64,000 nt of DNA, from positions 248,001 through 312,000 of the forward strand of contig NZ_JALJRZ010000006.1 in NCBI RefSeq assembly GCF_024519435.1, written 5' to 3'. This stretch comes from Terrabacter sp. Ter38 (GTDB lineage: Bacteria; Actinomycetota; Actinomycetes; Actinomycetales; Dermatophilaceae). Each line of letters begins with the position of its first letter. Position 1 is the first letter of the stretch. The position numbers and the translations under genes are program-made. The notes below the pieces were generated by a model. That model ran no database searches. It had not been told where the DNA came from and saw only the letters and a list, made by a program, of their open reading frames with translations. Of the stretch, positions 1 through 64,000 are shown in pieces.

Positions 1-1386
1 GAGGACCGAGATGCGCAGCCAGTCGCCGTAGGCCGTCGTCCGTGACAGGAGGATGAAGCTCCATGTCGCGGCGGCCGCGGTCGCGGCGGCGAGGGCGATG
101 GTGCCGACCGCGCTCGAGCGGCGCTGCCAGGCCTCGACCGCACCCATGCCGACGACGGCACCGATCGCAGGGGCCAGGGCCACGGTGTAGTACTCGTGGA
201 AGATGCCGGCCATGAAGGAGAAGACGAGCATCGTGACCACGAGCCAGCCTCCCCAGACGACGTAGGCGGCACGGCGCAGGTCGGTGCGCGGGCGACGGCC
301 CCGCAGCCAGAGGCCGGCCGCGAGCAGGATCAGCGCGCTCGGGATGAGCCACGAGACCTGGTCGCCGACACTCGAGGAGAACATCCGGAAGAGACCCGTC
401 GAGCCCCACATGCCGCCACCTGCGGTCGCGCCGCCACCGCCGACCGAGCCGGTCTCGTCACCGCTGAGACGCCCGAGACCGTTGTAGCCGAAGGTCAGCT
501 CGAGGAACGAGTTCGTCTGGCTTCCTCCGATGTAGGGACGGGCCGAGGCCGGCACGAGCTCGACGATCGCGACCCACCAGCCGGCCGAGAGCACCATGGT
601 GCCGACGGCGAGCAGCGAGTGGACGATCCTCTTGCGCAGCGTCGTCGGGGCGGCGACGAGGTAGGCGAGCCCGAAGAAGGGGACGACGAGCAGGACCTGG
701 AGGGTCTTGGTGAGGAAGCCGAGGCCGATGAAGACGCCGACGATCATCATCCACTTCGGCGAGGCCTGCGCCATCGCCTTCATCGTGGCCCAGGCGCCGA
801 GCGCCATGAGGAGCGTCAGGAGCGCGTCGGGGTTGTTGAAGGTGAACATCAGGGCCGCGACGGGCGTCAGCGCGAGGACGACACCGGCGATGAGTCCGGC
901 CGCCGCACCGAAGTGGCGCTTGACCGTCGTGTAGACGACGCCGACCGTCGCGACGCCCATGAGCGCCTGCGGCAGCAGGATCGCGAGGGAGCTGAGGCCG
1001 AGGAGCCGCACCGAGAGGGCCATCACCCAGAGGGAGGCCGGCGGCTTGTCGACGGTGATCGAGCTCGCGGCGTCGGAGCTGCCGAAGAAGAAGGCCTTCC
1101 AGCTGTCGCTGCCCGCCTGGACGGCCGCGGAGTAGAAGGAGTTCGCGTAGCCGCTCGCCGTGAGGTTCCACGTGTAGAGCACGAGCGTGACGAGCAGGAG
1201 GCCGAGGAGCGCGGGCCGCGCCCAGGACGGGTCGGCGTCCGCTCCGCGCCACAGTCGCTGGAGTCGGCCGGGACGACCCGCACGGCTGGCCGGCTGCGAG
1301 GTCTGGGGGCGGGCGTCCGCCGGCCCGACGGGCGCCGGTGCGGTGCTGCTCGCCGGGCCCGTGGTGGTGAGGGTCATCGTGTCCAT
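1..1386 (-). CDS. GT39-type membrane glycosyltransferase (C-terminus beyond left edge)
   Basis: Membrane enzyme of the ArnT/PMT glycosyltransferase 39 type, expected to move a sugar from a polyprenyl-phosphate donor to an acceptor outside the membrane. 462 residues are visible and the reading frame stays open to base 1. A Pro/Ala-rich N-terminus is followed by a first membrane helix (about 57-74), the donor-site motif TVDKPP (111-116), and a series of hydrophobic helices. A Gly-rich external loop (GSVGGGGATAGGG) resembles those of the actinobacterial/YkcB-like subgroup. Start chosen at ATG 1386; a second in-frame ATG at 1377 is possible. A hexamer GAACGT lies six bases before 1386, which may be a leaderless -10. 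Substrate not predictable. Confidence 0.85.
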   Translation of the reverse strand, partial: MDTMTLTTTGPASSTAPAPVGPADARPQTSQPASRAGRPGRLQRLWRGADADPSWARPALLGLLLVTLVLYTWNLTASGYANSFYSAAVQAGSDSWKAFFFGSSDAASSITVDKPPASLWVMALSVRLLGLSSLAILLPQALMGVATVGVVYTTVKRHFGAAAGLIAGVVLALTPVAALMFTFNNPDALLTLLMALGAWATMKAMAQASPKWMMIVGVFIGLGFLTKTLQVLLVVPFFGLAYLVAAPTTLRKRIVHSLLAVGTMVLSAGWWVAIVELVPASARPYIGGSQTNSFLELTFGYNGLGRLSGDETGSVGGGGATAGGGMWGSTGLFRMFSSSVGDQVSWLIPSALILLAAGLWLRGRRPRTDLRRAAYVVWGGWLVVTMLVFSFMAGIFHEYYTVALAPAIGAVVGMGAVEAWQRRSSAVGTIALAAATAAAATWSFILLSRTTAYGDWLRISVL

Positions 1387-1475
1387 GGCTCAACGTTCGG
1401 GTGGGCGGCTGTGCCGTTCCTATGACCCGACTTTGGTGCCGGCATGAGGTCCGGGTCGCACTCCGGGCTCAGGCC

Positions 1476-1545
1476 GGAAGCGCGCCATGGCGCACTTCCG
1501 CTGGCGTCGAAGCCGGGAGGACGGCGGGAAGTGCGCCACGGCGCG
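1476..1545. repeat. 24-bp palindrome plus partial second copy
   Basis: In the gap between the glycosyltransferase start and the histidine kinase stop, bases 1476-1499 form a near-perfect palindrome: GGAAG, one mismatched base, GCGCCATGGCGC, one mismatched base, CTTCC. Bases 1527-1545 repeat 19 bases of the same element in the other orientation with one change. It could be a REP-like intergenic repeat or a terminator for the kinase operon. The rest of the 1387-1575 gap shows nothing else. Confidence 0.5.
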
Positions 1546-1575
1546 AGTCGGCCGGGTGGGTCCCCCGGGGCGCAG

Positions 1576-3318
1576 TCAGGGGGCGGCGGGCAGGAGCACG
1601 CTGAAGGTCGTGTCGCCGGGCCGGCTGTCGAGCTCGACACGACCGCCGTGCGCCTTGCTGACCGCGGCGACGATCGAGAGACCCAGACCGGTGCTGCCAC
1701 CGCCCCGCACGCGCGCGTCATCGCCACGGGCGAAGCGTTCGAACACGTTGGGCTGCAAGGCATCCGGCACACCCGGGCCGTCGTCGTGGACGGCGACCCG
1801 CACCCACTCACCCTCGGGGCGCACCGACGTCGTGACGCGGGTGCCGTCCGGAGTGTGCGTACGCGCGTTGGCGAGCAGGTTGGCCACGACCTGGTGCAGG
1901 CGGGCACCGTCACCCGTCACCTCGACGGGCTCGGGGGGCAGGTCGAGGTCCCAGCGGTGGCCGGGTGATGCCGCGTGGGCGTCGCTCACGGCGTTGATGA
2001 CGAGCATCGACATGTCGACCGGGGCCTGCTCGAGGGGGCGACCGGCGTCGAGACGCGCGAGCAGGAGCAGGTCCTCGACGAGCGAGCTCATCCGGTCCGC
2101 CTCCGACTCGATGCGGCCCATCGCGTGGGTCACCGTCGGCGGGACGGGGTCGGGCTCGCGACGCGACAGCTCGGCGTAGCCCTTGATCGAGGCGAGCGGC
2201 GTGCGCAGCTCGTGGGAGGCGTCGGCGACGAACTGCCGCACCCGCTGCTCGCTCTGGTGGCGGGCGTTGAGGGCATCGTCGACGTGGTCGAGCATCTCGT
2301 TGAAGGCCGCACCCACCTGGCCCACCTCGGTGCGGGTGTCGGTGTCGATGGGGTCGACCCGGGCCCCGAGCGCGACCTTGCCCGAGTCGAGCGGCGTCTG
2401 TGAGACCTTCGTGGCCGTGGCCGCAAGCCGACGGAGCGGCTCGAGGTTGCGGCGCACGAGCCACGTCCCGATCAGGGCCACGAGGATGAGGCCCGCCGCG
2501 ACCGTGCTGATCGCGAGGACCACCATCTGCTGGACGGTGCGCTGCTGCTGCGCCATCGGCAGTCCGACCACGAGGACGCCCGGCGACGCGTCAGGTGACG
2601 TCGGAGGGCTCCCCCTCGGCCGGAGCGTCTGGTACGTCGCGATGACGCGGTAGGTCCCGAGGTTCCCACCGAGGTCGATGTCCGTGGCGTTGGGACCGAG
2701 CCCTGCTCCGGCAAGGAGCTGCAGCTGCGATGCAGTGAGGTTGGTCGGCTGCTTGTCCAGGGAGGTTGCCTTCCCGACGTCCGTCGGGAACAGACTCGTC
2801 GGTGCCGTGGGGAGGAAGGCGTTGAGCCCTTCGTCGCCGGGGCCCCCGAAGCGCCGCTCGTCGTCCCCGCTCACGCTGAAGTCAGGGAGGGGGCCCCCGC
2901 TCAGGATGCGCGAGAACGACTCGTGGAGCTGGTCGTCGACCTGTCCGGTCAGCTGGCGGTCGAGGGCGACGACCGTGAAGGCTCCGGTCGCGAGACTGAG
3001 GACGGTGAAGAGCGCGAGCATCGAGGCGACGAGCTTGGCGCGCAGCGTCCACGCCGACCACGGACGCACCTGGTCACGCGCGTCAGCGAGCCGCCGGCCC
3101 AGCGGCACCCGGACCTCGGCGTCGCCGTCCAGACCGGCCTCGGGACGCGGCGTGGCAACAGAAGGTGCCGGGACCGCATACGTCATCGGGTCGTCGCCCT
3201 CGTCGCGGAAGCCGACGCCCTCGGGGAAGATGTCGAGCGCGCCCGCACCCTCGTCGTCGGGCAGGTCCGCGCGGTCCGGCAGCTCGGTGCCCGCCTCAGG
3301 CGGCCGGCTTGAGGACAT
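1576..3318 (-). CDS. Two-component sensor histidine kinase (HAMP, EnvZ class)
   Basis: Membrane sensor kinase, 580 residues. Order: acidic cytoplasmic tail (1-90), membrane helix (about 94-117), extracytoplasmic sensor region (about 118-264), second helix (265-289), HAMP, HisKA with the phospho-acceptor H369 in FVADASHELRTP, then HATPase_c with the N box (ANLLANARTHTPDG), G1 (DDGPGVPD) and G2 (GSTGLGLSIV). The GTG/ATG region at 3318 overlaps the end of the upstream response-regulator gene by 23 bases, so the two are one operon. The long N-terminal tail before the first helix is unusual; the ATG at 3186 (MTYAVPAP) is an alternative start. Signal unknown. Confidence 0.9.
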   Translation of the reverse strand: MSSSRPPEAGTELPDRADLPDDEGAGALDIFPEGVGFRDEGDDPMTYAVPAPSVATPRPEAGLDGDAEVRVPLGRRLADARDQVRPWSAWTLRAKLVASMLALFTVLSLATGAFTVVALDRQLTGQVDDQLHESFSRILSGGPLPDFSVSGDDERRFGGPGDEGLNAFLPTAPTSLFPTDVGKATSLDKQPTNLTASQLQLLAGAGLGPNATDIDLGGNLGTYRVIATYQTLRPRGSPPTSPDASPGVLVVGLPMAQQQRTVQQMVVLAISTVAAGLILVALIGTWLVRRNLEPLRRLAATATKVSQTPLDSGKVALGARVDPIDTDTRTEVGQVGAAFNEMLDHVDDALNARHQSEQRVRQFVADASHELRTPLASIKGYAELSRREPDPVPPTVTHAMGRIESEADRMSSLVEDLLLLARLDAGRPLEQAPVDMSMLVINAVSDAHAASPGHRWDLDLPPEPVEVTGDGARLHQVVANLLANARTHTPDGTRVTTSVRPEGEWVRVAVHDDGPGVPDALQPNVFERFARGDDARVRGGGSTGLGLSIVAAVSKAHGGRVELDSRPGDTTFSVLLPAAP

Positions 3319-4033
3319 ACCCAGCTCCTCGCATGGTGTGGATCATCGGCTCGCGACCGGCGTCGATCTTCTTGCGCAGGTAGGAGATGTAGAGCTCGAC
3401 GACGTTGGCCTGGCCGCCGAAGTCGTAGTTCCACACGCGGTCGAGGATCTGCGCCTTCGACAGGACCCGCTTGGGGTTGCGCATGAGGTAGCGCAGCAGC
3501 TCGAACTCCGTTGCGGTCAGGTGGATCTCCTCGTTGCCGCGCATCACCTCGTGGCTGTCCTCGTCGAGGCTGAGATCACCGACGACGAGCACCGAGTCGG
3601 ACGCCGACACGGCGATGGTCGTGCGTCGCATGAGGGCACGGACGCGTGCGACGACCTCCTCGAGCGAGAACGGCTTCGTGACGTAGTCGTCGCCGCCCGC
3701 GGTGAGACCCGAGACGCGGTCCTCGACGGCGTCCTTGGCGGTGAGGAAGAGGACGGGCACGTTGCTGTTGTCGGCACGCATGCGTCGCAGCACCTCGAGG
3801 CCGTCGAAGTCGGGGAGCATCATGTCGAGCACGACGGCGTCGGGGTCGAACTCGCGGGCCGCGCGCACGGCCTCCATGCCGGTGCCGGCGGCGCGCACCT
3901 CCCAGCCCTCGTAGCGCAGGGCCATGCCGAGCAGCTCGGTGAGGTTGGCCTCGTCGTCGACGACGAGCACCCGCACCGGGGAGCCGTCGAGTCGCTGGAG
4001 TCGCGCCGCTGCGGGCTTGGTCTTCTCGCTCAT
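3296..4033 (-). CDS. OmpR/PhoB-family response regulator
   Basis: DNA-binding partner of the following kinase, 245 residues. The receiver domain has the acidic pair D26/D27 (VVDDE), phospho-acceptor D70 (VVLDMMLPDFDG) and conserved K120 (VTKPF). The C-terminal half (about 150-240) is an OmpR-type winged helix containing LTATEFELLRYLMRNP and the YISYLRKKID recognition region. It is transcribed first in the operon, divergently from the membrane protein gene starting at 4174, which is therefore a candidate target. Close to actinobacterial TcrA/TrcR-like regulators by general sequence character; the regulon cannot be read from the window. Confidence 0.92.
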   Translation of the reverse strand: MSEKTKPAAARLQRLDGSPVRVLVVDDEANLTELLGMALRYEGWEVRAAGTGMEAVRAAREFDPDAVVLDMMLPDFDGLEVLRRMRADNSNVPVLFLTAKDAVEDRVSGLTAGGDDYVTKPFSLEEVVARVRALMRRTTIAVSASDSVLVVGDLSLDEDSHEVMRGNEEIHLTATEFELLRYLMRNPKRVLSKAQILDRVWNYDFGGQANVVELYISYLRKKIDAGREPMIHTMRGAGYVLKPAA

Positions 4034-4173
4034 GTCATCCAGTGAAGCCCCTGGGCCTGTGCCGTGACCAGTACCTTCCTGTGCGAATCCTGTGGAGTGA
4101 CTGTCCCGAAGTCCCAGCGGCTCGATGGCTGCGCCACAGCACCCGCACAGGCAGCCGCCCGACCGTTGGCCTC

Positions 4174-4956
4174 ATGAGCCACGAGTCCACGCCACAGGTC
4201 CCGGCGTCGCAGCCGACGCCCGCGCTGCCGCAGTTCGACCCGAACGCGCCGGCCGCCCACCCCACCGACGACACCCAGCTGCTCCCCTCGGCGACGACGA
4301 CCGAGATGCCGGTGACGCCACCGGCCACGCCGTACGCGTATGCCGTGTCGCCGAGGGCCGCGACCCCGCTCGCCGGTCCGGACGTGCCGCTCTCACCCAC
4401 CGGCCTGCCGGTCCGCGAGAGGGCGGTCCGCGCGAGGGCGGTCCGCGAGAAGCCGGCCGGCGTCGCGGCGAACGGTGACGGCCCCCGCTGGAACGCCAAG
4501 AAGACCGCGGTGACCGCCGGGCTCGCGCTCGTGCTGACGTCGGCGGGCGCCATCGCTGCCGCGGCCGCCATGCCGGCCGGGTCGACGGGCGGCGACACGG
4601 GCTTCCGCGGTCCGGGTGGCGGCCGCGGCTTCCAGTTCCCAGGAGGCCAGCAGGGCCTACAAGGTCAGCAGGGTCAGCAAGGCCTGACGAACCAGAACCC
4701 CAACCAGCAGGGCACGACCCCGCAGCAGCTGCCCAACCTCCAGAACGGCGTACCGGGCGGCGGACTGAGCGGCGGACTGAGCGGCATCGACCCGAACCAG
4801 CTCGGCCAGCTCGACCCGCAGGACCTGCTCCAGCAGCTCGGTCAGGGCGTCGACCCGTTCTCCGGCCAGGACCCCGGCCAGGACCCCGGCCAGGACCCCG
4901 GCCAGGACCCGGGTCAGGACGACTCGAGCACCTCTGGAAGCACCACGACGACCTGA
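4174..4956 (+). CDS. Single-pass membrane protein with Gly/Gln- and GQDP-rich outer part
   Basis: 260 residues, not recognised as a named family. A Pro/Ala/Thr-rich N-terminal half is followed by one membrane helix (about 109-132, AVTAGLALVLTSAGAIAAAAA) and then a low-complexity tail rich in Gly, Gln, Pro and Asp, ending in tandem GQDP repeats and a Ser/Thr run. An ATG at 4042 would add 44 residues that lie in the divergent promoter region and do not look protein-like, so ATG 4174 was chosen. The stop at 4956 abuts the stop of the convergent kinase gene at 4957. Being divergent from the two-component operon suggests shared control (inference). Confidence 0.65.
   Translation: MSHESTPQVPASQPTPALPQFDPNAPAAHPTDDTQLLPSATTTEMPVTPPATPYAYAVSPRAATPLAGPDVPLSPTGLPVRERAVRARAVREKPAGVAANGDGPRWNAKKTAVTAGLALVLTSAGAIAAAAAMPAGSTGGDTGFRGPGGGRGFQFPGGQQGLQGQQGQQGLTNQNPNQQGTTPQQLPNLQNGVPGGGLSGGLSGIDPNQLGQLDPQDLLQQLGQGVDPFSGQDPGQDPGQDPGQDPGQDDSSTSGSTTTT
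4864..4920 (+). repeat. 12-bp in-frame tandem repeat (GQDP)
   Basis: Nearly five copies of a 12-base unit (GGCCAGGACCCC) encode consecutive Gly-Gln-Asp-Pro units at the end of the membrane protein. The DNA identity of the copies points to recent expansion by slippage. Confidence 0.9.
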
Positions 4957-8151
<3,195 letters not shown>

Positions 8152-8313
8152 GTCCCGATCCTCGCGCATGTCGGGCCGTGGCGCCCGGATGGCGCGCTCT
8201 TTTCGGCGAGGGAGGCCCCGCGAGCCGCAGGTGAGCCTCGCCTTCGGTGACAGCGTCCCCGGCGGGTGCCACGATCGACGGGCACCGCCCCACCGTCGAT
8301 CGGAGCACCACCC

Positions 8314-9063
8314 ATGTCCGACGTGCGCGCGTCCGACGAGCCCACGCCCGTCGACAACGGCCACGACCGCGAGGAGCCGCACGACGCCAACGTCGGCGCG
8401 CGCCTCAACTGGCTCCGGGCCGGCGTCCTCGGCGCCAACGACGGCATCGTGTCGACCGCCGGGGTCGTCGTCGGCGTCGCGGGTGCGACAGCCGACAAGG
8501 CCGCGATCATCCTCGCGGGCATCGCCGCGCTGTCCGCCGGCGCCATGTCGATGGCTGCCGGCGAGTACGTCTCGGTCAGCACCCAGCGTGACTCGGAGCG
8601 GGCGCTCCTGACGCTCGAGCGCAAGGAGCTGCACGAGGACCCCGAGGGCGAGCTCGAGGAGCTGACCCAGCTCTACGAGGCCAAGGGGATGCGCCGCGAG
8701 CTGGCCGCCGAGGTCGCGCGCGAGCTCACGGCCCACGACGCGCTGACCGCGCACGCCGAAGCCGAGCTCGGCATCGACCCGACCGACCTGACCAACCCGT
8801 GGCACGCCGCCGGCGCCTCGATGATCGCCTTCGTCGTCGGCGCGATCCTGCCGATGCTCACCATCACCTTCAGCCCGGCCTCGATCCGGATCCATGTCAC
8901 GGTGGTCAGCGTCGCCGCGGCCCTCGCCCTGACCGGCGCGGTCAGCGCCCGCCTCGGACGCAGCCCGGCCACCCGGGCGGTCCTGCGCAACGTCGCCGGC
9001 GGCCTGCTCGCCATGGGCGTGACGTATGCCATCGGCGCCCTCGTCGGGGTCAACATCGGCTGA
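8314..9063 (+). CDS. VIT/CCC1-family metal transporter
   Basis: 249-residue membrane protein of the vacuolar iron transporter (VIT1/CCC1, nodulin-21-like) family, expected to move Fe2+ or Mn2+ by proton antiport. The N-terminal region has the family motifs WLRAGVLGANDGIVSTAGVVVGV and SAGAMSMAAGEYVSVSTQ. A hydrophilic Glu-rich metal-binding helix pair follows (ELHEDPEGELEELTQLYEAKG), then three hydrophobic segments near the C-terminus. ATG 8314 was chosen over upstream codons because GGAG lies eight bases before it. It is divergent from the hybrid kinase with about 160 bases between starts. Confidence 0.92.
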   Translation: MSDVRASDEPTPVDNGHDREEPHDANVGARLNWLRAGVLGANDGIVSTAGVVVGVAGATADKAAIILAGIAALSAGAMSMAAGEYVSVSTQRDSERALLTLERKELHEDPEGELEELTQLYEAKGMRRELAAEVARELTAHDALTAHAEAELGIDPTDLTNPWHAAGASMIAFVVGAILPMLTITFSPASIRIHVTVVSVAAALALTGAVSARLGRSPATRAVLRNVAGGLLAMGVTYAIGALVGVNIG

Positions 9064-9123
9064 GCGCGCGGCCACTTCACGGCCAGCACGCGGCATACGA
9101 CCCGATCAGCGCCCGCCGGGCTG

Positions 9124-9307
9124 TAGAGTCGAGGTGTCCCAAGCGCCCGTCCGTGGCGCAACCGCCGGTCCGGCGCTCGGGGCACAGGGCGCGCGATGCG
9201 CGTCCACCGGGACTCGAGCCGAGTCCGCCGCCGACACCGACCCAGACAGGCACGGTGTCGTCCGGGGGCCCAGCCCGCTCGACGTCCTCCGCGTCATCAG
9301 GAGGAAC
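9124..9307 (+). promoter_or_regulatory. Promoter and long structured leader of the SNF2 gene
   Basis: TAGAGT at 9124-9129 looks like a -10 box, which puts the RNA start near 9136. The RNA would then fold at once: 9134-9140 pairs with 9179-9185 and 9142-9147 with 9172-9177, giving a 13-pair stem with one A/C mismatch, and an inner stem GGCG/CGCC sits in the loop. A second hairpin lies at 9210-9226 (GGACTCG, 3-base loop, CGAGTCC). The leader is about 170 bases and carries no convincing ORF. It could be a cis-regulatory element or a small RNA; no known riboswitch was recognised. Confidence 0.45.
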
Positions 9308-11494
9308 ATGGCAACGCGCGTCCGCCGCCGACCGACCGACGGCCAGGGCCCCCAGCAGGGGCAGAACGGCCAGAACCACGGTCAGCGGAAGGCCACCCAG
9401 CGCAAGGACGACCCTGCGCCGCTCATCCCCGTGCTCGCACGGCGGGTCCGCGAGGTCGAGTCCCGCGTCTCGAGCAAGGGCAAGGCCAGCCCGACGAACC
9501 GGACCAAGTTCCTCGTCGTGGCCACGCTCATGCGGTCCGAGCGCGCCCGGGTCCGCGAGGACGCGTCGATCCCGTCGGCCACGCGGGCCGACCTGCTCAA
9601 GCGGCTCGACGGCATCGCGACGATCCTCGCGCAGATCGCGGCCCGCGACACGAGCCTGCTGACGCTGCTCGACGCGAACGCCAAGCCCGGGCCTGCGGCC
9701 CAGCAGATGCGGCGCGACTGGCTCCTCGAGTCCGGCGCCGAGCTCGCCGAGGAGGACCTCGTCATCCAGGCGCCCGAGCCCCCGCGGCCAGTCGTCCCGC
9801 CGCAGATCGCGGCCCGCCAGGTGATGCCCCAGTCGGTGCCGTCGCGGGCGCTCGCCAACCCGTTCTTGACGCCTGACGTCGGTCGCGCCCAGAGCGACTA
9901 CCTCCCCAACCGGCTCGCCGGCTGGGACCTGCTCAGCCCGCTCTACCGCGCCTTCGAGCAGGGCGCGGGCGGGGAGGCAGCGTCGATGGACCTGCCGCCG
10001 ACGCCGCAGATCGACCGCTTCTCCCCGCCCGGGTCGCAGCTCATGGTCCACCAGTCCCGCTTCCTCCAGAGCGTCCAGGAGGGCCACCGCACCTTCCTGC
10101 TCGCCGACGAGCCCGGTCTCGGCAAGACGGCGCAGTCCGTCATGGCCGCCTCGATCGCCGGCGCCTACCCGATGCTCGCCGTCGTCCCGAACGTCGTGAA
10201 GATCAACTGGGCCCGAGAGGTCGAGCGGTGGACACCGCAGCGCCGGGTCACCGTCATCCACGGCGACGGCAACGACGTCGACGCCTTCGCCGACGTCTTC
10301 GTCGTCAACTACGAGATCCTCGACCGGCACTTCGGCTGGCTCTCGAACTTCGGCTTCCGCTCGATGGTCGTCGACGAGGCCCACTTCATCAAGAACCTCC
10401 AGTCGCAGCGCTCGCAGCAGGTCCTCGCCCTCGGCGACCGGCTGCGATCGACGACGCCCGGCGGCGACCCGCTCCTCATGGCCCTCACCGGCACGCCGCT
10501 CATCAACGACGTCAAGGACTTCGACGCGATCTGGCGCTTCCTGGGCTGGATCAAGGACGGCAAGCCGACCGCCGAGATCGTCCGGCGCCTCGACGACACC
10601 GGCCACACCCCTGCCGATCGCGCCTTCTACCCGGAGGCGCGTCGCGCAGTCATCGACATGGGCATCGTGCGCCGCCGCAAGGTCGACGTGGCCAAGGACC
10701 TGCCGGACAAGCGGATCGCCGACATCACCGTCGAGCTCGACGACGACCTCGGTCGCTCGATCCGCGAGGCCGAGCGCGCTCTCGGCCGCCGCCTGGCCCA
10801 GCGCTATCGCTCTCTGCTCGCTGCCGGCGACGGCCGCGAGGAGGACGGCGAGCCCGACACCGCGCTCATGCGTCGGGTCGCCGCCGCGGAGCTGCGCGCC
10901 GCGTCGGCCGAGAAGGGCACCGACAACGTCTTCTCGCTCGTGCGCCGCATCGGCCAGGCCAAGTCGACCCTCGCCGCCGACTACGCCGTGCAGCTGTCGC
11001 ACTCGGTCGGCAAGGTCGTCTTCTTCGCCAAGCACATCGACGTCATGGACGCCGCCGAGCGCGTCCTCGCGTCGGCGGGGCTGCGCACCGTGTCGGTGCG
11101 CGGCGAGCAGACCTCGAAGCAGCGCCAGGAGGCGATCGACGCCTTCCAGAAGGACCCCGAGGTCGCCGTCGCGGTCTGCTCGCTCACTGCCGCCGGCGTC
11201 GGGCTCAACCTGCACGCCGCCTCCAACGTCGTGCTCGCCGAGCTGTCGTGGACCGCGGCCGAGCAGCAGCAGGCCATCGACCGGGTGCACCGCATCGGCC
11301 AGGACGAGCCCGTCACGGCCTGGCGCATCCTCGCCTCCGGCACCATCGACTCCAAGATCGCCGAGCTCATCGACGCCAAGCAGGGGCTCGCCGCGCGCGC
11401 CCTCGACGGCAGCGACGAGGACATCACGTCGGGCGACACGCTCCAGCTCGACGCCCTCGTCGAGCTGCTGCGCCAGGCCCTCGTCGAGCCCTGA
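9308..11494 (+). CDS. SNF2-family ATPase (SMARCAL1-like helicase core)
   Basis: 728-residue DNA translocase of the SNF2/superfamily 2 group, probably acting in DNA repair or remodelling. The N-terminal 230 residues are basic and without a recognised domain. The core has Walker A ADEPGLGKTAQS (K273), DEAH at 356-359, and motif III TGTPLINDV. The C-terminal helicase half has FFAKHIDVMDAAERVL, AAGVGLNLHAASNVV and RVHRIGQDEPV. The start ATG 9308 is fixed by a strong AGGAGGA just upstream; longer in-frame extensions have no ribosome site. A DEAH box and compact C-terminal lobe resemble SMARCAL1/annealing-helicase types rather than the SWIM-containing SNF2 at 40841. Confidence 0.88.
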   Translation: MATRVRRRPTDGQGPQQGQNGQNHGQRKATQRKDDPAPLIPVLARRVREVESRVSSKGKASPTNRTKFLVVATLMRSERARVREDASIPSATRADLLKRLDGIATILAQIAARDTSLLTLLDANAKPGPAAQQMRRDWLLESGAELAEEDLVIQAPEPPRPVVPPQIAARQVMPQSVPSRALANPFLTPDVGRAQSDYLPNRLAGWDLLSPLYRAFEQGAGGEAASMDLPPTPQIDRFSPPGSQLMVHQSRFLQSVQEGHRTFLLADEPGLGKTAQSVMAASIAGAYPMLAVVPNVVKINWAREVERWTPQRRVTVIHGDGNDVDAFADVFVVNYEILDRHFGWLSNFGFRSMVVDEAHFIKNLQSQRSQQVLALGDRLRSTTPGGDPLLMALTGTPLINDVKDFDAIWRFLGWIKDGKPTAEIVRRLDDTGHTPADRAFYPEARRAVIDMGIVRRRKVDVAKDLPDKRIADITVELDDDLGRSIREAERALGRRLAQRYRSLLAAGDGREEDGEPDTALMRRVAAAELRAASAEKGTDNVFSLVRRIGQAKSTLAADYAVQLSHSVGKVVFFAKHIDVMDAAERVLASAGLRTVSVRGEQTSKQRQEAIDAFQKDPEVAVAVCSLTAAGVGLNLHAASNVVLAELSWTAAEQQQAIDRVHRIGQDEPVTAWRILASGTIDSKIAELIDAKQGLAARALDGSDEDITSGDTLQLDALVELLRQALVEP

Positions 11495-11517
11495 CGCCCA
11501 GCTGACTCGGGACCCTG

Positions 11518-11546
11518 GTCCCGTCCCGGCAGCCCCGGGGCGGGAC
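11518..11546 (+). terminator. Hairpin terminator after the SNF2 gene
   Basis: A 12-pair stem (GTCCCG and CCCGG arms, one G-T pair) with loop CAGCC begins 24 bases after the SNF2 stop. There is no U-run, as is common in actinobacteria. It separates SNF2 from the alcohol dehydrogenase gene. Confidence 0.55.
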
Positions 11547-11621
11547 GTATGGCCCTACCTCCCCACCGGTCCCCGCGATGGACTGGACCCGCGCCGCTGA
11601 CCTGCGGCCCGAGGAGGAGAC

Positions 11622-12671
11622 ATGAGCACCATGCACGCGATCGTCTACCACGGCCCCGGCCGGAAGACCTGGGACGAGGTCCCGAAGCCGACGGTCCAGG
11701 CCGACACCGACGCCGTCGTCAGGGTCGACAGCGTGACCATCTGCGGCACCGATCTGCACATCCTCAAGGGTGACGTCGCGGCCGTCACCGACGGTCGGAT
11801 CCTCGGCCACGAGGCGGTCGGCACCGTCGAGGAGGTCGGTCCGGGTGTCAAGAACGTCAAGCCCGGCGACCGCGTGCTCGTCTCCTGCATCACCGCCTGC
11901 GGCGCGTGCCGCTACTGCCGCGAGAGCAGCTACGGCCAGTGCATCGGCGGCGGCGGCTGGATCCTCGGCCACACGATCGACGGCACACAGGCGGAGTACG
12001 TCCGCGTCCCCTTCGCGGACACGTCGACGTATGCCGTCCCCGAAGGAGTGACTGACGAGGAAGTACTCATGCTCGCCGACATCGGGCCCACGGGCTACGA
12101 GGTCGGTGTGCTGAACGGCCGGGTCCGTCCCGGTGACGTCGTAGCGGTGGTGGGCGCCAGCCCGGTCGGGCTCTCCGCCATCATGGGTGCCAAGCTCTTC
12201 AGTCCGGCGCACGTCGTGGCCATCGACCTGGCCGATGCCCGACTCGAGGCGGCCAAGCAGTTCGGGGCCGACATCACGGTGAACCCCTCCCGCGAGGACG
12301 CCGTCGCGATCGTCCGGGACCTGACGCAGGGTCTCGGCGCCGACGTCGCCATCGAGGCGGTGGGGGTGGCATCGACGTTCGAGCAGTGCGCGGCTCTCGT
12401 GCGCCCGGGTGGCACCGTCGCCAACGTGGGCGTCCACGGCGGCCCGGCCACCCTGCACCTGGAGGAGCTCTGGATCAAGAACGTCACCATCACGACGGGT
12501 CTCGTCGACACCTACTCGACGCCGACCCTGCTCCGGCTCCTGGCCACCCACCACATCGACCTGGCGCAGTTCGTGACGCACCGTTTCCCGATGGCCGACT
12601 TCCTCGACGCCTATGACACGTTCGCCCGCGCGGCGGACACCGGAGCCCTCAAGGTGGTGCTGACGCGCTGA
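11622..12671 (+). CDS. Zinc-dependent alcohol dehydrogenase (MDR family)
   Basis: 349-residue medium-chain NAD(P)-dependent dehydrogenase. The N-terminal half has the catalytic-zinc motif CGTDLH, GHEAVGTVEEVG and a structural-zinc cluster of four Cys in CGACRYCRESSYGQC. The Rossmann half has VVGASPVGLSAIMGA for nucleotide binding; Pro replaces the usual second Gly. A similar layout is found in isopropanol/secondary alcohol dehydrogenases. Ribosome site GGAGGAG lies just before ATG 11622. It appears monocistronic, behind a hairpin and convergent with the GNAT gene, whose stop is 13 bases away. Confidence 0.9.
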   Translation: MSTMHAIVYHGPGRKTWDEVPKPTVQADTDAVVRVDSVTICGTDLHILKGDVAAVTDGRILGHEAVGTVEEVGPGVKNVKPGDRVLVSCITACGACRYCRESSYGQCIGGGGWILGHTIDGTQAEYVRVPFADTSTYAVPEGVTDEEVLMLADIGPTGYEVGVLNGRVRPGDVVAVVGASPVGLSAIMGAKLFSPAHVVAIDLADARLEAAKQFGADITVNPSREDAVAIVRDLTQGLGADVAIEAVGVASTFEQCAALVRPGGTVANVGVHGGPATLHLEELWIKNVTITTGLVDTYSTPTLLRLLATHHIDLAQFVTHRFPMADFLDAYDTFARAADTGALKVVLTR

Positions 12672-12684
12672 GGGGCGCGCGACG

Positions 12685-13185
12685 TCAGAGGTCGACGTGC
12701 ATGATCCGCAGGCCCACGCGCTCCCCGGTCGGGAGCTCGTGGGCCCGCGGCACGGTGCCGACGACCGTGAAGCCGAGGCTCTCGTAGAGCCGCACCGCGC
12801 CGGTGTTGGTGGCGACGACGGCGTTGAACTGCATGGCGGCATAACCGGACTCGCGGGCCCAGTCGAGGGAGTCGACGACGAGCGCCCGCCCGGCGCCGAG
12901 ACCTCGAGCCTCGGCCGACACCATGTAGCTCGCCGTCGCGACGTGCGATCCGGGGCCGGGACGGTTGCGCCCCATCTTCGCCGTGCCGAGGATGCGCTCG
13001 CCGTCGACCGCGACGGTGACGCGCCCGCCGGGTCCGTTCTCCAGCCAGATGCCGCGCGCCTCGGTCTCCGTGAGGTCGGTCGGGAAGGGGAAGGTGTCGC
13101 CCGCGCGGACGACCTGCTCGATGACGGGCCACACGAGCGGCCAGTCGGCCTCGTCGAAATCCCGGACAGTGATGGTGGAAGCCAC
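12685..13185 (-). CDS. GNAT-family N-acetyltransferase
   Basis: 166-residue acetyl-CoA-dependent acyltransferase. It shows the GNAT core: ITVRDFDEADW at the N-terminus, the acetyl-CoA loop motif ARGLGAGRALV (Q/RxxGxG/A type) and the C-terminal AVRLYESLGFTVVG. Close in character to phosphinothricin-type acetyltransferases; the acceptor is unknown. GTG 13185 was chosen: an AAGG ribosome site overlaps the TAA stop of nadE and sits eight bases before it. The longer GTG start at 13227 would overlap nadE by 32 bases. Probably co-transcribed downstream of nadE. Confidence 0.8.
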   Translation of the reverse strand: MASTITVRDFDEADWPLVWPVIEQVVRAGDTFPFPTDLTETEARGIWLENGPGGRVTVAVDGERILGTAKMGRNRPGPGSHVATASYMVSAEARGLGAGRALVVDSLDWARESGYAAMQFNAVVATNTGAVRLYESLGFTVVGTVPRAHELPTGERVGLRIMHVDL

Positions 13186-13195
13186 TCGGATCGCC

Positions 13196-15238
<2,043 letters not shown>

Positions 15239-15320
15239 GGGCACAGTCAATCGCACGCCCGTGCGGGCAGTGCATGTGACGCGGGACTCGCCGCGAGCGC
15301 GGGCGTGTCCGGGACCATCT

Positions 15321-15339
15321 CTACTACCATCAGTAGTAG
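15321..15339. promoter_or_regulatory. Candidate operator, 7-bp inverted repeat
   Basis: CTACTAC, five bases, GTAGTAG: a perfect inverted repeat in an otherwise GC-rich gap, 38 bases before the flavin-binding protein start and 83 bases upstream of the divergent nadE. The half-site spacing fits a dimeric regulator. No cognate regulator is adjacent. Confidence 0.4.
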
Positions 15340-15376
15340 CCGGACACTCGTCCGACGAGCAACCGAGGAGGTCACC

Positions 15377-15805
15377 ATGTCGGACCAGAACCCGGTCCAC
15401 GTCCTTCACCCGGAGGAGTCCTGGGGCTTCCTCCGCGCCCACGAGTTCGGCCGCCTGGCCTTCCACCTCGTCGGTGAGGTGCACCTGACGCCGATCAACT
15501 ACGCCCTCGACGGCGAGCGCATCGTCTTCATGACGGCCGAGGGCAGCAAGCTCTTCGGCGTGACGGCCAACCCCGACGTCGCCTTCGAGGTCGACGAGAT
15601 CGTCGATGAGCGCGCCACGAGCGTCATCTGCCGGGGGCGGGCGCGCACCCTCGAGGGACAGGCCGCCTACGTCGTCGAGCGGCTCCCGGTGCGGCCATGG
15701 GTCGACACCCCGAAGTCCGTCGTCGTCGCGATCGAGGTCGACGAGATCTCCGGACGCCGCTTCGACCTCACGAGGCCGTGGCTGCGAGACCTGCCCACCG
15801 GCTGA
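15377..15805 (+). CDS. Pyridoxamine-5'-phosphate-oxidase-fold flavin-binding protein
   Basis: 142 residues, split-barrel FMN/F420-binding fold of the PPOX/Nim-like group. Key features are WGFLRAHEFGRLAFHLVGEVHLTPINYALDG-type N-terminal strands, an internal VICRGRARTLEG strand and the C-terminal SGRRFDLTRPWL. These proteins bind FMN, F420 or heme and are often stress-induced; the substrate is unknown. GAGGAG lies just before ATG 15377. Divergent from nadE and convergent with kbl, with a terminator-like hairpin after it. Confidence 0.82.
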   Translation: MSDQNPVHVLHPEESWGFLRAHEFGRLAFHLVGEVHLTPINYALDGERIVFMTAEGSKLFGVTANPDVAFEVDEIVDERATSVICRGRARTLEGQAAYVVERLPVRPWVDTPKSVVVAIEVDEISGRRFDLTRPWLRDLPTG

Positions 15806-15830
15806 CCGCCTGAACCGCGGGCGCCCGGGT

Positions 15831-15887
15831 GCTCACCGCAGGGGTGGGCGCTCCCCGCAGGGGTGGGCGCTCACCGCAGGAGTGCGC
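15831..15887. repeat. Three tandem 19-bp repeats
   Basis: Three head-to-tail copies (15831-15849, 15850-15868, 15869-15887) of GCTCACCGCAGGGGTGGGC; the second has one change and the third two. They fill the gap between the convergent flavin-binding and kbl genes and run into the hairpin below. Confidence 0.85.
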
Positions 15888-15905
15888 GTTGCAGCTCGCA
15901 CTCCT
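15878..15905. terminator. Bidirectional hairpin between convergent genes
   Basis: AGGAGTGCG and CGCACTCCT pair perfectly (nine pairs) around a ten-base loop. It lies between the stops at 15805 (+) and 15952 (-), so it can serve both genes. Confidence 0.6.
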
Positions 15906-15951
15906 CGCGGGAACCTGCACGTCTGCCGCGGGCGCGCACCCGCCCGAGCGC

Positions 15952-17145
<1,194 letters not shown>

Positions 17146-17288
17146 CGGTGTCCTTCGCGGGTCGGTGGGCGTGTGGCGTCACCCAGCGTATGCCCGGCCA
17201 CCTTTGCGAAATCGCGGACGTCCCGAGCGGCTGCGGAGGAGTCTGGAAGGAACCCGCGACCGCGGGTGTGAGACGAAGGAGTGAGGTC

Positions 17289-17780
17289 ATGACGACACGA
17301 CAGGGAAGCCTCGCGCTGCTCCAGGACGAGGTGGCGCAGCGGCTGCTGCAGTCTCCGCTACCCGCGCGACTCGCATACTCGTGGACCGACGGGACACCGC
17401 GGGTGGTGCCCCTCGGGTTCCACTGGAACGGGGAGGAGCTCGTGTTCGGAACGCCTCCGGATGCGCCGAAGATGAAGGCCCTGACGGACGGAGCTCGCGC
17501 AGCGGTGTCCATCGACACGGACGAGATGCCCTACAAGGTCCTCCAGATCCGTGGGCGGGTGCGCACCGACACGGTCCAGGGCGTCGCGCCGGAGTACGAG
17601 AAGATGACGATACGCACCCTCGGTGAGGAGCAGGGCAACGCGTGGCTCACCACTCTCAGGGCGATCACGACCCACATGAGCCGCGTCTTCGTCACTCCCG
17701 AGTGGGTGGCGGTCCTCGACTTCGAGACCCGTTTCCCCAGCGCGATCGAGCGGGCCATGGAGGCCGCGGCGAGAGCCTGA
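17289..17780 (+). CDS. PPOX-class F420/FMN-dependent protein
   Basis: 163-residue split-barrel protein of the pyridoxamine-5'-phosphate-oxidase superfamily. Typical strands: LPARLAYSWTDGTPRVVPLGFHWNGEELVFGTP, ARAAVSIDTDE and VLQIRGRVRTD. Such actinobacterial proteins often use F420 or bind flavin or heme; the reaction is unknown. AAGGAG lies seven bases before ATG 17289; upstream in-frame GTG codons lack a ribosome site. It is divergent from kbl and starts the rightward run of genes that leads to the protease pair. Confidence 0.8.
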   Translation: MTTRQGSLALLQDEVAQRLLQSPLPARLAYSWTDGTPRVVPLGFHWNGEELVFGTPPDAPKMKALTDGARAAVSIDTDEMPYKVLQIRGRVRTDTVQGVAPEYEKMTIRTLGEEQGNAWLTTLRAITTHMSRVFVTPEWVAVLDFETRFPSAIERAMEAAARA

Positions 17781-17823
17781 CCGCACCTCGGCGAAAGTGA
17801 CTGCCACGGGACACGACCCGGCG

Positions 17824-17829
17824 TAGCGT
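17824..17829 (+). promoter_or_regulatory. Probable -10 box for the DUF4242 gene
   Basis: TAGCGT matches TANNNT and would give an RNA start near 17836, about 40 bases before ATG 17876. No clear -35 is seen. Confidence 0.35.
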
Positions 17830-17875
17830 GGAGCCACCATTCCTCGGGGGATCGACGATCTAGCGAGGCAGTCAC

Positions 17876-18124
17876 ATGCCAGAGTTCATGGACGTTCACA
17901 CCAACATGCCCGGTGTGACGTCGGAAGCACTGATGGAGGCCCACCAGGCCGACCTCGACATCCAGGACGACGAGGGCGTGGTGTTCAAGCGCGCCTGGGC
18001 CGACCCCACCAGCGGCCACGTGTTCTGTCTGTCCGAGGGACCGAACGCCGACGCCGTGAGGCGCATCCACGAGCGCACCGGTCATCCGGCGGACGAGATC
18101 CACGAGATCACCGTGACGGCCTGA
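17876..18124 (+). CDS. SCO4226-type nickel-binding protein (DUF4242)
   Basis: 82-residue ferredoxin-like protein. The family, named after Streptomyces SCO4226, binds nickel. Matching features are the N-terminal MPEFMDVHTNMPGVT, a GVVFKRAWADPTSGHVFCLSEGP strand-loop and the C-terminal RIHERTGHPADEIHEI. Conserved His and Cys residues are present. ATG 17876 with GAGG upstream. It lies between the flavin-binding protein and the metacaspase; a hairpin follows, so it may be a separate transcript. Its cellular role is not established. Confidence 0.85.
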   Translation: MPEFMDVHTNMPGVTSEALMEAHQADLDIQDDEGVVFKRAWADPTSGHVFCLSEGPNADAVRRIHERTGHPADEIHEITVTA

Positions 18125-18159
18125 GCGGACAGGCCCCGACGACCAGCCCCAGACGTTCC

Positions 18160-18192
18160 TCCTGAACCGGCTGTATCAGCAGCCCCTCAGGA
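18160..18192 (+). other. Two-part hairpin before the metacaspase gene
   Basis: TCCTGA/TCAGGA and an inner GGCTG/CAGCC stem, separated by ACC and CC bulges, close on the loop TATCAG. It could end the DUF4242 transcript or structure the metacaspase leader. No U-run. Confidence 0.45.
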
Positions 18193-18251
18193 GAACACTG
18201 GATCCCAGGGGCCGTCGCGCCCACGCGCGGCCCGGGTCGAAGGAGTCCACC

Positions 18252-19079
18252 ATGTCCAAGCGCGCGCTGCTCATCGGGGTCAACGAGTACGCGATCCCGG
18301 GGGCGAACCTCCGCGGCTGCGTCAACGACGTCCACCACATGGCCGGCGCGCTGAGCGAGCTCTACGGCTTCGCGGAGTCCGACATCACGATGCTCCTCGA
18401 CGGCGCCGCGACGAAGGCGGCGATGACCCAGGGCATCGCCGACCTCGTCGACTCGGCCGAGCCCGGTGACGTCCTCTACCTCCACTACTCGGGCCACGGA
18501 TCCAACGTCCCCGACACCAACGGCGACGAGACGACCGACCACCGCGACGAGATCCTCTGCCCGCACGACCTCGACTGGAACGACCCGCTCACCGACGACT
18601 GGCTCCGCACGACGTTCGACCGGCTCGACCCGGGCGCATCGCTCACCGTCGTCATGGACTGCTGCCACTCCGGCAGCAACACCCGCGAGCCGGTGCTCCT
18701 CGGTGGCCCGCCGCCGGAGGTCGTGTCCCGCTTCCTGCCCAACCCCGACGACGAGGCCCGCGGCGGCGGCTTCACCGGGACGCCACGACGCGTCCGCCGC
18801 CGTCGCCGCGCGGAGGACGTGCACGTCGTCGACATCGCCGAGACCCTCGTCAGCGGCTGCCGCGACGACCAGACCTCCGCCGACGCGCACATCGACGGCG
18901 ACTACAACGGCGCGCTGACCTACTACCTCGTCCGCGCCATGCGCGAGGACCCGCAGTCGACCTACCGGGCCCTGCATGCCCGCACGCTGTCCGGTCTGCG
19001 CGGCAACTACGACCAGGTGCCGCAGCTCGAGGGCCGCGCCCCGCGTCTCGACCAGACCTTCCTGTCGGGGGTGGGCTGA
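18252..19079 (+). CDS. Metacaspase-like caspase-fold protease (peptidase C14)
   Basis: 275-residue cysteine protease of clan CD. The p20-like part has KRALLIGVNEYAIPGANLRGCVNDV at the start, catalytic H82 in HYSGHGS, the loop around D92-D99, and catalytic C138 in VMDCCHSG, the metacaspase signature. A long loop follows with an Arg run at 179-186 (RRVRRRRR) before the p10-like part (NGALTYYLVRAM). Metacaspases cut after Arg or Lys, so this loop is a candidate self-processing site (inference). AAGGAG precedes ATG 18252. The CHAT gene begins three bases after the stop, so the two are almost certainly co-translated. Confidence 0.93.
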   Translation: MSKRALLIGVNEYAIPGANLRGCVNDVHHMAGALSELYGFAESDITMLLDGAATKAAMTQGIADLVDSAEPGDVLYLHYSGHGSNVPDTNGDETTDHRDEILCPHDLDWNDPLTDDWLRTTFDRLDPGASLTVVMDCCHSGSNTREPVLLGGPPPEVVSRFLPNPDDEARGGGFTGTPRRVRRRRRAEDVHVVDIAETLVSGCRDDQTSADAHIDGDYNGALTYYLVRAMREDPQSTYRALHARTLSGLRGNYDQVPQLEGRAPRLDQTFLSGVG

Positions 19080-19082
19080 GCC

Positions 19083-22000
19083 GTGTCGACCCTCGTGGGC
19101 GCCACGCCCCCCGCAGACCACGAGCCGTATGCCGTCCCGACCGACGGGCACGCGCCCGTCCTCCCCGAGCAGCCGCTGCCCGACCCGCCGAGCGCCCAGC
19201 CCACCGAGCCGGCCCCCGAGCACGTGGTCGCCCCGCCACCGGAGCCGAAGCCGACCGCCGACCTCGCGCCGGACGCCGGCCCTGACCCCGACCCCGCCCC
19301 CGACGCCGACCCGTCGCGGCCGCTGACCCGCGTCCGCATCTCGCACGGCGACCTGCGCTTCGCCCGCCACCACGTCCTCGTCGGGCACTACCCGGGCAGC
19401 ACTCTCGTGGGTGGCGAGGGCGCCCTCGACGAGCTGCTCGACGGGAGGCTCTCGCGGGCCGCCCTGCTCGGCATCTACCCCGGGCCGATCGAGACGTGCC
19501 AGGTGTTCACCGACCCCGACGAGTGGACCCGCCCACCGGGTGCGGTCGTGGCCGGACTCGGCCCCATCGGAGGCCTGAGCGCCGCCTCACTGGCGCGCGC
19601 GACCGCCCACGCGGTGCTGACGTCGGCCCTCGGCCACCTCACGGCCGGGGCCTCGGCGACGAGCACCGAGGTGCGGCAGCTGAGGCTCTCCAGCCTGCTC
19701 ATCGGCACCGGCCAGGGCGGCCTCCCGGTCCGCGACAGCGTTCAGGCCCTGCTGACCGGGGTGCAGCGAGCCAACGACCGCCTCGCCGACACCGACCTCG
19801 GGGTCCACATCGCCGAGCTCGAGATCATCGAGCTGTGGCAGGACCGCGCGCTCCAGGCGGTCGAGGCCCTCGGGTCGTCGCTGACGAGCGGCGAGCTCGC
19901 CGACTCCTTCACGGCTGACCTGCGCCTCGAGGAGCGTCCGGGGCGCCAGCGTCGGCTGCTCTTCCAGGAGCCGACCGGCTGGTGGCAGCAGGTGCGCGTG
20001 CGCAGCGAGCCCGACGGAGGGCTGTCGTTCGAGGCGTCGATGCGACGGGCGGGCACGCCGACGCGCACCGTCCCGACGCAGCGGGCCCTCGTCGACCGGC
20101 TCGTCGAGTCGCTCGTCGACTCCCCGTCACCCGACCCGTCGGCGTCCCGGACGCTCTTCGAGCTGCTCTTCCCCAACGACCTCAAGGCGCAGGCGCCCGA
20201 CACCGACAACCTCGTCCTGCTCGTCGACCGCGGCTCGGCGCACTACCCGTGGGAGCTGCTCGACGATCACGGCACCGAGGAGGACCGAGAGCCCCTCGGC
20301 GTCCGGCGCGGTCTCGTCCGCCAGCTCGAAGGCTCGTCGATGCGAAGCCACGTGCTCTCCGCGACGAGCAGCCGAGCGCTCGTCGTCGGCGACACCGCGA
20401 GCGGCCTGAGCGCCCTCCCGGCCGCCCAGAGAGAGGCCCGGGGGGTCGCAGATGCCTTGCGACAGAACGGTTTCGAGGCCGAGCCGCTCATCGCGGAGAG
20501 CGGTACCAAGGTGATCCAGGCCCTCTTCGCGACGTCCTACCGCGTCGTCCACCTCGCCGGTCACGGCGTCTTCGAGTGGCCGCTCGGCGACGGGACGGAC
20601 GCCACGGTCACCGGCATGGTGCTCGGCAACGGGATGTACCTCACGGCGGGTGAGGTCGGCCAGATGCGGCAGGTGCCCGAGCTCGTCGTCGTCAACTGCT
20701 GCCACCTCGGGTCGATGGGACCGAGCACTCCCGTCGGCCCGGCAGCCCCGGGTGCGCCGGGTCTGCCCACCGAGCGCGCCGGCAACTACCACCGGCTCGC
20801 CGCGAGCTTCGCGACCGAGCTCATCGACATCGGCGTGCGGGCCGTCGTCGCCTGTGGCTGGGCCGTCGACGACGCCGCGGCCTCGACCTTCGCCGCGACG
20901 CTCTACGACCGGTTGCTCTCCGGGCTGACGTTCGGCGAGGCGATCGCCGCAGCCCGCTGGCAGACGTGGAACGACCATCCGGCCGTCAACACGTGGGGCG
21001 CCTACCAGTGCTACGGCGACCCGGACTACCGCTTGGCCCCCGACGCGGTCGTGCATCGCGCGACGACGGTGCGACGGGCGCCCGCGAGCGCCGAGCAGGC
21101 CAGGGTCGAGATCGAGAACCTCGGACAGTCGGTCGACGTCAGCCGCAACACCCGCTTCGGGCTCGACCGGCTGAGCGAGCTCTACGAGGCACTCTCGCCC
21201 GAGGACCGCGAGGACGACGCGCTCCAGGTGCTCATCGCCCGGACGTACAACAAGTTCGGCGACTTCGGGCACGCGACGCAGTACTTCGAGCAGACCCTCG
21301 AGCGGGGCGGGACGGCCCTGACGGTGCGCGACTTCGAGGTCTGGATCGACCAGGTCGTCCGGGCGGCGGCGACGAGCGACGACCCCGTCGACGACGCGGT
21401 CGCCACGATCGAGTCCGCCATCGACCGGCTGCGCACGCTCCTCGACAACCCCGCATCCCTCGTGCTCGGCTCGCACGCACCCGAACGGGTCGCCTTCCTC
21501 CCGGGCCAGGCCCCCGGGGCGTCGGGTGGCGTCGGCATCGACCGGCTGTGGCGGGTCGCGAGCGCCTACAAGCGGCTCGCCCTCGTCACGTGTCCCGAGC
21601 GCCCCGGCTCGACCCGCAGCGGCGACTGGACGCGCACGCACGACGCGCTGGCGAAGATGTCCGACTGGTACGCCGCGGCCCGGACCGCCTCGGGAGCGAC
21701 CGACCGGCGTCGTCACGGCGCGCTCGCCAACTGGCTCGCCGCCGAGCTGGCCCTGCGCTGGCGACCGGTCGAGGGGCGCACCGGGCTCGACCGGTCCGAG
21801 GCACGCCGCCTCATCGAGGAGTCGATCGGAGCCGCCCGCGAGGAGGCCTACCTCGCGCCGACCTTCTGGACGGTCGCGGTCTACGGCGACCTGCTCGTCC
21901 TCGACGCGCTGTGGAGCCCCCGGGCCACCGACGCCGAGGCCCAGCACGTCCTCGACCTCTACCGGCGCGCGAGCGATCTCGGCAGCGAGGAGCAGCTGCG

Positions 22001-22154
22001 CCAGGTGCGCGACCAGGTGGACTTCCTCATCGTCATGGCCGGCACGGAGGCGCAGCGACGCGCCGAGTTCCTCCAGACCCTGCGCGACGGTCTCGTGGCC
22101 CTGGACGCGCCCCCGCCCGGCACGGACGAGAGGGACGGCACGGTCACCGCGTGA
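19083..22154 (+). CDS. Large CHAT-domain protease with C-terminal helical repeat region
   Basis: 1023 residues. A disordered Pro/Asp/Glu-rich head (1-80) leads to an alpha/beta region (about 81-290, with VLVGHYPGSTLVGGEGALD and GAVVAGLGPIGGLS) that I cannot name. The CHAT (caspase HetF-associated with TPR) protease follows at about 380-640, with H494 in HLAGHGVFE and C540 in VVNCCHLG. The C-terminal part (about 680-1000) looks like TPR-type helices, including YNKFGDFGHATQYFEQTLERG. GTG 19083 lies three bases after the metacaspase stop. CHAT proteases can be activators or effectors in signalling and defence (for example TPR-CHAT of Craspase and gasdermin-linked proteases). No gasdermin or Cas gene is nearby. 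The last 11 bases overlap the convergent DHFR-like gene. Confidence 0.88.
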   Translation: MSTLVGATPPADHEPYAVPTDGHAPVLPEQPLPDPPSAQPTEPAPEHVVAPPPEPKPTADLAPDAGPDPDPAPDADPSRPLTRVRISHGDLRFARHHVLVGHYPGSTLVGGEGALDELLDGRLSRAALLGIYPGPIETCQVFTDPDEWTRPPGAVVAGLGPIGGLSAASLARATAHAVLTSALGHLTAGASATSTEVRQLRLSSLLIGTGQGGLPVRDSVQALLTGVQRANDRLADTDLGVHIAELEIIELWQDRALQAVEALGSSLTSGELADSFTADLRLEERPGRQRRLLFQEPTGWWQQVRVRSEPDGGLSFEASMRRAGTPTRTVPTQRALVDRLVESLVDSPSPDPSASRTLFELLFPNDLKAQAPDTDNLVLLVDRGSAHYPWELLDDHGTEEDREPLGVRRGLVRQLEGSSMRSHVLSATSSRALVVGDTASGLSALPAAQREARGVADALRQNGFEAEPLIAESGTKVIQALFATSYRVVHLAGHGVFEWPLGDGTDATVTGMVLGNGMYLTAGEVGQMRQVPELVVVNCCHLGSMGPSTPVGPAAPGAPGLPTERAGNYHRLAASFATELIDIGVRAVVACGWAVDDAAASTFAATLYDRLLSGLTFGEAIAAARWQTWNDHPAVNTWGAYQCYGDPDYRLAPDAVVHRATTVRRAPASAEQARVEIENLGQSVDVSRNTRFGLDRLSELYEALSPEDREDDALQVLIARTYNKFGDFGHATQYFEQTLERGGTALTVRDFEVWIDQVVRAAATSDDPVDDAVATIESAIDRLRTLLDNPASLVLGSHAPERVAFLPGQAPGASGGVGIDRLWRVASAYKRLALVTCPERPGSTRSGDWTRTHDALAKMSDWYAAARTASGATDRRRHGALANWLAAELALRWRPVEGRTGLDRSEARRLIEESIGAAREEAYLAPTFWTVAVYGDLLVLDALWSPRATDAEAQHVLDLYRRASDLGSEEQLRQVRDQVDFLIVMAGTEAQRRAEFLQTLRDGLVALDAPPPGTDERDGTVTA

Positions 22155-22713
22155 CGGCATACCTCGCGTACGTCGTGCCGCCGGCGAAGCGGCGGTGCTC
22201 GATCAGCTCGAGGTCGAGGCGTATGCCGTCCGGCAGGATCCGCGTGCCGCCGCCCACGACGACGGGCACCGTCAGCAGGCGCAGCTCGTCGACGATTCCG
22301 GCGCGCAGGGCCTCGGCCGCGAGGGTGGGACCGCCGATGCTGACGTCGCGGTCGGCCGAGGCCACGAGCGTCGCGACGGCGGCGGGGTCGAAGTCGCGCT
22401 CGAGCCGCGTCCGCGGGCCCGACACGGCCTCGAGGGTGCGCGAGTAGACGACCTTCTCGGCCGCCTGCCAGATGCGTGCGTAGTCGTGCTCGACGGCGTC
22501 GTCCGGATCGTCGGAGTCCTCGGTGGGCACGGTCTGCCAGTAGACCATCACCTCGTGGAGGCGGCGTCCGCAGAGGTAGGTGCCGATGTCGCGCTCGAGG
22601 TCGTTGACGAAGGAGTGCACCTCCCGGTCGGGTGCGGCCCACTGGAAGCCGCCGGCGGCGTCGTTCACGTAGCCGTCGAGCGAGGCGATGGTCGTGTAAA
22701 TGAGGCGGGCCAT
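22144..22713 (-). CDS. Dihydrofolate-reductase/RibD-C-fold oxidoreductase
   Basis: 189 residues, RibD C-terminal/DHFR superfamily, NADPH-binding. Motifs: RLIYTTIASLDGYVND, FVNDLERDIGTYLCGRRLHEVM, KVVYSRTL, DVSIGGPTLAAEAL and VPVVVGGGTRILPDG. Stand-alone actinobacterial members are common and mostly of unknown substrate. ATG 22713 is preceded by CAGAGT six bases upstream, consistent with a leaderless start. Its 3' end overlaps the CHAT gene by 11 bases, tail to tail. Confidence 0.88.
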   Translation of the reverse strand: MARLIYTTIASLDGYVNDAAGGFQWAAPDREVHSFVNDLERDIGTYLCGRRLHEVMVYWQTVPTEDSDDPDDAVEHDYARIWQAAEKVVYSRTLEAVSGPRTRLERDFDPAAVATLVASADRDVSIGGPTLAAEALRAGIVDELRLLTVPVVVGGGTRILPDGIRLDLELIEHRRFAGGTTYARYAVTR

Positions 22714-22782
22714 GTGTTGACTCTGTCACTCACGCACGCTCAGGGCACTTCGTCCGAGTGGGTCCTGCGCCCGCCCGAGGTC

Positions 22783-22808
22783 TAGCATGACCGGGGTTTG
22801 CGCCCGGT
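22783..22808 (+). promoter_or_regulatory. -10 box and leader hairpin for the lipoprotein gene
   Basis: TAGCAT (22783-22788) fits TANNNT. ACCGGG/CCCGGT (22790-22795 and 22803-22808) would form a hairpin at the start of the RNA. Confidence 0.35.
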
Positions 22809-22856
22809 CACCCCGGGCCGATCACCCTCGATCCCCCATCCTCAGGGAACGCCCTC

Positions 22857-23237
22857 GTGCTCCGACGCCTCACCCTCGCCTGCGCCACGGCCACCCTCGC
22901 CCTCGCCCTCGCCGCCTGCGGTGGCAGCTCGCCCGCCTCGTCCCCCGAGGCCGCCGCGCACCCGGACTGGGCCGCCGTCACCGAGCTCGTCTGCCCGTCG
23001 AGCGGCGACACGCAGGGGTCGCTGGCCGAGCACAGGATCACGTGCACGGACGCGCAGGGCAAGCCGCTCGAGGCGGCCTTCTACGACCAGGCCGTCGAGC
23101 TCGACCGGCGGGTCAGCACGTTCGAGTGCAAGGGCGGCGTGAAGTCGGTGGCTGGCACGACCTGGATGGTCCCCGCCGTCACCGACGAGAAGGTCGTGGC
23201 CAAGCTGCTCGACGCCGGCGGCATCAACCTCTGCTGA
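22857..23237 (+). CDS. Small secreted lipoprotein
   Basis: 126 residues. A lipoprotein signal peptide ends in the lipobox LALAACGG (Cys21). The mature part is about 105 residues with three Cys residues (CPSS, ITCTDA, FECKGG) plus a C-terminal Cys, so disulphides are likely. Not a recognised family; a short outer-surface protein. GTG start at 22857 with only a weak GGGA upstream. Confidence 0.75.
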   Translation: MLRRLTLACATATLALALAACGGSSPASSPEAAAHPDWAAVTELVCPSSGDTQGSLAEHRITCTDAQGKPLEAAFYDQAVELDRRVSTFECKGGVKSVAGTTWMVPAVTDEKVVAKLLDAGGINLC

Positions 23238-23256
23238 GCCCGTGCGCCCCGGCACC

Positions 23257-23634
23257 TCAGGCCGACGGAGGAGCCGCATCCCGCCGCGCGAAGGGGCCGA
23301 ACCATGTCAGCACCGTGTTGACGGCGACGACCACGGCGACGACGACGGCCCACGGGAGCGGCAGGACCGCGAAGCCCGCGAGCGCAGCGCCCCCGAGCAC
23401 GACCACCTTGGTCAGGACGCCGAGCACGGGCACCTGCACGACGGCCCGGGGCGCCGCGAAGAGTCCCCAGAGGATGACGGCGGCCGCGGGTACGAGGACC
23501 CCGCCGAGCACGTGGGCGGCGGTGGTGGCCCCGAGCGTGGCTCCCCAGACCGCGAGCAGGACGACGGCCAGCACCTCGACGCCGAAGGCGACGACGTCGT
23601 TGGCGTTGACGCCGGCGACGGAGCGCGGGGTCAC
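23257..23634 (-). CDS. DUF2568 (YrdB-like) membrane protein
   Basis: 125 residues with four hydrophobic helices and the short polar C-terminus typical of DUF2568/YrdB proteins: VVAFGVEVLAVVLLAVWG, then HVLGGVLVPAAAVILWGLFAAPRA and WAVVVAVVVAVNTVLTW. Function unknown. The GTG start overlaps the TGA of the hydrolase gene by four bases (GTGA), so translation is coupled to it. Confidence 0.82.
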   Translation of the reverse strand: MTPRSVAGVNANDVVAFGVEVLAVVLLAVWGATLGATTAAHVLGGVLVPAAAVILWGLFAAPRAVVQVPVLGVLTKVVVLGGAALAGFAVLPLPWAVVVAVVVAVNTVLTWFGPFARRDAAPPSA

Positions 23635-24278
23635 GGGTCCGGCTCGTCGAGGAAGGCGTGCGTGAGGTCTGCGAGCTCCCGCGCCGACTCGGTGTTGACG
23701 AGCGCCCCGGCACCGTCGATGACCTGCAGGCGCGCCGTCGGCAGGTGCTGCGAGAGCTCCTGCGCCGCGACGATCCCGGCCTTGTCCCTCGACCCGGCGA
23801 CGAGGAGCACCGGCGCCGTGACGGCGCGCAACGACTCCGTGCCGTCGAAGCCCTTGAGCGCGTCGAGGACCGCGAGCATCCTCGGCCGTGACACCCCGGC
23901 GTCGACGAGCCTGCTCTCCGGGACGAGCCGCATCGCGAGCCGCTGCATCCGCAGGGCTCCCCGGCCCGGGCGCACGAGCGCACCGCCGAGGACGAGACGC
24001 CCGACGAGCTCAGGCCGCTCGACGGCGAGGCGCAGCGCGACGCTCGCACCGACCGAGACCCCGACGAGGTCAGCCTGCTTGACGCCCTGGAGCTCGAGCT
24101 CGTCCGCGACACCCGACGCCGCGTCGCCGAGGTCGAAGCCGACGGGGTCCTTGGGCTTGAGCCCCTTCATCCAGGGGGCCGTCATCGGGCGGCCGGCGCC
24201 GTAGGCCGACACGAAGTCCTGCCACGCGATCGGCGACTGGCCGAGACCGTGCAGCAGGACGAGCGGGCGAGGAGCCAC
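23631..24278 (-). CDS. Alpha/beta hydrolase lacking the usual catalytic histidine
   Basis: 215 residues, alpha/beta hydrolase fold: oxyanion motif VLLHGLGQSPIAW, nucleophile elbow GVSVGAS (Ser), and the acid region VAGSRDKAG. In the family the last motif is normally GAGHLVN..E; here it is GAGALVNTE, so the catalytic His position holds Ala. The protein may be inactive or use another His (LTHAFLDE lies close by). The GTG start lies right after the tdh stop, and its end overlaps the DUF2568 gene, giving the operon tdh, hydrolase, DUF2568. Confidence 0.85.
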   Translation of the reverse strand: MAPRPLVLLHGLGQSPIAWQDFVSAYGAGRPMTAPWMKGLKPKDPVGFDLGDAASGVADELELQGVKQADLVGVSVGASVALRLAVERPELVGRLVLGGALVRPGRGALRMQRLAMRLVPESRLVDAGVSRPRMLAVLDALKGFDGTESLRAVTAPVLLVAGSRDKAGIVAAQELSQHLPTARLQVIDGAGALVNTESARELADLTHAFLDEPDP

Positions 24279-24279
24279 G

Positions 24280-25317
24280 TCAGCTCCAGTCGAGGACGAC
24301 CTTGCCGCACTGGCCGGACCGGGCGGTCTCGAAGGCCTCCTCCCACTGCTCGGCAGGGAAGCGGTGGGTGATGACCTGGGCGACGGCGGAGCGGAAGCGC
24401 TCGGACGTCGCGATCATCTGCGACATGGCGTACCACGTGTCGTACATCTCGCGGCCGTAGATGCCCTTGAGCGTGATCATGTGGGTGATGACCTTGCCCC
24501 AGTCGAGCTCGTAGGACTGGTGCGGCAGGCCGAGGAGCGCGATGCGACCGCCGTGGTTCATGTTGGCGATCATGTCGGTGACGGCCGGCGCGGCACCGGA
24601 CATCTCGAGCCCGATGTCGAAGCCCTCCTTCATGCCGAGGTGGGCCTGCGCGTCGGCGAGGCTCTCGCGCGTCACGTTGATGGTGAGGTCGGCGCCCGCG
24701 TGCTCGGCGAGCGCGAGGCGGTAGTCGCTCGCGTCGGTGACGACGACGTAGCGGGCTCCCGCGTGGCGCGCGATCGCGGCCGCCATGACGCCGATGGGCC
24801 CGGCGCCGGTGATGACGACGTCCTCGCCGACCATCGGCCACTGCAGCGCGGTGTGAGTGGCGTTGCCGAGCGGGTCGAAGACGGCCCCGAGGTCGGGGTC
24901 GAGGTCGGCGGGCTGGATCCACGCGTTGCTGGCGGGGATGACGACGTAGTCGGCGAAGGCGCCGTCGCGGTTGACGCCGATGCCCTCGGTGCGGATGCAG
25001 AGGTGGCGCCGGCCGGCGCGGCAGTTGCGGCAGCGGCCGCAGACGATGTGGCCCTCGCCCGAGGCGCGGTCACCGACCGAGATGCCGGTGACGTCCTCGC
25101 CGACCTCGACGACCTCGCCGTAGAACTCGTGCCCGATGACGAGGGGCGGGGTGACGGTCGAGGCCGCCCAGTCGTCCCAGCCGGCGAGGTGCAGGTCGGT
25201 GCCGCAGAGGCCCGCCCGCAGGACGCGGATCTTGACGTCGGCGGGCCCGCACTCGGGCTCGGGACGGTCGACGAGCGAGAGGCCGGGGCCTGCGGTCAGC
25301 TTGGTGAGTGCGCGCAC
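24280..25317 (-). CDS. tdh: L-threonine 3-dehydrogenase
   Basis: Zinc enzyme that oxidises L-threonine to 2-amino-3-ketobutyrate with NAD+, the substrate of Kbl. 345 residues. Motifs: catalytic zinc [30 protein letters not shown], structural zinc Cys in [15 protein letters not shown], nucleotide site [18 protein letters not shown], and TDH-specific [12 protein letters not shown] and [11 protein letters not shown]. The N-terminus MRALTKL matches E. coli Tdh, so GTG 25317 is the start. There is no ribosome site, but CAGACT lies exactly six bases upstream, which suggests a leaderless RNA. Confidence 0.95.
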
Positions 25318-25349
25318 GAGGAGAGTCTGCCACTGCCGATAATGGGAGC
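25318..25349. promoter_or_regulatory. Compact divergent promoter between tdh and the Fur-family gene
   Basis: Only 32 bases separate the two start codons. GATAAT (25338-25343) stands six bases before GTG 25350. On the other strand CAGACT (25324-25329) stands six bases before GTG 25317. Both RNAs would be leaderless, and one bound protein could block both. Confidence 0.55.
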
Positions 25350-25850
25350 GTGCCCCCCTCTGCCGAGAGCCCCGCCCCGAGCCCCCGGGTGGCCACCGCC
25401 GTCGCCCGGCTGCGGTCTGCCGGTGAGCGCGTCACCCCGGCGAGGTATGCCGTCCTGCACGTCATCGACGCCGCCGACCTCTCCGACGAGCACCTCACGG
25501 CCGAGCAGATCGGCACGCGCGTGGCCGACGTCGAGCCGAGCGTGCACCGAGCCACCGTCTACCGCACGCTGACCGCGCTCGTCGAGACCGGCGTCCTCTC
25601 GCACGTGCACCTCGGCGGCACGGCGACGGTCTACCACCTCACCGAGCCGCCACCGGCGCGGCAGCACGAGCACGACGCCCACGACCACGGACACGCCCAC
25701 GTCCAGTGCCACGTCTGCGGGCGTGTGCTCGACGTGGCACCGGACGTGTTCGACGAGGTGGCCGCGCGGCTGCGCGCCGACCTCGGCTTCACCCTCGACA
25801 CCGGTCACGCGGCCCTGCTCGGCACGTGCCGCGACTGCCGGACCCCCTGA
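25350..25850 (+). CDS. Fur/Zur-family metalloregulator
   Basis: 166-residue metal-sensing repressor. The winged helix covers [20 protein letters not shown] to [17 protein letters not shown]. The hinge and metal sites include the His-rich run [18 protein letters not shown], and the structural zinc uses CHVC and CRDC (two CxxC pairs). It is probably Zur-like or Fur-like; the metal cannot be told from sequence. GTG 25350 was chosen because of the GATAAT box six bases upstream; an upstream in-frame GTG at 25308 has no support. Convergent with the alpha-galactosidase gene (seven bases apart). Confidence 0.9.
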
Positions 25851-25857
25851 CCAGCGG

Positions 25858-28059
25858 TCAGACGGCGCGCAGGTCGAGGAGGTAGCCCTGGGCCGGGCCC
25901 ATGATCGGAACCGGCAGGCCGACGGTCGTCAGGACCGACCCCGGGACGACGACGCCGTCCTCGACGAGGGCCGGCTCCCACCAGCCCGGCGGGGTGTTCT
26001 GCACGACGGCGGGCAGGCCGGCCTCGGGACGGAGCCGGACGGCATACGACCGACTGGGGTCGAGGCCCGGAAGGGGGAGCGCCCCGGTCGTGGCGTCGCG
26101 ACCGGTCACGAGACGGGCCACCGTGTAGGCCGCGCGGCTGCGGTCGGCGTCGACGGTGCCGGTGACGATGACCGTGCCGTCGGGGCTCTCGGAGCGCACG
26201 AGGTCGCCGGTGTGGAGCAGCGGCCGCAGCTCCCGCGCGAGCGCGGTCCACCCCGTCAGCGCCTCGAGCTCCTCGTCGGAGCACTCGGTGATGTCCCACT
26301 CGAGACCGGCGTGCCCCTGGAGCGCCATGAGCGTGCGGAAGCCGAGGTCGACGGTGCGGTGCGTCGTGTGGGCCGTGGCCGGCCCGACGTGGGTGCCCAT
26401 GAGCTCGGCCGGCACGAGAAGGCTCGTCCAGCGCTGGATGTTCGCCCGCTCGAGCGCGTCGTTGCAGTCGCTCGTCCAGATGCGGTCGGTGCGGTCGAGC
26501 ACGGCCAGGTCGACGCGCGCGCCACCGCTGCTGCACGACTCGATCTCGAGCTGCGGGTGACGCGCCCGGAGGTCGTCGAGCAGGCGGTAGAACGCGAGCG
26601 TGTGCGCGTGCACGGCAGGGGCGTCGACGAGGTGCCCGGTCGGGCCGTCGACGGTGTGCACGGCCTCGAGCAGGTCCCGGTTGTGGTCCCACTTGATGTA
26701 GTCGATGCCGATGTCGGCGACGAGGCCGCTGATCCGCTCGAGCAGCTGGGCGTAGGCGTCGTCGTCGGTGAGGTCGAGCAGCTGCTGCCAGCGCCACTCG
26801 CGCGGTGAGCCGGCTACCGGGCGCAGCACCCACTCGGGGTGCTCGCGCACGAGGTCACTGTCCTCGTTGACCATCTCGGGCTCGAACCACAGCCCGAACT
26901 CGAGACCGAGGTCCTTGACGTGGTCGACGAGCGTGCCCATGCCCTCGGGCCACACGTCGGTCGAGACGACCCAGTCGCCGAGGCCTGCGCGGTCGTGCCG
27001 ACGGCCGCCGAACCAGCCGTCGTCGAGGACGAAGCGCTCGACCCCGATGCGGGCGGCCGTGTCCGCCAAGGCTTTCAGGTGCTCGAGGTCGGTCTCGAAG
27101 TAGACGGCCTCCCACGTGTTGAGCACGACGGGACGCGGCCGCGACGGGTGGCCGACGCGGGCACGGAGGCTGCGGTGGAGGCGGCGCGAGAGTCCGTCGA
27201 GCCCCTCGGTCGAGTGCACGAAGACGACGGTCGGCGCCGCATACGACTCCCCCGGCGCGAGGCGCACCTCGCCGGGAGCGAGCAGCTCACCTCCGCCGAT
27301 GACGGCGTGGTGGCGACCGGCGCCCTCGGGCAGCGCCTCGACGAGGTGCTCGTGGTTGCCGCTCCAGGCCGTGTGCACGGCCCAGACCTCGCCCGAGCGC
27401 CAGTCGAACCCGGCCGTGCCGGCCATCATGAGCAGCGTCGCGTCGTGGCCGGTGCGGCCGCGGCGGCTGGCGCGCAGGTGGGTGCCGTGGTCGAGGCGAC
27501 TGCGCTGCGGCGACCGCTCGCGGCACCAGCGGCCGGTGAGGTCGAGCACCTCGTCGGCGCGCAGGGGCAGCGGCAGGATCGCGCGCAGTGCCGAGACGTC
27601 GAGCGGGGCGGTGTCCCCGCCCGTGTTGGTCACCGACGCGTCGACGCGGAGCACACCGTGCTCGTCGAGGGCGTGCCGCAGCTCGAGACGTATGCCGTCC
27701 GGCGAGCTCGCGCGGGTCACGACCGCGCCGTCCGCGACCTCGGTGGTCACGTCGTGCCAGCGCACGGCGCCCGCGGACCCGGCGCGGTGGCCGGCCCAGC
27801 CGGGCGTGCCCGACCAGCCGTCGGCCTCGCCGGGCAGCACGGTGAGCGGCCACGGCACGTCGAGTGCGCTGTGGCCGACGGGCGCCAACGTCAGCGCGGG
27901 AAGGGCGGCATACGTGCTCGCCCCGCCCTCGAGCGCGGGTCCCCAGTGGATGACCTCGGGCAGCCCGGAGCCGCCGGGGCGCGGCTCGAGCACGAGCGCG
28001 GTCCCGGCGGACTCCAGGTGGACGGTGGACTGGATGGACTGGTCGGTCAGGTCGGTCAC
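25858..28059 (-). CDS. Alpha-galactosidase (GH36)
   Basis: 733 residues, cytoplasmic glycoside hydrolase family 36, releasing galactose from alpha-1,6-galactosides such as melibiose and raffinose. N-terminal beta-supersandwich domain, then a TIM barrel: VLNTWEAVYFETD, FVLDDGWFGGRR, LWFEPEMVN, nucleophile D458 in YIKWDHNRD, and acid/base D531 in WTSDCNDALER. No signal peptide, so the substrate must be imported, which fits the permease genes directly upstream. GTG 28059 is one base after the permease stop. Last gene of the leftward operon. Confidence 0.95.
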   Translation of the reverse strand: MTDLTDQSIQSTVHLESAGTALVLEPRPGGSGLPEVIHWGPALEGGASTYAALPALTLAPVGHSALDVPWPLTVLPGEADGWSGTPGWAGHRAGSAGAVRWHDVTTEVADGAVVTRASSPDGIRLELRHALDEHGVLRVDASVTNTGGDTAPLDVSALRAILPLPLRADEVLDLTGRWCRERSPQRSRLDHGTHLRASRRGRTGHDATLLMMAGTAGFDWRSGEVWAVHTAWSGNHEHLVEALPEGAGRHHAVIGGGELLAPGEVRLAPGESYAAPTVVFVHSTEGLDGLSRRLHRSLRARVGHPSRPRPVVLNTWEAVYFETDLEHLKALADTAARIGVERFVLDDGWFGGRRHDRAGLGDWVVSTDVWPEGMGTLVDHVKDLGLEFGLWFEPEMVNEDSDLVREHPEWVLRPVAGSPREWRWQQLLDLTDDDAYAQLLERISGLVADIGIDYIKWDHNRDLLEAVHTVDGPTGHLVDAPAVHAHTLAFYRLLDDLRARHPQLEIESCSSGGARVDLAVLDRTDRIWTSDCNDALERANIQRWTSLLVPAELMGTHVGPATAHTTHRTVDLGFRTLMALQGHAGLEWDITECSDEELEALTGWTALARELRPLLHTGDLVRSESPDGTVIVTGTVDADRSRAAYTVARLVTGRDATTGALPLPGLDPSRSYAVRLRPEAGLPAVVQNTPPGWWEPALVEDGVVVPGSVLTTVGLPVPIMGPAQGYLLDLRAV

Positions 28060-28060
28060 G

Positions 28061-28978
28061 TCATCCCTTGGTCGCGCCGAGCGTCAGGCCGGCCACGAAG
28101 TGTCGTTGGAGCACGAAGAAGATCACGAGGGTCGGGATCGCGACGATCATCGACCCGGCTGCCACGAGGTTGTTGTCCGTGAAGAACTGGCCCCGCAGGT
28201 TGTTGAGCGAGCTCGTCACCGGGAACTTGTCGCCCTGCTGGAGCAGCACCGTGGCCCAGAAGAACTCGTTGTAGATCCACGTCGTCTGGAGCACCGCGAG
28301 CGCGGCCAGGGCCGGGCGGCAGAGTGGCAGCGTGATCTGGAAGAACTGCCGCGTCACGCTCGCCCCGTCGATGACGGCCGACTCGTAGAGCTCCTTCGGC
28401 AGTGCCTTCATGTAGTTGCTGAGCACGAAGGCGCAGAAGCCGATCTGGAAGGCCATGTTGACGAGGATCAGGCCGACGAAGCTGTTGAGCAGGGTGCCCG
28501 AGTCGCTGATCCACAGGGGCACCTCGATGGCGCGGAACATCCGGTAGACCGGGATGAGCAGCGCCTGGGGCGGCAGCAGGTTCGCGGCGAGGAAGAAGCC
28601 GAGCAGCGCGAGGTTGAACCGGTACGAGAAGCGCGCGACGACGAAGGCCACGCAGCACGACAGGAACAGCGTGAGGATGACCGCGGGGATCGTGATGATC
28701 GCCGAGTTCGTGAAGTGCAGCCCGAAGTCCGCCTGCTGCCACGCGTTCGTGTAGTTGTCGAGCGTGAAGCCACCCCACGACACGTAGCCGTTCTTCGCCG
28801 TGAAGGCGTAGTCGCGGAACGAGTTGACGAGCGCGAGGAGCAGCGGGAACAGCCAGATCAGCGAGATCAGGGCGAGCATGACCGGCAGCAGCCAGCGACG
28901 GCCCGACTGCGGGCCCCCCTCGTGCGGCTTGAGCAGCGCCTCGCTGCGCTCCTGCACCGGGTCTGCGGCGAGGGACAT
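28061..28978 (-). CDS. Carbohydrate ABC transporter permease (MalG type)
   Basis: 305 residues, inner-membrane permease of the CUT1 class with six predicted helices. The EAA loop that docks the ATPase is LPKELYESAVIDGASVTRQFFQITLP. GGAGGAG overlaps the end of the upstream permease gene, with one base between stop and start. It pairs with the MalF-type permease to form the import channel for the galactoside binding protein. Confidence 0.93.
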   Translation of the reverse strand: MSLAADPVQERSEALLKPHEGGPQSGRRWLLPVMLALISLIWLFPLLLALVNSFRDYAFTAKNGYVSWGGFTLDNYTNAWQQADFGLHFTNSAIITIPAVILTLFLSCCVAFVVARFSYRFNLALLGFFLAANLLPPQALLIPVYRMFRAIEVPLWISDSGTLLNSFVGLILVNMAFQIGFCAFVLSNYMKALPKELYESAVIDGASVTRQFFQITLPLCRPALAALAVLQTTWIYNEFFWATVLLQQGDKFPVTSSLNNLRGQFFTDNNLVAAGSMIVAIPTLVIFFVLQRHFVAGLTLGATKG

Positions 28979-28979
28979 G

Positions 28980-29873
28980 TCACTCCTCCTTCATGGCGAT
29001 GCGCAGGTAGATGAAGACGAGCACGCTCGAGATGAGCAGCATGATCGTCGCGAGCGCCGACCCGAAGCCGATGCGGCTCGCCTCGCCGACGACGTTCTGG
29101 GTCACGAGCGTCGAGATCAGCTCGAGGCCGTTGCGGCCCTTGTTGATGACCCACACGAGGTCGAAGGCGCGCAGCGACTCGATGAAGGTGACGACGAGGA
29201 CGATGATGTTGATCGGCCGCATCACCGGGAAGACGACCTTGAAGAACGTCTGCGACTCGCTCGCACCGTCGATCCTGGCCGCCTCGCGCAGCGAGGGGTC
29301 GACGCCCTTGAGGCCGGCCAGGTAGAGCAGCATGATGTAGCCCGCGTGGCGCCAGCTCGCGGCCACGAGCGCGGCCCACAGGTTGACGTTCGGGTCGCCG
29401 TACCAGTCGGTCGTGCCGCCCGTGATCGCGTTGATCAGGCCCTGGTCCCGCGAGTAGATGAGCTGCCAGATGAAGCCGATGAGGGCCAGCGACAGCACGA
29501 CCGGCAGGTAGATGCTCGTCTGGTAGAACCGCGTGCCCGCGACGCCCCGGTCGACGAGCACGGCGAAGAGCATGCCGAGCGGCGTCGCGACGAGGAACAT
29601 CACGGCGAGCCAGATCAGGTTGTGCTGGATGGCCGGCCAGAACGGCGGGTAGATCGTGGCGATGTCCCGGTAGTTCTGCAGCCCCACCGACTTGATGCCG
29701 GAGAGCGGCCCGATCCCGTCCCAGTTGGTGAAGGAGAGCAGGACCGAGCCGATCGCCGGCAGCCAGACGAGCCACAGGACGATGAGGGTCGGCACGATGA
29801 CCATTAGCGACACCACGACCTTGTCGCGTGTCGACAGCTGGTCGATACCTCTGTACTTGCGCTTGCTCGCCAT
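28980..29873 (-). CDS. Carbohydrate ABC transporter permease (MalF/UgpA type)
   Basis: 297 residues, CUT1 permease with six helices. EAA loop: DPSLREAARIDGASESQTFFKVVFP. Second gene of the operon, 16 bases after the binding protein. No ATPase gene lies in the operon or elsewhere in the window beside it. Many actinobacterial sugar importers share one MsiK/UgpC-type ATPase encoded elsewhere, so this is expected. Confidence 0.93.
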   Translation of the reverse strand: MASKRKYRGIDQLSTRDKVVVSLMVIVPTLIVLWLVWLPAIGSVLLSFTNWDGIGPLSGIKSVGLQNYRDIATIYPPFWPAIQHNLIWLAVMFLVATPLGMLFAVLVDRGVAGTRFYQTSIYLPVVLSLALIGFIWQLIYSRDQGLINAITGGTTDWYGDPNVNLWAALVAASWRHAGYIMLLYLAGLKGVDPSLREAARIDGASESQTFFKVVFPVMRPINIIVLVVTFIESLRAFDLVWVINKGRNGLELISTLVTQNVVGEASRIGFGSALATIMLLISSVLVFIYLRIAMKEE

Positions 29874-29889
29874 GGCGGCTCGCCTCCCG

Positions 29890-31242
29890 TCAGGAACCGA
29901 AGATGCTCTTCTTCTGGGCCTCGATGCTCGTGAGGAGACCGTCGATGTCCTTCGGGTTCTTGATGAAGCTCTGGATGGCCGGGATCATCACCGTCGACGC
30001 GAAGTCGGGGCGGGTGTCGCGGTCCATGAACTGCGCGATCGACTTGGCCGACTTCACGTACTCCAGCGACTTCTTCTGCAGGGCCGTGTAGCCGCTCGTG
30101 TCAGCCGTCTGGTTGGTGGCGATGACGCTCGGGTCGGCCTTGAGGGCCAGCAGCTGCGCCTCGGGCTGGGAGATGTACTGGAGCAGCTTCTTGGCGCCGC
30201 CCTCGTTCTTCGGCTTGGCACTCATCATGTAGCCGTCGATGGGTGCTTCGATGGCGTCGGTGCCGATCGTCGAGTCGATCTCCGGGAAGGTGAAGAAGTC
30301 GAGGTCGTCCTGCTCGGCGCCCTTGCTGAACTGCTGGGCGAGGAACGAGCCGAGGACGTACATGCCGGACTTCTTCTGCTGGAGCGACTGTGCCGCCTCC
30401 TGCCACGTGCGACCGAGCGAGTCGGCCTGGTGCAGGGGGAGGATGCCGGCCCAGGTGTCGAAGACCTTCTTGACCTTGGGGTCGGTCCAGGACTCCTTGC
30501 CGGCCATCAGGCTGACGTGGAAGTCGTAGCCGTTGACGCGGAGGTTGATCTGGTCGAACGTGCCCATCGCGGGCCAGCCGTCCTTGTCGCCGAAGGCGAT
30601 CGGGGCCAGTCCGTCCTTCTTCATCTGGGCACCGAGGGCGTTGAGGTCGTCGAGGGTCTTGGGGACCTCGTAGCCCTTCTCCTGGAAGACGCTCTTGCGG
30701 TAGAAGACCGCCCACGGGTAGTTCGTGATCGGCACGAAGTACTGCTTGCCGTCGGCCGCGGTCGAGGCCTTCTTGAGGGCGTCGGACATGCCGGTGATGT
30801 TCTTCCACACGTCGGAGATGTCGCCGACGAGGCCCTTCTCAGCGAAGAACTGCATGCGGTAGCCCGCGAACCACGTGAAGACGTCGTCGGGCGAGCCCTG
30901 CAGGTAGTTGTTGATGTTCTCCTGGAAGGAGTTGTGGTCAACGGTGTTGATCTTGACCGTCGTGCCGGGGTTGGCCTTGGCGAACGCGTCCATGTAGGAC
31001 TGCACCGCGGCCTTCGGCACGGCGTCCGACTGGTTGGAGCCGACGGTCACGGTGCCGGTGACGGCCCCCGTCGGCACGCCGGTGCTGCCCGTGCTGTTGG
31101 AGCTGCACGCGGCGAGGCCGCCCGCTCCGATCAGGGCGCCGACGCCGAGCGCGCCACGCAGCAGGGTCCGACGGTCGACGCCGCGGACGGAGGGGGGAAC
31201 CATGCGGGCCAGGTACTCGGCCTCGCTCGAGGGGCGGGTCAT
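29890..31242 (-). CDS. Extracellular sugar-binding protein of the galactoside importer
   Basis: 450-residue solute-binding lipoprotein (SBP_bac_1 type). The N-terminus has a twin-arginine-like signal (RRTLLRGALGVGALIGAGG) and lipobox LAACSS, so it may leave by Tat and be anchored as a lipoprotein. The mature domain shows DDVFTWFAGYRMQFFAEKG, YFVPITNYPWAVFYRKSVF and AEQDDLDFFTFPEID. ATG 31242 is set by AAAGGAG seven bases upstream; the frame is open further but not protein-like. First gene of the leftward operon; its neighbours point to alpha-galactosides as ligand. Confidence 0.93.
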   Translation of the reverse strand: MTRPSSEAEYLARMVPPSVRGVDRRTLLRGALGVGALIGAGGLAACSSNSTGSTGVPTGAVTGTVTVGSNQSDAVPKAAVQSYMDAFAKANPGTTVKINTVDHNSFQENINNYLQGSPDDVFTWFAGYRMQFFAEKGLVGDISDVWKNITGMSDALKKASTAADGKQYFVPITNYPWAVFYRKSVFQEKGYEVPKTLDDLNALGAQMKKDGLAPIAFGDKDGWPAMGTFDQINLRVNGYDFHVSLMAGKESWTDPKVKKVFDTWAGILPLHQADSLGRTWQEAAQSLQQKKSGMYVLGSFLAQQFSKGAEQDDLDFFTFPEIDSTIGTDAIEAPIDGYMMSAKPKNEGGAKKLLQYISQPEAQLLALKADPSVIATNQTADTSGYTALQKKSLEYVKSAKSIAQFMDRDTRPDFASTVMIPAIQSFIKNPKDIDGLLTSIEAQKKSIFGS

Positions 31243-31316
31243 TGCGGTCTCCTTTGACGCTGTGCCGGGTTCGTTGTCGAGAGGAAGCGACAGAGTCGAA
31301 CATCTGCCACCAGAAA

Positions 31317-31332
31317 CCTTCAACAACAAACA
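31317..31332 (-). promoter_or_regulatory. TGTT-repeat element (candidate DeoR site), left side
   Basis: Reads TGTTTGTTGTTGAAGG on the minus strand, about 75-90 bases before the binding-protein start. It shares TGTTtG and TGTTGA with the right-hand element. Confidence 0.4.
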
Positions 31333-31429
31333 GAGGATGTCGGCGCCCGGTGTCGCTGTCAAGGGATTCGTCGAGACCCACAGCCGCCTGCGACCGAACC
31401 GAGACCTCGAGTCGGCCCTGACCTCGGCT

Positions 31430-31445
31430 TTTACACCGTTGTAAA
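31430..31445. promoter_or_regulatory. LacI-type palindromic operator
   Basis: TTTACA, four bases with central CG, TGTAAA: a 16-bp palindrome with the central CpG typical of LacI/GalR sites. The regulator encoded in this locus is DeoR-type, so a LacI-family protein from elsewhere may add control. Confidence 0.55.
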
Positions 31446-31555
31446 GAGATTCATGGGCGGACGGCACCCCCGTCGGACGGTCTGGGCAGCCGGCTCGTCC
31501 GCGGTCCCACGCATCGAGACCACCGGTCGACAGCCGGACACGGACACGTCCGATG

Positions 31556-31573
31556 TGTTTGAAAATGTTGACA
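31556..31573 (+). promoter_or_regulatory. Direct-repeat element overlapping a -35 box (candidate DeoR site)
   Basis: TGTTTGA and TGTTGAC are spaced ten bases apart, one helix turn, as for DeoR-family sites. The second copy contains the -35 TTGACA of the beta-galactosidase promoter; the RNA start would be within a few bases of ATG 31605. Confidence 0.45.
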
Positions 31574-31604
31574 TCGCGGCGAGCAAAGCGACACCCTGTG
31601 TCCC

Positions 31605-33602
31605 ATGCGCTCATGGCCGACGAAGACCCTGGCACTCGGTGGCGACTACAACCCCGAGCAGTGGCCCCGCCCCGTCTGGGACGAGGACATCGATCTGATG
31701 CGGCGCGCCAACGTGTCGTTCGTCAGCCTCGGCATCTTCTCGTGGAGCTGGCTCGAGCCGGCCAAGGGCGAGTACGAGTTCGAGTGGCTCGACACGATCC
31801 TCGACAAGCTGCACGCCGGCGGCATCGCCGTCGACCTCGCGACGGCCACCGCCACCCCGCCCCCGTGGCTCTCGGCCGCCCACCCCGAGATCCTCCCCGT
31901 CGACGTCGACGGCCACACCCTCTGGCCGGGCAGCCGGCAGACGTGGTGCCCCACGTCGCCCGTCTTCCGTGAGTACGCCGTCGCGCTCACCCGGCAGCTG
32001 GCGACGCGATACCACGAGCACCCGGCCGTCGCGATGTGGCACGTCTCCAACGAGTACGCGTGCCACAACCTGCCCTGCTACTGCGACGAGTGCGCGCGCC
32101 ACTTCCGCACCTGGCTGCAGCGTCGCTACGCCGGCCTCGAGACGCTCAACGACGCGTGGGGCACGGCCTTCTGGAGCCAGCGCTACACCGACTGGGACCA
32201 GATCCTGCCGCCGCGCCGGTCCACGACGTTCAACAACCCGACCCACGTGCTCGACTACAAGCGCTTCAGCTCCGACGCGCTCCTCGACCACATGCGGGCC
32301 GAGCGCGCCGTCCTCGACGAGCTCTCTCCCGGCGTCCCCGTGACGACGAACTTCATGACGCTCGACCACTTCCGCCACCTCGACTACTCGCAGTGGACGC
32401 CCACCGTCGACGTCGTCAGCACCGACCACTACATCGTCGACGCGCTCCAGCACCCGCGCGCCGAGCTCGCCTACAGCGGCGACCTGACCCGCGGCCTCGC
32501 AGGAGGTGCGCCGTGGATGCTCATGGAGCACTCGACGAGCGCGGTCAACTGGCAGCCGACCAACCACGCCAAGGACTTCGGCCAGACGATCCGCGACGCC
32601 CTGGCTCACGTGGCTCGCGGCGCCGACACCATCGGGTGGTTCCAGTGGCGCCAGTCCCGCGCGGGTTCGGAGAAGTTCCACAGCGCCCTCGTCCCGCACG
32701 CCGGTGCCGACAGCGCGCGCTTCCGCGAGGTCGAGGAGCTCGGGCGGATCGCCGGTCGCCTCGGCGAGCTCGTCGGCAGTCGCGTCGAGTCCCGGGTCGC
32801 GATCCTCCATGACTACCAGGCGATCTGGGCCGCCGAGGGTCCGTGCATGCCGAGCTCCGAGCTCGACGCCCTGACCGCCGCGCAGGCGATCCACCGTGCA
32901 CTCCACGACCGCGGGGTCACGGCGGACGTCGTGCACCCCTCGGCCGACCTCACGGCATACGCCCTCGTGGTCGTGCCGCAGCTCTACCTCGTCACCGACG
33001 AGCACGCGGCGGCCGTCGCCGCGGCTGCCGAGGCGGGAGCCGAGGTGCTCGTCACGTACTTCTCCGGCATCAGCGACGAGAACGACCACGTGCGCCTCGG
33101 TGGCTACCCGGGTGCGTTCCGCGACCTGCTCGGCGTCCGCGTCGAGGAGTTCTTCCCGCTCGGCCCCGACGAGACCGTCGCGCTCGCCGACGGCACGGGG
33201 ACGTGGTGGAGCGAGGACGTGACCGCCCTGCCCGGCACCGACGTGCTGACGACGTATGCCGCCGGGCCGCTCACCGGACGCCCCGCAGTCACGCGTCGTC
33301 GGGCGGGCACCGACAACGCCGGATCCGCTTGGTACGTCAGCACGCTCCCCGACGACACCACCCTCGGCGCGCTCCTCGACGACGTCCTCTCGGCCGCGGG
33401 CGTCGAGCCGACCGTCGCGGGCCTGCCCCGCGGCGTCGAGACGACGCGCCGCCGTGGCGACGGCTCGTGGCTCTTCCTGCTCAACCACACCGACACCGAG
33501 CAGACCATCGCCGCAACTGGGTACGACCTCGTCGCGGACGCCCCCGTCGACGGCAGTGTCCGCCTCGCCCCCGGTGGCGTGGCCGTGCTCAGGGAGGACT
33601 GA
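31605..33602 (+). CDS. Beta-galactosidase (GH42)
   Basis: 665 residues, cytoplasmic family 42 beta-galactosidase. TIM barrel with GGDYNPEQWP at the N-terminus, acid/base E150 in WHVSNEYACH, and nucleophile E308 in PWMLMEHSTSAVNWQP. A zinc-type Cys cluster (C153, C158, C160, C163) follows the acid/base as in other GH42 enzymes. The trimerisation domain and C-terminal beta domain complete the usual length. No signal peptide. ATG 31605 follows a TTGACA promoter closely. First gene of the rightward operon with the DeoR regulator, galT and galK. Confidence 0.95.
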   Translation: MRSWPTKTLALGGDYNPEQWPRPVWDEDIDLMRRANVSFVSLGIFSWSWLEPAKGEYEFEWLDTILDKLHAGGIAVDLATATATPPPWLSAAHPEILPVDVDGHTLWPGSRQTWCPTSPVFREYAVALTRQLATRYHEHPAVAMWHVSNEYACHNLPCYCDECARHFRTWLQRRYAGLETLNDAWGTAFWSQRYTDWDQILPPRRSTTFNNPTHVLDYKRFSSDALLDHMRAERAVLDELSPGVPVTTNFMTLDHFRHLDYSQWTPTVDVVSTDHYIVDALQHPRAELAYSGDLTRGLAGGAPWMLMEHSTSAVNWQPTNHAKDFGQTIRDALAHVARGADTIGWFQWRQSRAGSEKFHSALVPHAGADSARFREVEELGRIAGRLGELVGSRVESRVAILHDYQAIWAAEGPCMPSSELDALTAAQAIHRALHDRGVTADVVHPSADLTAYALVVVPQLYLVTDEHAAAVAAAAEAGAEVLVTYFSGISDENDHVRLGGYPGAFRDLLGVRVEEFFPLGPDETVALADGTGTWWSEDVTALPGTDVLTTYAAGPLTGRPAVTRRRAGTDNAGSAWYVSTLPDDTTLGALLDDVLSAAGVEPTVAGLPRGVETTRRRGDGSWLFLLNHTDTEQTIAATGYDLVADAPVDGSVRLAPGGVAVLRED

Positions 33603-33604
33603 CG

Positions 33605-34381
33605 ATGCTCGCCAGCCAGCGGCGCTCCGTCATCCTCGAGCTCGTCGAGGAGTCCGGGGCCGTCAAGGTGTCGGACCTCGTCGAGCGGCTCGGCGTCTCC
33701 GACATGACGATCCGCCGCGACATCGAGCGACTCTCGACCGACGGGCTGCTGGAGCGCGTGCACGGCGGCGCCCTGGCCCTCGGCGGCACCCGGAGCAGCG
33801 AGGAGCCCGGCTTCTCGGCCAAGTCGCTGCTCCAGCTCGCCCAGAAGCAGGCCATCGCCCGGGCCGCCGCGCAGCGGGTCGAGGCGGGCAGCGCCATCGG
33901 CATCTCCGCGGGGACGACGACCTACGAGCTGGCCCGCGCCGTCAAGGACATCCCGCAGCTGACCGTCGTCACCAACTCGGTCCCCGTCGCGCAGCTGCTC
34001 CACGAGTCGGGCGCACCCGGCCAGACGGTCGTGCTGACCGGCGGCGTGCGCACCCCGTCCGACGCGCTCGTCGGCCCGGTCGCCGTCTCGGCCCTGCGCT
34101 CGCTGCACGTCGATCTGCTCTTCCTCGGCGCGCACGGCGTCGACGGCCGCACGGGCCTCACGACGCCCAACCTCGTCGAGTCCGAGACGAACCGCGCGCT
34201 CGTCGCGTCGGCGCGCCACGTCTGTCTCCTCGCCGACTCCTCGAAGTGGGGCACGGTGGGCCTCAGCACCTTCGCCGACCTCGCCGACGTCGACCTGTTC
34301 GTCACCGACGACGCCTTCCCCGAACGGGCCCGCGAGGCCGCCCGCGAGAGCGTCGGCTCCCTCGAGATCGTGGAGGCATGA
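33605..34381 (+). CDS. DeoR/GlpR-family transcriptional regulator
   Basis: 258 residues. N-terminal DeoR helix-turn-helix: MLASQRRSVILELVEESGAVKVSDLVERLGVSDMTIRRDIERL, then the LERVHGGAL signature. The C-terminal sugar-phosphate sensor (DeoRC, ISOCOT fold) has ISAGTTTYELARAV, TVVTNSVPVA and FLGAHGVDGRTGLTTPN. It starts two bases after the beta-galactosidase stop and overlaps galT. Likely represses the locus until a phosphorylated galactose product binds (inference); TGTT repeats in 31243-31604 are candidate sites. Confidence 0.93.
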   Translation: MLASQRRSVILELVEESGAVKVSDLVERLGVSDMTIRRDIERLSTDGLLERVHGGALALGGTRSSEEPGFSAKSLLQLAQKQAIARAAAQRVEAGSAIGISAGTTTYELARAVKDIPQLTVVTNSVPVAQLLHESGAPGQTVVLTGGVRTPSDALVGPVAVSALRSLHVDLLFLGAHGVDGRTGLTTPNLVESETNRALVASARHVCLLADSSKWGTVGLSTFADLADVDLFVTDDAFPERAREAARESVGSLEIVEA

Positions 34382-35504
34382 TGCCCACCGAGAGCCGGAC
34401 GGCCGGCCGTTTCACGACGAGACACCTCGCCGACGGGCGCGAGATCATCTACGTGGACGAGCCGGGCACGCCCGAACGCACGGCCGAGGACCCGCGCCCC
34501 GTCGAGCCCCGCGTGCAGTCGGGCGAGCTGCGCCACGACGCGCTCGTCGACGACTGGGTCGCCGTCGCCGCGCACCGCCAGCACCGCACCTTCATGCCGC
34601 CCAAGGACGAGTGCCCGCTCTGCCCGGCCGGCCACGGGTCGGTGCCGTCGGAGATCCCGGAGCGCGACTACCAGGTCGTCGTCTTCGAGAACCGCTTCCC
34701 GTCGTATGCCGTCACCTCCGTCGGTGCCGACGTCCCCGACCCGACGGGGATCTTCGGCACGCGCCCGGCCGTCGGGCGATGCGAGGTCGTGTGCTTCACG
34801 AGCAACCACGAGTCGTCGTTCACGGACCTCCCCGTCGAGCGCGTGCGCACCGTCATCGACACGTGGGCCCAGCGCACCGAGGCGCTCGGTGCCCTGCCCG
34901 AGGTCGAGCACGTCTTCGCCTTCGAGAACCGCGGCCGCGAGATCGGCGTGACGCTCCCGCACCCGCACGGCCAGATCTACGCCTACCCGTACCTGCCCGA
35001 CCGCACCAAGGCCGTGCTCGAGGCTGCGCGGCGTCATCACGGGCGCACCGGTCGGCTCCTCGGCGCCGACATCCTCGCCGCCGAGCAGGCCGACGGCTCG
35101 AGGGTCGTCGTGTCGGGGACGCACTGGACGGCATACGTCCCCTTCGCGGCACGCTGGCCCGTCGAGGTGCACCTCGCGCCGCACCGCGACGTGCCCGACC
35201 TCGCCGCCCTCGACGACGACGAGCGCGACGAGCTGGCCGTCGTCTACCGCGACCTGCTCGGGCGCCTCGACCGCTACTACGTCGACGCGGACGGGGCACC
35301 TGTCAAACTGCCCTACATCGCGGCTTGGCAGCAGGCCCCGGCCAAGACCGGGCGTGACGTCTCGCGGTTGCACCTGCAGCTCATGTCGGTGCTGCGTGGC
35401 CCGGGCCGCCTGAAGTTCCTGGCCGGGTCCGAGTCCGGCGTCGGCGGCTGGGTCAACGACGTCGCCCCCGAGAAGGCGGCTGCGCGCCTGCGCGAGGTCG
35501 CCCC

Positions 35505-35508
<4 letters not shown>
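34381..35508 (+). CDS. galT: Galactose-1-phosphate uridylyltransferase
   Basis: Leloir pathway enzyme: exchanges UMP between UDP-glucose and galactose-1-phosphate. 375 residues. HIT-type active site TLPHPHGQIYAYPYLP with nucleophilic H196, zinc Cys pair C78/C81 (CPLC), and the second domain with PVEVHLAPHRDVPDLAALDD. Two tandem ATGs overlap the DeoR stop; ATG 34381 has better spacing from GGAGG (34372-34376), while 34378 adds one Met. The stop overlaps galK by four bases. Confidence 0.96.
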
Positions 35509-36689
<1,181 letters not shown>

Positions 36690-36703
36690 CGCCCCGCGCT
36701 CAC

Positions 36704-36715
36704 TAGGGTGCCTCC
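36704..36715 (+). promoter_or_regulatory. Leaderless promoter of the GPH transporter gene
   Basis: TAGGGT (36704-36709) stands exactly six bases before ATG 36716. The gap from galK is only 26 bases, so this gene may have its own RNA start despite its position after galK. Confidence 0.5.
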
Positions 36716-38044
36716 ATGACCTCGGCGACGCCGCCCGCCCCCGGCACGACTCTTCCCGCGGCCGTGCGCCGGGGCTACGGCCTCGGTTCGGTCGCCACAG
36801 GGTCCTTCGGCACGGTGCCGGGACTGCTCCTGCTGCCCTACCTCACCGACCGGCTCGGTGTCCCGGCCGCGGCAGCCGGCGTCATCGTCTTCGCGCCCAA
36901 GGCCTGGGACGTCGTGCTCAACCCGATCGCGGGCCGCATCAGCGACCGGTCGACGCACCCCGACGGACGGCGGCGCCCCTTCCTCATCCGCGCGGGGCTG
37001 CTCCTCGCTACGGCCTTCGCGCTCCTCTTCCTCGGGCCGACCGCGCCGCAGTGGCTCGCCGCCGGCTGGGTGGCCGTGGCCTACCTCGCGTGCGCGACGG
37101 CCTACAGCTTCTTCCAGGTGCCCTACGTCGCGATGCCGGCCGAGATCACCGACGACTACGACGAGCGCACCCGGCTCATGACGTGGCGGGTCGCGATACT
37201 CGCCCTCGCGATCCTCGTCAGCGGCGGCGCGTCGCCGGCCATCCGGGACGCGTTCGGGCCCGTCTGGGGCTACCGCGTCGTCGGCTTCTTCGTCGCCGCC
37301 CTCATCGCCCTCGGGGCCTACGGTGCATGGCGCGGCACCCGGTCGGCGCCGGTCCGGGCCGGCGTCGCGACGAGTGCCACGTTCGGCGACCAGCTGCGGA
37401 TCATCCGCTCCGACCGGCCGTTCCGCCTGCTGCTGACGACCTTCGTGCTCCAGGCTCTCGCGACCGGTGCGATGCTCGCAGGGGTCGACTACGTCTCCCG
37501 CTGGGTCATCGGGACCCCGCTCTCGGCGACGTTGCTCTTCGTCTGCTTCGTCGCCCCCGCGCTCGTCGTGACCCCGCTGTGGCAGCGCTTCGGCACGGCC
37601 CGCGACAAGAAGGTCGGCTACCTCGTCGCGTCCCTCCTCCTCGGCGGAGGCGCGCTCGCCCTCGTGCTCGTGCGTTCTCTTCCCGAGGGTGTCGTCTACG
37701 CCTGCGTTGCCGTCGTCGGCGTCGGGTATGCAGGGGCGCAGATGTTCCCGCTCGCGATGCTCGCCGACGTCGCGAGCGGCACGCACGAGGCGCGCACGCG
37801 CGTCGGCCTCTACACGGGCGTGTGGACCGCCGGAGAGACGCTGGGCCTCGCACTCGGACCGGCCACGTATGCCGCCGTGCTGGCTCTCGGAGGCTACGTG
37901 TCCTCGACGGGATCGACCGTGCCACAGTCGGACTCGGCCCTGACCGCGATCGGCATCGGCTTCTCGCTCGTGCCTGCCGCCCTCGTCGCGCTCTCGTTCC
38001 TCTCGCTGCGCGCCTTCCCGTCGACCCGAAAGGACGCACCATGA
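36716..38044 (+). CDS. GPH-family (MFS) glycoside/organic-solute symporter
   Basis: 442 residues, about 12 helices, MFS_2/glycoside-pentoside-hexuronide:cation symporter type. Features: GYGLGSVATGSFGTVPGLLLLPYLTDRLGVPA, the loop motif DVVLNPIAGRISDRST, and YVAMPAEITDDYDERTRL between helices 4 and 5, a GPH hallmark. Substrate unknown: position after galK suggests a galactoside, but the stop overlaps the PLP-enzyme gene by four bases (ATGA), which ties it more closely to that enzyme. Confidence 0.85.
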   Translation: MTSATPPAPGTTLPAAVRRGYGLGSVATGSFGTVPGLLLLPYLTDRLGVPAAAAGVIVFAPKAWDVVLNPIAGRISDRSTHPDGRRRPFLIRAGLLLATAFALLFLGPTAPQWLAAGWVAVAYLACATAYSFFQVPYVAMPAEITDDYDERTRLMTWRVAILALAILVSGGASPAIRDAFGPVWGYRVVGFFVAALIALGAYGAWRGTRSAPVRAGVATSATFGDQLRIIRSDRPFRLLLTTFVLQALATGAMLAGVDYVSRWVIGTPLSATLLFVCFVAPALVVTPLWQRFGTARDKKVGYLVASLLLGGGALALVLVRSLPEGVVYACVAVVGVGYAGAQMFPLAMLADVASGTHEARTRVGLYTGVWTAGETLGLALGPATYAAVLALGGYVSSTGSTVPQSDSALTAIGIGFSLVPAALVALSFLSLRAFPSTRKDAP

Positions 38045-39480
38045 CGATGGACCACGACGAGATCCGTGAGGCGCTGACGGCGATGCGCGCCCGGGACCTG
38101 CCGACGCATGGCGGGCGCACCCTCGCCTACGTCTACGACTCCGGTCTGGCATCGGCCGACGCCATCGGTCGAGAGGCCCTCGCGGCGTTCGCGTCGACGA
38201 ACGGTCTCGACCCGACGGCCTTCCCGTCCCTGCTCCGGATGGAGAACGACCTCGTCGGCATCGCGGGGCGGCTCGTCGATGCCCCATCGGGATTCGCGGG
38301 GGTCGTCACGTCGGGTGGCACCGAGTCGATCCTGCTGGCTGTCCTGGCCGCCCGTGACGCGCGGCCCGAGATCACGGCTCCCCGGATGGTCCTCCCGACG
38401 ACGGCGCACGCGGCCTTCCACAAGGCCGCCCACTGGCTGCGGGTCGAGCCGGTCCTCGTCGACGTCGATCCCGTGACGAAGCGCGCCGACCCCGAGGCCA
38501 TGGCCGCCGCCATCGACGAGCGGACCGTCCTCGTCGTCGCGTCGGCGCCGTCCTACGCCCATGGCGTCATCGACCCCGTCGGGCCGATCGCCGCCGCGGC
38601 CGCGGCCGCCGGGGTGCGGTGCCACGTCGATGCCTGCATCGGCGGCTGGGTGCTGCCCCACCTGCGCGACACCGAGCCGGCCCAGCCGCCGTGGACGTTC
38701 GCTGCCCCGGGCGTGACGAGCCTGTCGCTCGACCTGCACAAGTACGCCTACACCCCCAAGGGCGTGTCGGTGCTGCTGCACGCCTCGGCCGACCTGCGCC
38801 GGACGCATCTCTTCGCGTCGGCCCGGTGGCCGGGCTACACGATGCTCAACACGACGGCGCAGTCGACGAAGTCCGGCGGTCCGGTGGCCGCGGCCTGGGC
38901 CGTCGTGCACCACATCGGCGCCGAGCGCTACACGTCGCTCGCCCGGGACGCGCGCACCGCCACGCTCGATCTGGCGGCCGCGGTGGACGGCATACCCGGG
39001 CTGTCGGTGGCGGCACCCCCGGACTCCACGCTCCTCTCCCTCGTCACCGACGACTCGTGCGACGTCTTCACGATCAGCGACGAGATGCTCGACCGTGGGT
39101 GGTACGTCCAGCCGCAGATGCGTTTCCGCGACCTGCCGGCCACGCTGCACCTCACGTTCAGCGCGGCGACGGCCGCGTCGTCGGACCTCATCGCGACGGA
39201 CCTCGCCGACGCCACGGCGGCGGCCCGCGTCTCCGGGCCGGCCAGAGCATCGGGCGAGCTCGTCGCGATGGCGTCGGCCCTCGACCCGACCACCCTCGAC
39301 GAGGCGACGTTCACCGGGCTCCTCGCCGCGGCCGGGTTGGCCGGGGGCGACGGCGGGCTCGTGCTGCCCGATCGGATGGCTGCGGTCAACGCCTTGCTCG
39401 ACGCACTGCCGCCGGCCCTGCGCGAGGTGCTGCTCCTCGGTGTCGTCGACCGCCTCGCCCGCCCGACCCCATCGGCCTGA
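38041..39480 (+). CDS. PLP-dependent decarboxylase/aldolase, sphingosine-1-phosphate-lyase-like
   Basis: 479 residues, fold type I, group II decarboxylase superfamily. The pattern matches the S1P-lyase branch: SGGTESILLAVLAARD, TAHAAFHKAAHWL (H stacking on the cofactor), HVDACIGGWVLPHL (Asp for the pyridine N), and PLP lysine K234 in SLDLHKYAYTPKG. YTMLNTTAQSTKSGGP follows, as in SPL. An 80-residue C-terminal tail is extra. Bacterial members occur widely and most have no proven substrate. Coupled to the GPH symporter by overlapping ATGA, so the transported compound may be its substrate. Confidence 0.85.
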   Translation: MTMDHDEIREALTAMRARDLPTHGGRTLAYVYDSGLASADAIGREALAAFASTNGLDPTAFPSLLRMENDLVGIAGRLVDAPSGFAGVVTSGGTESILLAVLAARDARPEITAPRMVLPTTAHAAFHKAAHWLRVEPVLVDVDPVTKRADPEAMAAAIDERTVLVVASAPSYAHGVIDPVGPIAAAAAAAGVRCHVDACIGGWVLPHLRDTEPAQPPWTFAAPGVTSLSLDLHKYAYTPKGVSVLLHASADLRRTHLFASARWPGYTMLNTTAQSTKSGGPVAAAWAVVHHIGAERYTSLARDARTATLDLAAAVDGIPGLSVAAPPDSTLLSLVTDDSCDVFTISDEMLDRGWYVQPQMRFRDLPATLHLTFSAATAASSDLIATDLADATAAARVSGPARASGELVAMASALDPTTLDEATFTGLLAAAGLAGGDGGLVLPDRMAAVNALLDALPPALREVLLLGVVDRLARPTPSA

Positions 39481-39505
39481 CCGCCGGCGGCGACCGGGTA
39501 CGCGC

Positions 39506-39535
39506 AAGGGCGGGCACCTCTCGGTGCCCGCCCTT
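39506..39535. terminator. Strong bidirectional hairpin terminator
   Basis: A perfect 13-pair stem AAGGGCGGGCACC / GGTGCCCGCCCTT with loop TCTC, flanked by AA and TT. It lies between the convergent PLP-enzyme and superoxide dismutase genes. Confidence 0.85.
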
Positions 39536-39552
39536 CGTCGTGTCGGTGTCGC

Positions 39553-40173
39553 TCAGCCGGGGATGATGAGTCCCTTGGTGGCCTTGGCGCGCTCGAGGCG
39601 AGCGGAAACGTCCTCCCAGTTGACGAGGTTCCACCAGGCCTTGACGTAGTCGGCCTTGACGTTCTCGTACTGCAGGTAGAACGCGTGCTCCCACATGTCG
39701 AGCTGGAGCAGCGGGATCTGACCCACCGGGATGTTGCCCTGCTGGTCGAACAGCTGCATGATGTGCGGCCGCTCGGCGATCGTGTCCCACGCGAGGATCG
39801 ACCAGCCGGAGCCCTGGATCGCATTGGCGTTGGCGTTGAAGTGCGCCTGGAACTTCTCGAACCCGCCGAAGTACTCGGTGATCGCCGCGGCGACCTCACC
39901 CTCGGGCTGGCCACCACCGTCGGGGCTCATGTTCTTCCAGAACACGGAGTGGTTGGTGTGACCACCGAGGTGGAAGGCGAGGTTCTTCTCCACACCGTTG
40001 ACGGAGGCGTAGTCACCCGACTCGCGCAGCTCCTCCAGCTTGGCGACGGCAGCGTTGGCGCCGTCGACGTAGGCCTTGTGGTGCTTGCTGTGGTGCAGCT
40101 CCATGATGCGAGCGCTGATGTGGGGCTCGAGGGCGGCGTAGTCGTAGTCGAGCTCGGGAAGCGTGTAAGCCAC
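39553..40173 (-). CDS. sodA: Fe/Mn superoxide dismutase
   Basis: Converts superoxide to oxygen and hydrogen peroxide in the cytoplasm. 206 residues. Metal ligands are visible: His in MELHHSKHH, His in [10 protein letters not shown], and Asp/His in [12 protein letters not shown]. Family motif [11 protein letters not shown]-type ([15 protein letters not shown]). [11 protein letters not shown] fits Mn or cambialistic enzymes. GTG 40173 is set by AAAGGA seven bases upstream; an ATG at 40197 would add eight residues. The promoter candidate at 40285-40315 has the layout of a MerR/SoxR-controlled promoter. Confidence 0.95.
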
Positions 40174-40284
40174 TTGTCGTTCCTTTCTGGAGACCATCCG
40201 GCTCCGACCACTCTATGCCGCACCGGAACGGCGTCGACAGGGTGTCCGTGAGCACGGGTTGCGGGTGACGTACCCACTTGAGCC

Positions 40285-40315
40285 ACCCTCCGACTTCAAC
40301 CTGAGTTGAGGTCAA
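40285..40315 (-). promoter_or_regulatory. SoxR/MerR-like promoter upstream of sodA
   Basis: Read on the minus strand: -35 TTGACC (40315-40310), a 19-base spacer, and -10 GAGGGT (40290-40285). The over-long spacer contains a 7-4-7 inverted repeat CTTCAAC CTGA GTTGAGG (40294-40311, one mismatch). This is the arrangement used by MerR-family activators, and the arms resemble SoxR boxes (CCTCAAG..CTTGAGG). RNA would start about 105 bases before sodA. Confidence 0.55.
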
Positions 40316-40326
40316 ACCGTTGTGGC

Positions 40327-40797
40327 TCAGGGATGGTCGAGGAACGCCTCGAGGGTCTCGACGACGAGCCGGTGGTCCTCCCGCTGAGGCAGGCCCGAGA
40401 CAGCGATGGTGCCGACGCAGCCGACGTCACGGACGATGACCGGGAAGGCGCCACCGTGGGCGGCATACGATCCCGGGTCGAGGCGTGAGCTGTCCTCGAA
40501 CGTCTTGCCCGCGGCACGGAACTCCTCGCCGACGTAGAGGGACGAGTGCCCGTAGCGGTCGACGACGGCGCTCTTGCGCTCGAGCCAGCCGTCGTTGTCG
40601 GCCGTCGCCCCTGGCAGTGCGGCGTGGAAGAGGCGCTGCCCGTTGCGGCGGATCGAGATCGCGACCGGGGCCCGCGCGGCCCGCGCCGCGTCACGCAGCG
40701 CGACGCCCAGCGCCCAAGCCGTGTCGTCATCGAAGCGGTCGAAGACGAGCCGCGCCTCCTGGTCGGCCAGCTCGTCGAGCATCGTGTTGTCGGTCAC
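40327..40797 (-). CDS. UPF0303 / GlcG-HbpS-like heme-degrading-domain protein
   Basis: 156 residues of the UPF0303/HbpS-like group: ARAPVAISIRRNGQRLFHAALPG, DNDGWLERKSAVVDRYGHSSLY, and AAHGGAFPVIVRDVGCVGTIAVSGLPQREDH. Related proteins bind heme or cobalamin; the cellular role is unproven. GTG 40797 is six bases after GACAAT, consistent with a leaderless RNA; internal ATG 40782 would lose five residues. It lies upstream of sodA on the same strand. Confidence 0.85.
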   Translation of the reverse strand: MTDNTMLDELADQEARLVFDRFDDDTAWALGVALRDAARAARAPVAISIRRNGQRLFHAALPGATADNDGWLERKSAVVDRYGHSSLYVGEEFRAAGKTFEDSSRLDPGSYAAHGGAFPVIVRDVGCVGTIAVSGLPQREDHRLVVETLEAFLDHP

Positions 40798-40840
40798 CGC
40801 CCGATTGTCCACCCTGACGACGACTGTGGCGCCACCCCAC

Positions 40841-43800
40841 TCATGGGAGTCCGAGCAGGTCACGCACCTCGTCGGCCGTGATGGCGCCGGAGAGCGAGCC
40901 GCCCTCGTCGACGACCCGCTGGAAGAGGTCGCGCTTGCGCTCCTGGAGGGCGACGACCTTCTCCTCGATGGTGCCGGCCGACACCAGGCGGTAGACGGTG
41001 ACGGGACGGCTCTGCCCGATGCGGTGGGCACGGTCGATGGCCTGCGCCTCGGCTGCGGGGTTCCACCACGGGTCGAGGACGTAGACGTAGTCGGCCTCGG
41101 TCAGCGTCAGCCCGAACCCGCCGGCCTTGAGACTGATGAGGAACGCGACGGCATCGCCCTCGCGGAAGCCCCGGACGACCGCCTGGCGGTCGGTCGTCGA
41201 TCCGTCGAGGTAGGCCGTCGCGAGCCCCGCGCGTGTCAGCGCGGTCTCGACACGGCGCAGGAAGCCGGTGAACTGGCTGAAGACGAGGGCGCGGTGGCCC
41301 TCGGCGGCGAGCTCGCGCAGCTGGTCGACGAGGAACTCGATCTTGGCCGCGGTGGCCTTGCCGGCGTGGACCTCGTCGACGAGGACCGGGTCGAGGGCGA
41401 GCTGGCGCAGTCGGGTCAGCGCGGCGAGGATCGCGACGCGGTTGGACTCGGGGTCGTCGAGCAGACCGAGGACGCGCTGCCGCTCGCGCTGGAGGTGCTG
41501 GTCGTAGATGTGCCGGTGGACCGGGTGCGGGTCGAGGGCCATGACCTGGATCTGCTTGGGTGGCAGGTCGATCGCCACCTGCTCCTTGGTGCGGCGCAGC
41601 ATGAGGGGCCGGATGCGGCGGCGGAGCAGGTCGAGCAGCTCCGGGCGCTCGCCGGACTCGATGGGCTTGCGATAGCTCTTCGTGAAGACGTCGGGACGCG
41701 GGTAGAGCCCGGGGGCCGTCAGGGAGAGCAGCGACCAGAGATCCATGAGGGAGTTCTCGAGCGGCGTGCCGGTGACGGCGACGGTGAAGGGCGCCCCGAG
41801 CCGACGGACCGCGACGTGGGTCTTGGCCTGGCGGTTCTTGACGAACTGGGCCTCGTCGAGCACGACCCCACCCCACCGCACGCCGTGGAAGGCGGCGTCG
41901 TCGAGGCGCAGGACGGCATACGACGTGATGACGACCTCGGCGCCGGCGACGGTGTCGGCGAGGGTGACCCCGCGCTTGCGCTCGGTGGCCGTGACGGCGA
42001 CCGCCGCGAGGTGCGGCGCAAACGTCTCGAGCTCGCCCATCCACGTGCCGACGACGCTCGTCGGGGCCACGACGAGGACCGGCCCACGCGCTTCCGGACC
42101 GGCGTCGCCGAGCTCGCCGCGGTCGTGCGCGCGCACGAGGGCCGCGATGACCTGGAGCGTCTTGCCGAGCCCCATGTCGTCGGCGAGGATGCCGCCGATG
42201 CGGGCGTCCCAGAGGCGCGCGAGCCAGCGGTAGCCGTCGAGCTGGTAGGGACGCAGGGTCGCCCGCAGGTCGGGTGGCACCTGGGCGAGCGGCCCGGACT
42301 CGAGGGAACCGAGCGCCTCGACGTTGGCCGCCCAGCGCGCGCTCTGCTCGTCGACGACGCCGAGGGCCACGAGGTCGTCCCAGAGGTCGGCGTGGTGCGC
42401 GCTGAGGCGGAGTCCGCCCGTCTCGGGGTCGGCGATGTCGCGGGCCTCCTCGATGAGGTCGCGCAGCCGGTGCAGCTCGGGCCGGTCGAGCCGGAAGAAC
42501 GCGCCGGACTCGAGGAGCATGATCTCGTCGCCACGCGCGAGCGCGCCGAAGAGCGGCTCGAAGGGCACGTCCTCGCCGTCGACCTCGACGGAGACCCGCA
42601 GGTCGAACCAGTCGCCGGGCTCGGCCTCAGCCTGCTCACGCCGCTCGCCCGTGCCCAGCCGGACGACAGGAGCCGACGTGACCTCCTCGTAGGCCGGGAC
42701 GTCGCCGTCGACCTCGACGGTGACGTGCTCGTCGGACTCGAGCAGGGGCAGCGTGTCGACGACGAACCGCGCGGCCGGCATGCCGGTGAGGACGACGCGC
42801 GGCACGAGGTAGGCGTGACCGCCGAGGTCGGCGCGCAGCGCACCGGGGACCGAGCGGAGCGACGTCGCAGCCTGCACCGCGGCGGCCTCGGCGTCCCGGT
42901 CACGGCCTCCCACGGTGCCGAAGCGCGCCGTCGTGAAGGGCCGCGGCGTGCCGTCGTAGGCGTGGCTCAGGTCGAGGCGCAGCTCGCCGGGGACGTCGCT
43001 GACGACCCGGACGTGGACGGTGACGACCTCGGGCTGGACGTCCTCGGGCAGCTCGGGCGCCGGCAGGGGAACCTCGGAGCGCACTCGCAGCCGCTGGCGC
43101 AGGCCCGGGACGACCGAGCGCAGGAAGCGGCCCCGCTCGTCGGCCGGCACCCGCAGGCCGGCGAGCGCGGAGGCGAGGGCGTCGGGACCGAGGTCGAGGT
43201 CCTGGTCGAGGGGCACGAAGGTCAGGGAGTCGTCGTCACCCTCGACGGCGACGGCGTGCACCGGGTCACCGAGGTAGAGCCGCTCGCCGCTGGCCCCGGC
43301 CGGCATCCCCTCGATGTCGACGTCGAGGTCGAGGTCACCGCTGCCGTCGGGCGCCCGCTTGACGAGGAGCACGAGCGTGGCCGCGTCGTCGGCGACGCGG
43401 ACCGGGCCGGTGACGCCCTCGCCGGGCAGCACCTCGATGCCGGCCGCGCGGGCCTCGCGCAGCAGCGGCCAGACCTCGGGGCTCGCGTCGAGAGAGAGCG
43501 GCGGCGTCGCGGAGAAGTACGTCGTGCCGCCCGAGCCGTGCCGGGCGACGTCGTGCAGGCGCCCCATGATGCGCTCGTGCTCGGGCAGGAAGCGGATGCC
43601 GACGCGCCACTGGGGCAACGCGTCGTGCCACGAGAGGGTGCGGTGCCACGTGCCAGCGCGGGTCCAGCGGGTCGGTCGGAGGCCGTAGCTGAGCTCGGGG
43701 ACCCCTCTCCGCCCCCGCTGGTCGCGGTAGACGGTGTCGACGAAGAGGCCGGCCGGCATGAGGTCGCCCCGCGGCTCTGGCCGCTCGGCGACCGGGGACG

Positions 43801-44260
43801 GCTCGACGGCCCGCGGCCGGACGTGACCGAACACGTCGGACCAGTGCGGCGGCACGACGAGCGGCGCTGGCTCGGCTGCAGCCGGCTCGACGGCGCCCTC
43901 GCCCTCGGCCGGCGGCCGCGGCTCGACGACCTTGCCCCGAGCGACGTCGCGCGCCGTGAGCATGAGCGCCACGACGTGCTTGCAGTCGCTGCGGACCGGG
44001 CAGCTGCACGTGCCGCTCCAGAGGTGCGAGCGCCCCTTCGGGTGCGGTCGGGCCTCGATGAAGGTCTGGTAGGTCTCGTGGCCGCTGCCCTCGATGGTGC
44101 CGAGCAGCATGAGCCCGTCGGGGCGGGTGGCGAGCGAGCGCACCCGGCGCTCGGCGGCATACGCCTGCCCGCGCTCGAAGGTGCGCGTGCCGACCTGCTG
44201 GGCGATGTCGGGGTCGGTGACATCACCCACCCACGTCGCCCGACCCACGCTCCACACCAC
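40841..44260 (-). CDS. SWIM zinc-finger SNF2-family helicase
   Basis: 1139 residues. N-terminal SWIM zinc finger with C85, C87, C93 and H95 (CSCPVRSDCKHVVAL), a middle region of bacterial SNF2-associated type (about 300-640), then the motor: DDMGLGKTLQVIAAL, VVAPTSVVGTWMGEL, DEAQFVKNRQAKTH, TGTPLENSLMDLWSLL, and the C-lobe ALVFSQFTGFLRRVE, GFGLTLTEADYV and RAHRIGQ. DEAQ instead of DEAH. A DNA-stimulated ATPase or remodeller, possibly in repair or transcription. GTG 44260 is chosen because TACAGT lies exactly six bases upstream; the frame continues upstream into the thioesterase gene. Confidence 0.92.
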   Translation of the reverse strand: MVWSVGRATWVGDVTDPDIAQQVGTRTFERGQAYAAERRVRSLATRPDGLMLLGTIEGSGHETYQTFIEARPHPKGRSHLWSGTCSCPVRSDCKHVVALMLTARDVARGKVVEPRPPAEGEGAVEPAAAEPAPLVVPPHWSDVFGHVRPRAVEPSPVAERPEPRGDLMPAGLFVDTVYRDQRGRRGVPELSYGLRPTRWTRAGTWHRTLSWHDALPQWRVGIRFLPEHERIMGRLHDVARHGSGGTTYFSATPPLSLDASPEVWPLLREARAAGIEVLPGEGVTGPVRVADDAATLVLLVKRAPDGSGDLDLDVDIEGMPAGASGERLYLGDPVHAVAVEGDDDSLTFVPLDQDLDLGPDALASALAGLRVPADERGRFLRSVVPGLRQRLRVRSEVPLPAPELPEDVQPEVVTVHVRVVSDVPGELRLDLSHAYDGTPRPFTTARFGTVGGRDRDAEAAAVQAATSLRSVPGALRADLGGHAYLVPRVVLTGMPAARFVVDTLPLLESDEHVTVEVDGDVPAYEEVTSAPVVRLGTGERREQAEAEPGDWFDLRVSVEVDGEDVPFEPLFGALARGDEIMLLESGAFFRLDRPELHRLRDLIEEARDIADPETGGLRLSAHHADLWDDLVALGVVDEQSARWAANVEALGSLESGPLAQVPPDLRATLRPYQLDGYRWLARLWDARIGGILADDMGLGKTLQVIAALVRAHDRGELGDAGPEARGPVLVVAPTSVVGTWMGELETFAPHLAAVAVTATERKRGVTLADTVAGAEVVITSYAVLRLDDAAFHGVRWGGVVLDEAQFVKNRQAKTHVAVRRLGAPFTVAVTGTPLENSLMDLWSLLSLTAPGLYPRPDVFTKSYRKPIESGERPELLDLLRRRIRPLMLRRTKEQVAIDLPPKQIQVMALDPHPVHRHIYDQHLQRERQRVLGLLDDPESNRVAILAALTRLRQLALDPVLVDEVHAGKATAAKIEFLVDQLRELAAEGHRALVFSQFTGFLRRVETALTRAGLATAYLDGSTTDRQAVVRGFREGDAVAFLISLKAGGFGLTLTEADYVYVLDPWWNPAAEAQAIDRAHRIGQSRPVTVYRLVSAGTIEEKVVALQERKRDLFQRVVDEGGSLSGAITADEVRDLLGLP

Positions 44261-44327
44261 CCGAGCACTGTACGTTCGCCCGCCGACACCCCCGGGCGTC
44301 GTCCACAGGGTCGGGCAGGATGGGCGC
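44261..44327. promoter_or_regulatory. Divergent leaderless promoters, SWIM-SNF2 and thioesterase
   Basis: 67 bases between starts. TACAGT (44267-44272, minus) stands six bases before GTG 44260. CAGGAT (44316-44321, plus) stands six bases before ATG 44328. Confidence 0.5.
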
Positions 44328-44810
44328 ATGCCCGGCACGCCCGATCCCCGCGAGCTGACGCTCGCCGACTTCCCGGTCCACCGTCCCGTCACGACCCGGT
44401 GGAGCGACAACGACATGTACGGCCACCTCAACAACGCCGTCTACTACGAGCTGTTCGACTCGGCGATCAACGGGTGGCAGGCCGAACACGTGACGGTCGA
44501 CCCGATGACCGACGCGACCCAGGGCGTCGTCGCCGAGTCGTCGTGCGCCTTCTACGCGGAGGTGGCGTTCCCGGCGCCGCTCGTCGTGGGCGTCCGCGTC
44601 GCCCGGCTGGGACGCAGCAGCGTCACCTACGAGCTCGGCCTCTTCGTCGACCCGGAGCGCAGCGTGTCGCCCGACCCCGCGATCAAGGCGCTCGGTCGCT
44701 GGGTGCACGTCGAGATCGACGCCGCCACCCGCCGCCCGACCCCCATCCCCGACCACCTCCGCACCCTGATGGAGACGGCGGTGGTGTCGCACGAGGGCAG
44801 CCCCGCATGA
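44328..44810 (+). CDS. Hotdog-fold acyl-CoA thioesterase (4-HBT type)
   Basis: 160 residues. The catalytic 4-hydroxybenzoyl-CoA-thioesterase-like motif is TTRWSDNDMYGHLNNAVYYELFDSAI, with the Asp/His-Asn region typical of the fold. The second half has the strands SSCAFYAEVAFPAPLVVGVRVARLG and GRWVHVEID. It hydrolyses acyl-CoA of unknown chain. ATG 44328; the stop overlaps the next gene by four bases (ATGA). Confidence 0.9.
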   Translation: MPGTPDPRELTLADFPVHRPVTTRWSDNDMYGHLNNAVYYELFDSAINGWQAEHVTVDPMTDATQGVVAESSCAFYAEVAFPAPLVVGVRVARLGRSSVTYELGLFVDPERSVSPDPAIKALGRWVHVEIDAATRRPTPIPDHLRTLMETAVVSHEGSPA

Positions 44811-45277
44811 GCGACGGTCCCCTCGAGGAGACGTGGGAGTCGTGGACGTCCCGCGTCGCCGCCGACCTCGCCGTGCTCGTCGACGACGACTGGCTGACCT
44901 TCACCGTCCACGTGCCGTCACAGGCATCGAGCACGTATGCCGCCGAGCGGTCTCCGCGATCGTGGCGTCGGGGGGGCGCGCGGGCGGCTTCCCCGGCTCG
45001 GGTGCCCGACGTCTTCCTGCAGGCGCGGCGGCTCGAGGGCGTGCTCGCGCTCGAGTGCATCGGCGACACGGAGTTCGAGGGCCTGACCGACCTGACGCGC
45101 GAGGCGCAGGAGGCACTGGTCGGGCTCGGATGGATGCGCGACGGCGACGAGCCTGAGTTCAGCCGGGCATTCGAGGGCGCAGCCGAGGCGGCCGAGCTGC
45201 TCCGCGCGAGCCTCGCGCAGGTGCTGGGTGCCGCCACCCCGGCCGACGTCGACATCCGGCGGGCGCCGCGTCCGTGA
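44807..45277 (+). CDS. Small acidic protein, possibly YbjN/TY-chaperone-like
   Basis: 156 residues. WESWTSRVAADLAVLVDDDWLTFTV, a central basic stretch (RSPRSWRRGGARA), VPDVFLQARRLEGVLALECIGDTEF, then LTDLTREAQEALVGLGWMRD and a helical tail. The order of strands and helices recalls the T3SS-chaperone/YbjN-like TY-Chap proteins of actinobacteria, but I am not certain. It is translationally coupled to the thioesterase. Confidence 0.6.
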   Translation: MSDGPLEETWESWTSRVAADLAVLVDDDWLTFTVHVPSQASSTYAAERSPRSWRRGGARAASPARVPDVFLQARRLEGVLALECIGDTEFEGLTDLTREAQEALVGLGWMRDGDEPEFSRAFEGAAEAAELLRASLAQVLGAATPADVDIRRAPRP

Positions 45278-45478
45278 CCCACGGAACGCGTCTACATCAC
45301 GTTCACGGCCCTCGCGGTGGTGCTCGCCCAGCGCGAGCACGCCGAGTCCCCGGGCCGTGTGGCGTTCGTGCTGTTCATCACCGTCATCGGGACGCTGCTG
45401 GCGGTGGCCGGCGTCTGGACCCTGGAAGGGGCGCTGCGGGCGTCGAGCATCGCGCTCGTCGCCGCGCGCCGGGTGCCG
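45278..45478 (+). pseudogene. Remnant of a small membrane-protein gene
   Basis: Right after the preceding stop, one frame reads ERVYITFTALAVVLAQ and GRVAFVLFITVIGTLLAVAGVWTL: two membrane helices of good protein character. There is no start codon before the first helix (the frame begins at the upstream TGA) and the sequence loses protein character after about 45478. It looks like the N-terminal part of a gene that lost its start and its 3' end. Longer frames across it (45274-45543) are not protein-like. Confidence 0.5.
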
Positions 45479-45491
45479 CTGGGGCGACGGG

Positions 45492-46310
45492 TCAGTGGCC
45501 GGCGGCGACCCGCTTCGCCGCGCGCTTCATGACCGCCGTGTAGGCAGGTCGGGCGAAGCGCTTGGCACGCCAGGCGACGTGTCCGTCACGGTCGGTGAGG
45601 ATGACGTCGCGGCGGGCGTCGATGCCGCGCACGACGATGGAGGCGATCTCGTCGGCGGTGCGCTTCGAGCCGCTGACCATCTTCTTGCCGGCCTCCTCCA
45701 TCTCGGTGTCGGCACCCTGGAACGACGAGCCGAGGTTCGTCCGGAAGAACGACGGGCAGATGACCGACACGTCAATGCCGTGCGGCGCGAGCTCGTGCGA
45801 GAGGGTCTCGCTCAGGGCGACGACGCCGGCCTTGACGGTGTTGTAGGCCGACATGCCCGGGGCGTGGACGAGGCCGGCGAGCGAGGCGGTGTTGACGATG
45901 TGGCCGCTGCCCTGCTCCTTGAGGAGCGGCGTGAAGGTGCGGCAGCCCCGGACGACGCCCAGCAGGTTGATGTCGACGATCCAGCGCCACTCGTCCATCG
46001 TCGCGACGTCGATGCGGCCGCCCGCGGCGACGCCGGCGTTGTTGACGAGCAGGTCGAGCCCACCCCACTTCTCGCGCACGTGGGCGAGGGCCGCGGACCA
46101 CGCCTCGTCGCTGCGCACGTCGAGGGGGAGGTACGCCGCCGCGTCCGGGAGCGCGTCGGGACGGTCCGTCGCCACGTCGGTCGCGAGCACGTGGTCGCCG
46201 CGGGCGACGAGGGCCCGGACGAGCGCCAGGCCGAGACCGGAGGCACCGCCGGTGACGAGGACGCGGCGGGGGGACGTGGGGGCGGACGCGCGGAGCGAGC
46301 GGGACGGCAT
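45492..46310 (-). CDS. Short-chain dehydrogenase/reductase
   Basis: 272 residues, classical SDR. Cofactor motif TGGASGLG, NNAG in LLVNNAGVAAGG, active-site Ser in IVNTASLAGLVHAPGMSAYNTVKAG with the YxxxK pair, and an Asp after the second strand (LATDVA), which favours NAD(H). C-terminal extension ends in Lys/Arg-rich helices. ATG 46310 lies within a copy of the GTATGCC motif; a TTG at 46319 would add three residues. It follows the quinone-oxidoreductase gene by ten bases, so the two form an operon. Confidence 0.9.
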   Translation of the reverse strand: MPSRSLRASAPTSPRRVLVTGGASGLGLALVRALVARGDHVLATDVATDRPDALPDAAAYLPLDVRSDEAWSAALAHVREKWGGLDLLVNNAGVAAGGRIDVATMDEWRWIVDINLLGVVRGCRTFTPLLKEQGSGHIVNTASLAGLVHAPGMSAYNTVKAGVVALSETLSHELAPHGIDVSVICPSFFRTNLGSSFQGADTEMEEAGKKMVSGSKRTADEIASIVVRGIDARRDVILTDRDGHVAWRAKRFARPAYTAVMKRAAKRVAAGH

Positions 46311-46320
46311 ACGCCCCAAC

Positions 46321-47292
46321 CTAGTGGCGGACGGTGAGGGTCACCTTGCCGTGGGCGCGGCGCTCGTCGATCTCGGTGAGGGCGGCAGCGACGTCGTCGA
46401 GCGGGTGGCGCGTGCCGATGGGCGGAGCGAGCGCCCCGCTCTCGAGGAGCGGGAGGATCGCGTCCCACTGGGTGCGCAGGTAGGTCGGGTCTGGCATCCA
46501 GAAGGCACCCCAGCCGACGCCGACGACGCTGAGGTTGCCCAGGAGCAGCCGGTTGACCTTCACCTCGGGGATCTGCCCAGCGGTGAAGCCGATGACGAGC
46601 AGGCGGCCCTCGGGCGCGAGGCTGCGGAGGCTGTCGGTGAAGCGGTCGCCGCCCACCGGATCGACGACGACGTCGACGCCGCGTCCGCCCGTGAGCTCCT
46701 TCGCGGCCGCGAGGAAGCCGTCGGCCAGGACGACGTGGTGGGCGCCGGCCGCGCGGGAGGTCTCGATCTTGTCGTCGGACGACACGACGGCGATGACGCG
46801 GGCGTCCATGGCCCGCGCCAGCTGGATGGCGGCGGTGCCGATGCCGCCCGCGGCGCCGTGGACGAGGACGGTCTCGCCGCGCTCGAGCTGGCCGCGGCGG
46901 GTCAGGGCGAAGTGGACGGTGAGGTAGTTCATCGGCAGGGCGGCGCCGGTCTCGAACGAGACGGCGTCGGGCAACGGGAAGACCATCGCCTCGGGCACGG
47001 CGACCGTCTCGGCGAACGCGCCGAGGACCGGGAACGCCGCGACGCGGTCGCCGACGCCGAAGGCGCTGCCCTCGGCGACCTCGCGCACGACGCCGGCGCA
47101 CTCGGCGCCGGGGACGAAGGGCAGCTCAGGACGCATCTGGTAGAGCCCGCGGCTCATGAGGACGTCGGGGAAGCTGACCCCCGCCTCGTGGACGTCGACG
47201 AGGACGTGGCCCGGGGCCAGGGCGGGCTCGTCGACCTCGCCGACCGTGACGGACGACGGCCCGTCGAGGGTCGTGACTCGTGCGGCGCGCAT
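46321..47292 (-). CDS. NADPH:quinone oxidoreductase (zinc-free MDR)
   Basis: 323 residues, medium-chain reductase of the QOR type. Features: GVSFPDVLMSRGLYQMRPELPFVPGAECAGVV, nucleotide-binding HGAAGGIGTAAIQLARAM, VVDPVGGDRFTDSLRSL. No zinc-binding Cys cluster. It would reduce quinones or alpha,beta-unsaturated carbonyls. GAGGAG just before ATG 47292 sets the start; the longer frame upstream is not protein-like. First gene of the operon with the SDR. Confidence 0.9.
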   Translation of the reverse strand: MRAARVTTLDGPSSVTVGEVDEPALAPGHVLVDVHEAGVSFPDVLMSRGLYQMRPELPFVPGAECAGVVREVAEGSAFGVGDRVAAFPVLGAFAETVAVPEAMVFPLPDAVSFETGAALPMNYLTVHFALTRRGQLERGETVLVHGAAGGIGTAAIQLARAMDARVIAVVSSDDKIETSRAAGAHHVVLADGFLAAAKELTGGRGVDVVVDPVGGDRFTDSLRSLAPEGRLLVIGFTAGQIPEVKVNRLLLGNLSVVGVGWGAFWMPDPTYLRTQWDAILPLLESGALAPPIGTRHPLDDVAAALTEIDERRAHGKVTLTVRH

Positions 47293-47391
47293 GGGGCTCC
47301 TCATCATCGGTGGTGAGATCTCGACCCTAGCCGCCCGCAGGTCCACACTGGACGGGTCGGCAGACGCGTGCCGCGGGACCAGGAGACGACC

Positions 47392-47841
47392 ATGGGCGTG
47401 GCCAACCGGATGATGCGTGCGGGCAATGCGGCGCACGTGGCGCTCTACCGCCGTTTCGACGTCGGGTTCCTCCGCTCCGTCAAGGGCATGCCGGTCCTCC
47501 TGCTCACCGTGGCCGGCCGCTCGTCCGGCACCCTGCGGACGAGCCCGATCGGCTACTTCCTCGACGACGGGTCCTACGTCGTCTGCGGGAGCGCCGGCGG
47601 TGCCGCCGCGGAGCCCCAGTGGTTCCGCAACCTCCGGCACGCCGACACGGCCGTCATCGAGGTCGGCGACGAGCGGATCGAGGTGGACGTCGCGGTCGCG
47701 CACGGCGACGAGCGCGACCGCCTGTGGCGACGCCTCCTCGAGGTCGCGCCGTTCTTCGGCGGCTACGAGGCGAAGGCCGCCGGCCGCGTCATCCCGTTGG
47801 CCGCCCTGACCCCGAGGGCACCGGGGTCCGCGGCGCCGTGA
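47392..47841 (+). CDS. Deazaflavin (F420)-dependent nitroreductase-family protein (DUF385)
   Basis: 149 residues, split-barrel Ddn/DUF385 family. Signature strands: MPVLLLTVAGRSSGTLRTSPIGYFLDDGSYVVCGSAGG and PQWFRNLRHADTAVIEVG. Members use F420 to reduce quinones, nitro compounds or other substrates. AGGAG lies six bases before ATG 47392. The last 53 bases overlap the convergent GH3 gene, an unusually long tail-to-tail overlap that codes for protein on both strands. Confidence 0.9.
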   Translation: MGVANRMMRAGNAAHVALYRRFDVGFLRSVKGMPVLLLTVAGRSSGTLRTSPIGYFLDDGSYVVCGSAGGAAAEPQWFRNLRHADTAVIEVGDERIEVDVAVAHGDERDRLWRRLLEVAPFFGGYEAKAAGRVIPLAALTPRAPGSAAP

Positions 47842-50116
47842 TCGTGAAGGTCGACCGGAGCAGGTCGGCGTCGCGCGAGCTCGGTCCGACCCGGAGCTCG
47901 AACTCGCCGGGCTCCACGACGCGGCGTCCGGCCGCGTCGACGATGGAGCAGGCCGCGGCCGGGACCTCGACGCGGGTGGTGACCGACGCGCCCGGCGGGA
48001 CGGTGACCCGGCGGAACGCCTTGAGCTCCTTGGCTGCCCACGTGACGCTCGTGACGACGTCGGTCACGTAGGCCTGCACGACCTCGTATGCCGTCCGCTC
48101 GCCCGTGTTGGTCAGCGTCACCTCGGCGACCACGACGTCGTCGGGCGAGGGGTCGCTCGCCTCGAGGGTGAGGTGGGACCACTCGACGGTCGTGTAGGTC
48201 AGGCCGTCACCGAAGACGAACTGCGGCTCCTGGGTGAGGTCGGCGTAGCGGTGGCCGTGCTGGCCGCGCACCTGGTTGTAGTAGGTCGGCTGCTGTCCGA
48301 CGTGCCGCGGGATCGAGAGCGGCAGGCGCCCGGCGGGCTCGATGAGGCCGAGGACGAGCTCGGCGACGGCACGACCGCCGCGCATGCCGGGGCTGAAGGC
48401 CTCGATGACAGCGGCTGCCCGCAGGGCGCTGGGCGGCAGGACGTTGGGCTTGGAGTGGAGCAGCACGACGACGACGGGGACGCCGGTGCCGTCGAGCTCG
48501 TCGACGAGGGCGTCGAGCAGGGCGACCTGACCGCCCTGCAGGTCGAGCGTCGCCGTCGAACAGCCTTCTCCCGTCAGGGCGATCGTGTCACCGAGCACGA
48601 CGACGGCGAGGTCGGCGGCGCGCGCTGCAGCCACCGCGTCGGCAAGCTGGTCCGGGTCGACGGGCGCCGACGCGGACACCGGCGGACGGGGCTGCCCGTC
48701 GGGGAAGAGTGGTCCCTCGGGATCCGGCACGAGGGTCTCGATCTCGGCGCCACGAGCATGCGTGACGGTCCAGGTCGACGGGACGACGGCACGGAAGCCG
48801 TCGAGCACGGTCTCGACCGTCTCGCGCGGGTGCCCGTCGGGCATCCAGTCGACCTGCCCGGAGGCCCCGGCCCAGTCGCCGAGGTTGGCCTGCGGGTCGT
48901 CGGCATTCGGCCCGAGGACGGCCACGGTGCGCGGGGCGTCCGTGACGGCATACGGAAGCGTGCCGTCGTTGGTGAGGAGCACGAGCGAGCGGCGGGCGAC
49001 GTCGAGGTTGAGGGCGGCGTGCTCGGCGGAGCCGATGACGAGGCGCTGGCGCTCGGCGTCCGGTGACCGGGGGTTCTCGAAGAGACCGAGCTCGAGCTTG
49101 ACGCGCAGCACCCGCCGGGCGGCCTCGTCGATGGCGCGCTCGTCGAGCAGGCCACGGGCGACGGCCTCCTGGGCGGCCTCGAAGAACGCGGGGGTCGTCA
49201 TGACGAGGTCGTTGCCGGCGCGGACGGCGACCGTCGCGGCCTCGACGTCGTCGGCGCAGACCTTCTGCTCCCAGACCATCCGGCCGACGTTGTCCCAGTC
49301 GGTGACGAGGGTTCCGGTGAAGCCCCACTCCCCCTTGAGCACCTCGTCGAGGAGCCAGCCGTTCGCCGTGACGGGCACGCCGTCGATCGCCTGGTAGCCG
49401 AGCATGAAGGTGCGGCAGCCCTCCTGGACGGCCCGCTCGAACGGGGGCAGGAACCACGACGTCAGCTTGCGCCGGCTGAGGTCGGCCTCGCTCGCGTCGC
49501 GGCCGCCCTGGGTCTCGGAGTAGCCGGCGAAGTGCTTGGCGCACGCGAGGACGGCCGTCGGGTCCGTGAGGCCGTCGCCCTGGTAGCCCCGGATCATGGC
49601 CGCGCCGAGCTCCCCGATGAGGTGCGGGTCCTCGCCGAAGGTCTCGCCGACCCGTCCCCAGCGCAGGTCGCGGGTGATGCAGAGGACGGGCGAGAAGGTC
49701 CAGTGGATGCCGGTCGCCGACACCTCCACCGCCGTGACGCGTGCCGCCTGCTCGACGAGGCCGGGGTCCCACGAGCAGGCCATCCCGAGCTGGGTCGGGA
49801 AGATCGTCGCACCCGGCCAGAAGGAGTGGCCGTGGATGCAGTCGTCGGCGGTGAGGAGCGGGATGCCCAGACGTGTCCGGGCCGCGAGATCGATGGCGCG
49901 CGGCAGGTCGTCCGGGGAGGTGTGCAGGATCGAGCCGGCCAGCTTCGTGTGGATGATGTCGGTCAGGTCGCCGCGTGCGTCCAGCTGGAGCATCTGGCCG
50001 ACCTTCTCCGGCAGCGTCATCCGACCGATGAGGTCGTCGAGGCGCTCCTCCACGGAGAGCGACGGGTCGCGGTAGGGGGCGTCAGTGAGGTCAGCGGCGG
50101 CTGCGTCGTCGGGCAC
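47789..50116 (-). CDS. GH3 glycoside hydrolase (beta-glucosidase type)
   Basis: 775 residues, family 3. TIM barrel with PLLTADDCIHGHSFWPGATIFP, the KHF motif (194-196, ACAKHFAGYSETQGGRD), and nucleophile D273 in GTLVTDWDNVG. The alpha/beta sandwich has VVVLGDTIALTGEGCSTATLDL with the likely acid/base Glu. A fibronectin-III-like C-terminal domain ends the protein. No signal peptide, so probably intracellular. GTG 50116 has TAGCGT exactly six bases upstream, which fits a leaderless RNA. Confidence 0.93.
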   Translation of the reverse strand: MPDDAAAADLTDAPYRDPSLSVEERLDDLIGRMTLPEKVGQMLQLDARGDLTDIIHTKLAGSILHTSPDDLPRAIDLAARTRLGIPLLTADDCIHGHSFWPGATIFPTQLGMACSWDPGLVEQAARVTAVEVSATGIHWTFSPVLCITRDLRWGRVGETFGEDPHLIGELGAAMIRGYQGDGLTDPTAVLACAKHFAGYSETQGGRDASEADLSRRKLTSWFLPPFERAVQEGCRTFMLGYQAIDGVPVTANGWLLDEVLKGEWGFTGTLVTDWDNVGRMVWEQKVCADDVEAATVAVRAGNDLVMTTPAFFEAAQEAVARGLLDERAIDEAARRVLRVKLELGLFENPRSPDAERQRLVIGSAEHAALNLDVARRSLVLLTNDGTLPYAVTDAPRTVAVLGPNADDPQANLGDWAGASGQVDWMPDGHPRETVETVLDGFRAVVPSTWTVTHARGAEIETLVPDPEGPLFPDGQPRPPVSASAPVDPDQLADAVAAARAADLAVVVLGDTIALTGEGCSTATLDLQGGQVALLDALVDELDGTGVPVVVVLLHSKPNVLPPSALRAAAVIEAFSPGMRGGRAVAELVLGLIEPAGRLPLSIPRHVGQQPTYYNQVRGQHGHRYADLTQEPQFVFGDGLTYTTVEWSHLTLEASDPSPDDVVVAEVTLTNTGERTAYEVVQAYVTDVVTSVTWAAKELKAFRRVTVPPGASVTTRVEVPAAACSIVDAAGRRVVEPGEFELRVGPSSRDADLLRSTFTITAPRTPVPSGSGRPTG

Positions 50117-50156
50117 GTCCCGACGCTAGCCGACCCGACAGACCTAGGCTTGCAGG
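50117..50156. promoter_or_regulatory. Divergent leaderless promoters, GH3 and DUF4921
   Basis: Only 40 bases separate the starts. TAGCGT (50123-50128, minus) is six bases before GTG 50116, and TAGGCT (50145-50150, plus) is six bases before GTG 50157. There is no room for leaders on either side. Confidence 0.6.
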
Positions 50157-51422
50157 GTGACCGAGCCCCTGACGCGACTGCCCGACGGGACCATCAAGCA
50201 GGTCAACCCCTTCACCGGCACGAAGGTGTGGACGTTGCCGGGGCGCGGCGCCCGACCTCTCGGCATCGCCCGGCCCGCCCCGAAGGCCCTCGACCCGGCC
50301 GAGCACGAGCGCCACTGCGCCTTCTGCTGGGGCCGGATGATCGAGACGACCCCCGAGATCGCCAGGGTCGTCCGGGACGGGTCGTCGTGGCGCGAGGTGC
50401 GCGGGCTCGTCGCCGAGCAGCTCGACGACACGGTGCCGGAGCTGCGCCTCTTCCCGAACCTCTTCGAGATCCTCAGCTACGACTACTGGCACCTCGCCCA
50501 CGGCTACGAGCCGACGCCCGAGTCGCTCGCGCACCGGACGGCATACCTCTCGACGCCTGCAGGGCGTGCACACGTGACCGCACTGGCGCGCATCCGGATG
50601 CGCTCGCGCGGTGCGTCCGGCGCGGAGGCGGAGCCGCTCGACGAGAACGACCTCGAGCGCGAGGCCGTCGGGCTCTTCGCGGGCAACCACCAGGTCGTCG
50701 TCTCGCGTCGACACTTCGTCGACGGCGCGACAGACGACACCCAGAATGCAGGCGCCGGGACGCTGACACCCGAGGAGCACTGGCAGTACACGCGATTCAC
50801 GATCGCCGGGGTGCGCGACCTCTACCGGAGCAACCCGCACGCACGCTATGTCTCGGCGTTCCAGAACTGGCTGCGACCGGCCGGCGCGTCGTTCGACCAC
50901 CTGCACAAGCAGCTCGTCGCCATCGACGAGCCGGGCGTGGACCTCGAGCGGGAGACCGAGCGGGTGCGAGCCGAGCCGGACCTCTTCGCGCGCTGGGGGC
51001 CGCAGTACGCCGAGACGCAGGGGCTCGTCGTGGCAAGCACCCCCACGGCCATGGCCTTCGCCGGGATCGGCCACCAGTACCCGTCGCTCGTCGTCTACAC
51101 GTCGAACACGGGGTGCCGGCCGTGGGAGCTCTCGGACGACGAGGTGCGCGACTTCTCCGACCTCGTGCACGCGTGCCACGCCGCGACAGGGGTCGACGTG
51201 CCGACCAACGAGGAATGGCACCACGGTCCGCCGTCGCTCGGCCTGCCCGTGCCGCTCCGGGTGGTGCTCAAGTGGCGGGTGTCGACGCTGGCCGGCTTCG
51301 AGGGCGGCACGAAGATCTACGTCAACACCATCGACCCGTGGACGGTGCAGGAGCGCACCGTCACGCGGCTGCGGGCCCTGGCCGCCGACGGTCTCGTCTC
51401 GGACCGCCTCGAGATCGCCTAG
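50157..51422 (+). CDS. DUF4921 protein, GalT/HIT-fold
   Basis: 421 residues. Looks like a galactose-1-phosphate-uridylyltransferase relative: an N-terminal CAFC pair like the GalT zinc site, YWHLAHGYEPTPE, and the HIT-like motif GASFDHLHKQLVAIDEPG in place of HPHGQ. Family DUF4921 is common in actinobacteria and has no established reaction; a nucleotidyl transferase is a reasonable guess. GTG start, leaderless, divergent from the GH3 glycosidase by 40 bases. Confidence 0.82.
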   Translation: MTEPLTRLPDGTIKQVNPFTGTKVWTLPGRGARPLGIARPAPKALDPAEHERHCAFCWGRMIETTPEIARVVRDGSSWREVRGLVAEQLDDTVPELRLFPNLFEILSYDYWHLAHGYEPTPESLAHRTAYLSTPAGRAHVTALARIRMRSRGASGAEAEPLDENDLEREAVGLFAGNHQVVVSRRHFVDGATDDTQNAGAGTLTPEEHWQYTRFTIAGVRDLYRSNPHARYVSAFQNWLRPAGASFDHLHKQLVAIDEPGVDLERETERVRAEPDLFARWGPQYAETQGLVVASTPTAMAFAGIGHQYPSLVVYTSNTGCRPWELSDDEVRDFSDLVHACHAATGVDVPTNEEWHHGPPSLGLPVPLRVVLKWRVSTLAGFEGGTKIYVNTIDPWTVQERTVTRLRALAADGLVSDRLEIA

Positions 51423-51436
51423 GCGAGGCGGTCCGG

Positions 51437-51730
51437 TCAGACCTCGCTGCCGTGGCCCTCGGTGCGCCCGTCGGTGACTCCGCGGCCCGTCACGGACTGC
51501 AGGCGGTCGATGTGCTCGGATGCCTGGGCCTTGGTGAGGTCGCCGGGCAACGTCTCGCCGGCCTCACGGGCCAGGGTCTCGAGGTAGCTGCGCTGCGCGC
51601 CGGTCATGGCCTCGTCGCCCGTGACCCAGTCCTCCGGGTCCTTGATCGTCGAGTCACCGGGGGTTCCGGCGGTCGCGGGGGTGGTGGCGCCGATGACGTC
51701 GTCGGTCGAAGGTGTGTTCGATTCGCTCAT
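51437..51730 (-). CDS. DUF3072 small protein
   Basis: 97 residues. A disordered Ser/Thr/Pro/Gly-rich N-terminus (MSESNTPSTDDVIGATTPAT) precedes the DUF3072 core DWVTGDEAMTGAQRSYLETLAREAGETLPGDLTKAQASEHIDRLQ, which is a predicted helical pair. Function unknown. ATG 51730 chosen; longer frames are not protein-like. The 160-base gap to the monooxygenase shows nothing else. Confidence 0.85.
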   Translation of the reverse strand: MSESNTPSTDDVIGATTPATAGTPGDSTIKDPEDWVTGDEAMTGAQRSYLETLAREAGETLPGDLTKAQASEHIDRLQSVTGRGVTDGRTEGHGSEV

Positions 51731-51890
51731 GCTGGATCCGTACCCGGTCGGCCGCGTCCAGACACAACCCCCTCGACACGCGCTCACGCCGCGGTCGGTC
51801 CGGGCTCCAGGGTCGCCGGGGCCGCACGGAGGCGCTGGTGCGCCACGTCGACGGAGACGCCGAGCGCACGTGTCGACCGTTGTCGCGCCC

Positions 51891-53354
51891 TCAGCGGGCG
51901 AAGGACATCGCCTCGGTGACGTCGCTGCGCAGCATGTCGCGACGGTCGAGCAGGTAGTTCTGGCGCATCAGCCACGGCGCTCCGTCGCCCTGCCGGGGCA
52001 GGTCACCCGCCGCGCGCTGCACGTAGCCCGACGCGAGCGGCAGCAACGGCTGTCCCTCCATCCCTTCCGGGGCCCGCGGCGTCGCGCTGCGCCAGGCGTG
52101 GTGCTCCATGTGGTTGAGCAGCCGGCACACGTAACGGCTCGCGAGGTCGGCGCGCAACGTCCACGACGCATTGACGTAGCCGACGCAGACGGCGAGATTG
52201 GGCACGTCAGCGAACATCAGGCCGCGATAGACCGTGAGATCTCCTGTGGGGCGGGGCTGCCCGTCGACGGTGATCGCGATGCCACCGGCGATCTTGATGC
52301 GCAGCCCTGTCGCCGTGACGACGACGTCGGCGTCGAGCACGCGTCCCGAGTGCAGCCGTACGCCGTGTGGCACGAAGGTCTCGATCGTGTCGGTGACGAC
52401 GTGGGCACGTCCGTTGCGCACCGCGTCGAAGAGGTCGCCGTCCGGGACGACGCAGAGGCGCTGGTCCCACGGGTCGTAGGTCGGCGTGAAGTGGTCGCTC
52501 ACGAGGTCGGTCGAGCCGAGCGACCTGGCCGCACCCTTGGACAACAACGACCTCATCACGGCAGGGCGCCGACGGCTCAGCTCGTAGACGCCCATGGTCC
52601 CGAGGACGTTCTTGTAGCGGGCTGCCGTCCCTGCGGCCTTCCTCGGGAGCACCCGCTGGAGCACGTCGCGGGCACGGTCGCGGCGAGGCAGGGACGCGAT
52701 CCACGTCGGCGTCCGCTGGAGCATCGTCACGTCAGCACCGGCCGCGGCGAGCGACGGGACCAGCGTCACGGCCGTTGCGCCTGACCCGATGACGACGACC
52801 TTCCGTCCGGACACGTCGAGGTCATCCGGCCAGAACTGCGGGTGCACGACGTCACCCTCGAACGAGGCGAGGCCGGGCAGCTGCGGGTCGTGGGGCCTGT
52901 CGTAGTCGTAGTAGCCGCTGCAGAGGTAGAGGAATCCGCAGGTCAGCCGCTCGCGCTCGCCGCCCTCGCGCTCGCCGCCCTCGCGCTCGACCGTGACCGT
53001 CCAGCGAGCGTCCTCGCTCGACCAGTCGGCCGCGACGACACGGTGGCCCAGTCGGATCCGCTCCGCCATCCCGTGCTTCTCGGCCGTCCGGCGCAGGTAG
53101 TCGAGGATCTTCGGCCCGTCCGCGATGGCGTCGGGGTCGGTCCACGGCTCGAAGGGGAAGCCGAGCGTCATCATGTCCGAGTCGGACCGCACGCCGGGGT
53201 AGCGGAAGAGGTCCCACGTGCCGCCGAGCGAGTCCCGAGCCTCGAGGATCGCCCACGTGCGCGACGGGCTCATCGTCGACAGGCGGTAGCCGGCGCCGAT
53301 GCCGGACAGGCCGGCTCCCACGACGAGGACGTCCAGGTGCTCGAGATCGCTCAC
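51891..53354 (-). CDS. Flavin-containing monooxygenase (Baeyer-Villiger type)
   Basis: 487 residues, class B flavoprotein monooxygenase using FAD and NADPH. FAD site VVGAGLSGIGAGYRL, GGTWDLFRYPGVRSDSDM, the NADPH site VVIGSGATAVTLVPSL, and an FxGxxxHxxxW-like stretch SFEGDVVHPQFWP. ATG (TATGL-like) VVTATGLRIKIAGG near the end. The start GTG 53354 is six bases after GAGAAT; upstream frame is open but not protein-like. Divergent from the dienoyl-CoA reductase gene. Substrate unknown; ketones or sulphides are usual. Confidence 0.9.
   Translation of the reverse strand: MSDLEHLDVLVVGAGLSGIGAGYRLSTMSPSRTWAILEARDSLGGTWDLFRYPGVRSDSDMMTLGFPFEPWTDPDAIADGPKILDYLRRTAEKHGMAERIRLGHRVVAADWSSEDARWTVTVEREGGEREGGERERLTCGFLYLCSGYYDYDRPHDPQLPGLASFEGDVVHPQFWPDDLDVSGRKVVVIGSGATAVTLVPSLAAAGADVTMLQRTPTWIASLPRRDRARDVLQRVLPRKAAGTAARYKNVLGTMGVYELSRRRPAVMRSLLSKGAARSLGSTDLVSDHFTPTYDPWDQRLCVVPDGDLFDAVRNGRAHVVTDTIETFVPHGVRLHSGRVLDADVVVTATGLRIKIAGGIAITVDGQPRPTGDLTVYRGLMFADVPNLAVCVGYVNASWTLRADLASRYVCRLLNHMEHHAWRSATPRAPEGMEGQPLLPLASGYVQRAAGDLPRQGDGAPWLMRQNYLLDRRDMLRSDVTEAMSFAR
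52950..52989. repeat. 15-bp in-frame tandem repeat (EREGG)
   Basis: Two full copies and ten bases of a third of a 15-base unit, encoding EREGGEREGGERER in a loop of the monooxygenase. Identical DNA copies suggest recent slippage. Confidence 0.85.
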
Positions 53355-55452
<2,098 letters not shown>

Positions 55453-55536
55453 GCGCCGCCGTGGCGTGACCGCGGACACATGATGTGTGCCGTCGGGCGG
55501 TCCGGCGCCGCTTGACCGCCGGCCACGGCCGGGCCT
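55453..55536. terminator. Gap with hairpins between convergent genes
   Basis: CCGGCC, two bases, GGCCGG (55519-55532) and a weaker ACACA/TGTGT hairpin near 55476-55488 lie between the reductase and glycosyltransferase stops. Either could end transcription. Confidence 0.4.
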
Positions 55537-56826
55537 TCATGTGTTCTGGCGGCCCGGGCCCTGCAGGTACTCGTCGACGAGCCGGGCTGCGTCGCCGGCG
55601 CCGTCCTCGGCGCGCACGCGCTCACCGAGGGCGTATGCCGCCGCGCGGGCTCCCGCGGACAGCGCCACCTCGAGCGCCCGCTCGAGCCGGGCCGCGGTCA
55701 GGTCCTTGCGGGCGATCGGCGGTGCGGCGACCCCGAGGTCGGCCATCCGCCGGCCCCAGTAGGGCTGGTCCGCGGCGTGCGGCACGACGACCTGTGGCAC
55801 CCCGGCCCGAACCGCGGCTGCGGTCGTGCCCGCTCCACCGTGGTGGACGACGACGGCGCACCTCGGGAAGAGCACCTCGTGCGGGGCGGACCCGATCCCC
55901 AGCAGGTCGGGGGACGGTTCGGCTCCCAGTCCGGCGAGACCCTCGCTGACGACGCCACGCACGCCGAGACGACCCAGCACGCCCGCGAGCTCACGCGAGA
56001 CCGCGCCGGGGTCGGGCGTCGGCATCGAGCCGAAACCGACGAAGACCGGCTCGGGCCCGTCGTCGAGGAAGGCCTCGAGCGCAGGGGCCAGCGAGTCAGC
56101 GCCGACGTCGTCGCGAACCCAGTAGCCGGTCTGCCGCAAGGCCGGTGGCCAGTCCGCCGCCGGCGGGACCACGTGCGGGCTCGCGGCCAGCAGCGTCGGC
56201 GTGCCCTCAGCAGCAGCCGTGTAGTGACGGAACCGCTGTCGTGGCAAGCCTCGTCGGGCTCGGACGAGGTCACCGGCAGGACGGAAGAGATCGAGCGCGA
56301 CCCGGCCGGCGAGGGTGCTCCACGCGTCGTTGACCCACGATGTCGCGCGGGGCCGCAGGGCCAGTGCCACCGAGTCACCGTGCGCGCTCGGCCAGACCGG
56401 CGCGAAGACGGCGTAGAGGTGTGGCGCGGCCTGACGGCCACCTCGGCCGTCAGGAGTGAGCAGCGCGTCGACGAGGTCGAAGGTCAGCGCCCCCGACACC
56501 ACGGCGTCAGCACCGGCGACGAGCCGCTCGACGTCCGCGGCCAAGGCCGACGCCGTGTCGGCCATGACCTGCCGCATGAGCCGGGCCTCACGCACCTGCG
56601 TCCTCGCCGACCCGCGCAGTGCGTCACGTCCGAGCCCCTGGCGGAGCGGCCCCTCGAGGTCGAAGGACAACGGCTCGAAGTCGACGCCGCTGCCCGCCAC
56701 GACGTGACCGAGGTCGGCCGGCGCGGCGAGCGACACGGCATACCCCATCCGTCGGAGGCGCTGCCCGAGCGCGACGAGCGGCTGGACGTCACCACGGGAT
56801 CCCATGCCCAGCAGGAGGATCCGCAC
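55537..56826 (-). CDS. GT1-family (UGT-like) glycosyltransferase
   Basis: 429 residues, GT-B fold, similar to sterol/macrolide or rhamnosyl-type UDP/NDP-sugar transferases. N-terminal acceptor domain begins RILLLGMGSRGDVQPLVALG. The donor domain has VFVGFGSMPTPD, APHEVLFPRCAVVVHHGGAGTTAAAVRAGVPQVVVPHAADQPYWGRR, the family signature. GTG 56826 has GAGGA six bases upstream and starts just inside the end of the LLM gene region (two bases from its stop). Last gene of the four-gene operon. The acceptor may be a lipid or small natural product. Confidence 0.9.
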   Translation of the reverse strand: MRILLLGMGSRGDVQPLVALGQRLRRMGYAVSLAAPADLGHVVAGSGVDFEPLSFDLEGPLRQGLGRDALRGSARTQVREARLMRQVMADTASALAADVERLVAGADAVVSGALTFDLVDALLTPDGRGGRQAAPHLYAVFAPVWPSAHGDSVALALRPRATSWVNDAWSTLAGRVALDLFRPAGDLVRARRGLPRQRFRHYTAAAEGTPTLLAASPHVVPPAADWPPALRQTGYWVRDDVGADSLAPALEAFLDDGPEPVFVGFGSMPTPDPGAVSRELAGVLGRLGVRGVVSEGLAGLGAEPSPDLLGIGSAPHEVLFPRCAVVVHHGGAGTTAAAVRAGVPQVVVPHAADQPYWGRRMADLGVAAPPIARKDLTAARLERALEVALSAGARAAAYALGERVRAEDGAGDAARLVDEYLQGPGRQNT

Positions 56827-56827
56827 A

Positions 56828-57862
56828 TCAGTCCTCGTCGAGCTGCGCGCGGACGCGCGGCACGACCTCCTCGGCGTAGAGGCGGATGCACTCCATCCGC
56901 TGGTCGTGCGGAAGCGTGCCGAACGAGTACTTGAGCTGGAAGCGGGAGAGGCCGAGCACCCGGACGGTGTCGACGATCTTGGCGGCCACGGTGTCGGGCG
57001 ATCCGCAGTAGACAGCTCCATCGGGGCCGAGCTGCTGGAGGGCCTGCTCCTTGCCCATGGGCGCCCACCGACGCTCGCGGCCCAGCTTGTTCATGTAGGG
57101 CAGGAAGTGCGGCATGAAGTCGTCGCGCGCCTGCTCGTCGGTGGCGGCCACGTAGCCGGGCGAGTGCACCCCGACCGGCAGCTCGGGCCGGCCCATCTCG
57201 GACAGCGCACGTCGGTAGAGCTCTGCGAGCGGTGCGAACTGGCGCGCCGAGCCGCCGATGATGGCGATGACGACGGGGAAGCCGTAGTGGGCGGCGCGGA
57301 CGACCGACTGCGGGGTGCCGCCGACGCCGACCCACACGGGCAGGTGGCCGGACTCCGTCGCGGGCATGACCTTCTCGACCTGGACGGGTGGGCGGATCGA
57401 GCCCTCCCACCGGATCGGCTGCTCGGCCACGACGGCCGCGAGCAGGTCGAGCTTCTCCTCGAAGAGCGTCTCGTAGTCGCCGAGGTCGAGACCGAAGAGC
57501 GGGAACGACTCGATGAACGATCCTCTGCCGACAGTGATCTCAGCGCGGCCGCGGCTGATCGCGTCGACGGTGGAGAAGCGCTGGAAGACGCGAATCGGGT
57601 CGTCGCTGGAGAGGACCGTCACCGACGTGCCGAGCCGGATGTGCTCCGTGCGCCCTGCGAGGCCGGCGAGCAGCACGTCAGGGGCGCTCACGGCGTAGTC
57701 GTCGCGGTGGTGCTCGCCGACGCCGAAGAAGTCGAGGCCGAGCCGGTCGGCGAGCTCACCCTCGGCGAGGACCTCCCGGATCACCGTGGCAGGGTGGAGT
57801 GGGGCACCGTCGGGCCCGTTGGCGATGTCGCCGAACGTGTCGAGGCCGAGTTCGAGGCTCAT
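56828..57862 (-). CDS. LLM-class flavin-dependent oxidoreductase
   Basis: 344 residues, luciferase-like monooxygenase fold, probably using FMN or F420. Motifs: LELGLDTFGDIANGP, DFFGVGEHHRDDYAVSAPDVLLAGLAGRTEHIRLGTSVTVLSSDDP, RVFQRFSTVDAISRGRAEITVGRGSFIESFPLFG. This subgroup often has the annotation alkanal-monooxygenase-like with no proven substrate. ATG 57862 overlaps the RNA-ligase-like stop by four bases (ATGA). Confidence 0.92.
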   Translation of the reverse strand: MSLELGLDTFGDIANGPDGAPLHPATVIREVLAEGELADRLGLDFFGVGEHHRDDYAVSAPDVLLAGLAGRTEHIRLGTSVTVLSSDDPIRVFQRFSTVDAISRGRAEITVGRGSFIESFPLFGLDLGDYETLFEEKLDLLAAVVAEQPIRWEGSIRPPVQVEKVMPATESGHLPVWVGVGGTPQSVVRAAHYGFPVVIAIIGGSARQFAPLAELYRRALSEMGRPELPVGVHSPGYVAATDEQARDDFMPHFLPYMNKLGRERRWAPMGKEQALQQLGPDGAVYCGSPDTVAAKIVDTVRVLGLSRFQLKYSFGTLPHDQRMECIRLYAEEVVPRVRAQLDED

Positions 57863-58401
57863 GCGCCCATCGTAGGTATGCCGCCGACCTGCCACGTGCG
57901 CCCTGCGTCGGGGTCCCAGCGTCGGACCGACTCGATCGTGCCGTCGAGGGGTCGGACGCGGCCGAGGGCGGCGAGCGCCTCCCCCACCTGGCGCGAACCG
58001 AGGCTACGGGCGATGGTGACGTGCGGGGTCCAGCGTCCCGGGCGCACCTGGTCGGGCACGTCGGGCGCCCCGACCATCGCAGCCGCGAGCGACCGCTGGA
58101 GGTCGAGCAGCTCGGGTGTCGGGACGACGAGGCGGGCGAGGACGTAGCGTCGGGAGCCCATGACGAGCAGCGACCCCAGGCGGATCGGCACGGGCCGCAC
58201 CGTCTCGAGGACGCGGGCGATCCGGGCCTCGACGTAGTCGGGGACGGCCCCGGCGAGCGCCAGGGTGAGGTGCGGCGCGTTCGTCGCACCCTGGTGCTGC
58301 GACTGACTCGGCAGTCCCGCCGCGGCCAGGGCCGCCCACTCACGCCGGACCTCCGTGTCGGAGGTGGCGTCGAGCAGGCCCTCGACCGCGTGCAGGGGCA
58401 T
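57859..58401 (-). CDS. 2'-5' RNA ligase-family (2H phosphoesterase) protein
   Basis: 180 residues with the two H-x-T/S motifs of the 2H superfamily: APHLTLALAG and TPHVTIARSLG. The fold is that of LigT/ThpR or cyclic phosphodiesterases acting on 2',3'-cyclic or 2'-5' phosphoester bonds. ATG 58401 is two bases after the P-loop gene stop. Sits inside the operon P-loop protein, 2H protein, LLM oxidoreductase, glycosyltransferase; an RNA- or nucleotide-linked role is possible but not shown. Confidence 0.88.
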   Translation of the reverse strand: MPLHAVEGLLDATSDTEVRREWAALAAAGLPSQSQHQGATNAPHLTLALAGAVPDYVEARIARVLETVRPVPIRLGSLLVMGSRRYVLARLVVPTPELLDLQRSLAAAMVGAPDVPDQVRPGRWTPHVTIARSLGSRQVGEALAALGRVRPLDGTIESVRRWDPDAGRTWQVGGIPTMGA

Positions 58402-58403
58402 GG

Positions 58404-59114
58404 TCAGGCGACCTGCTGCGAGTCACCCCGGCCGGCGAGGCCGAGGTGGTCGGCGACGAAGTCGCGCACGGCGGCCGTGTGGTCGTCCCGGCGACCGTCA
58501 CCGACCGGCACCACGAGTGTCGGGACGTCGAGGCCGGCGAGGACGACGAGATCGAGCTCGCGCCGCCGGCCCTGCCGGCTCGAACCGACCTCGCGGTCGT
58601 CGTCGAGGTAGACGACGGCCGGTCGGTGCGCGCGCACGGCGTCGACGAGCCGGCACACGAGGGTGACGTCGGCCGACCCCAGCAGGACGGACTCCCAGAC
58701 GTGGACGCCACGGGGTCCGTTCGCTCCGAAGCGGGCCCAGGCGTCGGCGACGAGGGAGGCGGTGAGCTCGGCGGGGACCCGCGCGTGGCTCGCGACCTCC
58801 CGGACGCGCTCGCGCAGCGGCTCGGGCAGGGCCGCCTCCGACGCGGGGCGCACGACCCAGGCTTCCCCGTGCTGCTCGGCGGCTCCGAGCAGGGCCCGGG
58901 ACGTCTGGGCCGACTCGGCCGCGAGGGCGAGGAGCTGCGCGGTGTCGAGCACGACGACGTGGTCGACGTCGACGGGGTGGTCGGCCTGCCCCTCGGACCG
59001 GTGCCCGACGGCGACCTGCTCGCCGGCCAGCCACCGGGCGAGGTCCTCGGCGATCGCGGTACGTCCCGACCCCGGACGCCCCTCGACCAAGACGAGCCCG
59101 TTCACGTCAGCCAC
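58404..59114 (-). CDS. P-loop NTPase-like protein with altered Walker A
   Basis: 236 residues, not assigned to a family. The N-terminus reads NGLVLVEGRPGSGRTAIAEDLARWL, a Walker A loop in which the lysine is Arg (GRPGSGRT). A Walker-B-like strand is DHVVVLDTAQLLALA, and later strands are PAVVYLDDDREVGSS and VPTLVVPVGDG. It resembles small kinase- or AAA-like ATPases. GAGGAG lies eight bases before GTG 59114; GTG 59105 is an alternative. First gene of the four-gene operon. Confidence 0.65.
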   Translation of the reverse strand: MADVNGLVLVEGRPGSGRTAIAEDLARWLAGEQVAVGHRSEGQADHPVDVDHVVVLDTAQLLALAAESAQTSRALLGAAEQHGEAWVVRPASEAALPEPLRERVREVASHARVPAELTASLVADAWARFGANGPRGVHVWESVLLGSADVTLVCRLVDAVRAHRPAVVYLDDDREVGSSRQGRRRELDLVVLAGLDVPTLVVPVGDGRRDDHTAAVRDFVADHLGLAGRGDSQQVA

Positions 59115-59198
59115 CCACCAGCTCCTCGCCGGCGCTCGCCCGGCCTCACGCGCCGTCGGTTGCCGGCACGGAAGTGTATGTCAGCGGACATTTCGACC

Positions 59199-59633
59199 TC
59201 ACGGCTCACGGGGGTCGAGCCGCGCGAGGAGGGCCGCCAGCGACGTGCGTTCGCGGTCGGTCAGGGACCCGAAGAAGTCGGCCGCGCCCTCGCGGCGCGC
59301 CTCGTCGACCTCCGCGAGGACCGACTCCCCCTCCGCGGTGAGGGCCACGGTCATGGCGCGTCGGTCGGCAGGGTCCGGGCTGCGGTGGACGAGCCCGCGC
59401 GACTCCAGCCGGTCGACGACGTCGGTGGCCGAGCGGGGCGCGATGCGCAGGTGGTCGGCGACGACCCCGAGACGGGTGGGTCCGTGGTGCCCGATGACGC
59501 GCAGCGCCCGGGCGTCGTGGGGTGACAGGTCGGGCCCGAGCCCGGTGGCCCAACGCCGCCGCAGTGCACGCGCAGCGCCCATGAGCAGCTCGTCGAGAGA
59601 GGGCTCGTCGGCGTCACGCATGGGGAGCAGCAT
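59199..59633 (-). CDS. MarR-family transcriptional regulator
   Basis: 144 residues, winged helix-turn-helix: ARALRVIGHHGPTRLGVVADHLRIAPRSATDVVDRLESRGLVHRSPDPADRRAMTVALTAEGE, including the DxRxx wing. Divergent from the ABC exporter with palindromes between, so it most likely represses both. ATG 59633 used; ATG 59621 is also possible since neither has a clear ribosome site. Confidence 0.9.
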   Translation of the reverse strand: MLLPMRDADEPSLDELLMGAARALRRRWATGLGPDLSPHDARALRVIGHHGPTRLGVVADHLRIAPRSATDVVDRLESRGLVHRSPDPADRRAMTVALTAEGESVLAEVDEARREGAADFFGSLTDRERTSLAALLARLDPREP

Positions 59634-59637
59634 AGGG

Positions 59638-59675
59638 CCTCAGTTGTAGATCGACCTCATAGTGAGGTAACCTCA
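59638..59675. promoter_or_regulatory. MarR operator region with overlapping palindromes
   Basis: CCTCA TAG TGAGG (59655-59667) overlaps TGAGGT A ACCTCA (59663-59675), and a third CCTCA half-site lies at 59638-59642. The exporter promoter TTGTAG (59644-59649), 18 bases, TAACCT (59668-59673) is covered by these palindromes. Confidence 0.6.
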
Positions 59676-59711
59676 GCATCATGTACCGGAGTCCACAGAT
59701 GGAGTGACCGC

Positions 59712-61574
59712 ATGACCGACACCCCCACCACCCTCAGGCCGACCCACCGCGGCGGCCGCCAGCCCGAGAAGATCGACCCGCAGGACCGCGCCCAGCTCGC
59801 CGAGTCCCCCGTCTCCCTGCGGCGGGTCGCCGGTCTCTTCCGCCCGCACACCCGCACCGTCGCGGTCGTCACCACGATCATCGTGGCGATCTCGGTCGTC
59901 TCGATGGCCCAGCCCTTCCTCCTGCGCGCCGTCATCGACGACGCCCTCCCCCACCAGGACGTCCGCCTCCTGCTCTGGGCCGTCGGCGGCATGCTGGCCG
60001 TCACCGTCGTGAGCCAGCTGCTCGGCGTCGTCCAGACGTGGCTCACCACCTCCGTCGGCCAGCGCGTCATGCACGGGCTGCGCACCGACGTCTTCCGTCA
60101 CCTGCAGCGCCAGTCCGTCGCCTTCTTCACCCGCACGCGCAGCGGTGAGGTGCAGTCGCGCCTCACCCACGACATCAGCGGCATGCAGTCGGTCATCACG
60201 TCGACGGCGACGTCGATCGCGAGCAACCTCACGACCGCCGTCGCGACGGCCATCGCCATGGTGGCGCTCAGTCCCCGACTCTCGCTGCTCTCCCTGCTCG
60301 TCATCCCGCCGGCCGTCCTCATGACCCGCAAGGTCGCCCTGCTGCGCCGTGACATCACCGCCCAGCGCCAGCGTCGGCTCGCCGACCTCCACAGCCAGGT
60401 CGAGGAGGGCCTCACGGTCAGCGGCGCGACCCTCGTCAAGACGCTCGGCGCCGGGGAGGCCACGGCCGACCGCTTCGCCGAGACGTCCACCGACCTCATC
60501 GACCTGGAGCTGCGTTCTCAGCTCGCCGGTCGTTGGCGGATGGCGACCATGCAGATCATCTTCGCCGCGATCCCCGCGCTCATCTACCTCGCCGCCGGCC
60601 TGCCCGCGACCTCGGGCGGCATGACCATCGGCACGCTCATCGCCTTCACGACGCTGCAGGCCGGCATCTTCCGACCGCTCATGGGACTGCTCGACGTCGG
60701 GGCACAGTGGGTCACCTCGATGGCACTCTTCAGCCGCATCTTCGGCTACCTCGACCTCCCCGTCGAGGTCGCACCGCCCGCCGATCCCGTTGCGGTGCAG
60801 CACGATCGACTGCGCGGCGAGGTGCGTTTCGAGGGCGTCACCTTCAGCCACGACCCATCTGCCGCCGAGAGCACGTATGCCGTCTCCGACGTCACGCTCC
60901 ACGTGCCCGCGGGCACGACGCTGGCCCTCGTCGGCGAGACCGGCTCGGGCAAGTCGAGCCTCGCCGGTCTCCTCGCGCGGCTCCACGACCCACAGTCCGG
61001 ACGCGTGACGATCGACGGCGTCGACCTGCGCGACCTCGACCCGGCCGACCTCGCCCGCATCGTCGGCGTCGTCTCGCAGGACACCTACCTCGTGCACGCC
61101 TCGATCCGCGACAACCTGCTGCTCGCCGCCCCCGGCGCGAGCGACGACGAGCTGTGGCAGGCCCTCGCCGCGGCTCAGGTCGCAGCGCTCGTGGCGAGCC
61201 TTCCCGATGGCCTGGGCACCGTCGTCGGGGCCCGCGGCCACCGCTTCTCCGGAGGCGAGAAGCAGCGCCTCGCGATCGCCCGCACGCTGCTGCGCAACCC
61301 GCGCGTCCTCGTGCTCGACGAGGCGACGAGCGCGCTAGACAACGAGACCGAGCGCGAGCTGCAGACCGCGATCGACCGGCTCATGGCCGGCCGCACGACC
61401 CTGACCATCGCGCACCGCCTGTCGACGATCCGCGACGCCGAGCAGATCGCCGTGCTCGACCACGGTCGGGTGGCCGAGCTCGGCGACCACGACGACCTGA
61501 TGGACCGCGGCGGCCGCTACGCGCGGCTCGTCCGGGCCCGCGAGGGCTCGGCGCGTGAGGCGCTCGCGGCCTGA
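59712..61574 (+). CDS. ABC exporter, fused membrane and ATPase domains
   Basis: 620 residues, a half-size exporter (ABCB/MsbA-like) with a six-helix membrane domain (about 45-345) and an ATPase domain. Walker A GETGSGKSS (K414), Q-loop VVSQDTYLVH, signature FSGGEKQR (512-519), Walker B VLVLDEATSALD, and H-loop AHRLST. It acts as a homodimer or with another half-transporter, exporting drugs or lipids. GGAG lies eight bases before ATG 59712. The adjacent MarR gene suggests induction by the exported compound. Confidence 0.93.
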   Translation: MTDTPTTLRPTHRGGRQPEKIDPQDRAQLAESPVSLRRVAGLFRPHTRTVAVVTTIIVAISVVSMAQPFLLRAVIDDALPHQDVRLLLWAVGGMLAVTVVSQLLGVVQTWLTTSVGQRVMHGLRTDVFRHLQRQSVAFFTRTRSGEVQSRLTHDISGMQSVITSTATSIASNLTTAVATAIAMVALSPRLSLLSLLVIPPAVLMTRKVALLRRDITAQRQRRLADLHSQVEEGLTVSGATLVKTLGAGEATADRFAETSTDLIDLELRSQLAGRWRMATMQIIFAAIPALIYLAAGLPATSGGMTIGTLIAFTTLQAGIFRPLMGLLDVGAQWVTSMALFSRIFGYLDLPVEVAPPADPVAVQHDRLRGEVRFEGVTFSHDPSAAESTYAVSDVTLHVPAGTTLALVGETGSGKSSLAGLLARLHDPQSGRVTIDGVDLRDLDPADLARIVGVVSQDTYLVHASIRDNLLLAAPGASDDELWQALAAAQVAALVASLPDGLGTVVGARGHRFSGGEKQRLAIARTLLRNPRVLVLDEATSALDNETERELQTAIDRLMAGRTTLTIAHRLSTIRDAEQIAVLDHGRVAELGDHDDLMDRGGRYARLVRAREGSAREALAA

Positions 61575-61667
61575 CCCAGGGCGGGGGCCAGGACCCGACG
61601 GAGGTCGGCAGGACGGCATACCTCGGTCGAATGCCGCCCGCCGGCACCGGTGTGGCACGGTGGGGCC

Positions 61668-62186
61668 GTGGAACCCCTCGACGTGCCCGTCGCCCCCGGT
61701 GCCGTGCTCCGCGAACCCGCCCACCGGGTCTCCCGCCGCGCCGTCCTCATGTGGACGATGCAGGCCCTCGTCGTCCTCGCGCTCCTGCTGGCGGCGCAGG
61801 TCGTCTGGTGGCTCGTCGACGACGCCCCGTCACGCACCCCGCACTGGGTCGTCGGCGCCGTGTGGCTCGTCGCCGGTGCCGCGTACGCCGTCGCGATGCC
61901 GCAGTGGCGCTACCGCGTGCACCGGTGGGAGGCGACCCCCCGAGCGATCTACACGCAGAGCGGCTGGTTGTGGCAGGAGCGTCGCATCGCACCCCTCGGC
62001 CGCGTGCAGACCGTCGACCTCGAACGCGGCCCCGTCGCCCAGCTGCTCGGCCTGGCCGCCGTCACGATCACGACGGCGTCGGCTGCGGGGCCCGTCACCA
62101 TCCACGGTCTCGACCTGCCCGTCGCCCACGAGCTCGTCGACGCCCTGACGGCCGCGGCCGTGGCCGAGACGGGCGACGCGACGTGA
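61668..62186 (+). CDS. PH-domain (bPH2/YdbS-like) membrane protein
   Basis: 172 residues. Two membrane helices (AVLMWTMQALVVLALLLAAQVVWWLV and VVGAVWLVAGAAYAVAMP) are followed by a bacterial PH domain: YRVHRWEATPRAIYTQSGWLWQERRIAPLGRVQTVDLERGPVAQLLGLAAVTITTAS. GTG 61668 has CACGGT six bases upstream. It overlaps the second PH gene by four bases, as ydbS and ydbT do in Bacillus, where the pair protects against an antimicrobial peptide. Here the role is unknown. Confidence 0.88.
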   Translation: MEPLDVPVAPGAVLREPAHRVSRRAVLMWTMQALVVLALLLAAQVVWWLVDDAPSRTPHWVVGAVWLVAGAAYAVAMPQWRYRVHRWEATPRAIYTQSGWLWQERRIAPLGRVQTVDLERGPVAQLLGLAAVTITTASAAGPVTIHGLDLPVAHELVDALTAAAVAETGDAT

Positions 62187-63673
62187 CCGAGGATGCGGAG
62201 GGCTGGCGCCGACTCGACGCCCGGATGCTCCTCGTCCACCCGCTCGAGACGCTGATCCGCTTCCTGCCCGCGCTGCTCGCGCTCGTCGTCTTCCGGGCCG
62301 GATCCGAGGACAACGACCGGTGGGAGCTGTATGCCGTCCCGCTCATCGTCGCCTTCGGCGTGCTGCGGTGGGTCACGACCCGCTACCGCATCGCCGACGG
62401 CCAGATCGAGCTGCGGCGCGGCCTCTTCACGAAGCAGACGACGACGGCGCGGCTCGACAAGGTGCGCACCATCGACCTGACGGCGCGCGTCTACCACCGC
62501 GTCCTCGGACTGGCCAAGGTCGAGATCTCGACCGCCGGCGGCCAGCGCGACCGGCTCGTCCTCGACTCGCTGGGCGTCGATGCGGGCCGTCGCCTTCGGG
62601 CCGAGCTGCTGCACCGCGTCGACCCGGCCGTGACCGGTCTGCCCGCACCGACCGGCGCCCCGGTGGCCGACGACGACGTGCCCGACGACGTACCACCGCC
62701 CGTCGACGACGAGGTGCTCGTGCGCCTCGACCCGTCGTGGATCCGCTACGCACCGCTCACCGTGACCGGGCTCGCGAGCGCCGCGGCGATCGTCGGCTTC
62801 GCGTCGCAGGGCCTCTCGCGCTTCTCGCAGGAGCGGTCGGTCTTCCGCGACGGCGCGACGTTCGTGTCACGGTTGGCCTGGTGGGTCGACGTGCTGCTCC
62901 TGCTCGGTGTCGTGTCGCTCCTCGCGGTCGGCGCCTACGTGCTGACCTTCTGGGGCTTCCGCCTCACCCGCAACCGTCTCGGCACGCTGCACACACGGCG
63001 CGGCCTGCTCACCAACCGTGAGACGAGCATCGACGCCGCCCGGGTGCGCGGGATCCGGCTCGACGAGCCCTTGGGCCTCCGGCTCGCCGGCGCGCGCCGT
63101 CTCAAGGTCGTGACGTCGGGTCTGCTGCGCGAGCAGGGTGGGTCCGACTGGCTGTGCCCACCGGCGCCGGCGGGCGTCGTGACGCCCCTCGCCCTGCGCA
63201 TACGGCCCGACGAGGCCGCCGTGTCGGGTCCACTGACGCCACACGGCCCCGCCGCCCGCCGACGACGGATGACGCGGGCGCTCGTGCCCGCCACCCTCGC
63301 CGCAGCCGGCCTCGTGGTCGCCCGCGTGCTGTGGGACTGGCACGGCTCGCTGCTCGTCCTCGTGCCGATGCTGTTCGCCGGGGCCGTGGCCCTCGGCCGC
63401 GACCGCTACGGCGCACTCGGGCACACCGTGACGCCCGACCACCTCGTGTCGCGCCACGGCTCCCTCGACCGGCAGCGTGTCGTGCTCGACCGCGACGGCA
63501 TCATCGGCTGGAAGGTCGAGCAGTCGTTCTTCCAGCGGCGCGTGGGCGTCGCGACCCTCGTCGCCACCACGGCCGCGGGAGCCCAGCACTACGACGTCGT
63601 CGACGTGCCCGTCGAGATGGCGTATGCCGTCCTGGCGCAGGTGAGCCCCGACCTGTCGGCGGAATTCAGCTGA
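62183..63673 (+). CDS. PH-domain (bPH2/YdbT-like) membrane protein
   Basis: 496 residues with three bPH2-like regions joined by pairs of membrane helices: LVHPLETLIRFLPALLALVVF then TRYRIADGQIELRRGLFTKQTTTARLDKVRTIDL; a middle helix pair with GFRLTRNRLGTLHTRRGLLTNRETSIDAARVRGIRLDEPLG; and a third at TPDHLVSRHGSLDRQRVVLDRDGIIGWKVEQSFFQRRVG. GTG 62183 overlaps the previous stop (GTGA). A membrane complex with the YdbS-like partner is likely. Confidence 0.88.
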   Translation: MTEDAEGWRRLDARMLLVHPLETLIRFLPALLALVVFRAGSEDNDRWELYAVPLIVAFGVLRWVTTRYRIADGQIELRRGLFTKQTTTARLDKVRTIDLTARVYHRVLGLAKVEISTAGGQRDRLVLDSLGVDAGRRLRAELLHRVDPAVTGLPAPTGAPVADDDVPDDVPPPVDDEVLVRLDPSWIRYAPLTVTGLASAAAIVGFASQGLSRFSQERSVFRDGATFVSRLAWWVDVLLLLGVVSLLAVGAYVLTFWGFRLTRNRLGTLHTRRGLLTNRETSIDAARVRGIRLDEPLGLRLAGARRLKVVTSGLLREQGGSDWLCPPAPAGVVTPLALRIRPDEAAVSGPLTPHGPAARRRRMTRALVPATLAAAGLVVARVLWDWHGSLLVLVPMLFAGAVALGRDRYGALGHTVTPDHLVSRHGSLDRQRVVLDRDGIIGWKVEQSFFQRRVGVATLVATTAAGAQHYDVVDVPVEMAYAVLAQVSPDLSAEFS

Positions 63674-63678
63674 GACAC

Positions 63679-63693
63679 CCACCCGTCGGGTGG
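63679..63693. terminator. Short hairpin between convergent genes
   Basis: CCACCC, loop GTC, GGGTGG, six bases after the PH-protein stop and 20 before the regulator stop. Short stem, so weak. Confidence 0.4.
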
Positions 63694-63712
63694 CCGCGTC
63701 GCCACATCCGCT

Positions 63713-64000
63713 TCAGCCCACGGAGGGGTCGAGCGGCGCTGTCGACCCACGCAGGACGAGCTCGGTGGCGAGCTCGACGTGGTGCGACTCGATCGCCTCG
63801 CCCGCGATGAGCCGAAGAGCGGTGAGCACCGCGACCCGCGCCATCTCGGTCAGCGGCTGGCGGACCGTCGTGAGCGGCGGCGACGACATGCGCGCGAGCT
63901 GTGTGTCGTCGAAGCCGACGATGCTGAGGTCGTCCGGTATCCGCAGGCCGCGGGACCGGGCCGCCTCCATGACGCCGACCGCGATCTCGTCCGACGCCGC
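63713..64000 (-). CDS. LacI-family transcriptional regulator (C-terminal part only)
   Basis: The last 95 residues of a LacI/GalR-type repressor; the N-terminal helix-turn-helix lies beyond the right edge. Visible features of the periplasmic-binding-like effector domain: ASDEIAVGVMEAARSRGLRIPDDLSIVGFDDTQLARMSSPPLTTVRQPLTEMARVA, the usual family ending, followed by VELATELVLRGSTAP. Effector and target unknown. Confidence 0.93.
   Translation of the reverse strand, partial: AASDEIAVGVMEAARSRGLRIPDDLSIVGFDDTQLARMSSPPLTTVRQPLTEMARVAVLTALRLIAGEAIESHHVELATELVLRGSTAPLDPSVG

Follow-up and report, generated by a model that had tools for sequence, protein, structure and literature searches.

Our analysis pointed to the octamer GTATGCCG as the core of a putative DNA uptake sequence, which would be read by a Tad/Com machine, and we gave this reading a probability of roughly 0.6. 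Several traits of uptake sequences were observed: high copy number, no general polarity, intergenic inverted pairs, dialects, and uptake machinery in the host. The sites were counted in the window, the whole stretch of 64,000 bases that was analysed, which had 72.0 % G+C (Table 1). The 7-mer GTATGCC occurred exactly 38 times (21 on the forward and 17 on the reverse strand), and the 10-mer GTATGCCGTC occurred 22 times (11 on each strand). The expected number was 5.9 from base composition and 2.0 under a second-order Markov model for GTATGCC, and 0.11 or 0.08, respectively, for the 10-mer. The first-pass annotation had given about 38 and 22 copies, expectations of about six and well below one, and no strand bias in the window. 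All these figures were confirmed. It had also taken the 10-mer as the unit. The excess of the 10-mer was real, but its TC end was only a preference, found after 22 of the 36 cores in the window versus 49 of 175 in another 400 kb of the genome. The sharp, natural unit was the 8-mer GTATGCCG, which accounted for 36 of the 38 GTATGCC copies with 0.9 expected. In addition, 38 of the 64 TAT or ATA words in the window fell within GTATGCC.

Table 1. Sites of the word in the window, with positions counted from its first base.
Feature	Positions	Strand	Basis or remark
GTATGCCG core	4338..4345	+	word count
GTATGCCG core	9091..9098	-	word count
GTATGCCGTC (core + TC)	12029..12038	+	word count
GTATGCCGTC (core + TC)	13254..13263	-	word count
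GTATGCCGTC (core + TC)	13397..13406	+	word count
GTATGCCGTC (core + TC)	19127..19136	+	word count
GTATGCCGTC (core + TC)	22153..22162	-	divergent close pair with site 22221
GTATGCCGTC (core + TC)	22221..22230	+	pairs with site 22153
GTATGCCGTC (core + TC)	25445..25454	+	word count
GTATGCCGTC (core + TC)	26038..26047	-	word count
GTATGCCGTC (core + TC)	27690..27699	+	word count
GTATGCCG core	27906..27913	-	word count
GTATGCCG core	32953..32960	-	word count
GTATGCCG core	33254..33261	+	word count
GTATGCCGTC (core + TC)	34704..34713	+	word count
GTATGCCGTC (core + TC)	35127..35136	-	word count
GTATGCCG core	35678..35685	+	word count
GTATGCCG core	37867..37874	+	word count
GTATGCCGTC (core + TC)	38986..38995	-	word count
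GTATGCCG core	40461..40468	-	word count
GTATGCCGTC (core + TC)	41912..41921	-	word count
GTATGCCG core	44155..44162	-	word count
GTATGCCG core	44935..44942	+	word count
GTATGCCGTC (core + TC)	46303..46312	-	word count
GTATGCCGTC (core + TC)	48086..48095	+	word count
GTATGCCGTC (core + TC)	48944..48953	-	word count
GTATGCCGTC (core + TC)	50537..50546	-	word count
GTATGCCGTC (core + TC)	53436..53445	-	word count
GTATGCCG core	54885..54892	+	word count
GTATGCCG core	55633..55640	+	word count
GTATGCCG core	56736..56743	-	word count
GTATGCCG core	57876..57883	+	word count
GTATGCCGTC (core + TC)	60875..60884	+	word count
GTATGCCGTC (core + TC)	61612..61621	-	word count
GTATGCCGTC (core + TC)	62329..62338	+	word count
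GTATGCCGTC (core + TC)	63622..63631	+	word count

The excess extended over the whole genome (G000). GTATGCCG was present in 2,069 copies (1036 and 1033 on the two strands), compared to 210 copies of the word read backwards, and the 10-mer gave 640 (328 and 312) versus 22. A restriction of the excess to the window, named beforehand as grounds for giving up the claim, did not occur. The word was sharp. It stood at 26 times its expected number, whereas 23 of its 24 single-base neighbours were at 0-3 times and one was at 10 times on five copies. It was also non-palindromic, differing from its own reverse complement. Rare codons had been reported at the sites, and codon usage agreed with this (among 59,668 training codons, TAT 85 versus TAC 994 and ATA 21 versus ATC 1885). 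A sample of 464 kb, made up of the window and 20 further stretches of this genome, contained 211 core sites, and genes were called by a home-made script, not a standard caller. The frames were TAT-GCC at 103 sites, GCA-TAC at 34, GGC-ATA at 13 and others at 12, and 49 sites were outside predicted genes. A codon-pair or composition artefact would be suggested by the single Tyr-Ala frame of 103 of the 162 genic sites. However, the 8-mer was found 36 times with 2.2 expected under a third-order Markov model, and its excess was absent in motif-less relatives of like composition. Codon-pair usage alone, the other objection raised in advance, was not the cause, since the word was present in several frames, on both strands and in intergenic DNA. 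The artefact was rejected, with a practically negligible probability. Within genes, the sites showed no consistent positional bias in three genomes. A first pooled look at spacing hinted at regularity; in a later test the coefficients of variation (0.81, 0.95 and 0.97, with 0.96-0.99 for random sites) did not differ significantly from random.

Intergenic DNA was enriched in the word, with 49 of the 211 sites in 13.5 % of the sequence, although such genic and intergenic fractions were approximate because the gene calls rested on the home-made script. There were 41 sites at most 80 bp past stop codons, compared to 14 expected. Close pairs were convergent and divergent in near-equal numbers (15 versus 13). 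Ten of the 15 convergent pairs, from four genera and all outside predicted genes, formed stems of 13-22 bp. Perfect intergenic hairpins carried the motif in the stem in 14 of 89 cases from 17 motif-bearing genomes, of which six had motif hairpins, ten had only other hairpins and one had no hairpin. In the motif-less control the motif was found in 0 of 14 hairpins, which said little because the motif was almost absent from such genomes. The perfect stems from inverted pairs and the crowding past stop codons would also fit a REP-like repeat that had spread as a transcription terminator or as an element of RNA structure. However, 162 of the 211 sites were inside predicted genes in several frames, where single copies already count against such an element, and only 10 close pairs were found among the 211 sites. 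In most genera the copies also showed only weak conservation of the flanks past the core, and we considered this explanation very unlikely. In a stretch with conjugation genes there were five sites in 60 kb, compared to 4.9 per 10 kb elsewhere (one case, with unmapped borders). This low number matched a scarcity of the word in recently acquired DNA.

The positions of the sites were kept among congeners, a result that the first reading had named as support. In four congeners the word was retained at 39 of 41, 37 of 38, 36 of 38 and 30 of 37 sites, compared to background conservation of 8-mers of 0.69, 0.66, 0.52 and 0.40. In contrast, 0 of 24 orthologous sites kept the word in the motif-less relative G318. 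The amino-acid identity to this one genome was 0.70 at the motif codons, below the average of 0.80. The sites were therefore located in permissive positions and yet were conserved. These results supported the earlier claim that the DNA word, rather than the protein, was the target of selection or drive, since congeners kept the word beyond background and the codons were less conserved than average in G318. Identity to four relatives, examined for a trace of recombination, showed no rise near the sites in the window. The word could also be a mutational product, in which deamination of a methylated C would convert GTACGCCG to GTATGCCG. The two differ by one C-to-T change, and in the most frequent frame this change (TAC to TAT) leaves the amino acid unaltered. 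However, GTACGCCG was not depleted (50 seen and 40 expected; 54 versus 29 in motif-less stretches), and only one of the 24 orthologous sites in G318 was GTACGCCG, while the others varied. The word was also kept across 5-13 % divergence, which is beyond mere production. A deamination origin was rejected as hardly credible.

Within the class, the excess was confined to one family, Intrasporangiaceae and kin, and was patchy there. Using our own thresholds (dense, 140 per Mb or more; motif-less, under 30), 82 of the 149 family genomes were dense, with 144-1356 copies per Mb, and 50 were motif-less; the genera g3 and g114 were mixed. By our reading, such density was not approached in any of the 386 genomes from other parts of the class, and no comparable word was found in 7 genomes of 5 other families of the order, with 40-60 kb sampled from each. 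Most of the stretches read had a G+C content of about 70-73 %. The core was fixed as GTATGCCG across genera, and the 3' end was variable. The bases after the core were (T/C)C, CTCA, CTG or (C/T)G depending on the genus, or showed little preference, and they resembled dialects, although the dialect and hairpin counts of congeners were not independent because they were compared over overlapping orthologous regions. On a tree of one gene, ComEC, at least 4 changes of the motif label were required over 21 labelled rows, and the label was no more clustered on this tree than shuffled labels (153 of 500 shuffles were as low). We read these changes on the one-gene tree as losses because the same 8-mer was found again on either side of deep splits; the alternative would be gains accompanied by receptor transfer.

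The word might be the site of a chromosomal protein for replication, segregation, recombination or nucleoid structure, of the Chi, KOPS or architectural type, at about 0.4 per kb. Its spread across the sampled chromosome, the conserved sites and the sparse conjugative stretch were consistent with such a role. Known Chi and KOPS sites are polar. The annotation had proposed a check of strand skew along the replication arms, and none was found in 281 sites from 20 stretches of the single-contig genome G402 (64:61 and 77:79). The arms of G402 were set by position and coding strand, and GC skew was near zero. The orientation bias related to the arms was thus missing although the coding strand swaps between them, and polarity of the Chi or KOPS type was not seen in this genome. 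In addition, an essential function was hard to hold because the one-gene tree implied at least four gains or losses, and the inverted pairs embedded in hairpins were left unexplained. We considered such a site unlikely.

A methylation word like HIP1 was regarded as quite unlikely. Here, an orphan methyltransferase or restriction system would modify the word, and the modified form would be favoured for repair, regulation or defence. HIP1 is a precedent, being a much-iterated octamer with orphan methyltransferases (part of PMC4390886), and the present word was similarly sharp and specific to a family. However, it was no palindrome, and modification does not predict genus-specific flanking bases or hairpins with inverted pairs. 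N6_N4_Mtase, the one methyltransferase family that was searched, had no match in this genome; among the relatives it matched in 5 of the 20 motif-bearing genomes and in 10 of the 20 motif-less ones. It was disfavoured as the cause since its distribution did not follow the motif. Among the options that the annotation had listed, the uptake signal fitted best, while a polar segregation or recombination signal (in G402 alone) and a methylase of one large family (N6_N4_Mtase) were disfavoured.

Genes for DNA uptake were present in this genome, namely ComEC, a ComEA-type HHH_3 protein, DprA and two chromosomal Tad clusters, one of which was located in a motif-poor stretch (L006, 3 sites per 20 kb). 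HHH_3 was found in 146 and TadE in 144 of the 149 family genomes, and DprA in 40 of 40, whether or not they carried the motif. None of the three could act as the switch for the motif by its presence or absence. Not every HHH_3 match was taken as ComEA because HHH_3 also matches a larger protein. An open comEC was found in the regions of 20 of 20 relatives, five of them motif-less. An adjoining comEA was recognised by our own pattern in 16 of these 20 regions; it was missed in G335, G034, G235 and G411, where the HHH_3 search did place a match beside comEC. In the comparison of three tad-bearing stretches of this genome with those of ten relatives (uneven, 1-3 each), no gene tracked the motif. 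PilM_2 and the N_methyl pilin were not found in this genome, and they occurred in 5 of 149 and 1 of 40 genomes, respectively. A neisserial-type pilus or ComP was thus not indicated here, and a classic type IV pilus was rejected as the reader in this genome.

These results suggested how the putative uptake sequence might work. A surface part of the competence machine would bind double-stranded DNA bearing GTATGCCG. The likeliest binder would be a minor pilin of the Tad/Flp type, or else some other factor that feeds ComEA/ComEC. DNA of kin would then be preferentially taken up and recombined. Alleles with the word would replace alleles without it, so that the word would build up and persist, with upkeep by molecular drive, by selection for exchange among kin, or by both. 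We also considered it somewhat probable that these sites represent a candidate actinobacterial uptake system of about 30 genera of one family, with a Tad/Flp-type reader without a ComP-like pilin, with dialects and several independent losses. The uptake reading was weakened because motif-less relatives had equal uptake hardware. The near-equal numbers of convergent and divergent close pairs, the spacing of the sites, the flat identity around them and the motif-poor tad stretch also counted against it.

Uptake sequences have been described in two Gram-negative families, Neisseriaceae and Pasteurellaceae (e.g. PMC7811141, in part), and our search of the open literature gave no report of a comparable word in actinobacteria. 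If the reading is true, the word would represent a third, independent origin of uptake sequences, in Gram-positive actinobacteria, and would imply a sequence-specific DNA receptor on the Tad/Com machine. The purpose of such words, whether kin exchange, repair or selfish drive, would become open to comparative testing. In addition, soil actinobacteria that are difficult to engineer might become transformable with donor DNA to which the word has been added. Should the word prove to be something other than an uptake sequence, its strict conservation as an octamer across many genera of one family would still need explaining.

We know of no uptake word for M. luteus. Its Flp/Tad transformation resembled the present case in having ComEA/ComEC homologues and two tad clusters, both required for transformation, with no further type IV pilus genes (PMC4322843 and, for the requirement, PMC6370729, in part). 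The term "uptake sequence" was absent from PMC4322843 and also from PMC6370729. Cyanobacterial HIP1 (GCGATCGC) was similar as an iterated octamer that is clade-wide with exceptional low-copy members (PMC4390886, in part). However, HIP1 is palindromic and its inner bases are recognised by orphan methyltransferases, whereas GTATGCCG was no palindrome and the single methyltransferase family searched (N6_N4_Mtase) did not follow it. The Pasteurellaceae USS (AAAGTGCGGT) shared the hundreds to thousands of copies, the inverted repeats between genes and the more frequent orientation within reading frames (PMC2346458, in part). The USS word was unrelated and its hosts are Gram-negative.

Another close system was the neisserial DUS (ATGCCGTCTGAA), for which ComP, carried by type IV pili, acts as the reader. 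ATGCCGTC was common to the DUS and the window 10-mer, which we read as chance. In contrast to the DUS, the host was a high G+C actinobacterium in which no PilM or N_methyl pilin was found, the core was fixed at GTATGCCG with a variable 3' end, and no significant regularity of spacing was seen. However, the 2,069 copies of GTATGCCG were inside the DUS range of 943-5,918, and both words shared thousands of copies, dialects with a common core and some family members without the word (PMC3630211, in part). A general orientation bias was absent in both (PMC2346458, in part). DUS are found as inverted pairs in terminators, are missing in newly acquired genes and are conserved at permissive places (PMC2397512, in part), and the intergenic inverted pairs, the sparse conjugative stretch and the conserved sites of the present word resembled these features.

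The counts of the first-pass annotation were reproduced in the window, where GTATGCC occurred 38 times (21/17 by strand) and the 10-mer GTATGCCGTC 22 times (11/11), whereas a second-order Markov model predicts 2.0 and 0.08. The absence of strand bias was also confirmed. The 8-mer GTATGCCG, hereafter the core, was the most compact unit and covered 36 of the 38 GTATGCC copies. The excess extended to the whole genome (G000, 4.83 Mb in 54 contigs), with 640 copies of the 10-mer and 2,069 of the 8-mer, against 22 and 210 for the backwards controls. Over 464 kb of G000, the core stood at 26 times expectation; 23 of its 24 single-base neighbours were at 0-3 times, and one reached 10 times on five copies. 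The window looked like ordinary chromosome: a scan of 20 of its 53 called genes showed two-component kinases, SNF2 helicases, glycosidases, dehydrogenases and a transporter.

The window and the comEA region were aligned with seven congeners, G312, G213 and the motif-less G318. Gapped sites were counted as lost for the motif and omitted from the background, which biased the comparison against a finding of conservation. The congeners kept the 8-mer at 39/41, 37/38, 36/38, 30/37, 16/27, 14/18 and 16/18 sites, with background identities of 0.69, 0.66, 0.52, 0.40, 0.33, 0.36 and 0.37; other GTAT-initial 8-mers were kept at 10/20, 10/20, 6/18, 4/17, 1/9, 2/7 and 3/8, in the same order. G312 kept 8/13 (background 0.25). 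G213 showed no excess conservation (3/14, background 0.21), and G318 kept 0/24 (background 0.26). Amino-acid identity at motif codons was 0.95-1.00 in the congeners and G312, and fell to 0.70 vs 0.80 elsewhere in G318 and 0.68 vs 0.78 in G213. Because the 8-mer was retained and codon identity was lower in G318 and G213, the alignments indicated that the conserved entity is the DNA word. This agreed with the earlier claim of selection on the word and not the protein, and the conservation between relatives named in its support was found. The evidence was against a codon artefact or deamination as the origin of the word.

Sites were enriched in the 13.5 % of the sequence that lies beyond predicted genes, which held 49 of the 211. 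The 80 bp that follow stop codons held 41 sites in G000 (14 expected) and 30 in the single-contig genome G402 (18 expected); 23 and 33, respectively, preceded starts. Between co-directional genes of 16 genomes, 73 of 105 sites were closer to the upstream stop and 30 to the downstream start. Perfect stems of 13-22 bp were formed by 10 of 15 convergent close pairs, from four genera and all outside predicted genes; the stem check covered convergent pairs, and divergent close pairs numbered 13. In the 17 motif-bearing genomes, 14 of 89 perfect intergenic hairpins had the motif within the stem, and these came from 6 genomes; the motif-less genomes gave 0/14, a weak control since the word is nearly absent there. 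Three 20-kb stretches with conjugation genes carried 5 sites, against about 29 expected from the density of the other stretches. One of them, L094, also held a further tad-like cluster. The lower-G+C stretch L006, which contains one tad cluster, had 3 sites in 20 kb. The proposed check for skew along the replication arms gave no motif bias between the two halves of G402 (64:61 and 77:79), though the coding strand swaps. A non-polar chromosomal binding site is a less likely reading of the word.

Positions of features in the window's genome and in relatives
Feature	Genome	Sequence	Positions	Remark
Window	G000	contig 51	248001-312000	
DUF4921 protein	G000	window	50157-51422 (+)	66-96 % identity in 12 of 12 relatives tested
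L018, L019, L094 (conjugation genes)	G000	C11	within 1-63 kb	TrwC relaxase, TraG coupling protein, TrbL, integrase (10 proteins scanned)
PilM protein, adjacent N_methyl pilin	G315	C2	210147-211714	type IV pilus-like locus
N6_N4_Mtase gene	G351	C1	49674-50744	motif-less member of a mixed genus
N6_N4_Mtase gene	G398	C6	80987-82069	motif-less member of a mixed genus

The ComEC of G000 matched those of Terracoccus sp. 273MFTsu3.1 (86 %), an Intrasporangiaceae bacterium (79 %) and Intrasporangium calvum (59 %), with 14 cores in 22.5 kb, 9 in 22.6 kb and 6 in 15.2 kb at the respective comEC loci. We take the family of these matches to be the Dermatophilaceae of GTDB. Across 297 genomes drawn from the order, high counts of the 10-mer were confined to part of the 24 family members, and each of the other 273 genomes had at most 16 copies. 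The related genera were also counted, as had been suggested. Among 149 family genomes, 82 were dense in the 8-mer (144-1356 per Mb), 17 were intermediate and 50 had no excess (at most 25 per Mb). Dense members occurred in 30 of 53 genera, and 16 genera consisted of motif-less members alone; the genera g3 and g114 contained both kinds. Beyond the family, the maximum in 386 of 394 genomes of a class-wide draw was, by our reading, about 51 per Mb (G450; control 23). A ATCATGCAATCC-like word, found 7 times in 60 kb of G001 from another family (L132-L134), is probably a local repeat or element.

The bases 3' of the fixed core varied by genus. The window's genus had T/C and then mostly C, G312 had CTCA, G017 (C/T)G, and G122 and G224 T followed by C or G; G034 and G257 showed little preference. 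G213 had CTG plus further fixed flanks. In its genus, the word was lengthened to about GCC-GTATGCCG-CTG(G/A)GC, the strongest dialect seen, with fewer copies (1,142; L034-L036, L063, L092, L109). Within G000 the dialect was regionally uneven, as TC followed 22/36 cores in the window vs 49/175 in L002-L021. Samples from motif-less genomes, of 80-111 kb each and with one pooled from four genomes, had no equally sharp word. The closest was GGCGTACG in G136 (51 vs 7 expected), a genome also rich in CGTACGTC (L037, L038, L039, L069); this excess could be an own word or codon usage. A methylation-linked role like that of the cyanobacterial octamer HIP1 was weakened by these genus dialects, by the lack of a palindrome, and by the one methyltransferase family followed, N6_N4_Mtase, which occurred in 5/20 motif-bearing and 10/20 motif-less genomes. 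Its genes were present in the motif-less members of g114 (G351) and g3 (G398); of the dense members tested, G034 had none and G315 a weak match only.

Candidate machinery for an uptake sequence was widespread. G000 has ComEC, with a ComEA-type gene preceding comEC, and two chromosomal tad clusters that are kept in relatives. One cluster adjoins genes that, by resemblance, are presumably prfB, ftsE, ftsX and smpB. TadE was found in 144/149 family genomes, DprA in 40/40 tested, and the ComEA domain HHH_3 in 146/149, although a larger protein carries HHH_3 too. Motif-less relatives possess these parts as well, and their comEC reading frames are open, so the parts did not separate motif-bearing from motif-less genomes. 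Markers of a classic type IV pilus were rare (PilM_2 in 5/149, N_methyl in 1/40), and neither was found in G000. The family is mostly without a pilus-like locus such as that of G315. In Micrococcus luteus, which has homologues of ComEA and ComEC, transformation requires both of the two tad clusters (PMC4322843, PMC6370729), and G000 resembles it in these parts. Because the type IV pilus is absent, the word is outside the neisserial DUS/ComP family. It shares ATGCCGTC with the neisserial word, an overlap that we think is chance because TC is a preference of the window's genus only. Neisserial uptake sequences have dialects (PMC3630211) and are conserved, placed in the core genome, paired at terminators and absent from newly acquired genes (PMC2397512); a comparable signature is described for Pasteurellaceae (PMC2346458). 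The word would act like a DUS with a putative uptake function, and our analysis suggested that its features, in combination, match those of the uptake sequences in Neisseria and Pasteurellaceae.
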